This document shows, one piece after another, positions 1 through 39,409 of a stretch of 39,409 bases of DNA (the first letter of the stretch is position 1; each line of letters begins with the position of its first letter). Position numbers and translations under genes: made by a program. The DNA comes from Oscillospiraceae bacterium (lineage in GTDB: Bacteria; Bacillota; Clostridia; Oscillospirales; Oscillospiraceae), in NCBI GenBank assembly GCA_017535865.1, contig JAFXTM010000094.1, positions 1 to 39,409 on the forward strand, given 5' to 3'. The notes beneath the pieces were generated by a model. The model made no database searches, was not told the origin of the DNA, and saw only the letters and a program-made list of their open reading frames with translations.

Positions 1-943
1 AATCGAGCAGGGAGGTCTTGCCGTGGTCGACGTGGCCCATGACCACCACGACCGGGGCGCGGGGGCGCAGATCCTCTTCCTTGTCGGCGCTGTCGTCGAT
101 GAGCTTCTCCTCGACGGTGACGATGACCTCCTTCTCGACCTTGCAGCCGAGCTCCATCGCGACCAGGGCAGCGGTATCGTAGTCGATGATCTCCGAGACG
201 CTGGCAAAAACGCCCAGCTTCATGAGCTGCTTGATGACCTCGGAGGCGGTCTTCTTCATGCGGGAGGCGAGCTCGCCCACGCTGATCTCGTCGGGGATCT
301 CGACCTTGAGCTGCTGCTTGCGCGCGATCTCAAGCTGCAGACGGTTCATCTTGTCCCGCTCCTCCTGACGGCGTTTGGCGGAGGGGCTCTGCTGGTTCTG
401 GCGCTGCTTGGACTTGGAGCCGATCTTCTCCTTGTTGCCGCGCTTCATGCTGCTGTTGTTACCGACCTTCGCGCCGGCCATATCTTCAAACTTCTCGTTA
501 TACTTTTCGATGTTGACCGCCGCACCGCCGCGGGTGTCCACCACGCGCTTCTCCGCCACCTGGCGGGGCACATGGGGCTTATTCTCCTTCGCCGGCTGCC
601 GCGGCGGGACCGCGGGCGTGCCGGCGGCGGGCTTGCCCGCGCTCTTTTCGGGCGCTTTCTTGGCGCTCTTCTCCGCCTCTTTGGCCGGGGCCTTCCCTGC
701 CGCGGGCGTCTCCTCCGCCTTCGGTGCGGAGACGGGCGAGGCAACCTTGAAGATCTCCTCCAGGCTCTCCACCTGGTTGTGCTGCGTCATATATTCGAAG
801 ATAACGTCCAGCTCATGATTCTCCAGAACCTGCATGTGGTTCTTGGGAGGGGCGATGTAGTCGGTCAGGATCTGGGATATCACCTTGCTGGCGACGTTAA
901 AATCCTTCGCCACCTCGTGTACGCGGTACTTGATCATGCTCAT
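1..943 (-). CDS. infB: Translation initiation factor IF-2, N-terminal part (cut by window edge)
   Basis: Encodes the GTPase that brings initiator fMet-tRNA to the 30S subunit; the C-terminal two thirds lie outside the window. The protein starts [15 protein letters not shown], the IF2-N module. A low-complexity Ala/Pro/Lys/Glu linker follows, then a second IF2-N-like segment ([21 protein letters not shown]), and the last visible residues are the G1 motif GHVDHGKTS of the GTP-binding domain. The start is chosen because GGAGG lies 8 bases upstream. That ATG overlaps the ylxQ stop by four bases (ATGA), so the two are translationally coupled in the rimP operon. Identification rests on the G1 motif, the N-domain and the gene order. 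Confidence 0.97.
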
Positions 944-1359
944 GCGTCAGTCCTCCTTTTTCCAATCCGTTTCGTACGCACCTGCGTGCCCGCCCGGAAG
1001 CGGGCATAGCGCTCTGCCATCTTCTCCGCCTCGGCGCCGTAGCGCTCCGGCTCCTCTTCCGCAAGTGCTTTCAGCAGAGCGTTGGCAAAGCCCAGGTCGG
1101 TCACAGCCGCCATCGAGCCGCCGCTCAGCCCCACGGCGGAGGCAAATTCCTCCTTCGTAAAGGGGAGCGTGCTCAGCGGCAGGTCCCGTCCCGCGGCAAA
1201 GCCCTCCGCCCGGCGCCGCGCGTTTTCCGACGCGTCCGACGCGAGCAGCAGCAGCTTCGCCTTGCCGGCCTTCGCGGCGCCGCCGGTATTGACCTCGCCC
1301 ACCGCGATCGCGTTTGCTCTGCGCATCAGGCCAAGCAGAGGAAGTATCTTCTCCCTCAC
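940..1359 (-). CDS. ylxQ: L7Ae-family ribosomal-like protein YlxQ
   Basis: A 139-residue protein at the place where Firmicutes carry ylxQ, a member of the L7Ae/L30e/S12e family of RNA-binding proteins that recognise kink-turn RNA. It has the family pattern: an N-terminal helix ([15 protein letters not shown]), a strand [17 protein letters not shown], and a [23 protein letters not shown] segment. A basic tail (RTKRIGKRR) extends past the usual roughly 100-residue domain. It overlaps the ylxR stop and the infB start by four bases each. Function beyond RNA binding is not settled for this family. Confidence 0.9.
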
Positions 1360-1622
1360 TCGCCGGCCTCCATTTCCTCGTGCAGTCTCTCATAGACCTC
1401 GGGCGGGATCGGCGCGGAAAAGGCATGCTCCAGCGCCTTGGCCTTGACCGCCTTTTTCAGGCAGTTCGGGTCGGGGCAGAGATAGGCCCCGCGCCCGTTG
1501 GCCTTGCCCTTGAAGTCCAGGCTGATCTCCCCTTCCGGGGAGCGGACCACACGGATCAGTTCTTTCTTCGGTTTCATTTCCCGGCAGCCGAGACACTGCC
1601 GCATGGGGATCTTTTTTGGCAT
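1356..1622 (-). CDS. ylxR: YlxR family RNA-binding protein (DUF448)
   Basis: An 88-residue protein with the YlxR signature MRQCLGCREMKPKKELIRVVR, a GRGAYLCPDPNCLKKA core and a short acidic tail. Family structures show a positively charged nucleic-acid-binding surface, and the gene sits between nusA and ylxQ in most Firmicutes. The frame is open for another 48 codons upstream, but that part lies in a repeat-like intergenic element. I chose MPKKIPMRQC, which is preceded by a G-rich Shine-Dalgarno-like stretch and gives the normal family length. The 3' end overlaps ylxQ by ATGA. Confidence 0.92.
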   Translation of the reverse strand: MPKKIPMRQCLGCREMKPKKELIRVVRSPEGEISLDFKGKANGRGAYLCPDPNCLKKAVKAKALEHAFSAPIPPEVYERLHEEMEAGE

Positions 1623-1641
1623 CCCGACCACCCCCTGTCGT

Positions 1642-1805
1642 CCTCGCAAGCTTCGTAACCTCTCGCTTTCTCGCAGGCTCAAAAGCTCGCTCACTCCGCT
1701 GCTCGTCCTCTCAAAAGCAAACCCGCTTCGCTGGGCTTTGCTTTTGTCTTTTTGCAGAATGAACACCTGCTGCCGTGTCTTTTCATCCTGCCTCGCAAGC
1801 TTCGT
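1642..1805. repeat. Intergenic repeat-like element between ylxR and nusA
   Basis: A 15-base direct repeat (CCTCGCAAGCTTCGT) occurs at 1642-1656 and 1791-1805. Between the copies lies a near-perfect hairpin at 1712-1746, with arms CAAAAGCAAA and TTTGCTTTTG around a GC-rich loop. The element separates nusA and ylxR, which are usually close together, by about 250 bases. The minus-strand frame is open through most of it, which artificially lengthens the ylxR reading frame. No transposase is present, so a non-autonomous dispersed repeat is the simplest guess. Whether it recurs in the genome cannot be seen here. Confidence 0.45.
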
Positions 1806-1868
1806 TCAGCTCAGCTGTTTATTCCTTAAGTTCCACAGTTTTTATCTGCTGCTTGCTTTTCTGCTTTC

Positions 1869-2921
1869 TCAGGCTTCGCTCTGCGCCTTGATGTCGATCT
1901 TATAGCCGGTGAGCTTCGCGGCGAGGCGGGCGTTCTGGCCCTCCTTACCGATGGCAAGGGAGAGCTGGGAATCGGGCACCACAACGCGGCAGCTCTTGCC
2001 GTCCTCGAGCATGGTGACGCTCAGCACCTCGGAGGGGGACAGCGCCGCGGCGATGTACTCCTCGGGGGACTCGCTGTAATGGACGATGTCGATCTTCTCA
2101 CCGCCGAGCTCGTTGACGATGCTGGCAACGCGCCCGCCCTTCGGGCCGACGCAGGCGCCGATGGGATCGACGTTCGGATCGCTCGACCAGACGGCCATCT
2201 TGGTGCGGCTGCCGGCCTCGCGGGCGATGGACTTGATCTCCACCGTGCCGTCGTAGATCTCGGGGACTTCAAGCTCGAAAAGGCGCTTGACCAGGCCCGG
2301 ATGGGTCCGGCTGATGAGCACCTGCGGGCCGCGGGCGGAATTGCGGACCTCGACCACGTAGACCTTGATGCGGGAGCCCTCGACGAGGTTCTCGGTCTTG
2401 ATGCGCTCGTTGGGAGAGAGCATGGCCTCGGTGAACTCGCTGTTGGAGGAGATGCGGATGGAGACGGCCCCGTTGCGCGGCTCGATATGGGAGACGACGC
2501 CGGTCAGGATCTCATGCTCCTTGGAGGTGAACTCCTCGTAGATGATGCCGCGCTCGGCCTCGCGGATGCCCTGGATGATGACCTGCTTGGCAGCCTGGGC
2601 CGCGATGCGCCCAAACTTCTTGGTCTCGACGGGGACGGCGATCGTGTCGCCGAGCTTGGCGCGGCGGCTGATCTTTTTGGTGGCCTCCAGGATGATCTCG
2701 TGGCTGGGGTCCTCGACCTCCGCGACGACGAGCTTGTTCACGACCAGGTCGATCTGCTTCTTCTCCTCGTCCAGCAGGACCTGCACGTTGTCCTCGCACT
2801 CGGGATAGTCCCGGCGGAAGGCGGTCAGCATGGCCTGCTCGATCTTTCCGTACATATACGCGCGGGGGATCCCCTTTTCTCTCTCGATATCCTCGATGGC
2901 CTCAAAGAATTCAGCGTTCAT
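1869..2921 (-). CDS. nusA: Transcription termination/antitermination protein NusA
   Basis: A 350-residue NusA of the short Gram-positive form without the C-terminal acidic repeats. It binds RNA polymerase and RNA and modulates pausing, termination and antitermination. The order is the N-terminal polymerase-binding domain (MNAEFFEAIEDIEREKGIPRA), an S1 domain (about 130-200), then KH1 and KH2. KH1 carries GACVGPKGGRV and KH2 carries LAIGKEGQNARLAAKLTG. It is the second gene of the rimP operon, 41 bases after rimP. A GAGGAG motif lies rather far upstream of the ATG, at about 13 bases. In many bacteria NusA feeds back on this operon, which fits the terminator seen in the leader. Confidence 0.97.
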   Translation of the reverse strand: MNAEFFEAIEDIEREKGIPRAYMYGKIEQAMLTAFRRDYPECEDNVQVLLDEEKKQIDLVVNKLVVAEVEDPSHEIILEATKKISRRAKLGDTIAVPVETKKFGRIAAQAAKQVIIQGIREAERGIIYEEFTSKEHEILTGVVSHIEPRNGAVSIRISSNSEFTEAMLSPNERIKTENLVEGSRIKVYVVEVRNSARGPQVLISRTHPGLVKRLFELEVPEIYDGTVEIKSIAREAGSRTKMAVWSSDPNVDPIGACVGPKGGRVASIVNELGGEKIDIVHYSESPEEYIAAALSPSEVLSVTMLEDGKSCRVVVPDSQLSLAIGKEGQNARLAAKLTGYKIDIKAQSEA

Positions 2922-2962
2922 GATTTATCCAACACTCCTCTGTATTCAAACGGTTCTTCCAG

Positions 2963-3418
2963 TTAAAAGCTTACATGCAGGCGGACCTGCGCGATCTGAG
3001 CTGCGGCAAAGCGGCGCTCCTCTTCCCCGACGCGCAGCGTGACGTCGCCCGCGTCGTAGCCGGAGAGCTCCCCCACCCAGGCCTTGCGGCCGTCCAGCGG
3101 CTTATAGAGCTTCACTTCGACCTCGCCGCCCATGAACTGTGCGAAGTCCGAGGGGCGCTTGAGTTCGCGCTCGGCTCCGGCGGAGCCGACCTCAAACACA
3201 TAGCTCTCCGGGATCGGATCGGCCTCGTCCAGGATCGGATCCAGACGGCGGCTGATGCGTTCGCAGTCGTCGATGCCGACGCCGCCCTCCTTGTCGATGA
3301 ACAGGCGCAGATACCAGCTCCCCGCCTCGCGGACATACTCCACATCCCAGAGCGAGCAGCCCTCTTCCAGCACAACGGGCTCGGCAAGAGCCCGGATCTT
3401 TTCGGTCAGTTTACTCAT
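2963..3418 (-). CDS. rimP: Ribosome maturation factor RimP
   Basis: A 151-residue protein needed for 30S subunit maturation. The sequence has the RimP features: an N-terminal helical segment (KIRALAEPVVLEEGCSLWDVEYV), the strand LRLFIDKEGGVGIDDCERISRRLDPILDE, an EVGSAGAERELKRPSDFAQFMG loop (family motif VSSPGlxRpL in divergent form), and a C-terminal SH3-like barrel (EVEVKLYKPLDGRKAWVGELSGYD). It is the first gene of the operon. A purine-rich AAGGTGAGG site lies just upstream of the ATG. Confidence 0.96.
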   Translation of the reverse strand: MSKLTEKIRALAEPVVLEEGCSLWDVEYVREAGSWYLRLFIDKEGGVGIDDCERISRRLDPILDEADPIPESYVFEVGSAGAERELKRPSDFAQFMGGEVEVKLYKPLDGRKAWVGELSGYDAGDVTLRVGEEERRFAAAQIAQVRLHVSF

Positions 3419-3454
3419 CGCACCTCACCTTTTACGCAGGGCAAAAAGTCTCAC

Positions 3455-3480
3455 AAAAAAGAGTGGGTCGCGACCCACTC
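3455..3480 (-). terminator. Intrinsic terminator inside the rimP leader (attenuator)
   Basis: A perfect 20-base palindrome, GAGTGGGTCGCGACCCACTC, is followed on the transcribed strand by six Ts. It sits downstream of the operon promoter and about 35 bases before the rimP start, so most transcripts must read through it to express rimP-nusA-infB. No upstream gene needs it, because vanY has its own terminator at 3568-3604. Confidence 0.85.
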
Positions 3481-3506
3481 TCATAACACCTGATCCTTAC
3501 TGTGAT

Positions 3507-3535
3507 ACTATAGCACGCCGCGCGGGCATTTGCAA
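3507..3535 (-). promoter_or_regulatory. Promoter of the rimP-nusA-infB operon
   Basis: On the minus strand, TTGCAA (3530-3535) and TATAGT (3507-3512) are separated by exactly 17 bases, a sigma-A type promoter. It lies between the vanY terminator and the leader terminator. Confidence 0.8.
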
Positions 3536-3567
3536 GTCTTTTTTTGCCGAAAAGCCCGTCGCGACGC

Positions 3568-3604
3568 AAAAAAACAGACGCGGCGTCCGCTTGCGGGGCG
3601 CCGC
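3568..3604 (-). terminator. Terminator after vanY
   Basis: The hairpin GCGGCG-CCCCGC-AA-GCGGA-CGCCGC (3580-3604), with one internal mismatch, is followed by GTCTG and seven Ts on the minus strand, just after the vanY stop codon. Confidence 0.8.
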
Positions 3605-3613
3605 TCCGTCCGG

Positions 3614-4450
3614 TCAGTAGTTGAAATCCGGGTTGTAGTGCTTGTAGAACTCCTCGTAGCAGAGGTTCTGCTCGGTGATGAAGGTCGCCGCCTCGACGCC
3701 CACATAGCGGTAATGCCAGGGCTCATCCCAGCCGGTCAGCAGCAGCTTGCGGGTGGGATAGCGCTTGATGAAGCCATACTTGTAGCAGATCGAATCGAGG
3801 TAATCAAAGAACTTCTGGTTCATCGTGGAGTAACTCAGCGGCGGGTAATAGACCTTGTCAAAGAGGTCCACGGCGAGGCCGAGCTGGTGCTCGCTGCTGC
3901 CGGGATAGGCCGTGATGGTCTTGGCCTCCTCCACCGCCTCCTGATAGCGCGGGTCGAGGTACATCTCCTTCTCGACAGGCACGCCCAGGCCCATGGCGAT
4001 CTGCGTGGCCTTGCCGTCGAAGAGGCGCTTCTGATAGGAGTAAGTGCGGTAGCCGCTGCCGACGTAAACGCCGAAGCCGTTGTCCTTCAGGTCCTGGATC
4101 ATCGCCTCCAGATAGGGCAGCGCCGCGATGTCAAAGTACTCCGTCGTGTTCGGGATCTGCGCGATGTCCGGCTCCCAGAGGGAGTTGAGGATGTGGTCGG
4201 GATCCTTGTCGGTCACCAGGGAGTACTGTGACTGCGTGATGTCGATAGCCGGCCAGATGTCCACGGTCGGCTCGGGCGTGTTGTAGGTCGCCGGGTCCAC
4301 GAAGGAGGCGCTGTCGCTGCGAATGAAGCCGCCCTCCGCCCCGCCGAAGATGACGTCCGTCCGCGCCGAGGCGCGGGAGACCACGATCGTATACAGGACA
4401 AGGCACAGCGCCGCCATGCACAGCAGCCAGGCTGTTTTGTTTCGTTTCAT
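3614..4450 (-). CDS. D-alanyl-D-alanine carboxypeptidase, VanY-type (peptidase M15B)
   Basis: A 278-residue membrane-anchored zinc peptidase that would trim the terminal D-Ala from peptidoglycan stem peptides outside the cell. Residues 7-25 form one hydrophobic segment (signal anchor). The M15B domain covers about 105-265 and has the expected motifs: SGYRTYSYQ at 132-140, SSEHQLGLAVD with zinc ligands H188 and D195, and EPWHYRYVG with catalytic E243 and ligand H246. It has its own promoter and terminator, so it is monocistronic. In spore formers such enzymes act in cortex or wall remodelling or in background glycopeptide tolerance. No van regulators are nearby, so a resistance role is not indicated. 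Confidence 0.93.
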   Translation of the reverse strand: MKRNKTAWLLCMAALCLVLYTIVVSRASARTDVIFGGAEGGFIRSDSASFVDPATYNTPEPTVDIWPAIDITQSQYSLVTDKDPDHILNSLWEPDIAQIPNTTEYFDIAALPYLEAMIQDLKDNGFGVYVGSGYRTYSYQKRLFDGKATQIAMGLGVPVEKEMYLDPRYQEAVEEAKTITAYPGSSEHQLGLAVDLFDKVYYPPLSYSTMNQKFFDYLDSICYKYGFIKRYPTRKLLLTGWDEPWHYRYVGVEAATFITEQNLCYEEFYKHYNPDFNY

Positions 4451-4487
4451 GCTGTTTCCTCTCGCTTGCGAATCTCTTTATTTTGAG

Positions 4488-4516
4488 AGTATACCATCAA
4501 ATTGTGACGAATTCAA
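4488..4516 (-). promoter_or_regulatory. Promoter of vanY-like gene
   Basis: TTGAAT (4511-4516) and TATACT (4488-4493) lie 17 bases apart on the minus strand, about 40 bases before the ATG. Confidence 0.75.
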
Positions 4517-4526
4517 GTACGGCGCT

Positions 4527-5225
4527 CTAATCCGGCGCGGCCTCCTCCCCCAGCGCGGCGCGCAGCTTGGCGAGCGCACGCTTCTCGATGCGCGAGACGT
4601 AGCTGCGGCTGATGCGGCAGCGCTGCGCGGTCTCCCGCTGGGTCAGCGGCGGCTCGCCGCCGAGACCGTAGCGAAGCCGGATGACCAGACGCTCCCGCTC
4701 GCCCAGCTCCGTCTCCACACAGCGCCGCAGCGCGGCGGCGATCTCCTCGCTTCCGATCCGCTCTGCCAGATCGTCCTCCTGCGCCAGCATATCCTGCAGC
4801 GCGAGGCCGCCGCCCTCTCCCTCGGCGTCCAGCTCCTCGGAGAGGCTCAGTTCCCCACCGCGCCGCCGCTGGCTGCGGAAATGCATCAGCACCTCGTTCT
4901 CTATGCAGCGCGAGCAGTAGGTGGCGAGGCGGATGTTTTTCTCGGGCTTGAAGCTGTCGACGCCCTTGATGAGCCCGATGGTCCCGATGGAGAGCAGATC
5001 ATCCATATCGTCGGTCTGCGCATAGTACTTTTTCAGGATATGCGCCACGAGGCGCAGGTTGTGTTCGACGAGAGTATTGCGCGCTTCGAGGTCCCCCTCC
5101 GCCAGGCGCGCGAGGCAGGCCTCCTCTTCCTCCCGGCTCAGCGGCCGCGGAAAGGAATCGCCCGGCGCGATGCGCAGCATCAGCAGCAGGCCCTTCATAA
5201 GCAGTAGAAACGCGGATTCCAGCAT
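4527..5225 (-). CDS. sigK: Sporulation sigma factor, sigma-K type
   Basis: A 232-residue sigma-70 family factor most like sigma-K, which directs late mother-cell transcription during sporulation. The first 20 or so residues (MLESAFLLLMKGLLLML) are hydrophobic, like the cleavable pro-sequence that tethers pro-sigma-K to the membrane. SFPRPLSREEE then begins the mature part. Region 2 is HNLRLVAHILKKYY with DDLLSIGTIGLIKGVDSF and ATYCSRCIENEVLMHFR. Region 4 ends in the helix-turn-helix ISRSYVSRIEKRALAKLR. The gene is intact, with no skin-like insertion in view. Sigma-E is the main alternative. The pro-sequence and the SFPRPLS junction favour sigma-K. Confidence 0.88.
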   Translation of the reverse strand: MLESAFLLLMKGLLLMLRIAPGDSFPRPLSREEEEACLARLAEGDLEARNTLVEHNLRLVAHILKKYYAQTDDMDDLLSIGTIGLIKGVDSFKPEKNIRLATYCSRCIENEVLMHFRSQRRRGGELSLSEELDAEGEGGGLALQDMLAQEDDLAERIGSEEIAAALRRCVETELGERERLVIRLRYGLGGEPPLTQRETAQRCRISRSYVSRIEKRALAKLRAALGEEAAPD

Positions 5226-5274
5226 AGCGTCACCTCTGCCGCTATTCTATTCCGACATGGCCTGACCAAATGCG

Positions 5275-5309
5275 CGCAAAGAAAACGGGAGACGCAGATG
5301 CGTCCCCCG
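5275..5309 (-). terminator. Terminator after the ECF/anti-sigma pair
   Basis: The minus strand reads GGGGGACGCA-TC-TGCGTCTCCC, a ten-pair stem with one G-T wobble, followed by GTTTTCTTT. It lies just past the stop of the membrane partner gene. Confidence 0.65.
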
Positions 5310-5338
5310 TAAGGTGTATGCGCTTTGCGCGGCTGCGC

Positions 5339-6193
5339 TCAGCCCACGGCGTGGTTGGTGCCCACCATCATACTGACGCGGCCCGGGAACTGCGCCAGCT
5401 GGACATACATGGGCGCGCCCTCCTGGTCGCCGTCGAAGAAGACGGTGAGATAGTAGTTCACCCGGGTGTCGGAGCTGAGCTCTCGCAGCAGCGCCGCGCC
5501 GTCGACGGCCTCCCAGTGCGCGTCGTAGTACATCTCGTCCACCGTGTCGGCGAGCGTGTAGCCGGTGAAGCCCCAATACTCCGCGAGCAGCGTGCAGAAG
5601 CGGTCCACCGTCATGTCCGCAGGGAAGATGTCCTCAAAATTGTCGTAGAAATACCAACTCTCCGGCTCCTGCCCATCCGCCCCTTCGATCGTCTCCTCTC
5701 GCACCGGGACAGCGTCCTCTGCCGCTTTGGCCTCGATGGATAGATACGTTATCTTGCCGCTCAGGGTGTCGACGTGCAGGACGCAGCTGTACTTTCCCTC
5801 CGTCCCGTAGAAGCGCACGTCGTAATGGTGGGGGAACAGGCGGCCGTACCAGTAGTCGCCGCCGGACCGCTCCTCGAACTCGTAGACGGCGCGCGCCTCG
5901 CCTTCGAGGACGACGCCGGGAGCCAACAGCCCCATGTCCTTCCAGACCTCGATTTGCTCTCTGGCCACCCTTTCCGCGGCCTGTGGACTGCCGACCGCGC
6001 TGTAGGCGGCGAAAGCGGTGATGCTCAGTGCCAGCAGCAGCACCGCCGCGATTGCGAAGGTGAAAACTCTTTTTCTCATGTGTGTGATCCTTTCCGGGGC
6101 GTCGCCTGCTTTCCCGGGCGCATAGCGGATCGCTTCGGCAAGGTAGCGGTCGTCCAGGCCGCTCAGCGCTTGAAAGGCTGTTTCCCGATTCAT
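5339..6193 (-). CDS. Single-pass membrane protein, probable anti-sigma partner of the ECF factor
   Basis: A 284-residue protein with a short cytoplasmic N-terminus (about 40 residues, MNRETAFQALSGLDDRYLAEA), one transmembrane segment at about 42-62 (VFTFAIAAVLLLALSITAF) and a roughly 220-residue extracytoplasmic domain rich in aromatic residues that I do not recognise. The start is fixed by AGGAGG upstream and by a four-base ATGA overlap with the sigma factor gene; the frame is open much further upstream, but only as a shadow of that gene. The topology and coupling fit the many Firmicutes ECF partners that hold the sigma factor at the membrane. No zinc anti-sigma (HxxxCxxC) motif is seen, so the anti-sigma role is inferred from context. 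Confidence 0.75.
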   Translation of the reverse strand: MNRETAFQALSGLDDRYLAEAIRYAPGKAGDAPERITHMRKRVFTFAIAAVLLLALSITAFAAYSAVGSPQAAERVAREQIEVWKDMGLLAPGVVLEGEARAVYEFEERSGGDYWYGRLFPHHYDVRFYGTEGKYSCVLHVDTLSGKITYLSIEAKAAEDAVPVREETIEGADGQEPESWYFYDNFEDIFPADMTVDRFCTLLAEYWGFTGYTLADTVDEMYYDAHWEAVDGAALLRELSSDTRVNYYLTVFFDGDQEGAPMYVQLAQFPGRVSMMVGTNHAVG

Positions 6194-6756
6194 GCAAGCA
6201 GGCCCTCCTTTCTCAAAGTCTTCCGCAGTTTCTCGCGGAGGCGGAAAAGACGCAGGGACAAGCGGCTCTCTTTCTCGTGCATCGCCGCGGCGATGTCCTT
6301 GACCGGGTCCGCGAAGAAGTAGCGCCGGACAAAGAGAAAGCGGTCGTCGTAGTCCAGCGTGGCGAGGAAACGGTTGATGGCGTCCGTCAGCTCCTTGAGC
6401 TCGTAGTCCGCTTCCACGTTCACGCCGGAGGGCAGAAAGTCCTCCAGCTCGTCCAGCACCAGATCGAGGCCGCGGCTGCGTTTGGCCGCCGTCTCGCTGC
6501 GGAGCCTGGACACGGCCAGGTTGCGGGCGATCCGGCAGACGTAGCTGACCAGGGGGTCCGGCCTGTGAGGCGGAATGCTGTTCCAGACCCCGAGCCAGGT
6601 ATCGTTTACGCATTCCTCCGCGTCCTGACGGTCGTGCAGGATGTTCCCCGCCGTTTTTCTTACGAGCGCGCCGTATTTTCTGTCCAGCTCTTCAACGGCC
6701 TGTTCCGAGCGCTCATAGAACAGGTCAATGATCCGACTGTCTTCCAACTGCGTCAC
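6190..6756 (-). CDS. ECF-type RNA polymerase sigma factor
   Basis: A 188-residue sigma-70 family factor of the extracytoplasmic-function type. Region 2 covers about 10-85 (AGNILHDRQDAEECVNDTWLGVWNSIPP then YVCRIARNLAVSRLR). Region 4 covers about 125-180 (LDYDDRFLFVRRYFFADPVKDIAAAM ... ESRLSLRLFRLREKLRKTL). It should direct polymerase to a small envelope-stress or signal-dependent regulon. It overlaps the downstream membrane protein gene by ATGA. The promoter upstream is of sigma-A type with no visible autoregulatory element. Confidence 0.92.
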   Translation of the reverse strand: MTQLEDSRIIDLFYERSEQAVEELDRKYGALVRKTAGNILHDRQDAEECVNDTWLGVWNSIPPHRPDPLVSYVCRIARNLAVSRLRSETAAKRSRGLDLVLDELEDFLPSGVNVEADYELKELTDAINRFLATLDYDDRFLFVRRYFFADPVKDIAAAMHEKESRLSLRLFRLREKLRKTLRKEGLLA

Positions 6757-6818
6757 ATCCTTTCCGCCTCATCCATTTACTCGCAATCGACGGACGAATC
6801 TTTCATGCCTTTGAAAAG

Positions 6819-6846
6819 ATCATAACCCGTTCTGCGAAAAAAGCAA
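6819..6846 (-). promoter_or_regulatory. Promoter of the ECF sigma operon
   Basis: TTGCTT (6841-6846) and TATGAT (6819-6824) are 16 bases apart on the minus strand. The -35 box lies within the T-tract of the preceding terminator. Confidence 0.6.
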
Positions 6847-6874
6847 GGCCCGCCGCTCCGGCGGAGCGGCGGGC
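6835..6874 (-). terminator. Terminator after the cysteine-desulfurase-like gene
   Basis: A 27-base near-perfect palindrome (GCCCGCCGCTCC-G-CCGGAGCGGCGGGC type, 6848-6874) is followed on the minus strand by CTTGCTTTTTT. Confidence 0.8.
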
Positions 6875-6923
6875 AAACGGTTTTGCCACTCTGTTTTCCC
6901 GCTGTTATCCGGCGGCGCGCCGC

Positions 6924-8027
6924 TCATTCCGCGAGCTGCCGCAGGACGCGCGCGCTCTGGCGTATCTGTCCCTCCGTGAGGAAGGGCGAGAAGCTCAGCC
7001 GGACCGTGCCGGTCTCAAGCGTCCCGGCGCTCTGATGCGCCAGCGGCGCGCAGTGGAGCCCCGCGCGCACGCAGATCCCGCGCTCGGCAAGGCGCTGCGC
7101 CGCGCTCTCACTGTCGAGGCGCGGGAAACGCATAGACAGCACGCCCGCCTGCTCCGGGCCCGAAAAAAGCTCCAGAGGACTGTCCGCGAGCTCGTCGAGC
7201 AGGACGGCGAGAAGCCGGCGCTCGTGCGCGAGGATCGCAGCCGTCCCGCGCTCGCGCACAAAACGGATCCCCGCGAGCAGCCCGGCGATCCCGCAGACGT
7301 TGTGGGTCCCGGCCTCGAGGCGGTCGGGCAGTTCCTCCGGCATGCGCTGCAGACGGCTCTCCGAGCCTGAGCCGCCGTAGAGCAGCGGCTCCCCCGTCTC
7401 GCCGCAGAGCAGCAGCCCGGTCCCCTGCGGGCCGAGCAGGCCCTTGTGTCCCGGCATGGCCACGAAGGCCGCGTCCCAGCGGGCCATGTCTACGTCCAGG
7501 ATCCCGGCCGCCTGGGACGCGTCGACGATCAGCGGGACCCGATTAAGTTTACATAATTCTGAAATCTCGTCGATCGGCAGCACGAAGCCGAAGACGTTTG
7601 AGACCTGCGTGCAGACCGCCGCGGCCGCGCCGGGGAGCAGCCGTTCAAAGTCAGCGAGGACCGCCTCCCGGTCGAAAAGGCGGCGGCCCGCTATGCGCAG
7701 CGACGCCCCCAGCGCGTGCAGCGGCCGCGTGACGGCGTTGTGCTCAAAGCCGGAGAGCACGACCGCGGCCCCCGGACGGACGAGCGAGCGGATGGCGATG
7801 TTCAGCGCGTGCGTCGCGTTCATGGTGAAGACGACGCGCTCCGGGTCCGGGACATGAAAGAGCTCCGCCGCCGCCTCTCGGCAGTCGAGCACGGTCTCGG
7901 CGGCGAGCATGGCCGGCGCGTGGCTCCCCCGTCCCGGGCTCGCCATCGTACGCATGGCGCGGAGCACAGCCTGCTCCACCGCGATGGGCTTGAGCAGCGA
8001 GGTGGCCGCGCTGTCGAGATAGATCAT
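6924..8027 (-). CDS. Cysteine desulfurase family aminotransferase (class V, PLP-dependent)
   Basis: A 367-residue fold-type I PLP enzyme of the cysteine desulfurase-like subfamily. MIYLDSAATS opens the protein. The internal aldimine lysine is K195 in MPGHKGLLGPQGTG, the cofactor aspartate lies in LIVDASQAAG, and the C-terminal AGLHCAPLAH carries the candidate persulfide cysteine. It would release sulfur (or selenium) from cysteine (or selenocysteine). The start has GGAGG upstream and overlaps the DUF3343 stop by ATGA; the longer open frame upstream is a shadow. DUF3343 proteins are proposed Se/S carriers, which makes sulfur or selenium trafficking plausible. No iscU or selD lies nearby. Confidence 0.9.
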   Translation of the reverse strand: MIYLDSAATSLLKPIAVEQAVLRAMRTMASPGRGSHAPAMLAAETVLDCREAAAELFHVPDPERVVFTMNATHALNIAIRSLVRPGAAVVLSGFEHNAVTRPLHALGASLRIAGRRLFDREAVLADFERLLPGAAAAVCTQVSNVFGFVLPIDEISELCKLNRVPLIVDASQAAGILDVDMARWDAAFVAMPGHKGLLGPQGTGLLLCGETGEPLLYGGSGSESRLQRMPEELPDRLEAGTHNVCGIAGLLAGIRFVRERGTAAILAHERRLLAVLLDELADSPLELFSGPEQAGVLSMRFPRLDSESAAQRLAERGICVRAGLHCAPLAHQSAGTLETGTVRLSFSPFLTEGQIRQSARVLRQLAE

Positions 8028-8275
8028 GCGCCCGCCTCCTCGTAGCTTCCGTCCGGGCCGCGTCGGAAGAGGCGCCCAACGCGCATGTTGTTCTTCCTCA
8101 GCAGCGCGAGCGCCTCCTCCGGACGGCTGCGCAGCGTGACGGCATAGCTGCAGCCGCTGCTCGACAGCCCCGGCGGCGTCTTGATGAGCGCGGCGGTCAG
8201 ACCGCTGCGCTCCAGGAGCCGGGCGGAACGCTGCGCATGCGTCAGAGAGCGAAAGGTGATCAGATACAGGGTCAT
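8024..8275 (-). CDS. DUF3343 protein, putative Se/S carrier
   Basis: An 83-residue protein starting MTLYLITFRSLTHAQRSARLL and containing TPPGLSSSGCSYAVTLR with a single conserved-looking cysteine. This is the DUF3343 pattern (ferredoxin-like fold; the SSSGC cysteine is the proposed carrier residue). It overlaps the downstream desulfurase-like gene by four bases, the usual pairing for this family. AGGAGC lies 8 bases before the ATG. Confidence 0.88.
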   Translation of the reverse strand: MTLYLITFRSLTHAQRSARLLERSGLTAALIKTPPGLSSSGCSYAVTLRSRPEEALALLRKNNMRVGRLFRRGPDGSYEEAGA

Positions 8276-8308
8276 GGATCAAAGCTCCTGATTCGGGATC
8301 TCTGCGTG

Positions 8309-8366
8309 CGAAACGGGATCCCCGCACACAGAAGTACTCCATTCTATGAGCGGGGATCCCGTTTCG
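8309..8366. repeat. Long inverted repeat just after ispF
   Basis: Perfect 17-base arms (CGAAACGGGATCCCCGC at 8309-8325 and its complement at 8350-8366) flank a 24-base loop, abutting the ispF stop codon. Each arm also contains the self-complementary GGGATCCC. No T-tract follows on the minus strand, so it is not a standard terminator for ispF. It may protect mRNA ends, be a regulatory hairpin, or be a dispersed repeat. Confidence 0.7.
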
Positions 8367-8843
8367 TTATTCTTTTTCCTCGATCAGGACGACCGCGTGG
8401 GCGGCGATGCCGAGGCCTTCGCCGGTGAAGCCTAGGCCCTCCTCCGTCGTAGCCTTGACGCTGACCTGCCCGGGCTCCGCGCCCATGGCCGCGGCCAGGA
8501 TGCGCCGCATCGCCGGGATGTGCGGAGCGAGCTTGGGCCGCTGGGCGATCACCGTGATATCGGCGTTGCCGAGCCGCCAGCCGTGCTCATCCAGAACGCG
8601 CATCACCTGCCGAAGCAGCTCCACGCTGTCCGCGCCCTCGTAGGCCGGGTCCTTGTCCGGGAAGAGCCGGCCGATGTCGCCGAGCGCCGCCGCGCCGAGC
8701 AGCGCGTCCATCAGCGCGTGGGTCAGCACGTCCGCGTCCGAGTGGCCGAGCAGGCCCTTCTCCCAGGGGATCTCCACGCCCCCGAGGATCAGCCGGCGGC
8801 CCTCGACGAGACGGTGCACGTCATAGCCCTGTCCCACTCGCAT
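8367..8843 (-). CDS. ispF: 2-C-methyl-D-erythritol 2,4-cyclodiphosphate synthase
   Basis: A 158-residue enzyme of the non-mevalonate isoprenoid pathway that cyclises CDP-methylerythritol 2-phosphate and releases CMP. Metal ligands D8 and H10 are in GYDVH, and [19 protein letters not shown] and DIGRLFPD are the standard motifs. [16 protein letters not shown] closes the C-terminus. The start lies inside the end of ispD (23-base overlap), so translation is coupled. The pathway's cytidylyltransferase is the immediate neighbour. Confidence 0.97.
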
Positions 8844-9588
8844 ACGCTGTCCCCCTGCTTTTCAGGATCGCCTCCGCGATGACCATGTCCCGCGGGGTGG
8901 TGAGCTTGATATTGTCCTCGTCGCCCTCGACCGTGTGGGTCTTGACGCCCATGAGGTCCATGGCGGAGCTGTCGTCCGTGAGGACAAGGCCGCGCTTCAT
9001 GGCCTCTGTCAGCGCGCCCTTGATGAGATCGGCGCGGAAGACCTGCGGGGTCTGGACGCGGTAGTTCGTCTCCCGGTCCGCGGAGCCGCAGACCACGCCC
9101 TTCCCGTCCAGGGCCTTGAGCGTGTCGGTGCTGCGCAGGACGGGCACGGCGGCATAGAACGCGTCCGCCGCCCGGATCGTATCACGGATGATCGCCTGGC
9201 TCACAAGAGGCCGTGCCCCGTCGTGGATAGCGATGAGCTCGGCGCGGTGATGCGCCTCGGACACGCCCGCGAGGCAGGATTCCACACGGGTGCTGCCGCC
9301 GAGGATGACCTTGCTGACCTTTTTCAGGTCATACTTTTTGACCAGATCCGCCACGTGTTCGAGCTTTTCCTCGCGTGTGACGATGATGATCTCGTCCACG
9401 AGCTCGTTCTCCTCGAAGGCGCGCACGCTGTGGACCAGGACCGGCAGACCGCCCAGCGCGGTGAAGATCTTGTCGTTGCCCATGCGCTGCGAGCTGCCGG
9501 CCGCCACGACGACCGCCGTGCAGAAAGCGTGCTCGCCCTCCTTGCGTCCGCGCTTCGGCAGAAAGGACTTCAAGCGATTCAGATCCAT
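8821..9588 (-). CDS. ispD: 2-C-methyl-D-erythritol 4-phosphate cytidylyltransferase
   Basis: A 255-residue nucleotidyltransferase that makes CDP-methylerythritol from MEP and CTP. After a basic 22-residue N-terminal extension, the catalytic domain starts with [13 protein letters not shown] (CTP-binding loop). It continues with [22 protein letters not shown] and the [11 protein letters not shown] motif, and ends with [16 protein letters not shown]. The extension is unusual for IspD but has a good ribosome site (GGGAGG) in front of it. It overlaps ispF and follows mreB by 13 bases. Confidence 0.96.
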
Positions 9589-9601
9589 GTGTCGCCTCCC
9601 G

Positions 9602-10633
9602 TCAGCCCTTGAGCTGCCGCATGCGGAAGAAGTTCATCATGCCGTCCTGCATATTGTCCAGGTTGCGGAGCATCTTGCCCGCGCCGTAAGCCGCGCAGGA
9701 GACGGGATCGTCCACCACGGTGCAGCGGATGCCGGTGCTGCGCTCGATCAGGCGGTCGATACCGTAGATCAGGCTGCCGCCGCCGGAGAGGATGATGCCG
9801 TTTTTGTCGAGGTCGCCCACGAGCTGGGGCGGCGTGCGCTCGAGTACGGCGTGGATCGCGTCCAGGATCGCGTTCATGGGCTCGACGAAAGCGTCGATCA
9901 GCTCGCTGGAGCTGATCTTCACGGTCTTGGGCAGGCCGTTTTCGAGGTTGCGGCCCTTGATCTCCTCGATCCCCATGTCCGGGCGCGGCATGATGCAGCC
10001 GATGTTGCGTTTGAGTTCTTCAGCCGCGGTCAGGCCGATGAGCATGTTGTGCTTGCGGCGCACATACTTCACGACGGCCTCGTCAAAGCTGGTGCCGGCC
10101 ACCTTGATGGACTCGCACTCCACCACGCCGCCGGCGGAGACGATCGCGATCTCGGTCGTACCGCCCCCGATGTCGATGATCATATGGCCGTCCGGCTTGG
10201 AGATGTCCACGCCGGCGCCCATGGCCGTGGCCACAGCCGTCTCCAGCAGGAAGACGCGGCGTGCGCCGGCCTCGATGGCGGCGTCGATCATCGCGCGCTC
10301 CTCGACGCCCGTGATGCTGCTCGGCACGCAGGCAAGCAGGCGGGGCTTGAAGAGGCTGAAGGACGTGAGCCGACTCACGAGTTCCCGCAGCATCTGCGCC
10401 GCGATCTCATAGTCGGAGATGACGCCGGCGCTCACCGGGCGGATCGCCACGATGTTGGCCGGGGTGCGGCCCAGCATCTTCTGGGCATCCTGTCCGACCT
10501 TCTGGATCTTGCCGTTCACGCGGTCGACCGCAACGACGGTCGGTTCCCGGGCGGCGATGCCCTTCCCCTGCTCGAAGAGCAGCGTGGTGGAGGTGCCCAT
10601 ATCGACCGCGATATCTCTCTCAAATATGACCAT
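9602..10633 (-). CDS. mreB: Rod shape-determining actin homologue MreB/Mbl
   Basis: A 343-residue bacterial actin that forms membrane-associated filaments guiding lateral wall synthesis. The five actin nucleotide motifs are visible: phosphate-1 (DIAVDMGTSTTLLF), connect-1 (AVATAMGAG), phosphate-2 (MIIDIGGGTTEIAIVSAGGVV), adenosine (GIILSGGGSLIYGID) and connect-2 (AAYGAGKML). It is not next to mreC/mreD, so it may be an additional paralogue (Mbl or MreBH type) rather than the main MreB; the sequence alone does not decide. It lies 31 bases after comF. Confidence 0.93.
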   Translation of the reverse strand: MVIFERDIAVDMGTSTTLLFEQGKGIAAREPTVVAVDRVNGKIQKVGQDAQKMLGRTPANIVAIRPVSAGVISDYEIAAQMLRELVSRLTSFSLFKPRLLACVPSSITGVEERAMIDAAIEAGARRVFLLETAVATAMGAGVDISKPDGHMIIDIGGGTTEIAIVSAGGVVECESIKVAGTSFDEAVVKYVRRKHNMLIGLTAAEELKRNIGCIMPRPDMGIEEIKGRNLENGLPKTVKISSSELIDAFVEPMNAILDAIHAVLERTPPQLVGDLDKNGIILSGGGSLIYGIDRLIERSTGIRCTVVDDPVSCAAYGAGKMLRNLDNMQDGMMNFFRMRQLKG

Positions 10634-10664
10634 GTGCTTATCTCCTATAATCGATCCCGGAGGA

Positions 10665-11342
10665 TCAGTCTTTCGTCCGCGCCGCAGTGACGGCGGTCAC
10701 GCTCTTGGCCCCGGCCGCCTTCAGCACCCGGGCGCATTCGCGCAGCGTCTCGCCCGTGGTCACGATGTCGTCCACCAGCAGGATATGCTTGCCGGCGACC
10801 CGCGCCGGGTCGAGCGCCCGCCAGGCGCCGGCGGCATTTTTCCGCCGCGCCTCCCGGCCGCGCAGGCCGGACTGGGCCGGGGTGTCCCTCTGCTTTTCCA
10901 GCATCTGCTCACAGGGCAGTCCCTCCGCCGCGGCGATCTCCTCCGCCAGGAGCCGGGCCTGATCATAGCCGCGGCTGCGCAGGCGGCGTGCGCTCAGCGG
11001 TACCCATGTGATACTATCGCAGGAAATCCGGTTTTCGTCAAGGCATTTTCGCATGAATTTTCCGAAAACGGACGCATAGCCGCTGCAGTCGCGAAATTTA
11101 TAGCGCAGCAGTGCGTCGCGCGCCCGCCCCGCGTACCAGAGCGGCGAGACGCAGTCGAGGCCCGGCAGATGCCGGATCTGACCGGTCATCGGGACGTCCG
11201 GATATTTCTCCCGGCAGGCCGCGCAGACCGGGTCTCCCTTTCCGCTCAGGCGGCGGCAGAAGACGCAGCGCGTCGGAAAGAACAGCTCCAGCAGCGCATC
11301 CCGGAGCGCGGGCAGTCCGCCTGCTTTCCCGCCTTTGTCCAT
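10665..11342 (-). CDS. comF: ComF family phosphoribosyltransferase-like protein
   Basis: A 225-residue ComF/GntX-type protein. The N-terminus carries a zinc-binding module CVFCRRLSGKGDPVCAAC. The C-terminal part is a type I phosphoribosyltransferase fold with the PRPP loop HILLVDDIVTTGETL and the helix RSRGYDQARLLAEEIA. In competent Firmicutes ComF acts with the ComFA helicase in single-stranded DNA uptake, but no comFA is present here. It sits three bases after the esterase gene in the uvrA/recD2 operon, where a DNA-linked role would fit. Confidence 0.9.
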   Translation of the reverse strand: MDKGGKAGGLPALRDALLELFFPTRCVFCRRLSGKGDPVCAACREKYPDVPMTGQIRHLPGLDCVSPLWYAGRARDALLRYKFRDCSGYASVFGKFMRKCLDENRISCDSITWVPLSARRLRSRGYDQARLLAEEIAAAEGLPCEQMLEKQRDTPAQSGLRGREARRKNAAGAWRALDPARVAGKHILLVDDIVTTGETLRECARVLKAAGAKSVTAVTAARTKD

Positions 11343-11345
11343 GCC

Positions 11346-12362
11346 TCAGTCTTCCGCGCTCATCTCGGCGACGATGGCCTCCAGGTCCATCTCGCCCGCC
11401 CCGACGCGCTCGGGGTGCTTTTTCCGATAGGCCAGGATGAGGTTCTGCAGCCTTGCCTGCCGCAGCACATCCCGGTCGCCGGTCAGCACGCAGAAGAGTT
11501 CGCGGTTCGTCATCTCGGTCAGCTTCTTGCCCGTCGTCACCGCATCCTCCTGCTCCGCCTCGCGCTCGTCGTCCCGCAGCGCCCACGCAAGGCCGCGGTC
11601 GATGTACTCGTTCCAGAAGGTCCAGTTGTGCACACCCGGCCCCTCCTCGAAGCAGAAGTCGGCACCCTGCTCTGCGAGGAAGCCGCGGAAGTCGCGGTTC
11701 ACGCGCAGGAGCGGATCCTCCGTACCGCAGGCGAGATAGAGGCGCGGCATGGTCTTGCCGGCCGCCCGGCCGCTGCGGTAGAGATACTCCGGATCCTTCT
11801 CCGAGCCGAGCAGGGTCTTCGGATCTCCGAACACATCGCGGACCATGGCCTCCGGCATGACGCTGTTCTCCCGCCGCCCGAGCTCGGCGACCTCGTGCAG
11901 CACGAGGGCCGAGGAGAGTGCGATGCAGGCCGAGAAAGTCTCCGGCCAGCGCAGGGCCGTGTGGATCGCGCCGAAGCCGCCCATGGAGAGCCCGCCGATC
12001 AGCGTATCCTCGCGGCACCGGCAATAGCCGAAGGTACGGCGGATATAGGCAGGGAGCTCCTCCCCGACGAAGGAGGCCCAGTTGCCGCCGGCGTAGCCGC
12101 GGTCGAGATAGAAGTTGTTCCCGGCCGTGGGCATGAAGATCGCCAGGTTATACTGGATCGCCATCTCCTGTGCCACACCGCCGAACAGCCAGTCGGTATC
12201 CGTTCCGGTCAGGCCGTGCAGCAGGATCAGGGTCTTCGGGGGACGGGCGTAGTGCCGCCGGTCCTTGATCTCCGGCTCGTAGACGTCGTTCGGCAGCACG
12301 AAGGCAAAGTTCGCGTGCTGCATGATCGTGTCCGCATGAAATTCCATTCTTCCGCTTGCCAT
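11346..12362 (-). CDS. Esterase, alpha/beta hydrolase (esterase D/tributyrin esterase-like) with C-terminal extension
   Basis: A 338-residue cytoplasmic serine hydrolase; no signal peptide is seen. The nucleophile is S126 in GGLSMGGFGA, the oxyanion HG lies in LILLHGLTG, the probable acid is in ACGTEDPLL and the probable histidine in PGVHNWTFW. This is the putative-esterase (EstD/FrmB-like) arrangement. After about residue 265 an extra acidic 70-residue tail (TGKKLTEMTNRELFCVLTGD ...) looks like a separate helical segment, possibly regulatory. Substrate unknown. AAGGAGG precedes the ATG. Confidence 0.85.
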   Translation of the reverse strand: MASGRMEFHADTIMQHANFAFVLPNDVYEPEIKDRRHYARPPKTLILLHGLTGTDTDWLFGGVAQEMAIQYNLAIFMPTAGNNFYLDRGYAGGNWASFVGEELPAYIRRTFGYCRCREDTLIGGLSMGGFGAIHTALRWPETFSACIALSSALVLHEVAELGRRENSVMPEAMVRDVFGDPKTLLGSEKDPEYLYRSGRAAGKTMPRLYLACGTEDPLLRVNRDFRGFLAEQGADFCFEEGPGVHNWTFWNEYIDRGLAWALRDDEREAEQEDAVTTGKKLTEMTNRELFCVLTGDRDVLRQARLQNLILAYRKKHPERVGAGEMDLEAIVAEMSAED

Positions 12363-12387
12363 GCTGTTTTCCTCCTTCGATTCTGTA

Positions 12388-14613
12388 TCACAGTCCCGTC
12401 CCGGCGAGCTTGCCGAGACGCACGCGCAGCGCCGTATAGCGCCGGGACTGGCGGTAATTGTCGATCATCTGATAGGCCGCCGCGTCGTCCCCGACCAGGA
12501 TCAGCAGTTCCTTCGCACGGGTGACGGCGGTATAGAGCACGTCGCGCGTCATCAGCATCGGGGCGCTCGGCGTGAGCGCGAGGATCACGGCGCGGTACTC
12601 GCTGCCCTGCGCCTTGTGCACCGTCATGGCCCAGGCGTGCTCGAGCTCCGGCAGGCTCTCGAAGCCGTAGACGGCGAGGCGCCCGTCGAAGTCCACCGTC
12701 AGGGTCTCGGCGTCGGGGTCGATGCCCGCGATCGTGCCGATGTCCCCGTTGTAGACCCCGAGCCCGCTCTGCGTCCGGTCCGCCGTGACCCAGAGCATGT
12801 CGTAGTTGTTGCGGATCTGCATGACCCGGTCCCCCTCGCGGAAGATCCGGTCCCCGAAAGCCTTCTCCCGCTTGTCCGGAGAACGGGGGTTCAGGACCTC
12901 CTGCAGGCGCTTGTTGAGATTTGCGGTGCCGAGCTCCCCCTTGCGCGTGGGCGAAAGGACCTGGATCTCGGAGGAGGGGATGTGCATCTTTTCCGGCAGG
13001 CGCACGGCGCAGAGCTCCGTGATCGTCTCGACCGTACTGCCCGCCTCAAGGCGCTTGAGTCGGAAGAAGTCTCCTGCGTTCTCGGACAGGTTGGGATGCT
13101 CGCCCTTGTTGATGAGATGGGCATTGCGGACGATCCGGCTGTCCGCGCGCTGGCGGAAGATCTCCGTCAGGCGCACGGTGGGTACGGCGAAGCTGCGGAT
13201 GATGGCCGAGAAGACATTGCCCGGCCCCACGGAGGGGAGCTGATCGGCGTCCCCGACCAGCACGAGCCGCGCCGAGGGCGGAAGCGCGCGCAGCAGCGCG
13301 TCCATCAGCGGCACGTCCACCATCGAGCACTCGTCCAGGATCACCGCGTCGCAGTCGAGCCGCTCCCGCTCGTTTTTCGTAAAGACGACCTTCTCCCCGT
13401 CCTCGGCAAACTGTGCGCCGAGCAGACGGTGCACGGTCGAGGCCTCGCGGCCGGTGAGCTCGGTCATGCGCTTGGCGGCGCGGCCCGTCGGCGCGGTCAG
13501 GAGCGTCTTCAGCCCCAGCTCGTCGTACATGGCGAGGATGCCGCGGATGGAGGTGGTCTTGCCTGTGCCGGGGCCGCCGGTGATGACCATGATCTGGTTT
13601 TCGAGCGCCAGCTGCAGCGTCGCACGCTGCAGCGCGGCATAGCGGATACCCTGCCGCTTTTCCACCGCACGGATAAGCCGGTCGACATCCACGCTCTCGT
13701 TGTACTTGCCCTGGCTCATGCGGAAGATCCGCTCCGCCGCGTCCTTTTCCGCCTCATACAGCTCGGGCAGATAGCAGGCCCGGCAGCCGGCGATCTCCTC
13801 GTAATCGACGAGCCCGCGGTCGATCAGATCCTCGATGCTCGCGTCGGCCTCCTCCGGTGCGACGCCGATGAGTTCCGCCGTGACGGCGGCCAGCTTCTCG
13901 CGCGGGATAAAGCAGTGGCCGTTGCCGCTGTTGTGCTGCAGCTCGAAGATCACGGCGGCGTTGATGCGCTCGCGGCTGTTGCCCTCGTAGCCCATGGAGA
14001 GGGCGAGCGTATCGGCCTCGGCAAAGCTGCCGCCGATGTGGGCGGAGGCGAGCAGATAGGGGTTTGCGCGCACGAGCTCGAGCGCCTCGTCCCCGTGGTA
14101 TTTGTAGAGCCGCATCGCGAGGATCGGCCGCAGGCCGAAGGAGCAGATGAACTCCATCAGCCGCCGCAGTCCCGCCTGCTTGCGGAAGCTCTCCGCCATC
14201 TGCCGGGCCTTGGCGAGGCTGATGCCCTTGACGGTGGCGATGGTCTCCGGCTCATTCTCCAGAAGCTCGAGCGTACGGCTCCCGAAGCGGGCCACGAGCA
14301 GCGAGGCTGTGGCCGGGCCGATGCCCTTCACCGCGCCGCCTGCGAGGAAGTCGTAGATCGCCCGCTCGTCCGTCGGCATGAGGCGCTGGGCGAAGGCGGC
14401 CTTGAACTGGCGGCCGTGGACCGCGTGGTTCATCCACTGGCCGCTCACCAGCATGTTCTCGCCGCAGGCCGCGTAAGGAAAGGTCCCCACGACGGTGACG
14501 GTCTCGCCGTTCTCATCGGTCAGGCGCAGGACCGTATAGCCGTTGTCCTCGTTTTTATAGATGACGGATTCGACCGTGCCGGAGATCTCCAGCAGTTCGT
14601 TGTCCTGATCCAT
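12388..14613 (-). CDS. recD2: ATP-dependent RecD-like DNA helicase (RecD2)
   Basis: A 741-residue SF1B 5'-3' helicase acting in DNA repair and replication-fork maintenance without RecBC. It has the RecD2 layout: an N-terminal OB-like region (SGTVESVIYKNEDNGYTVLRL), helix-hairpin-helix segments about 95-135 (VKGIGPATASLLV), Walker A GGPGTGKTT at 346-354, motif II ILDECSMVD about 425-433, motif III GDADQLPSVGPGNV, and motif VI MTVHKAQGSEY near the C-terminus. It is four bases after uvrA, so two repair genes are cotranscribed. Confidence 0.96.
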   Translation of the reverse strand: MDQDNELLEISGTVESVIYKNEDNGYTVLRLTDENGETVTVVGTFPYAACGENMLVSGQWMNHAVHGRQFKAAFAQRLMPTDERAIYDFLAGGAVKGIGPATASLLVARFGSRTLELLENEPETIATVKGISLAKARQMAESFRKQAGLRRLMEFICSFGLRPILAMRLYKYHGDEALELVRANPYLLASAHIGGSFAEADTLALSMGYEGNSRERINAAVIFELQHNSGNGHCFIPREKLAAVTAELIGVAPEEADASIEDLIDRGLVDYEEIAGCRACYLPELYEAEKDAAERIFRMSQGKYNESVDVDRLIRAVEKRQGIRYAALQRATLQLALENQIMVITGGPGTGKTTSIRGILAMYDELGLKTLLTAPTGRAAKRMTELTGREASTVHRLLGAQFAEDGEKVVFTKNERERLDCDAVILDECSMVDVPLMDALLRALPPSARLVLVGDADQLPSVGPGNVFSAIIRSFAVPTVRLTEIFRQRADSRIVRNAHLINKGEHPNLSENAGDFFRLKRLEAGSTVETITELCAVRLPEKMHIPSSEIQVLSPTRKGELGTANLNKRLQEVLNPRSPDKREKAFGDRIFREGDRVMQIRNNYDMLWVTADRTQSGLGVYNGDIGTIAGIDPDAETLTVDFDGRLAVYGFESLPELEHAWAMTVHKAQGSEYRAVILALTPSAPMLMTRDVLYTAVTRAKELLILVGDDAAAYQMIDNYRQSRRYTALRVRLGKLAGTGL

Positions 14614-14616
14614 GCC

Positions 14617-17460
<2,844 letters not shown>

Positions 17461-17466
17461 AGATGC

Positions 17467-17949
17467 TTAATCCTCTGTGATGATGTCGGCGCAGGCGCCG
17501 TCGGTGAGCTTCAGAAGCGCGGCGGGCGCGAGCTCCACCTGGAAGCCGATCTTGCCCGCGCTGACCGCGATGCTCTCGAGCGCCGCCGCGCTCTCATGGA
17601 AAACGGTCCGGTAGAGCTTCTTCATGCCGAGCGGCGAGCAGCCCCCGCGCACATAGCCGGTGAGGGCGTTGATCTCGCTGACACGGACCATCTCCACGGA
17701 CTTCTCGCCCACCGCTTTCGCGGCCTTGCGCAGCTCGAGCTCCGCCGTCACGGGGACGGCGAAGACATAGATCCGCTTGCTCGCGCCGCGGGTCACGAGG
17801 GTCTTGAACACGCGCGCCGGGTCGAGGCCGGTCATCCGCGCGACCGTGACGCCGTCCACCGCCTCGTCCCCGTGCGGGTACTCGTGCGGCGTGTAGGGGA
17901 TCTTTTTCTGTTCGAGCAGGCGCATCACGTTCGTCTTTTGGGCGGCCAT
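17467..17949 (-). CDS. ybaK: Cys-tRNA(Pro)/Cys-tRNA(Cys) deacylase, YbaK/EbsC type
   Basis: A 160-residue protein that hydrolyses mischarged Cys-tRNA(Pro). It has the YbaK core [27 protein letters not shown], a [21 protein letters not shown] segment and [15 protein letters not shown] chose the start [10 protein letters not shown] because GGAGG sits 7 bases before it; the open frame upstream crosses the promoter. It is the first gene of the long operon that continues with uvrA. Confidence 0.93.
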
Positions 17950-17982
17950 GTCCATCCCTCCGGGCTGAAAATTCGTCAGAAT

Positions 17983-18011
17983 ATTATACCGCTTTTTCCG
18001 TTCCAATTCAA
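17983..18011 (-). promoter_or_regulatory. Promoter of the ybaK-uvrA-recD2 operon
   Basis: TTGAAT (18006-18011) and consensus TATAAT (17983-17988) are 17 bases apart on the minus strand. It is divergent from the nucleotidase promoter. No LexA-type operator is obvious around it. Confidence 0.82.
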
Positions 18012-18068
18012 CCGCTTTTTGCTTCCGGCGGAAAAGGCGGGAGTCTGACAAAAAGATGACGGAGCCGC

Positions 18069-18097
18069 TTGTGTTCTCTCCCGAACTTTGCTATAAT
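18069..18097 (+). promoter_or_regulatory. Promoter of the 5'-nucleotidase gene
   Basis: TTGTGT (18069-18074) and TATAAT (18092-18097) are 17 bases apart on the plus strand. AGGAGGT follows at 18124-18130, seven bases before the ATG. Confidence 0.82.
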
Positions 18098-18136
18098 AAC
18101 GGCGGCAAAACTTAAAATAGAACAGGAGGTCACTGT

Positions 18137-19807
18137 ATGAAAAAGCTTCTTGCACTGCTTCTGGCGCTTGTCCTGGCGCTGGGCTGCGCCTCCGCCTTTG
18201 CGGACGAGGCCGCTCCCGCGCTGGAAAAGAATCTGGTCGTCCTCTTCACGAGCGACGTCCACTGCGGCATCGACCAGGGCTGGGGCTATGCCGGTCTGTA
18301 CGCCGTGAAGGAGAGCCTGGCTGCCGACAACCACGTGCTGCTCGTTGACGACGGCGACGCGATCCAGGGCGAGCCCATCGGCACCATGACCAAGGGCGAG
18401 GCCATCATCGACATCATGAACACCGTGGGCTATGACGTCGCGATCCCCGGCAACCACGAGTTCGACTACGGCATGGATCAGTTCCTGGCCCTGACCGAAA
18501 AAGCCGATTTCCCCTACATCAGCTGCAACTTCAACAAGGGCGGCGAGCTGGTCTTCGATCCCTATGTCATCAAAGAGATCGACGGCGTCAAGATCGCCTT
18601 CGTCGGCGTGACCACGCCGCTGACGCTGCGCTCCTCCACCCCGCGCTACTTCATGGACGAGAACGGCGAGTTCGTCTACAGCTTCCTTGAGGATGAGACC
18701 GGCGAGAGCGTTTACAACGCCGTGCAGAAGGCCGTCGACGATGCCCGCGCTGAGGATGCGGTCTATGTCATCGTCCTGGCCCATATGGGCAACGAGACGG
18801 AGTGCTCGCCCTGGATGTACGACGAGGTGATCGCCAACACCACCGGCATCGACGCCTGGCTTGACGGCCACAGCCACGACACCGAACAGGTCGTCATGAA
18901 GAACAAGGACGGCGAGGATGTGGTCCGTTCCGCCTGCGGCACCAAGCTCGGCAACATCGGCGCGCTGACCATCACCACCGACGGCAAGATCTCCGCCGAG
19001 CTCTACTCCTGGACCAGCAGCACCGCGGCTCCCGCGCTGCTTGGTCTGAAGAACGCCGGGAGCGAGGCTGTCTCCGCCGCTGCCGACGTGCTCAACGCGA
19101 AGCTCGCCGAGGTGGTCGCCCGCACCGCCGTGGATCTGATCATCAACGATCCGGTTGCGAAGACCGATGAAGGCAAGCCCGTGCGTATCATCCGCCGCGC
19201 CGAGACCAACCTGGGCGACCTGTGCGCAGACGCCTATCTCGATCAGGCCGGCGACGCCGATATCGCCTTCGTCAACGGCGGCGGTATCCGCGTTGCGCTC
19301 AACCAGGGCGATATCACCCTCAACGATATCCTGAAGATCCATCCCTTCGGCAACAGTCTGACCGTCATCGAGGTCACCGGCCAGCAGGTGCTTGACGCGC
19401 TGGAGTGGTCCGTGCACTCCCTGCCCGGCGAGTTCGGCGGCTTCAACCAGGTCGCGGGCCTGACCTTCGAGTATGACGCCACGATCCCCTCCCCCTGCCT
19501 GCAGGATGAGAAGGGCTTCTTCGCGGGTGTCGACGAGACCATGGAGCGCCGCGTGCGCAACGTGCTGGTGGCCGGCGAGCCGCTCGATCCCGAGGCGACC
19601 TACAAGCTGGCCTCCCACGACTACCAGCTCCTGAACAACGGCGACGGCTACACGATGTATGCCGGCGCAACGGTCCTGCAGGAGTCCGTGAAGCTGGACA
19701 ACCAGGTGCTGATGGACTACATCATCGACACGCTGGGCGGCGGCGTCGGCCCGGGCTACGAGGAGCCCTACGGCCAGGGCCGTATCGTTTCGGTCGGCGA
19801 GGAATAA
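18137..19807 (+). CDS. Secreted bifunctional metallophosphoesterase / 5'-nucleotidase
   Basis: A 556-residue exported enzyme of the UshA/YfkN/CpdB class that should release phosphate from extracellular nucleotides. A signal peptide spans about 1-22 (MKKLLALLLALVLALGCASAFA); C17 is not in a strict lipobox, so signal peptidase I cleavage near AFA-DE is likelier. The calcineurin-like domain has D40 and H42 in TSDVHCG, DDGDAIQGEP, GNHEFDYG, LAHMGNE and DGHSHD. The C-terminal nucleotidase domain has FVNGGGIRVAL and the substrate-stacking region NNGDGYTMY. No wall anchor is seen. It is monocistronic, with its own promoter and terminator. Confidence 0.93.
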   Translation: MKKLLALLLALVLALGCASAFADEAAPALEKNLVVLFTSDVHCGIDQGWGYAGLYAVKESLAADNHVLLVDDGDAIQGEPIGTMTKGEAIIDIMNTVGYDVAIPGNHEFDYGMDQFLALTEKADFPYISCNFNKGGELVFDPYVIKEIDGVKIAFVGVTTPLTLRSSTPRYFMDENGEFVYSFLEDETGESVYNAVQKAVDDARAEDAVYVIVLAHMGNETECSPWMYDEVIANTTGIDAWLDGHSHDTEQVVMKNKDGEDVVRSACGTKLGNIGALTITTDGKISAELYSWTSSTAAPALLGLKNAGSEAVSAAADVLNAKLAEVVARTAVDLIINDPVAKTDEGKPVRIIRRAETNLGDLCADAYLDQAGDADIAFVNGGGIRVALNQGDITLNDILKIHPFGNSLTVIEVTGQQVLDALEWSVHSLPGEFGGFNQVAGLTFEYDATIPSPCLQDEKGFFAGVDETMERRVRNVLVAGEPLDPEATYKLASHDYQLLNNGDGYTMYAGATVLQESVKLDNQVLMDYIIDTLGGGVGPGYEEPYGQGRIVSVGEE

Positions 19808-19828
19808 TACCGATTTTCAAACAAGTGC

Positions 19829-19865
19829 AAAAAGGAAGCGTCTCTTTTGAGACGCTTCCTTTTTT
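19829..19865. terminator. Bidirectional terminator between the nucleotidase gene and the ter cluster
   Basis: AAAAGGAAGCGTCTC and GAGACGCTTCCTTTTTT form a roughly 15-bp stem with a TTTT loop. A-rich and T-rich flanks allow termination from both sides, serving the plus-strand nucleotidase and the minus-strand terD gene. Confidence 0.9.
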
Positions 19866-19892
19866 GCTTTATCTGTTTTCACGGGCGCTGTG

Positions 19893-20810
19893 TCAGAGAG
19901 ACTGACACTCCTCGCTGAGTTGGTACAGATCCCGCGCCCGCGAGCCCTTTCCGATCGCTCTGAAGACCCAGCCGCCTCCCTTCCGGTAGGCCATGCCGAC
20001 GATCAGCGCGGTATCCCGGCTGAAGTTCCCGGTCACGGGATACTCGATCAGGGCCTTTCGGCTGTCCGGATCATACAGGCGGATATACAGATTGCGGATA
20101 CCGCCGAAGGTCTGGTTCCTGTCGGCGCAGCGATAGATGTTCAGCACGAAAACCAGACGGGACCTGTTACTTGGGACCTTGTCCAGATAGACGCTGATAT
20201 TCTCGTCGTCGGCGGCGTTGGGGATGTCATCTCCGGTCAGGTTGTCGCCATGATGGACCACACAGCCGGAGGGATGCACTTTGTCTCCGAAGTACACCAT
20301 TTCGCCCATCCACCCCTGTCCTGACTGAACAAAAACTGAGGAATCCACATCGATGTTGATGCCGGAGACGGCGGGATCCCAGCCCACGCCCACGATGATC
20401 TTCGAGAGCGGCCGATCGTCCGCATAGCGGATCGTGACCTCCTGCCCCTGCGAGAGGACGACCGTCTCCCCCGCCCGGCCGGACACCTCGGATCCGGTCG
20501 GAAGCGAATAGTCGATCTCCAGCTCGCTGCAGTAGATGCAGTCGAAGCGGTACTTCATGTGTTTCTGACAGGAGTACTTCTTCTTCGCGCAGCTGCAGCC
20601 GCCGACCCTGCGACTGCCGCACTGCGTGCAGGCGAGCAGGTTGCTGTTTGTCTCAAAGCTTGGCTGCCTGATCTCGGAAGAGAGCACAGCCGCCTCGTCG
20701 TCCGAAAGGTCGATCATATTGACGACCTTCCATGTGCTGCCGAACTGCTCGATCTCCAGTCCGTACCAGCGGTCCGTCTTACGGCAATGCGCCTTGAGGA
20801 ATTTTCTCAT
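19893..20810 (-). CDS. TerD-family protein with Cys-rich N-terminal domain
   Basis: A 305-residue protein whose residues about 115-300 form a TerD domain. TerD proteins bind calcium and are markers of tellurite/stress (ter) loci. Key signatures are GVGWDP at 141-146, NIDVDSSVF at 152-160 and HHGDNLTGDD at 186-195, followed by ISVYLDKVP, then FGGIRNLYIRLYD. The N-terminal 100 residues are extra. They contain cysteines at 61, 64, 72, 74, 81, 91 and 94 (CTQCG ... GCSC ... CIYC), a probable zinc-binding module, after a short domain of unknown fold. It is the last gene of the cluster, 46 bases after the transglutaminase gene. It is cytoplasmic by sequence. A role in metal or Ca2+ sensing is inferred from the family. 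Confidence 0.9.
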   Translation of the reverse strand: MRKFLKAHCRKTDRWYGLEIEQFGSTWKVVNMIDLSDDEAAVLSSEIRQPSFETNSNLLACTQCGSRRVGGCSCAKKKYSCQKHMKYRFDCIYCSELEIDYSLPTGSEVSGRAGETVVLSQGQEVTIRYADDRPLSKIIVGVGWDPAVSGINIDVDSSVFVQSGQGWMGEMVYFGDKVHPSGCVVHHGDNLTGDDIPNAADDENISVYLDKVPSNRSRLVFVLNIYRCADRNQTFGGIRNLYIRLYDPDSRKALIEYPVTGNFSRDTALIVGMAYRKGGGWVFRAIGKGSRARDLYQLSEECQSL

Positions 20811-20856
20811 TTTTTGTTTGCTCCTTCAATTATGCTTTCCTTACCGCCCGCTCTTC

Positions 20857-21888
20857 TCAGCAATCCAGGACGGCCGCGTCGATCCCCTTCGCGAGGAGCG
20901 CGGCCTTATTGTACTGCACATACCGCCGCGCGACGGCGAGGACCGGATAAGACCCTTTGCAGGGATGCGTATATTCCTTTTTCCAGGTCCTTTTCCCGTC
21001 GAAGAATCGATCGTTTTTGCAGAAATAAGTATAGCCTGGTCTTTTGTCTCCGGCATCCCATGTGACGTCGATGTGATAATAGCTGCCCGCCCCGCCCACA
21101 CAGACCAGGTTCCACGCGTGGTAGCCGTCCGAGCCCGTCACCTGCCCGTAGAGCACGTCGCACGCGATCCCCGCCGCGTCCATCAGACGCTTGAAGGCTT
21201 CCGCGAAGCCCTGGCAGACGCATTTTTTCCGGATCAGAGCGCCGTACGCGCTCTGGGTATAGCTCATCTTCAGCCGGTTATCATGATTCTTGAGATATTC
21301 GACCGTGGTCGCCAGGTAGTTGTGGGCGAGATAGACCTTTGCCTCGGTGGGCATGCCGGGCGTGAAGAGCATCCGGGAGATCCTCTGCACCTCCGTGTTG
21401 ACTTCCAGCTCCATTTGTTCCAGTCTGACCTGCCCGATCCGGTATTCAAAGGAAAACTCGATGATCACAGCGCCCGCCCTGCAAGGATAGGTCGCGCCGC
21501 AGATCCTTGTCAGATTCGGGTAAAAGGTCGTGTATCTCTCGTAGAACAATTCTATCAGGCGCTGCGCTTTCACAACGTCTTTCGAGATCATGACCAGTTT
21601 CTTTTTATACTGCCGCACATACTCGCGCATCAGGCGTTCGCAATCCCACTGGGAGAGCGCGGTCTCGATGGTTTCCCGTTTCGTTTCCCGGTTGCGGTAT
21701 TTCGGTATGAGCACGTAGTATCCGGGTGTTGAGGAAACCTCCCAGGATTCCACATAGTACACGATCCTCGGGTCCTTCTCGATCGCCTTCTCGACCAGCT
21801 CTCCCAGCGGCGCTCCCACCCGGAACGGGATGCTCGGCTGAAAGCGCTGCAGCCCCTTCTGGAGCTGCTCTGTCTCGTTCATCTCCAT
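20857..21888 (-). CDS. Transglutaminase-like cysteine protein
   Basis: A 343-residue protein with a transglutaminase/protease core in its C-terminal half. The candidate triad is C225 in KKCVCQGFAEAF, H257 in DGYHAWNLV and D274 in YHIDVTWD. The N-terminal 200 residues are predicted mixed alpha/beta and unrecognised. No signal peptide is seen, so it acts in the cytoplasm unless exported otherwise. Such domains act as peptidases or acyl-transferases on protein amide groups. I chose the start MEMNETEQ, which has GGAGGG 6 bases upstream, over a start six codons earlier. It follows the M48 protease gene closely, so the cluster encodes two proteolytic-type enzymes side by side. Confidence 0.82.
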   Translation of the reverse strand: MEMNETEQLQKGLQRFQPSIPFRVGAPLGELVEKAIEKDPRIVYYVESWEVSSTPGYYVLIPKYRNRETKRETIETALSQWDCERLMREYVRQYKKKLVMISKDVVKAQRLIELFYERYTTFYPNLTRICGATYPCRAGAVIIEFSFEYRIGQVRLEQMELEVNTEVQRISRMLFTPGMPTEAKVYLAHNYLATTVEYLKNHDNRLKMSYTQSAYGALIRKKCVCQGFAEAFKRLMDAAGIACDVLYGQVTGSDGYHAWNLVCVGGAGSYYHIDVTWDAGDKRPGYTYFCKNDRFFDGKRTWKKEYTHPCKGSYPVLAVARRYVQYNKAALLAKGIDAAVLDC

Positions 21889-21902
21889 GCCGGTCCCTCC
21901 GC

Positions 21903-22778
21903 TCAATACCGGTGGTACGGGACCCCCAGCTCCTGCAGCGCCCCGATGCGGTCGTTCGTCTCAGGGTGCGAGGAATACAGGGCTCTCAGAAACGAGCTCT
22001 GCGGAGTGCCGGTTCCGATCGAGTCGAGCACCTGGCAAAGCTGATACCCATAGCCGATCTGATAGGCGTATCGGTCGGCCTCGTATTCGTTCGCGCGGGT
22101 GGACCACATCAAAAACAGCATGCAGAACCTGGTCCACAGCCAGATGAAGCCGGTACACACGGCGCTGAACAGGGAGAGCAGGCAGCCCCCCGCGTCGGCC
22201 CGTCTGCCCACCAGGCTGACCGTCGCGATGCCGGTGCAGATGGCCGAGATGATCCGCAGCACCAGGATGAAAGCGGTGATGATGATATTCCCGCCGCCGA
22301 TCAGGAGCTGGATGGCCGTGTGCTGCAAGGCCAGATGGCCGATCTCGTGCGCAAGGACGCCCTCGATCATTTCATCCGGGAGCCCCAGAAGTCCCTCTGT
22401 GACGCATACGGTCCTTCTGCCGATGGCAAAGGCATTCGGATTGGGATCGTTCATCACCTTCAGGATGATCACGTCGGACAGGCTCGGCGTGGCCGCCTTT
22501 GCTTTGGCATACACGCGCTCAAGGATCGGGACGACACGGTTGCGCATATCGACCCGGCGCATTCTTCTGGCCCCGACAACGATACTCAGGACCCACTCGC
22601 CGAAGGAGGAGAAGGCCAGCAGAATCGACACAAGATACAGCACACACACCAGGGTCAGGCTCTCCTGCCCGCTGGCGGAAAAGATCAGGTAGAGCACGCC
22701 CGCATTGAGCAGGAAAAAGATGAGCGTGCCGATATTGCTGGGTCTGAACAGTCTTCTCACGAGATTGAACAGGTACAT
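21903..22778 (-). CDS. M48-family integral membrane zinc metalloprotease (HtpX-like)
   Basis: A 291-residue membrane protease. Two N-terminal transmembrane segments (about 17-34 and 42-68) precede the catalytic HEIGH motif (H144, E145, H148). Two more hydrophobic segments (about 163-190 and 198-226) follow, with the downstream STRANEYEAD motif giving the third zinc ligand (E231 or E233). This matches HtpX/Ste24-type quality-control proteases with the active site facing the cytoplasm. It starts two bases after the pseudo-ATPase stop, with TTGAGGAG in front. In this cluster it may cleave or activate membrane partners; the substrate is unknown. Confidence 0.9.
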   Translation of the reverse strand: MYLFNLVRRLFRPSNIGTLIFFLLNAGVLYLIFSASGQESLTLVCVLYLVSILLAFSSFGEWVLSIVVGARRMRRVDMRNRVVPILERVYAKAKAATPSLSDVIILKVMNDPNPNAFAIGRRTVCVTEGLLGLPDEMIEGVLAHEIGHLALQHTAIQLLIGGGNIIITAFILVLRIISAICTGIATVSLVGRRADAGGCLLSLFSAVCTGFIWLWTRFCMLFLMWSTRANEYEADRYAYQIGYGYQLCQVLDSIGTGTPQSSFLRALYSSHPETNDRIGALQELGVPYHRY

Positions 22779-22780
22779 AG

Positions 22781-24013
22781 TTACTCCTCAACAGATGTTT
22801 TTTTCCTCAGAAGAGGTTCCCGCAGATAGCACATGACCTCATTTTTTCTGAGCTCCCGGAACACCTCCGGCTTGTAGATCGGCTCGTTTACCTTTGTGAA
22901 GTTGGTAGTCGCCGTGTTGTATTTTCCCGGTCCGGGGACAACGCCCCCGTCCGAAATGGAAAAAGGATTCCAGCTTCTCTTTTTTGTGAAGGAATAGCTC
23001 TTCTGCTGGATGTCCCGGCTGCCGAAAAACGCGGACCAGAAAGCCGCGTTCTCAGGCGAGCCCTGAGTGAACACCAGGAAAGACCTCACATCGTCCAGGA
23101 CCGCATTCCCGTTTTTCGCGATATATCGCGTGATATCCTCGACGAACAGGTACGCAGCAAAATGGTAGGACTGGTTGTATTCCAGCGTGCTGCAGATATG
23201 ATCGCCCGAGATGAAGTCCGCGTTTTTTATCAGGAAAGCGACCCGGCTCCCTCCCTTTTCCCTTTCCAGGCACTTGGACAGAGCCTGGAAAAGCGCGTTG
23301 AGGAGCATCTCCTTTTTCTCAAAATCATCTCCGAGCATCCCGCTGAGCATCACGACGTTGCCGTCCCGCAGCAGATCCTTCATTTTGAGGCTGCCGGACA
23401 GGATGTCAAGCACGCCGCTGCTCTCCAGCTGGATGAGAGCGCTCTCCAGATCCAGAAAGATGGCATAGGTGCCGGCGTCTTCAAGGAAGCGGATATGGCG
23501 GTTTTTTTCCGCGGCGGGCAGCGGGGACGCCGTCACCTCCGCCGAGACGCGGTCTACGTCCATCCCGGCCAGATCCTTCAGACGGTAGGTTTTCCCACTC
23601 GCGTCCAGTGCGCTCATGGCGCAGAGGAAAAACCGGCTCGCCCGGAGTTTGGCCGAATCGGAGAGCTCCGCGCTCTGCGAGAGGAGCTCCAGCAGGAAGT
23701 CCGTCTTTTCCTTGTTTGTCCGGAACGCCGACAGGATGTCGACCGAGGCGGATGAGGCGCCGAGGCGGAGATCATACAGCGAGCGGCCCGGTATCCGGGC
23801 GCGCACATAATCACGGAGTGTCCGGTGCTGTTCTCCGGAGAGGGCGCCGTTAACGAGAATGATCGTCTTTTTCTCGACGAGCAGATTCAAAAGCAGATTG
23901 AAGTACAGCCTTCGGCTGCCTTCATTCTCGACGCCCGAGACCATCATGTTTCCCAGACTATGTGTGACGTCTTCGGTCGCGGGTCTCTCAAAGAGGTGAT
24001 TGACAATGGCCAT
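22781..24013 (-). CDS. Catalytically degenerate TraG/VirD4-like ATPase homologue (pseudo-ATPase)
   Basis: A 410-residue protein that I read as an inactive paralogue of the TraG-like ATPase at 25525-26811. Aligning by eye, NMMVSGVENEGSRRLYFNLL (from residue 22) matches the partner's HILYTGTIGTGKTTAIFQLL. The glycine spacing is kept, but Lys-Thr of Walker A is replaced by Ser-Arg (33-34). TIILVNGALSGEQ matches DVMVIFDTKGDFR. VAFLIKNADF (258-267) matches FFVIDEFRLL, with the Walker B Asp-Glu replaced by Lys-Asn. The C-terminus, EPIYKPEVFRELRKNEVMC, resembles coupling-protein tails. No membrane segments are seen. The start has GGGAGG six bases upstream. It may be a regulatory subunit or half of a mixed ring. 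The homology call is mine from pattern, not from a search. Confidence 0.65.
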   Translation of the reverse strand: MAIVNHLFERPATEDVTHSLGNMMVSGVENEGSRRLYFNLLLNLLVEKKTIILVNGALSGEQHRTLRDYVRARIPGRSLYDLRLGASSASVDILSAFRTNKEKTDFLLELLSQSAELSDSAKLRASRFFLCAMSALDASGKTYRLKDLAGMDVDRVSAEVTASPLPAAEKNRHIRFLEDAGTYAIFLDLESALIQLESSGVLDILSGSLKMKDLLRDGNVVMLSGMLGDDFEKKEMLLNALFQALSKCLEREKGGSRVAFLIKNADFISGDHICSTLEYNQSYHFAAYLFVEDITRYIAKNGNAVLDDVRSFLVFTQGSPENAAFWSAFFGSRDIQQKSYSFTKKRSWNPFSISDGGVVPGPGKYNTATTNFTKVNEPIYKPEVFRELRKNEVMCYLREPLLRKKTSVEE

Positions 24014-24031
24014 AGCGTGCCTCCCGAACAC

Positions 24032-24142
24032 TTAATGCTTTTGGAATTTTTCCTTTATCGAAGCGTTGTTCAGCCCGAGAAGACTCCCGGTCTGTTCCAT
24101 GGTCTGGTTTGAGGAGGTGCTGATCTGCTTGAGGAGCAGCAA
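24032..24142 (-). CDS. Possible 36-residue peptide in the gap after the SGNH hydrolase gene
   Basis: A short frame with a TTG start and no clear ribosome site reads LLLLKQISTSSNQTMEQTGS, then LLGLNNASIKEKFQKH. The codons look coding, and the LGLNNASIKEKF part resembles the recognition half of a helix-turn-helix. It may be a small protein, an internal-ATG 22-residue peptide, or the tail of a decayed gene. Low confidence. Confidence 0.2.
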   Translation of the reverse strand: MLLLKQISTSSNQTMEQTGSLLGLNNASIKEKFQKH

Positions 24143-24160
24143 GCGTTTCGTTTATCCGTT

Positions 24161-24751
24161 TCAAAATGCGTTTTTCAACAGAAACGCGCAGACGGCGTCT
24201 GCCAGAAGTCGGGCGCCTTCCTCGCTGTAATGAAGGCCGTCTTTCGAGCGGTACCGGTCGCCGAAGCTCGAAGCGAAGCGGTACAGGTCGTCAAAGCCGG
24301 CAACTTTCCCCCGCAGCGTCTCGACCGCGGCCGCGTTGTACGCCTCGATCTCGGCGTTGAGCCGGTACGAGCTGCCCTTCCGCACGTGTTCCAGTATCGG
24401 CGTGGAGGTCGCGAAGAAAACAGATGCACGGGGATAGCGGCCGTGCAGGATGTCGGCCGTCTCCGCCAGATTCTTCGTATACAGCTCCAGCGGCGTATGG
24501 GGCATCGGATTGCCTCCGAAGTGCAGGAGATCCCACAGGCCGTTGTTCCAGTGGATTACATCGTATTCGCCGTCCAGGGCAGGGATCAGCTCCTCGTGAT
24601 ACGCGCGCAGATAGCGAATGTCCTGGCAGTTTTCCGTCGGCAGATACACGCTCGCCTTTCCTTCCAGCTTCTCCCGCAGGAAAGCGCCGTAGCCGCGCAG
24701 TCTGCCGACCCCGTACATGATCGAGTCGCCGAGCAGAAGTATCTTTTTCAT
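24161..24751 (-). CDS. SGNH/GDSL-family hydrolase
   Basis: A 196-residue serine hydrolase of the SGNH fold. Block I is LLLGDSIMYG (nucleophile Ser in GDS), the block III asparagine is probably in HWNNGLWDLLH, and the block V Asp/His are in SKDGLHYSEEGARLLADAV. There is no signal peptide or transmembrane segment, so it is cytoplasmic. SGNH enzymes cleave acyl or acetyl esters of lipids, carbohydrates or peptides. In a ter-type cluster it could modify a lipid or a small molecule. AAGGAGA precedes the ATG. It lies 55 bases after the vWA gene. Confidence 0.85.
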   Translation of the reverse strand: MKKILLLGDSIMYGVGRLRGYGAFLREKLEGKASVYLPTENCQDIRYLRAYHEELIPALDGEYDVIHWNNGLWDLLHFGGNPMPHTPLELYTKNLAETADILHGRYPRASVFFATSTPILEHVRKGSSYRLNAEIEAYNAAAVETLRGKVAGFDDLYRFASSFGDRYRSKDGLHYSEEGARLLADAVCAFLLKNAF

Positions 24752-24806
24752 TTTTCCGCTCTCCTTTCACAGCTCCAGCTTGCTTTGGAAGCAGCGTCTG
24801 CTCCGT

Positions 24807-25502
24807 TCAGAGTTCGAACAGCTCGTCCATCGTCTTCCGCACGAACGAGGGCGTCAGGGAGCCGAGCGGGCAGAAATCCACCTCACACTCCTCCCAGTCC
24901 TGCAGTTCATTCCAGGGATAGATCTCAGGCGCCAGGACCAGCAGACAGCACACGGTATGCTTGAACGCGCCTGCCTCCTTCTGTCTGGCTATGTACCACC
25001 AGTCCCTGAGTCTTTCCAGATCTCCCGGCGCCTGCGGGTAACCCGGGTATTTCGCTCTCTCCCACAGTCTCCAGGCGGGAGCGTCGGTGAAGACGAACAC
25101 CAGCCGGTGGCGTCCCAGGGGATACAAGGTCCACTCGGACTTGAACGCCATCGACATCGCTTCCAGCGCGCAGGCCGGCTCGGCCTCTCCGGAATAGTTT
25201 TCCACGCCGCCGTATGCTTCCAGCGAATCGAGAAAGCGCCGGAGCTCGCTTTTCTGTTTCGGGAGCGTATAAAACGGCGACTCCTGCAGCGGTTCCGAAT
25301 CATACCCGTAATCCCGGAAAGCGATGACCTTCATCCTGGCCTCGCCCAGCTCAAAACCGGTCTCCCGAAAGCCGAGGCGAAAGCGGTCGAAAAACGTGAG
25401 GATCGTCTTCCGGATCTCATTCAGGACCGGCGCCATGCTCATGGTGACATCGACACACATCACGACATCGACAGGGATCGCCTGGTTCTGTCCTTCGTTC
25501 AT
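24807..25502 (-). CDS. TerY-like von Willebrand factor A domain protein (vWA-6)
   Basis: A 231-residue single-domain vWA protein. The metal-ion-dependent adhesion site (MIDAS) reads DVTMS in VVMCVDVTMSMAP, with KVIAFRDYGYD and LVFVFTDAP giving the other metal loops. It is the most divergent of the six vWA paralogues: the GGxDxPENALEA loop found in the others is replaced by a Cys-containing EPACALEAMSMAFKS, and the C-terminus differs. It sits apart from the tandem array, between the TraG-like ATPase and the SGNH hydrolase, so it may be dedicated to those partners. vWA proteins of this class are adaptors that dock ATPases, kinases or substrates through the bound metal. Confidence 0.85.
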   Translation of the reverse strand: MNEGQNQAIPVDVVMCVDVTMSMAPVLNEIRKTILTFFDRFRLGFRETGFELGEARMKVIAFRDYGYDSEPLQESPFYTLPKQKSELRRFLDSLEAYGGVENYSGEAEPACALEAMSMAFKSEWTLYPLGRHRLVFVFTDAPAWRLWERAKYPGYPQAPGDLERLRDWWYIARQKEAGAFKHTVCCLLVLAPEIYPWNELQDWEECEVDFCPLGSLTPSFVRKTMDELFEL

Positions 25503-25524
25503 TGTCTCTGCAGTCCTTCTCCGG

Positions 25525-26811
25525 TCAGCCCTCTCGGAACTTGAACTTCATGGGAGCCGTCTCGTAATCCGATACGGAGAGGATCGCCTCGCCCGGCTTC
25601 AGTGCGAGCAGATCCCAGTCCTCGACCACGTTCGAATAGGTCACGAGCTCCTTGTTCCCTTCGCTGTAGCTCGCCCCCTTGAAGACGAAGCGTTTCCGAT
25701 TGGTCCCGTACAGATTTTGAATGAATTCCTTCGTGGCTTTGTCCGTGACTTTGAATGCGATCGAGGTGCCGAAGCCGGACAGGATGCTGTATGCTTTTTC
25801 GTAGCCGTAGCCCTCGATGATCTGCTGGATATTCTGCATCGCGACGATGAACTTGGCGCCGAGGCTTCTGCCGAAGTTGACGCCGTTGTCGATATGGTAC
25901 AGGTTTGGGAGCAGCCGGAACTCGTCGATGACGAAAAAGACGTTGCCGTCGGTCTTGGTACGGCTCAGGGCTTCTTTGATGGCCAGGTCGAACAGGACCT
26001 TGTAGATCGGCGTAAGGACCGCGCCGATGCTCAGGTCGTATTCGATGAACAGGATCCTCCCGCCCTTGTTGCGCACGAACTCCCGGACGGAGAAGGCTCC
26101 GCTCTTCCGGAAGTTTCCGATGAACAGTTCGTTGGCCACGTTGCGCAGCTCCGAATACACGCCCTGCGTCTGCTCGCTGCCGTCGCCGCCGTTGTAGATA
26201 TAGTCGATGATGCCTCTCAGATCGCCGACGCTCATGAGCGCGTCCACGACGTCGTTGATGTTGGCGTCCCGCAGATAGGCGTACAGTTCCGCGTTGTCCA
26301 GGTACTCCGGCTCGCTCTTGAACATGATATAGGACATGATGCCGAAGAGCACGTCCTTGGCTGCCTGCGGAAAGAACGGAGCGTTGGAGCGGCGAATCTT
26401 TTCGGCGAACAGGGAATTGACGATCTCCAGGAGGTTCTCCTCGACCTGCTCCGCGCCGTTGATCCGGACTTCCTTGAAGATGTTCCAGTAGGCCGTGGCC
26501 TTCGAGTCGCTGCTGATGACCACGTCCTTCCCCGGACGGTAGAACCGCTCCCTGAAATCCCCCTTCGTGTCAAAGATGACCATGACGTCCTTCGGGGTCA
26601 TTTTGCGGACAAGCTGGTCGAGCAGCTGAAAGATCGCGGTCGTTTTGCCGGTACCGATCGTGCCCGTGTAGAGGATGTGCTTGCTGAGGACCCGGCTCGT
26701 AAGGGGGATCCGTTTTCCCTCTCCGATCAGTTCCACGCCTATATCCGACGTCGCCGGGGCGCAGATTGTTTCCTTCAGGGAAACGCCTTCCAGGATCTCC
26801 GTTTTTGTCAA
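25525..26811 (-). CDS. TraG/VirD4-like (FtsK-HerA superfamily) ATPase
   Basis: A 428-residue P-loop ATPase. Walker A is GTIGTGKTT (50-58), DVMVIFDTKGDF (75-86) is typical of TraD/VirD4 coupling proteins, Walker B is VFFVIDEF (D296, E297), and AMQNIQQIIEGYG (324-336) carries the sensor glutamine. The C-terminal WDLLALKPGEAILSVS matches the end of coupling proteins. The N-terminal membrane anchor usual for conjugative coupling proteins is absent, and no relaxase or type IV secretion genes are here. It is therefore likely a soluble DNA- or protein-translocating motor repurposed for the cluster. The start codon is TTG, with GGGAGG 8 bases upstream. Its apparent inactive paralogue is three genes downstream. 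Confidence 0.85.
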   Translation of the reverse strand: MTKTEILEGVSLKETICAPATSDIGVELIGEGKRIPLTSRVLSKHILYTGTIGTGKTTAIFQLLDQLVRKMTPKDVMVIFDTKGDFRERFYRPGKDVVISSDSKATAYWNIFKEVRINGAEQVEENLLEIVNSLFAEKIRRSNAPFFPQAAKDVLFGIMSYIMFKSEPEYLDNAELYAYLRDANINDVVDALMSVGDLRGIIDYIYNGGDGSEQTQGVYSELRNVANELFIGNFRKSGAFSVREFVRNKGGRILFIEYDLSIGAVLTPIYKVLFDLAIKEALSRTKTDGNVFFVIDEFRLLPNLYHIDNGVNFGRSLGAKFIVAMQNIQQIIEGYGYEKAYSILSGFGTSIAFKVTDKATKEFIQNLYGTNRKRFVFKGASYSEGNKELVTYSNVVEDWDLLALKPGEAILSVSDYETAPMKFKFREG

Positions 26812-26827
26812 TTACCGCACCTCCCGA

Positions 26828-27556
26828 TCAATGCGAATGCGATGTTCCTTTCCCCGACGAGCTGTTTTTTCCGCCGGAGCTGCTTCTGCCCGACGAAGAG
26901 GAATGCCCTTGTGATCCGCTCCCGCCCGCAGCGCCGGATGATCTTCTCTGCGCGGCGAGCGTCTTGCTCGTGGTCGCCGTGCGGGGCGATTCCCCCGACG
27001 AAGAGCTGCGCTGGTTGGCCAGTGTTTTGCTCGTGGTCGTTCCGGGCGTTTTCGACTCCGTGCTCCGCTTGGGCGATTCGGAGTTGACGGTCTTGCTGAC
27101 GCTGCGCTGCTCCGCCATTTTGGCTTTCTCCCGCTCAGCCTGCGTCTTTTTGGAAGTCTCGGCTTTGGAATAGGCGTACTTTTTCTGCGATTCGCTCAGG
27201 GGATTGCTCAGATCCCGGGGATCGGCATGCGCCTTGTATCGCCCGAAGTCGTTCATCTTGCCGGTGGCGGGATCGTAATACCCGTTCGTATTGTTGCGGT
27301 AGTTTCCCTTGTGTGCCGCGAAATGCTCGCTCCTTGTAAGGAACTGGATATTGCTCGATTCGCCGGCTTTGGCGTTGTGGCCGTCGACGGATTTCATATG
27401 ATGGCCCTGATAGCCGGCAGCTTTCCCTTTCGACAGGATCTCCCGCTGCTCCTTCTGGCTCCAGTCCCTCGTTCCCTTGCCGCCCGCCACCAGTTTTTTT
27501 TCGTTTTTCCACGCTTCGGCAACAGCTTTGCGTCTCTCGTAGGCGATATCACTCAT
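26828..27556 (-). CDS. GHH-type HNH/endonuclease VII-fold nuclease with Ser/Gly-rich tail
   Basis: A 242-residue basic protein. Residues about 45-100 carry the GHH toxin-type signature: GHHMKS at 51-56, NIQFLTRSEHFAAHKGN at 69-85 and TNGYYDPATGK at 90-100. H52/H53, N69, H78 and H82 are candidate catalytic or metal residues. Such domains normally sit at the C-terminus of polymorphic toxins as DNases. Here the domain is near the N-terminus of a small, unexported protein, followed by about 110 residues of Ser/Lys/Gly/Thr low complexity that includes two SKTLANQR/SKTLAAQR repeats. I chose MSDIAYERR as the start; it overlaps the SUKH gene by eight bases. It looks like an intracellular DNA-cutting effector. 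Confidence 0.75.
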   Translation of the reverse strand: MSDIAYERRKAVAEAWKNEKKLVAGGKGTRDWSQKEQREILSKGKAAGYQGHHMKSVDGHNAKAGESSNIQFLTRSEHFAAHKGNYRNNTNGYYDPATGKMNDFGRYKAHADPRDLSNPLSESQKKYAYSKAETSKKTQAEREKAKMAEQRSVSKTVNSESPKRSTESKTPGTTTSKTLANQRSSSSGESPRTATTSKTLAAQRRSSGAAGGSGSQGHSSSSGRSSSGGKNSSSGKGTSHSH

Positions 27557-28094
27557 CGTCCGCATCCCCCGCCTTGATGCTAAGAGGATCCAGGACCTCG
27601 TCCGCGATCAGGCGAACGCCGGTGTCGATCTCCTCTGTGATCCAATCCGCGAAGGTATCCCAGCTCTCCGAAAACGCGCCCTCTTCAACGTCCCAAAGGT
27701 ATACCTTCCCGTCGTCTTTTTCCGCGTGGAAGCAGAGCACGTCCCCATAGCTCCGCAGGGCGAAAACGACATAGCCGTCCGGAAGTCCCAGCTCGGCGCG
27801 GGCCCGGTCGCTGTTAAAGTCCTCATAGGTATCGAAATCCAGATCGAGCGCAGCGTCATGCCCTTTTGAAGAGAGCATGACGGTGTCGAACAGCAGACCG
27901 CCGTCGCACAACTGGAGCCATTCCAGAAACGCCGACGGAAAACAGGGATATCGGCGCTGGAGTTCCAGGGCAGCAGTCATTTTCCCGGCGAGCAGACAAT
28001 GGTAGCGGTCAAAGTCGATCAGCCGCGCGATGTTTCCCTTCATCGGTTCGGACTCGTATTTCTTTGCAGCCTTTTCCAGATTCATCAGACTCAT
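27549..28094 (-). CDS. SMI1/KNR4 (SUKH) family protein, putative immunity or regulatory partner
   Basis: A 181-residue acidic protein with the SUKH pattern: YPCFPSAFLEWLQLCDGGLLF, then GYVVFALRSYGDVLCFHAEKDDGKVYLWDVE, and a DTFADWITEEID helix. SUKH proteins are common immunity proteins for nuclease toxins, especially HNH-fold ones. The overlap with the downstream GHH nuclease gene (GAGTGA/ATGAG, eight bases) supports a cognate pair made together, with the inhibitor translated first. AAGGAGG lies 10 bases before the ATG. Immunity function is inferred from family and neighbour. Confidence 0.8.
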   Translation of the reverse strand: MSLMNLEKAAKKYESEPMKGNIARLIDFDRYHCLLAGKMTAALELQRRYPCFPSAFLEWLQLCDGGLLFDTVMLSSKGHDAALDLDFDTYEDFNSDRARAELGLPDGYVVFALRSYGDVLCFHAEKDDGKVYLWDVEEGAFSESWDTFADWITEEIDTGVRLIADEVLDPLSIKAGDADDE

Positions 28095-28155
28095 ACAGCC
28101 GCGTCCTCCTTTTGAGATTTGTTTCAGTGCCCGTGCGCTGGTATCCGTCCGACGA

Positions 28156-28572
28156 TCAGCCCAACAGCCATGAGAGCAGCATGGCGATGATCGCGCCGGT
28201 CATCGCAACGGAAAAGAGCTTTTTGATCGCTTGCAGCAAGCCGCTTCGAATTGCTTTCCTGGAGGCGAGCATCAGAAGCATGCTCACGCCGCAGGCGAGG
28301 ATAACGGCCAGCCAGCTGACCGCGATCGTGGAATACAGTTTGGAGGTGCGCGCGATCGCTTCGCTGACCACACGCGTGTTCAGGAACAGGCAGGACAGGA
28401 AAGCAAAGATCAGAGACCAGGTCACTGAAGCCTTGATGATCTTCAGGGACGTCTCGCTCCGCACGCCCACATCGCCCGCTTTGGAGAACAGGTTCAGCCC
28501 GATATAGACTAGAGAAAAAACCACGCCTGAAATGTTCAGGGCAATCGTGGAAAAATACAAAATCTTCGACAT
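28156..28572 (-). CDS. Small four-helix integral membrane protein
   Basis: A 138-residue hydrophobic protein with four predicted transmembrane helices at about 7-29, 45-67, 83-103 and 120-137 and short basic loops. No family recognised. TAGGAGGAACT directly precedes the ATG, an ideal ribosome site, and it follows the zinc-finger membrane protein gene by eight bases. A longer frame over the same bases (to 28663) is not hydrophobic and lacks such a site, so I reject it. It is probably the membrane platform or pore partner of its neighbour. Confidence 0.75.
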   Translation of the reverse strand: MSKILYFSTIALNISGVVFSLVYIGLNLFSKAGDVGVRSETSLKIIKASVTWSLIFAFLSCLFLNTRVVSEAIARTSKLYSTIAVSWLAVILACGVSMLLMLASRKAIRSGLLQAIKKLFSVAMTGAIIAMLLSWLLG

Positions 28573-28580
28573 AGTTCCTC

Positions 28581-29219
28581 CTATAAGCCACGCGTGAATA
28601 CACGGACCGTAGCGATTTTGGCAAGGTTAAGCAGATGAATGAAAAACGCTTTAGCCGAGGCAAACACCGCGGCAGCCGCGGCAGCGAGGATGCCCAGGTT
28701 CACCCCGGCGTGCCGGATCAGCGGGAGGAGCGTGTTGAAAAAGGTATACACACAGCGGCTCCTCGCCTGCTCCCAGATCGACGGGAGCGGGGCGAACAGG
28801 ATCGCCACGTTCGCCGACGCGTGATCCCAGGCGGCGACGGCGTTTCCCGGAACGCTGACGAAGGCGGCGGCGCCCAGGCTGCGGAAGAACTGCGGAACGA
28901 TCGTCTTCCACCAATAGACCACCTGGCTTTTCACGCGTTCCACCATCACGGCCGCCATCAGCAGGAGATCTTCAAAGCTTCCGCTCGTCAGCCTCCGGGT
29001 AATATCCACCACGACGGCGATCAGCACGACGATCAGCGCGGCAAAGAAAGCATAGCGGGCAACAAGGTACGCCTTATCGAAGATCTTTTCGATCCTCTCC
29101 TGCCGCCTGGCCCTCCGTTCTTCGGCGATCGATGCGCTTGAACGAGGCTGGCCGCATACGGAGCACTCCAGCGCCTCGTCCTCATTGTATGTATCGCAGA
29201 AATCGCATCTCCAACTCAA
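28581..29219 (-). CDS. RanBP2-type zinc finger membrane protein
   Basis: A 212-residue protein that opens with a RanBP2-like zinc finger: W3, C5, C8, N12, C19 and C22 (WRCDFCDTYNEDEALECSVCG). A basic helix (EERRARRQERIEKIFDK) and a strong transmembrane segment (about 53-73) follow. Several weaker hydrophobic stretches come later, the clearest at about 172-192 (GILAAAAAAVFASAKAF). The finger has exactly the same spacing as that of the next protein upstream (29249-29755), so both may bind one partner. The start codon is TTG after GAGGGTG. Function unknown; a membrane anchor with a protein- or ubiquitin-fold-binding finger is plausible. Confidence 0.72.
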   Translation of the reverse strand: MSWRCDFCDTYNEDEALECSVCGQPRSSASIAEERRARRQERIEKIFDKAYLVARYAFFAALIVVLIAVVVDITRRLTSGSFEDLLLMAAVMVERVKSQVVYWWKTIVPQFFRSLGAAAFVSVPGNAVAAWDHASANVAILFAPLPSIWEQARSRCVYTFFNTLLPLIRHAGVNLGILAAAAAAVFASAKAFFIHLLNLAKIATVRVFTRGL

Positions 29220-29248
29220 TGGTTCACCCTCTTTCCGGCGCCGCAGCG

Positions 29249-29755
29249 CTATATTTTGCGGGCCATTCGCACGCGCGTGACCATGTCGTCCCGGAGAAAG
29301 CGGTTCGTGCCGTCACCCTTATAAAAGGTGTACCCGTTCACGCCGCCCATGACCGTCCGCTCTGATCGGATATACCCCATCCTCTGGATGGCGTCGATAT
29401 CGAAGCGGATCCGGTGTTCCGGCCAAGGCTCGGCAAAGTCCGGTCCGGAGCCGCCTCCGGCGATCGGCCCCCGTGTCGGTTCCGGATCGGGACGTGTCGG
29501 TTCCGGATCGGGACGCGCCGGTTCCGGATCGGGATGCGCCGGTTCCGCCGGACGGCTTCGGGACGCTTTCGGGCGGAACAGGTTTTTGATCGACTCAACG
29601 AATGCCGCAAAGTCCGAAAAGACGATCGATACCCCGCCGCCATCCGCTCTGTCTCCCGGCGAAGAAGTCTTCGTCGGCCGTTCGGATCCGCATACACAGC
29701 AGATCGTGTTTTCCTCGGTGTTTTCACTCGAACAGTAAGGACATATCCAGACCAT
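29249..29755 (-). CDS. Zinc-finger adaptor with Pro-rich repeats and one EPWPEH domain
   Basis: A 168-residue soluble protein in three parts. Residues 3-23 are a RanBP2-like zinc finger (W3, C5, C8, N12, C19, C22). Residues about 69-95 hold PDPEPAR/PDPEPTR tandem repeats, a stiff acidic linker. Residues 109-168 are one copy of the EPWPEH repeat that also occurs three times at the end of the neighbouring kinase. Shared domain and adjacency suggest that this adaptor and the kinase bind the same target or each other. It begins 17 bases after the kinase stop. I do not recognise the EPWPEH domain from any named family. Confidence 0.7.
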   Translation of the reverse strand: MVWICPYCSSENTEENTICCVCGSERPTKTSSPGDRADGGGVSIVFSDFAAFVESIKNLFRPKASRSRPAEPAHPDPEPARPDPEPTRPDPEPTRGPIAGGGSGPDFAEPWPEHRIRFDIDAIQRMGYIRSERTVMGGVNGYTFYKGDGTNRFLRDDMVTRVRMARKI

Positions 29756-29772
29756 CTTTTGTTTCCTTCTTT

Positions 29773-31296
29773 TCAGGATTTTCTTGCCAGATGCAAATGG
29801 AGCAGCATCTCGACCCGCAGGAACTGTTCGCTGCCGTCCCTCCGAACGAGGCGGTAACCCTTCACGCCATACTTCTCCACGCGCTCAACGCTTACAAAGC
29901 CCTTGGCGCTTATGGCGTCCTCAAGGAACTCGATACGGTGTTCTGGCCACGGTTCGCTGGAACCAGGAGGAGGGGGGGGCGGGACCACTTTAGTTTTCTT
30001 CGCATAATTCATCAAAAGAAGCTTTTCCACCCGGAAGAATGTCGACGTCCCATTCGCGCGGTAGAACGTGTAGCCCTTCACGCCGTCCTTGACTGTCCGT
30101 TCTCCGGAAACGAAGCCCCGGCTCTTGATCTTGTCCTGGTCAAAAACAATGTTGTGTTCCGGCCACGGTTCGGGGCCGTCTCCGCCTATCTCTCTGGCAT
30201 ATCCCTTGGATATCAGTTTTTCTTTGGTGAAGACCTCTGTTTTTCCGCTCGTTTCATAGTGCAGCTCATATCTCTTTTGTCCGTCTTTTTCGATTTTTTT
30301 CAGACCGTCGATCTTATCGGCCTTCAGCTTGTCCCTGTCCAGGATGATCCGATGCTCCGGCCAAGGCTCTTCAATGACGGGTTTCCCGCCCGGTTTCAAC
30401 CGCTTCAGGACCTCCGATGCGCTCGGACGGTCATTCGGATCCAGGCTCAGCATATCGTTTATGAGCGCGATGAACAGGGGGTCTGTGATTTTCGTGCTCA
30501 GCTGGAGCTTGCCGCCGTTGTTCAGAGCGACCCAGCAGTAAACCGGCTTCCCCTTTTCGAGCCTTTTCCGGAGCTTTTCGGGAAGGTCGACCGGCGTCGG
30601 GAGGCACCCGCTCAGATAGTAGTGGAAGATCAGGCCCATGGAAAATATATCGGATTTTTCCGTCAGATTCTTCTCCAGTTCCTCCCGGTCATCTTCCACG
30701 GAGATGCACATACCGAGCTCGGGAGAATAATAATCGATCGTGCCGATCAGGTCTTCCGGCTTTTTATCGACAAAATAGCTGCTGTCAAAATCGACCAGCT
30801 TTGCAACATAATTCCCCGCCCTGTTTCGGACCAGCAGCACGTTTTCGGGCTTGAGGTCGCTGTGTACGATATGGAGAGTGTGAACGACGTGGAGGGCGCC
30901 GGCCGCCGTCTGCATCAGGAGCCTCTTCACGTCGACCGAGAGACTGGTCAGCACGCCGTCGAGTTCTTCTTTGGGAACGACGCCCTCCACAAATTCCGAC
31001 GCCTCCACAAGCTGGTTGCCCTCGATGAACTCCTCACAGGGGATGATGAGGTTCCCGCCTTCCCCGGAGCGAGACCGGATAGCTGCGTTGACCGCTCTCC
31101 GCGTACCCTCGAAAGCTTCAAACTTTTTTCTGTTATGCGCAAAGGTTTTGGCGTCCAGCGTACCGTTGTCGATCGGCTTCACCGGCGTCTGGTATTTCTT
31201 CAGGAAATAGATCTTTCCACCTTTTTGGGCCCTTGCGATCTGCCCTGACGTGCTGTTTTTCCAATCGCTGATCAGCTCGTAGCCGTGCACGTTCAT
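29773..31296 (-). CDS. Serine/threonine protein kinase with three C-terminal EPWPEH repeats
   Basis: A 507-residue protein. The kinase domain (about 5-300) has the ATP lysine in IYFLKKYQTP (K33/K34), an intact catalytic loop HSDLKPEN (145-152, D147 and K149), a metal-binding DFD (169-171, in place of DFG) and GTIDYYSPE as the APE-type activation segment. Three copies of a roughly 60-residue repeat follow, at about 310-370, 376-435 and 448-507. Each opens EPWPEH and contains a GY/RY core and a hydrophobic end. A run of six prolines (439-444), encoded partly by eight consecutive Cs, links copies 2 and 3. There is no transmembrane helix. The kinase domain is a close duplicate of the C-terminal domain of the upstream PP2C fusion. 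This is the catalytically competent kinase of the pair. Confidence 0.88.
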   Translation of the reverse strand: MNVHGYELISDWKNSTSGQIARAQKGGKIYFLKKYQTPVKPIDNGTLDAKTFAHNRKKFEAFEGTRRAVNAAIRSRSGEGGNLIIPCEEFIEGNQLVEASEFVEGVVPKEELDGVLTSLSVDVKRLLMQTAAGALHVVHTLHIVHSDLKPENVLLVRNRAGNYVAKLVDFDSSYFVDKKPEDLIGTIDYYSPELGMCISVEDDREELEKNLTEKSDIFSMGLIFHYYLSGCLPTPVDLPEKLRKRLEKGKPVYCWVALNNGGKLQLSTKITDPLFIALINDMLSLDPNDRPSASEVLKRLKPGGKPVIEEPWPEHRIILDRDKLKADKIDGLKKIEKDGQKRYELHYETSGKTEVFTKEKLISKGYAREIGGDGPEPWPEHNIVFDQDKIKSRGFVSGERTVKDGVKGYTFYRANGTSTFFRVEKLLLMNYAKKTKVVPPPPPPGSSEPWPEHRIEFLEDAISAKGFVSVERVEKYGVKGYRLVRRDGSEQFLRVEMLLHLHLARKS

Positions 31297-32370
31297 TTCT
31301 TTTCCTCCTCTGCGTTATGGAACTCCGGCTCTGCTTCTCCGCGCCGGGGATCCTCCCGCATTTTTCACTTCTTATGGCAGTCTCCATGGGATACCGGCAC
31401 CCTGGGGATACCGGCATCCCATGAAATTACAGATTATGGGAAAGCTTTTTCATCAAGTCTCCGAAATCCCGGCCAGCCTTGTCAAAACTTCCGCGGCAGA
31501 CGGGCGAGCGTCCGGATCCGGGCTCAGCATATCCCGGATGAGCGCGACGCACTCCGGATTCTGGATCTCCGGGCTCAGCTGGAGCTTGCCGCCGTTGTTC
31601 AGCGCGGCCCAGCAGAAAACCGGCTTCCCCTGCTCCTGCCTTTTCCGGAGCTCTTCGGGAAGGTCGACCGGCGTCGGGAGGCACCCGCTCAGATAATAAT
31701 GGAAAACCAGGCCCAGGGAGAAAACATCGGATTTTTCCGTCAGCTTCTTCTCCAGTTCCTCCCGGTCATCTTCCGCGGAGATGCACATACCGAGCTCGGG
31801 AGAATAATATTCGATCGTGCCGAACAGCTCTTCCGGCTTTTTATCGACCGGATAGCTGCTGTCAAAGTCGATCAGTTTGGTGACATACTCCCCCGCCTGG
31901 TTGCGGACCAGCTGCAGATTTGAAAGATTGACATCGCTGTGTACGATATGGAGACTGTGAACGACGTGGAGGGCGCCGGCCGCCGTCTGCATCAGGAGTT
32001 TTTTTGCGGCGAACGGGAGGCTGGCCAGCACGCCGTCGAGTTCTTCTTTGGGAACGACGCCCTCCATAAATTCCGACGCCTCCACGAAGTGGTTGCCTTC
32101 GATGAACTCTTCGCAGGGAACGACGATGCTCCCGCTCTCCCCGGTGCACACCCGCAGGGACTGGTTGAGAATTCTACGCATACGGACAAACGCATCGAAC
32201 TTCTTCCGGTTGTATTCGAAGGTCCTGGCGTCCAGCGTACCGTTGTCGATCGGCGCCACGGGCGTCTGATATTTCTTCAGGAAATAGATCTTTCCATCTT
32301 TCTGGGCCCTTGCGATCTGACCTGAAGAGCTGTTTTTCCAGTCGCTGATCAGCTCGTAGCCATGGAAGCT
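30400..32370. repeat. Tandem duplication of the kinase-domain coding sequence
   Basis: About 0.9 kb (30400-31293) of the stand-alone kinase gene is closely similar at DNA level to 31477-32370, the kinase part of the PP2C fusion gene, at an offset of about 1077 bases. Long identical stretches exist, for example around the KKLMQTAAGALHVVH and VDLPEELRKR codons. Recent duplication with later divergence of the catalytic loop is the simplest reading. Confidence 0.75.
31385..31423 (-). other. Hairpin between the PP2C-kinase and kinase genes
   Basis: Inverted arms CATGGGAT (31385-31392) and ATCCCATG (31416-31423) enclose two direct copies of GGATACCGGCA. The interior can extend the stem partially. 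No T-tract follows, so it is more likely an mRNA processing or stability element than a terminator. Confidence 0.4.
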
Positions 32371-34470
32371 CTCCGTTTTCTCCTGAAGGTACTTTTTGAA
32401 GAGCTCCTCGTATTTTGCAAACAGAGCCGCCTGCAGCTCCGCTTTGGCTTTCAGTTCGTCCAGGTCTGTTTCCGCCTCTTTCATGAGCTTGATCGTCGCG
32501 GCGCGAAGGTCTTCGGAGATCGGGACCTTTGGATCCCCGACGATCGCCGGAATGAGCTCTGTGTAATGCTCGTCCCAGTAGGCTTTCCGGCATTCCTCGA
32601 CAAGCTTGTCCTTCTCTTCCGTCTCCAGGCTTGCAAGGAGTTTTCTCGCCTCGCGGATCCTTTCAATCACGTCCTGCAGTTCCTCGCACGCATGTGGAAG
32701 GATACAGGTTTCCGTGGCCTTCAGATCGAGTTTTCCGGCAATGGCCAACTCTCTGAGCTGACGGAGCTCCTCCCGGTGCTTGTTAGCCAAATTCTGGTTT
32801 TCCTGAATGAAGTCGCTGCGGAGATTCAGCAGTTTGCTGATAATCGGATGTTTTTTATTATTGATGTTTTCGAAGAAGCAGAATACCTCATCCAGCGCTT
32901 CTTCAAGCTCAAAGACTTCGGAGAAGCTCACGCCCTGAAAATCCAGATAGCTCTTCGGAACGCCGACGGACACGACCTGGTCGATCGTTTCCCGCATTTG
33001 CTCCGTCATTTCCGTGATCTGCTCACGGTATTCTTTGATCTTGCTCAAATACTTTTCTGTCTGTTCCCGAAACTTTCTTTCTTTGTCGGCAATCCTGTCC
33101 GAGGCGAGCCTCTCTCCAAAGGCCTCTTCGTGCGGCTGCAGGGAACGGAAACGGCTGAAGTTTCTTTTGATCTGTTCTTCGATCTCCCTCTCCGCTTCCT
33201 CGATCTTCCGCGCGGCGGCGGCGATCTTTTCGTCGAGTACCCGGTTTTTTTCCGCAAAGCGGGGATCCCGTCCGCTCTTGACCGCCTCCACACAGTATGC
33301 GCAGACAGCTTCTTCGCTTTCAAACAGGCCCTTCACGCTTGCAAGCGGGTCCGGCTTTTCCCTGGAGGCTTCTTCGAATTCTGCCGCATAGTCGCGCTCG
33401 AGAAGCTCCGGCAGCTTGGACAGATACGCTGCGTTCAGCGCATCCAGCCGGGCGGCGCAGCTCTTCTGAAACGCCTCGAAGGACTCATAGCCGAACATCT
33501 TCATGGCAATCGTGCTGCTGTCGTCGTCTGCCCGACCGTAATCATAAAACGCCTGGCAAAGCTTTTCGCTCATTTCCGCGGTGTCTTTGGATCCGACCGC
33601 CGCATCCAGAATAAACTTTTCAAAGGTCATCTGCGACCGGTAATACTTCAGCTCAAAGGCTCCGTCGCTCGCATTGAACAGGACGCAGGGCTTCGGGAAT
33701 CTCCGGTAGTAGCAGCTAATGCCGAAAGACTCGCCCTCGTTGGCCCGGATATAATTCGTCATGGCGCCGTCCTCGCCCTCCTGATCCTCGATCAGCTGGC
33801 AAAGCCCGTCCCGCTCCGTCCAGATATACGGTCTGGAGTCTCCGGCGTGCAGATAGATGGCCTCCACGGCATCTTCCGTCTCCCGGTAGATCGTGGCGCA
33901 AAGCGTGGTCCCGAGCAGAGCGAGATTTTCCAAGGAGCTTTCGTAGACCAGATTGGCATTCCTGGCAACCTGGCGCAGCTGGGCCTGGAACAGCTCCGCC
34001 AGTCTATCCCCGAGCTCTTTCAAGAGCGCTTCTCTCTTTTTCGGGGAAGTCTGCTCATGATACTTTGCGAACAGGTTTTCCGGCTGCAGATCCTCGATAT
34101 AGAGCGCGGCGTGCAGGAGCAGCGCAGCAAGGATGCGGGAGCCAAAATAACCGCTTTTCTTCATGTTCAGCTGTTTGCTGAAATAGCAGTGCTTGACGCC
34201 ATACAGCTCAAAGAAAGAGTTCGTCACATACCGGACGAATCTCTCGTCCGCATAATCGTCGAACACGCCGGCAAAGAGCGTATCAAGCAGCTTATCGGGC
34301 TCAAACAGTTCCCTCTTGAAGGACTGGTGGTAGATGGCCCCGCGGCCGCCCATGCCGTCCGCGACAAAAAAGAGCCGGTCGTCTACGTACGGGCTCGCAT
34401 CCTCGCCTTTATACACCTTTGTCCCGTCTTCACGCGTCTTTGTAGTCTGTCTGAATACGGTCAGTTCCAT
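31453..34470 (-). CDS. PP2C phosphatase - coiled coil - Ser/Thr kinase-like fusion protein
   Basis: A 1005-residue cytoplasmic protein in three parts. Residues about 1-330 are a PP2C-type phosphatase with DGMGG (38-42), LLGTTLCA, AGDSR (209-213), NASDGAF (267-272) and the metal aspartates ADDDSS (314-319), so it should be active. Residues about 400-700 are highly charged and helical, a long coiled coil. Residues about 703-1000 are a kinase domain with K732/K733 and DFD (868-870), but the catalytic loop reads HSDVNLSN (844-851): the usual Lys is Asn848. It may be a weak kinase or a pseudokinase. I chose the start MELTVFRQ, with AAGGGG upstream. Phosphatase, kinase and vWA proteins together form a TerY-P-like module; fusing PP2C to a kinase is unusual. 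Confidence 0.85.
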   Translation of the reverse strand: MELTVFRQTTKTREDGTKVYKGEDASPYVDDRLFFVADGMGGRGAIYHQSFKRELFEPDKLLDTLFAGVFDDYADERFVRYVTNSFFELYGVKHCYFSKQLNMKKSGYFGSRILAALLLHAALYIEDLQPENLFAKYHEQTSPKKREALLKELGDRLAELFQAQLRQVARNANLVYESSLENLALLGTTLCATIYRETEDAVEAIYLHAGDSRPYIWTERDGLCQLIEDQEGEDGAMTNYIRANEGESFGISCYYRRFPKPCVLFNASDGAFELKYYRSQMTFEKFILDAAVGSKDTAEMSEKLCQAFYDYGRADDDSSTIAMKMFGYESFEAFQKSCAARLDALNAAYLSKLPELLERDYAAEFEEASREKPDPLASVKGLFESEEAVCAYCVEAVKSGRDPRFAEKNRVLDEKIAAAARKIEEAEREIEEQIKRNFSRFRSLQPHEEAFGERLASDRIADKERKFREQTEKYLSKIKEYREQITEMTEQMRETIDQVVSVGVPKSYLDFQGVSFSEVFELEEALDEVFCFFENINNKKHPIISKLLNLRSDFIQENQNLANKHREELRQLRELAIAGKLDLKATETCILPHACEELQDVIERIREARKLLASLETEEKDKLVEECRKAYWDEHYTELIPAIVGDPKVPISEDLRAATIKLMKEAETDLDELKAKAELQAALFAKYEELFKKYLQEKTESFHGYELISDWKNSSSGQIARAQKDGKIYFLKKYQTPVAPIDNGTLDARTFEYNRKKFDAFVRMRRILNQSLRVCTGESGSIVVPCEEFIEGNHFVEASEFMEGVVPKEELDGVLASLPFAAKKLLMQTAAGALHVVHSLHIVHSDVNLSNLQLVRNQAGEYVTKLIDFDSSYPVDKKPEELFGTIEYYSPELGMCISAEDDREELEKKLTEKSDVFSLGLVFHYYLSGCLPTPVDLPEELRKRQEQGKPVFCWAALNNGGKLQLSPEIQNPECVALIRDMLSPDPDARPSAAEVLTRLAGISET

Positions 34471-34511
34471 CCTGGATCCCCTTTCGAAAAAATACACGCA
34501 AGCTGATTCCA

Positions 34512-34559
34512 GCTGCATGATAAAAGGTATGGTTTGTCCGTACGCCTTTATCATGCAGC
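34512..34559 (-). other. Leader hairpin 2, before the PP2C-kinase gene
   Basis: Perfect 13-base arms GCTGCATGATAAA/TTTATCATGCAGC around a 22-base loop lie about 40 bases upstream of the chosen ATG. No T-tract follows. It may tune translation or stability of the fusion protein mRNA. Confidence 0.5.
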
Positions 34560-34571
34560 GGAATACGAACA

Positions 34572-34608
34572 GGCCGGAGCAGATCGCGCATTGCCATCTG
34601 CCCCGGCC
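34572..34608 (-). terminator. Leader hairpin 1, possible weak terminator after the vWA-5 gene
   Basis: The stem GGCCGGGGCAGAT/ATCTGCTCCGGCC (13 pairs, one G-T) has an 11-base loop, ten bases after the vWA-5 stop. The following bases (TGTTCGTATTCC) are only weakly T-rich. It could reduce read-through into the PP2C-kinase gene. Confidence 0.4.
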
Positions 34609-34617
34609 AATATGTGC

Positions 34618-35301
34618 TTAGCAGGAGCCGACCACCAGGTCAATTACCGCTTGCATGTCAGTATCTTCACAGCCCTTGCCCCCGGTGAAGCTGGGCCAGT
34701 ACCGGTTCCACGCCTGCATTTCGGTCCAAGGCTCGGCATTCGGCACAAAGGCCACCAGTCTGCCCTTCGAAGCCTGGTACGTGCTGCTGAGAGACTGATC
34801 GGTCCCTTCCCACCAGGCGCCGAGTGCGGCGATATCGGCAGGCATGCCGGCGGGATACGAAGCGGCGCCCGATCTGGCGCTGAAAGCCAGCGCCGGCGCG
34901 TCGGAAAAGACCAGCACGATATGACGGCGATTGGATCCGCCAGTCGTCCAGTCGGACTTGAGCGCGAGCGCGATCGCCTCCAGCGCGTTCTCAGGTCCGT
35001 CGCCGCCGCCGGACGCCGTGATGCCGTTGACAAAGGCCTGGAGCGCGTCGTTCTCCTCCGGAAGCTTGAAGAACTTCGATTCCTTCATCGGCTCGGCGTC
35101 GCACCCGTAGTCGCGGAACGCGATGACCTTGATACGCAGCTGCTCCACATTTCTATCGGTCTCTTCCATGCCTTCCACGAACCTCTCATAGATGGAAAGC
35201 GCGTTTGCCTTCACCTCGTCGATAATGGGAGACATGCTGCCCGTGGCGTCGATGCACATCACGATATCAACAAAGTATTCGCCTGTTCCCTGTCCAGCCA
35301 T
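34618..35301 (-). CDS. TerY-like vWA domain protein (vWA-5), first gene of the core operon
   Basis: A 227-residue vWA protein with an intact MIDAS: DATGS in DIVMCIDATGSMSP, the KVIAFRDYGCD strand and loop, GGGDGPENALEAIALALKSDWTTGG, and LVFSDAP. It shares ESxFFxLP, WWEGTDQ and GRLVAFVPxxEPW with the array proteins and is most like vWA-1. It has a strong AAGGAGG site and its own promoter, and is followed by the PP2C-kinase gene. This is the vWA-PP2C-kinase order of the TerY-P triad. The protein is cytoplasmic and probably an adaptor bridging kinase/phosphatase to partners through its metal site. Confidence 0.9.
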   Translation of the reverse strand: MAGQGTGEYFVDIVMCIDATGSMSPIIDEVKANALSIYERFVEGMEETDRNVEQLRIKVIAFRDYGCDAEPMKESKFFKLPEENDALQAFVNGITASGGGDGPENALEAIALALKSDWTTGGSNRRHIVLVFSDAPALAFSARSGAASYPAGMPADIAALGAWWEGTDQSLSSTYQASKGRLVAFVPNAEPWTEMQAWNRYWPSFTGGKGCEDTDMQAVIDLVVGSC

Positions 35302-35417
35302 TGAATGATCCTCCTTGTTTTTTCGTTTGATTCATTATCTATATTTACAGCCGACCGTGCGGTCGATAACTGCCCGAAAAGAATGCCCTCCGGCGAGGCG
35401 CATCGTGTTCACAGAAA

Positions 35418-35446
35418 ACTATAAAATGAAACGCCTAAAAAGTCAA
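35418..35446 (-). promoter_or_regulatory. Promoter of the core operon (vWA-5 to terD)
   Basis: TTGACT (35441-35446) and TATAGT (35418-35423) are 17 bases apart on the minus strand, about 115 bases before the vWA-5 start. It is a strong sigma-A-type match inside a segment that is AT-rich for this genome. Confidence 0.82.
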
Positions 35447-35600
35447 TGGTGTCTCCGACAATATCGACTTTTTCGTCCGCGGCTCGGCCGACGGTATGCG
35501 CGCATCGGCGTCTCCGCCCTCAAACGCTCCCCCCTCTTTCTTGGCCATACAGACGACAGCCGTCCGAAAAAGTTCCCCAGGGCGAGAAAGCGGTTATGGA

Positions 35601-35680
35601 TTATATGCCGGCCGTCGCGTCGATGCACAGCACGATATCCGCATAATAGTTTTTTGGGCGTTCGGTGTTTGTTCGCTCAT
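35601..35680 (-). pseudogene. Broken vWA gene remnant
   Basis: AAGGAGG and ATG (35680) start MSEQTPNAQK. After a run of six As, the reading continues in another frame as YYADIVLCIDATAGI and a stop. Adding one A would restore MSEQTPNAQKN-YYADIVLCIDATAGI, matching the N-terminus of the neighbouring vWA proteins through the MIDAS DATxS position. Nothing of the remaining roughly 200 residues is recognisable. This is a frameshifted and truncated former array member. Confidence 0.75.
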
Positions 35681-35705
35681 GGTCGGAGCCTCCTTGTCAT
35701 CATAT

Positions 35706-35748
35706 AAAAACACAGGGACAGCGGGGAGCCCGGTCCCCGCCGCTGCCC
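35706..35748 (-). terminator. Terminator of the vWA array operon
   Basis: On the minus strand, GGGCAGCGGCGGGGA-CCGGGC-TCCCCGCTGTCCC forms a long GC stem with small bulges (35715-35748), followed by TGTGTTTTTATA. It lies 25 bases after the vWA-4 stop. Confidence 0.7.
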
Positions 35749-35773
35749 GGCAGGGCGGTCCGGGTAAAAGAGA

Positions 35774-36445
35774 TCAAGGGTCGGGGACCAGCAGGTCAAT
35801 TCCGCTTTCAACATCTATTTCGCTGGCTCCTATTCCGGCCCTGGAAAAGCACGGCCAGTACCGGTTCCACGCCTGCATCTCGGTCCAGGGCTCGGCATTC
35901 GGCGCAAACACAATCAGCCTGCCGGCTCTGGGCTGATATGTGCCTTCAAAGCTCGGATCGGTCCCCTCCCACCAGGAACCAAGCTGCGCCAGGTCTTTCG
36001 GCATTCCGTCCGGATAGCCGGGGCAGTCCGCTCTCGCGCCGAGGGGCAGCGCACCCGAGTCCGTGAAGAGCAGCACGATATGGCGGCGCCTGTATCCACC
36101 TGTCGTCCAGTCGGATCGGAGCGCGAGCGCGAGGGCTTCCAGCGCGTTCTCCGCGCCGCCTCCGCCGCCCTTCGCTTCGATCCCGTTCAAACAGCTTTCA
36201 AACGCATCCCTTTCTTCCGGCAGCGTGAAGAACGCCGACTCGACCATCGGTACCTCGTCATACTTGTAGTCGCGGAACGCGATCACCTTGATGCGAAGCT
36301 GTTCCAGTGTATAACCGGATTCTTCCACGCCTTCCACGTACTTCTGGAGAATGGAAAGCGCATTTGCTTTTACCTCGTCGAGATAGGGCGCCATGCTGGC
36401 TGTCGCGTCGATGCAGATCACAAAATCGGTATAGAATTCGTACAT
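35774..36445 (-). CDS. TerY-like vWA domain protein (vWA-4)
   Basis: A 223-residue vWA protein with MIDAS DATAS in FVICIDATASMAP, KVIAFRDYKYD, GGGGGAENALEALALALRSDWTTGG, LLFTDSGALPLGARAD, WWEGTD and NAEPWTEMQAWNRYWP. I chose the ATG giving MYEFYTDFV, with GAAAGG eight bases upstream. A GTG 33 bases earlier overlaps the vWA-3 stop (GTGA) and is a possible alternative that would add MSGACKRKAPI. It is the last gene of the array operon. Its C-terminus, IDVESGIDLLV, parallels vWA-1 and vWA-5. Confidence 0.87.
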   Translation of the reverse strand: MYEFYTDFVICIDATASMAPYLDEVKANALSILQKYVEGVEESGYTLEQLRIKVIAFRDYKYDEVPMVESAFFTLPEERDAFESCLNGIEAKGGGGGAENALEALALALRSDWTTGGYRRRHIVLLFTDSGALPLGARADCPGYPDGMPKDLAQLGSWWEGTDPSFEGTYQPRAGRLIVFAPNAEPWTEMQAWNRYWPCFSRAGIGASEIDVESGIDLLVPDP

Positions 36446-36474
36446 GATCGGCGCCTTTCTTTTACAGGCCCCGC

Positions 36475-37158
36475 TCACACGGGGGCCGCCATCAAAGTTA
36501 CGGCGAAAAACAGATCCGCCTCGTCAAGCTCGTTCCCCGCAAGGGAATACACCGTCAGGGCCTGCCACAGCTCGTCCAGCACGGCCCACGATCCCCTCTG
36601 CGGCACAAACGCAAGCAATCTGCCGACGTTCGGCTCGAAAGGACCGTCAAACGTCTCTCCGGTCCCTTCCCACCAGGCGAAAAACTCTTCCATGCTCTTC
36701 GGCATGCCGTCCGGATAGCGCGGGCTGTCCGCTCTTGCGCCGAGAGGCAGGGCCGCGTCGGCCGAGAAGACCCACACGATATGGCGGAGTTTTTCTTTTC
36801 CCGTCGTCCAGTCAGACCGGAGCGCGAGCGCGATGGCCTCCAGTCCGTTCTGCGCGCCGCCCCCGCCCTTCAGTTCTACCGCGTCCAGATAGTCCCGGAA
36901 CGCATCGTATTGCTCCGGCAGCGTGAAAAACGCCGACTCAGCCATCGGCTCCCCGTCCCGGCCGCAGTCGCGGAACGCGATCACCTTGACGCGCAGCTGC
37001 GCCACTTCTTTCTCCTGCTCTTCCAGCGTATCGACAAGGCGATTCAAAAGTTCGAGCATGGTCTGCTTCGACTGATCGATATAGCGCGCCATGCTTTCCG
37101 ACGCGTCCAGGCAGATCACGATATCGATATAGAAGGGGTCCTGCTGTGATTCTGACAT
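36475..37158 (-). CDS. TerY-like vWA domain protein (vWA-3)
   Basis: A 227-residue vWA protein starting MSESQQDPFYIDIVICLDASESM, with an intact DASES MIDAS. It shares AFFTLPEQYDAFRDYLDAVE, SDWTTGKEKLRHIVW and SADAALPLGARAD with vWA-2, so these two form a subgroup distinct from vWA-1, -4 and -5. The GGGD loop is GGGGAQNGLEA, and the C-terminal third is shorter on the EPW motif (QRGSWAVLDELW). The start chosen has GGGAGA seven bases upstream; five more codons are open before it. It lies 19 bases after vWA-2. Confidence 0.87.
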   Translation of the reverse strand: MSESQQDPFYIDIVICLDASESMARYIDQSKQTMLELLNRLVDTLEEQEKEVAQLRVKVIAFRDCGRDGEPMAESAFFTLPEQYDAFRDYLDAVELKGGGGAQNGLEAIALALRSDWTTGKEKLRHIVWVFSADAALPLGARADSPRYPDGMPKSMEEFFAWWEGTGETFDGPFEPNVGRLLAFVPQRGSWAVLDELWQALTVYSLAGNELDEADLFFAVTLMAAPV

Positions 37159-37177
37159 AAGCTGCTCTCCCAAATCA

Positions 37178-37864
37178 TCATTTATTCGGACTCGCCATCA
37201 CGAGGGCGGCTGCCTCCCTGTTCAGTTCGCGAAATCCTGTTCTCTCGATGAGGAACGCAGGCAAAACCCGTTTCCAGCGATCCAGCCCGATCCACGGTTC
37301 CTTCTTCGGGACAAACGCGATCAGTCTGCCGGCACTTGGCTGATAGGAGCTGCCGGGGGGCAGGCCGTTCCCTTCCCACCAGTCTCCGAGCTCTTCAAAG
37401 CTTTTCGGCAGTCCGCCCGGATAGGCGGGGCAGTCCGCCCGCTCGCCGAGGGGCAGTTCCGCGCCTGCCGAGAAGATCCACACGATCTGGCGGAGCTTCT
37501 CTTTGCCCGTCGTCCAGTCGGACAGGAGCGCGAGCGCGAGCGCCTCCAGCCCGTTCTGGGCCTCGCCGCCGCCCCTCGGTTCCACCGCGTCCAGATAGTC
37601 CCGGAACGCATCGTATTGTTCCGGCAGCGTGAAGAACGGCGATTCGACCATCGGCTCCCCGTCGCACGCATAATCCCGGAACACGATATACCTGGCGCGC
37701 AGCTGTGCCACTTCCTGGTCCTTTTTCTCCATGGTCTGGACAAAAGTATCCAGAAGCGCGGCCATCTCTTCTTTTGCCATGGAGAGATACGGCCCCATCC
37801 GGCGCGAGCCGTCCAGACAGATCACGATATCGATATCGTACAGATCCGGCATCGATCCCGTCAT
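37178..37864 (-). CDS. vWA domain protein with altered MIDAS (vWA-2)
   Basis: A 228-residue vWA paralogue close to vWA-3. Its MIDAS reads DGSRR in IVICLDGSRRMGP: the second serine of DxSxS is replaced by arginine, which should weaken or abolish metal binding. The VIAFRDY strand is also changed to YIVFRDYACD. The rest is conserved (FFTLPEQYDAFRDYLDAVE, SDWTTGKEKLRQIVW, WWEG, GRLIAFVPKKEPW). It may be a decoy or a subunit that binds without metal. GGAGA lies eight bases before the ATG. It starts 18 bases after vWA-1. Confidence 0.87.
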   Translation of the reverse strand: MTGSMPDLYDIDIVICLDGSRRMGPYLSMAKEEMAALLDTFVQTMEKKDQEVAQLRARYIVFRDYACDGEPMVESPFFTLPEQYDAFRDYLDAVEPRGGGEAQNGLEALALALLSDWTTGKEKLRQIVWIFSAGAELPLGERADCPAYPGGLPKSFEELGDWWEGNGLPPGSSYQPSAGRLIAFVPKKEPWIGLDRWKRVLPAFLIERTGFRELNREAAALVMASPNK

Positions 37865-37882
37865 TGTCCGCTTCTCCCGCCC

Positions 37883-38578
37883 TCAGATCGATCCGACCAG
37901 CAGATCGATGGCTTGCTGGATATCAATGTCGCTGAGCCCGGTCCCCGCCTGCGAGAAAGCAGGCCAGTACCGATTCCACGCCTTCATGCTCGTCCACGGC
38001 TCGGTCTCCGGCACAAAGGCGACCAGTCTGCCCGCCTTTCTCTGGTAGGTGCTGCAGAGCGTCTGATCGGTGCCCTCCCACCAGGAGCCAAGCTGGGCGA
38101 TCGTCTTCGGCAGATCGCTCGGGTAGTTGGGACAACCCATCCTCTCTCCGAGCGGCAGCGCCGGCGCGTCGGAAAAGACCAGGATCGTGTGGCGTCTGTT
38201 CGACCCCGACGTCGTCCATCTGGACTTCAGCGCAAGCGCGATCGCCTCCAGTGCATTCTCCGGGCCATCCCCGCCGCCGCACGCCTCGATGCCGCTGACA
38301 AAGCGCTTGAAAGCCGCGCTCTGATCCGGCAAGGTGAAAAAGTCGGACTCGAGCATCGGCACGGAGTCGCACATGTAATCCCGGAACGCGATCACCTTGA
38401 TCCGGAGTTGGGAGACGTCCTTGTCCTTGTCTTCCATCGTGTCGACAAAGCGCTGATAAAACGTCATCGCGTTCTTCTTCACTTCTTCGATGATCGGAGC
38501 CATACTGCCGGTCGCATCGATGCACATCACGATATCCACGCAGTATTCGCCCATGCCCTGTCCCTGTACTGCCGCCAC
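37883..38578 (-). CDS. TerY-like vWA domain protein (vWA-1), first gene of the array operon
   Basis: A 231-residue vWA protein with intact MIDAS DATGS in DIVMCIDATGSMAP, KVIAFRDYMCD, GGGDGPENALEAIALALKSRWTT, LVFSDAPALPLGER and WWEGTDQTL. It is most similar to vWA-5. I chose a GTG start because GGGGG lies about nine bases upstream and because the resulting N-terminus (MAAVQGQGMGEYCVDIV) parallels vWA-5 (MAGQGTGEYFVDIV). TTG two codons earlier and ATG ten codons later are alternatives. A consensus promoter precedes it. Confidence 0.87.
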   Translation of the reverse strand: MAAVQGQGMGEYCVDIVMCIDATGSMAPIIEEVKKNAMTFYQRFVDTMEDKDKDVSQLRIKVIAFRDYMCDSVPMLESDFFTLPDQSAAFKRFVSGIEACGGGDGPENALEAIALALKSRWTTSGSNRRHTILVFSDAPALPLGERMGCPNYPSDLPKTIAQLGSWWEGTDQTLCSTYQRKAGRLVAFVPETEPWTSMKAWNRYWPAFSQAGTGLSDIDIQQAIDLLVGSI

Positions 38579-38639
38579 AGTCAAACACCCCCAAAAAATA
38601 TCTGGATTTCCGGAAAAAAATACCCCAGTATGTGAAAAT

Positions 38640-38668
38640 ATTTTATACGATTAACCAGTGTTTGTCAA
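38640..38668 (-). promoter_or_regulatory. Promoter of the vWA array operon
   Basis: A perfect TTGACA (38663-38668) and TAAAAT (38640-38645) are 17 bases apart on the minus strand. The surrounding bases are AT-rich and contain GTATTTTTTTCC between the promoter and the gene. Confidence 0.83.
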
Positions 38669-38768
38669 CGAATCCGCCGTCTTTCCGAACTGTCCCGGAT
38701 CGAGGCCCGTCTCAGCTTATTTGTGTGTTCCGACGTGTTCCGTCAGGAAAGGTTCCCTCACGGAAAAA

Positions 38769-38814
38769 CCGAAAAAACAGGCGCGTCCCGATCGGGACGC
38801 GCCTGTTTTTTCGG
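38769..38814. terminator. Strong terminator after ppdK
   Basis: A perfect 46-base palindrome with core ACAGGCGCGTCCCGATCGGG is flanked by six As and six Ts. It is bidirectional in form and ends ppdK transcription about 25 bases past its stop, isolating the ter cluster from it. Confidence 0.93.
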
Positions 38815-38837
38815 TTGCTTATCTGCTTTTCAGCGCC

Positions 38838-39409
38838 TTACTTGCGCTCCTGGTTGAAGGTCTTCTTGGCCTCTTCCCACCCGGCGAGCAGGGACTTGAA
38901 GCCAGCCTGCGCGATCTCCTTGAGCTCGGCGCTGGCGGTCTCGGCGGCGGACTGCAGACGCTCGGCGGCGTCCTTCATCGCGGCCTTCGCGGCCTCGACC
39001 TTCGCCTCGACCTCAGCCTCGGCGGCCTTGGCCTGGGCCTCGACGCTCTTCTCGTCCTTGATCGCAGCCTGGGCGGCGGCGAGACGGGCGATGGGAACGC
39101 GGAAGGGAGAGCAGGACACGTAGTCCAGACCGACCTTGTGGAAGAACTCGACGGAGCTGGGATCGCCGCCGTGCTCACCGCAGACGCCCAGATGCAGGTC
39201 GGGACGGGTCTCGCGGCCGAGCTTCGCGGCCATCTTGACCAGCTTGCCGACGCCGACCTGGTCGACGCGGGCGAAGGGATCGCTCTCGTAGATCTTGTTG
39301 TCGTAGTAGGCGCCCAGGAACTTGCCGGCGTCGTCGCGGCTGAAGCCGAAGGTCATCTGGGTCAGGTCGTTGGTGCCGAAGGAGAAGAACTCGGCCTCCT
39401 TGGCGATGT
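38838..39409 (-). CDS. ppdK: Pyruvate, phosphate dikinase, C-terminal part with extra tail (cut by window edge)
   Basis: The last 190 residues of PPDK, which interconverts pyruvate + ATP + Pi and PEP + AMP + PPi. Visible motifs of the PEP-utilising domain are [33 protein letters not shown] (catalytic Cys in GVCGEHGGD) and [24 protein letters not shown], which normally ends the protein. Here about 70 more residues follow, rich in Ala, Glu and Lys with heptad-like spacing ([21 protein letters not shown] ... [12 protein letters not shown]). This tail is a probable helical or coiled-coil extension. The N-terminal part lies outside the window. Confidence 0.95.

Follow-up and report, generated by a model that had tools for sequence, protein, structure and literature searches.

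The window, i.e., the whole stretch of DNA that was analysed, comprises 39,409 nt (positions 1–39,409 of contig JAFXTM010000094.1, forward strand, assembly GCA_017535865.1) of an Oscillospiraceae bacterium, a gut bacterium whose genome is available as an 80.5%-complete, MAG-like assembly of 118 contigs. It carries an island of about 19 kb with 19 intact genes, all on the minus strand, and one vWA remnant, flanked by a 5'-nucleotidase gene (18137–19807) and the C-terminus of a pyruvate phosphate dikinase (38838–39356; PEP-utilizers_C, 8e-14). The first-pass annotation had correctly placed the cluster between two housekeeping genes and recognised both the common orientation and the remnant, but counted 18 intact genes; the number is 19, as X138 (28156–28572) is intact and has a homologue in G476, a genome of another family from horse faeces. 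The G+C content of 1-kb bins ranges from 53.5 to 61.8% between positions 20001 and 39000 and from 60.1 to 71.0% in the bins of 1–19000, and this lower value relative to the left flank counts in favour of a horizontally acquired island.

Six vWA proteins are encoded, as had been annotated: vWA1 (37883–38584; VWA_4, 3e-11; 63% identity in G476), vWA2 (37178–37864; VWA_2, 9e-5, below cut-off), vWA3 (36475–37173; VWA_2, 4e-6, just over cut-off), vWA4 (35774–36478; VWA_2, 4.8e-8), vWA5 (34618–35301; VWA_4, 1.8e-11; G476 66%) and, in a variable slot between the genes for dTraG and TraG described below, vWA6 (24807–25502; VWA_2, 3e-5, below cut-off). All six have Pfam vWA matches, three well over the cut-off, one barely over and two below it. 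The MIDAS motif DxTxS is intact in four of them and damaged in two, with alignments indicating the loss of the MIDAS residues in vWA2 and of one such residue in vWA3. The remnant (35302–35773), probably a further (seventh) vWA copy, contains stop codons in the given frame, N-terminal matches of just 15–16 aa and one copy of a 58-nt repeat. At 31453–34554, a PP2C domain is fused via a long linker to a second, C-terminal kinase domain (5e-19). The Pfam scan of this protein reported no PP2C family; the assignment is based on NCBIfam Stp1 (2.2e-6; 27 bits, below the cut-off of 230) and four PP2C metal motifs. The fused kinase domain shares 75% identity with the neighbouring Ser/Thr kinase (29773–31296; PF00069, 2.4e-23; G476 48%), and its HSDVNLSN loop is devoid of the usual Lys. 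While PP2C and kinases were rightly named at first, the fusion, suggested as a search target, is not a hallmark of the cluster, as PP2C and kinase are separate genes in G476 (31% identity for the unfused PP2C).

The kinase at 29773–31296 carries three C-terminal EPWPEH domains and, according to alignments, one further copy forms the C-terminus of a zinc-ribbon protein (29249–29755; weak zinc-ribbon matches below cut-off; G476 32%), in line with the unrecognised repeat domain noted earlier. Searching 391 genomes of the class gave no further sound copy beyond the eight query copies, the one additional match being marginal and stop-interrupted (E 9.7e-4). A PDB search returned no relative, and EPWPEH may still be an OB-like fold gone unrecognised. 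A zinc-ribbon membrane protein with a TTG start (28581–29219; Zn_ribbon_RanBP, 0.0013, below cut-off; hydrophobic segments) is the counterpart by position of Zn2 in G476, and X138, a protein of 138 aa with four hydrophobic segments, shares 33% identity over 124 aa with a G476 homologue of equal length in the corresponding place.

The putative effector genes include a soluble TraG/TrwB-type ATPase (25525–26811; PF10412, 6.6e-49), which is 74% identical to its counterparts in G476 and on the Lachnospiraceae contig L066. It features Walker A and Walker B motifs and a structure match to TrwB (5e-15), and hydropathy gave no N-terminal TM segment. dTraG (22781–24031; G476 39%, L066 41%) shows a weak TraG match and is possibly a degenerate TraG-like protein; neither a strict Walker A nor a Walker B motif was matched, the loosely Walker-A-like stretch of the window protein (residues 141–148) is absent from the G476 protein, and Pfam, plasmid and PDB searches gave no match. 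From the active/dead TraG-like pair proposed before, the ATPase stands, while dTraG is only weakly TraG-like and the pairing unproven. The GHH nuclease with SUKH partner was recovered as annotated: a stand-alone enzyme of HNH/EndoVII fold (26828–27565; PF15636, Tox-GHH, 4e-17) and a SUKH-1 protein (27549–28094; PF09346, 2e-12; G476 57%), which is likely its inhibitor. The Ser/Lys/Arg-rich tail of the nuclease contains SKTLxxQ repeats, a motif present in all three orthologues and reached in 0 of 20,000 shuffles for each of them, although it was defined post hoc, after looking at the sequences. The nuclease gene adjoins that of the TraG ATPase in all three copies, from at least two families, and the SUKH gene adjoins the nuclease gene in both copies long enough to include that place.

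Pfam also supports the identities given earlier for four additional members. The TerD-domain protein (19893–20810; PF02342, 1.8e-44; G476 orthologue 58%) is the only TerD match in the genome and has an N-terminal Cys-rich region that appears zinc-ribbon-like by eye. The transglutaminase-like protein (20857–21906; PF01841, 3e-8; G476 40%) retains the Cys/His/Asp motifs, shows no TM segment by hydropathy and has a homologue in a sister locus (L058 of genome G423). Next to these are an HtpX-like M48 membrane metalloprotease with HEIGH motif and hydrophobic segments (21903–22778; PF01435, 5e-24; 54% identity in G476, 56% in L066) and an SGNH/GDSL hydrolase (24161–24751; PF13472, 7e-11), which lies together with vWA6 in the variable slot and is missing from that place in G476 and L066.

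The cluster is a conserved collinear unit. In G476, 14 of 15 cluster genes follow the gene order of the window (13 recognised by sequence and one by its position), inside a 90-kb contig and with different flanks, and L066 carries the core GHH-TraG-dTraG-M48. Three copies are therefore known, one of them partial, and the neighbourhood check proposed at the outset indicates that these genes do travel together. Across the class, the cluster occurs in 2 of 391 genomes, its own included; vWA, PP2C and kinase were found together, with other neighbours, in 12 of 13 other genomes inspected besides G476. In the same-genus genome G927, about 360 bp separate the two flanking genes, and the island was likely inserted between them. 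Insertion is nevertheless not the sole reading, because the flanks adjoin in just one of 20 same-genus relatives and G927 was checked at the flanks only.

The island combines all parts of the TerY-P triad (vWA, PP2C and Ser/Thr kinase). According to the available part of PMC11090510, the TerY-P kinase carries a C-terminal zinc ribbon, or an OB-fold in the stand-alone type; the kinase of the window has no C-terminal zinc ribbon and instead three EPWPEH domains, with a zinc ribbon on the separate EPWPEH protein. As far as that description goes, the island is therefore a variant of the triad. In common with the H. pylori and CoCoNuT-linked clusters are the triad itself, duplicated vWAs, a nearby P-loop ATPase and an HNH-type nuclease (PMC11090510; PMC4978471; PMC10889362, as far as these sources were available), and PMC4978471 places FtsK ATPases and an LHH nuclease with TerY-P. 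In the window, however, the ATPase is of TraG type, the nuclease is of GHH type with SUKH, and the set is extended by M48, transglutaminase-like and TerD proteins; McrBC, WXG and FtsK families gave no match at the Pfam cut-off in 18 of 19 cluster proteins (all but X138). The type III-A CoCoNuT extensions reported in PMC11090510 likewise comprise TerY-P, duplicated vWAs, one with altered MIDAS, and inserted ATPases, but from what is described there the MIDAS changes of the window affect different residues, and the same 18 proteins had no Pfam match to McrB/McrC or HEPN/coiled-coil genes. Sister locus L058 shares transglutaminase-like, vWA, long PP2C, kinase and zinc-ribbon membrane proteins with the window and has a TPR-CHAT protease (1.4e-40) at its other end in place of GHH, TraG and M48.

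A ter operon, the other half of the initial ter/TerY-P designation, was rejected: there is one TerD-domain gene, a search of the 80.5%-complete genome for TerC (PF03741) gave no match at 1e-3, and TelA is located on a contig (C64) other than that of TerD. PADLOC assigned both kinases best to mad6 (2.9e-30 and 7.5e-24) and TraG to mad8 (1.9e-17), names of the MADS defence system, which comprises a DNA methyltransferase with MAD6/MAD8 orthologues. The kinases, however, score 64 and 60 bits against NCBIfam MAD6 (cut-off 460), and no methyltransferase match was found by Pfam in the 18 proteins scanned. When all 19 proteins were compared with the PADLOC models, the set could not be explained by any single system, which agrees with the earlier statement that no described system is known to have the full set.

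In the available accounts, TerY-P modules occur alongside restriction and secretion-type genes, and phages are blocked by some of them; a P. aeruginosa TerY-P system acts against Autographiviridae, with most cells surviving (PMC10889362). An intracellular defence or stress role is our best guess for the island from its sequence. With moderate confidence, we interpret it as a conflict/stress island that was acquired horizontally and whose basis is a TerY-P-type phosphorylation switch, which would steer the GHH nuclease and the TraG ATPase. Most likely, the kinase/PP2C switch licenses the SUKH-held nuclease, partnered with the soluble ATPase. Membrane, zinc-ribbon, TerD and vWA proteins would sense a perturbation, be it an attacking phage or a chemical or envelope stress, and join the kinase in an assembly via the EPWPEH domain. 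The kinase would then phosphorylate its clients, plausibly including the nuclease at its Ser/Thr-rich SKTLxxQ tail, which could relieve SUKH inhibition or dock the nuclease on the TraG motor; the latter may move along DNA or feed it for cleavage. PP2C would reset the switch, and the M48 and transglutaminase-like enzymes could serve as additional proteolytic effectors or adjusters. Counted against the conflict-island reading were the absence of restriction-gene or McrBC matches in 18 of 19 Pfam-scanned proteins and the fact that TerD, M48 and zinc ribbons are equally compatible with envelope or metal stress, as were the small number of copies and, for the proposed tail phosphorylation, the post hoc choice of its motif.

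An alternative, which we regard as rather unlikely, is a chemical/envelope stress island devoid of an anti-phage role, in which TerD, zinc ribbons, M48 and transglutaminase-like proteins handle membrane proteins that have been damaged, and the nuclease and the ATPase serve in DNA repair or processing. The conservation of TerD and M48 in G476 and the membrane and zinc-ribbon proteins fit this idea, and the anti-phage tests presented in the available parts of PMC11090510 and PMC10889362 concern other TerY-P systems. A toxin-type nuclease with SUKH partner at the core, the sporadic distribution and the CHAT protease near equivalent signalling genes in L058 argue against it. Less probable still, GHH and SUKH could form a polymorphic-toxin/immunity cassette that ended up in a signalling cluster to which it bears no relation and which has a separate function. 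Tox-GHH/Imm-SUKH is given as a pair in PMC3482391, and of two relatives that the nuclease domain has on plasmids, one is annotated as RHS protein. Unlike the toxins as described there, however, the window nuclease is stand-alone within a signalling island: its domain match begins as early as residue 11 (of 245), leaving no N-terminal delivery/trafficking region, and its constant position beside TraG also speaks against a chance landing. Retention of a coupling ATPase in a decayed conjugative or integrative element appears improbable. Here, coupling proteins are the best matches of TraG, distant matches lie in 3290 plasmid records, 3178 of which are typed conjugative, the flanking genes are adjacent in G927, and an integrase-like gene (translation read by eye) lies about 5 kb beyond L058. 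Consistent with the secretion and relaxase genes having been called absent, though, Pfam matched no relaxase, T4SS/secretion or integrase gene in 18 of 19 cluster proteins (all but X138), the coupling-type ATPase aside; the ATPase is without N-terminal TM segment, and three of the best four plasmid relatives looked at reside on plasmids typed non-mobilizable. An assembly error that attached foreign DNA to the housekeeping genes, conceivable for a fragmented MAG-like genome, is highly improbable given the neighbouring flanks in G927 and the matching gene order within the G476 contig.

Returning to the conflict/stress island on a phosphorylation switch, we met no account in the TerY-P literature of the route from the kinase to its effectors. 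EPWPEH is common to the kinase and the zinc-ribbon protein and the nuclease has repeated Ser/Thr motifs, which makes a direct kinase-to-nuclease route testable. The island moreover points to a conjugation-type DNA motor employed without conjugation. Tentatively, the vWA-PP2C-kinase core could be a plug-in signalling chassis that recruits interchangeable effectors via shared docking modules (EPWPEH here, a C-terminal FKxAGDL tag in other Clostridia) and drives a paired active/inactive TraG-like motor loading a phosphorylation-gated GHH nuclease onto DNA; if true, this would be a defence mechanism of a kind so far undescribed.

Judged by gene order, the island is a conserved unit. It is carried on contig C21, of which the window is the whole, in a host genome of 2.48 Mb (118 contigs, 80.5% complete). 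The ORF listing gave 19 intact genes on the minus strand, plus a probable remnant of a vWA gene; the first-pass annotation had counted 18 intact genes, and among the 19 is a 138-aa gene (X138, 28156-28572), listed as an ORF and recognised solely via its homologue in G476, a Clostridia bacterium of another family from horse faeces (JAKSRG010000006.1). The island is flanked by a plus-strand 5'-nucleotidase gene (18137-19807) on the left and by the C-terminal coding portion of a pyruvate phosphate dikinase gene (PPDK, 38838-39356) on the right. The G+C content of 1-kb bins is 53.5-61.8% at 20001-39000 and 60.1-71.0% at 1-19000. A perfect, terminator-like inverted repeat with 25-nt arms lies at 38767-38816, where the PPDK gene ends at the border of the island.

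In G476, the order from the vWA end is the same as in the window: vWA1, vWA5, PP2C, kinase, zinc-EPWPEH, zinc-membrane, four-helix, SUKH, GHH, TraG, dTraG, M48, transglutaminase-like and TerD. These are 14 of the 15 cluster genes of G476; 13 match by sequence (31-74% identity, the PP2C orthology resting on 31%) and the zinc-membrane pair by position and architecture, its BLAST link running only via the short zinc ribbons of other partners. The fifteenth shares its N-terminal region with the TerD protein. This protein (L050:8630-9664) combines the cysteine-rich N-terminal region of the TerD protein with a different C-terminal part, which gave a weak, below-cut-off match to a beta-galactosidase trimerisation domain. 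Since the G476 cluster lies between phosphoglycerate-mutase-type and mannose-6-phosphate-isomerase-type genes (translations read by eye), the site of the island differs between the two genomes.

A scan of the species-genome collection for TraG, the soluble TraG/TrwB-type ATPase (25525-26811), used two strict peptide patterns and gave at least two matches, a lower bound: G476 and a 4.3-kb contig named as Lachnospiraceae (L066). On the latter, GHH, TraG and dTraG adjoin, together with the beginning of M48. The expectation of the first-pass annotation that these genes travel together was thus borne out by the shared order of 14 of 15 genes and by this core. The slot between dTraG and TraG varies, holding SGNH and vWA6 in the window and the TerD-N protein in G476, and being empty in L066. 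At 1e-50, TraG was found in 7 of 391 class genomes, own genome counted, and among these the fetched stretches contained other cluster genes only in G476 and the own genome. Matches to dTraG were confined to the own genome among both 398 phylum and 150 family genomes (one each).

The island was probably inserted, or lost, as one block. In the same-genus relative G927, compared at the flank site, both flanking genes align (84% and 91% nucleotide identity) with the aligned parts 364 bp apart, whereas about 19 kb separates them in the window. Such adjacency was seen in one of 20 same-genus relatives searched; in the remainder, the flanks were split between contigs, or shared a contig at a distance of 24-66 kb (G921, there by a paralogue, and G934), or at least one of them had no match.

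The signalling genes are more widespread. With a threshold of E 1e-12, a PP2C-kinase query matched 14 of the 391 sampled class genomes, the own one counted, and the surroundings of 14 relatives (the 13 others plus G092) were fetched. vWA, PP2C and kinase occur together in 13 of these 14, G476 included, the exception being a short contig with the kinase only (L057). Within the fetched stretches (52 kb in G476, otherwise about 7-20 kb), no ORF matched TerD, M48, TraG, dTraG, GHH or SUKH at 1e-4 except in G476. A sister locus, L058 of G423, contains transglutaminase-like, vWA, long PP2C, kinase and zinc-ribbon membrane proteins, with a TPR-CHAT protease (1.4e-40) at the other end. With the triad linked in 13 of 14 genomes, amid other neighbours in all of them but G476, and with CHAT in L058, the signalling core is the recurrent part and the effectors at the other end vary. 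L058:99-14050 also holds a protein with a weak, below-cut-off match to the TerY_C zinc domain (3e-5), and an integrase-like gene lies at 19406, about 5 kb past the cluster.

Regarding known systems, the island reads as a variant of TerY-P, because its kinase differs from the defined triad kinase in the available text of PMC11090510 by having no zinc-ribbon tail. The triad itself is already known; what appears to be new is a TerY-P-type triad with this kinase variant and gene set. As accessible in part, the literature describes a reconstructed H. pylori-type TerY-P cluster of the triad with WXG, FtsK, helicase, LHH nuclease and McrBC-type genes (PMC4978471), and some TerY-P systems that guard against phages (PMC10889362). 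The view that no described system has this full set held in the accessible portions of the open-licence literature, a scope outside which the founding 2012 ter/TerY-P paper falls. The ter-type label was dropped and membership in a ter operon ruled out, as TerD is single, TerC gave no match in the 80.5%-complete genome and TelA is on another contig (a stop-free gene, C64:6732-7709). MADS membership was ruled out despite the best PADLOC matches, the kinase scoring 64 bits against a MAD6 cut-off of 460. A conjugative element, already argued against in the first-pass annotation, was rejected on the Pfam scan, which gave no relaxase, secretion or T4SS match among 18 of the 19 cluster proteins (all but X138) other than the coupling-type ATPase.

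By analogy with these TerY-P clusters, the island would most likely sense attack or stress, whereupon phosphorylation would switch a nuclease/motor effector; SUKH inhibition, motor-nuclease cooperation and an anti-phage output could also be part of this. Expected motifs are kept in M48, the transglutaminase-like protein, TraG (Walker A and B), the kinase (29773-31296), PP2C and GHH, and likewise in the G476 orthologues. TrwB is the best solved relative of TraG, which in a simple hydropathy scan showed no N-terminal TM segment and one marginal segment (260-278). By alignment, two vWAs have lost MIDAS residues; the duplicated vWAs of CoCoNuT likewise show a MIDAS change in the available text (PMC11090510), with different residues affected. 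PP2C is fused to a second kinase domain that shares 75% identity with the neighbouring kinase; the catalytic loop of this domain, HSDVNLSN, is without the usual lysine. As PP2C and kinase are separate genes in G476, the fusion seems to stem from duplication at this locus; it was ruled out as a general feature and therewith as the proposed co-occurrence marker. Plasmid matches of the kinase were distant, and the PP2C-kinase match in the phage collection is one faecal scaffold of a putative phage, whose ORFs were listed. Viral contigs gave no match to TraG or dTraG, and phages none to the GHH nuclease.

Of the active/dead TraG pair proposed earlier, TraG has both Walker motifs; dTraG (22781-24031) is possibly TraG-like. 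In hhalign, a nine-member TraG alignment against three dTraGs paired TraG 276-375 with dTraG 249-343 (E 0.026, probability 1.9%; with fewer sequences E 0.12, 0.5%). The TraG profile matched the same region of the G476 dTraG in hmmsearch (E 0.015), the window's own dTraG being absent from the matches, and one TraG relative matched the G476 protein (blastp 0.001, phmmer 0.0075); the pairwise alignment of the G476 pair falls in another region. dTraG had no plasmid or PDB match. An unrelated-looking 433-aa TraG neighbour in L083 was considered as another dead TraG and rejected, hhalign giving E 0.2 with TraG and 0.26 with dTraG; its hmmsearch E of 0.1 outscores the L066 dTraG at 0.26, so the case for dTraG is also weak.

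Soluble TraG relatives and a bPH-like membrane protein form a possible separate conserved module. Nine loci of such relatives were compared, from other Clostridia plus Paenibacillus and Curtobacterium megaplasmids, and six have a nearby membrane protein of one family, bPH-like by eye and with a zinc ribbon in several (L080:2668-5976, L081:7079-11661, L082:9581-13488, L068:12971-15200, L067:10757-15206, L070:10835-15290). The family is linked by phmmer at 2e-3 to 3e-38 among four members, and three of the six loci built the profile. Among the proteins tested, from the window (X138 aside) and from G476 (its X138 homologue included), such a partner was rejected, the best E being 0.29.

Docking could be provided by EPWPEH, which occurs four times in both the window genome and G476, with three of the copies in the kinase and the fourth in the zinc-ribbon protein (29249-29755 in the window). 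The suggested co-occurrence across Clostridia extends to these two, with one further marginal, stop-interrupted match among 391 class genomes; all eight copies served as query rows, so the search shows a lack of others. No PDB relative of the domain was found. The GHH tail is possibly a phosphorylation target: SK(T/S)(L/F)xxQ(R/K) occurs two, three and two times in three orthologues, counts reached in none of 20,000 shuffles for each, the motif having been noticed before testing and the shuffles preserving composition only.

A tag of about F-K/x-x-AGDL terminates the kinase at vWA-PP2C-kinase loci in other Clostridia, as well as several proteins there that are membrane-bound or have a zinc ribbon, e.g., in L056:6155-13345, L059:9711-11420 and L060:3280-5511. 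It is absent from the listed C-termini of the window, that of X138 having been inspected separately. By regex, this FKxAGDL tag occurs in 16 of 254 ORFs and 7 of 15 loci (L055, L056, L057, L059, L060, L062, L064); the pattern was drawn up after seeing three loci, leaving L055, L057, L062 and L064 as independent support. Two close variants, with TGGDL as their last residues, occur in L061. The tag may serve to dock proteins to the kinase system.
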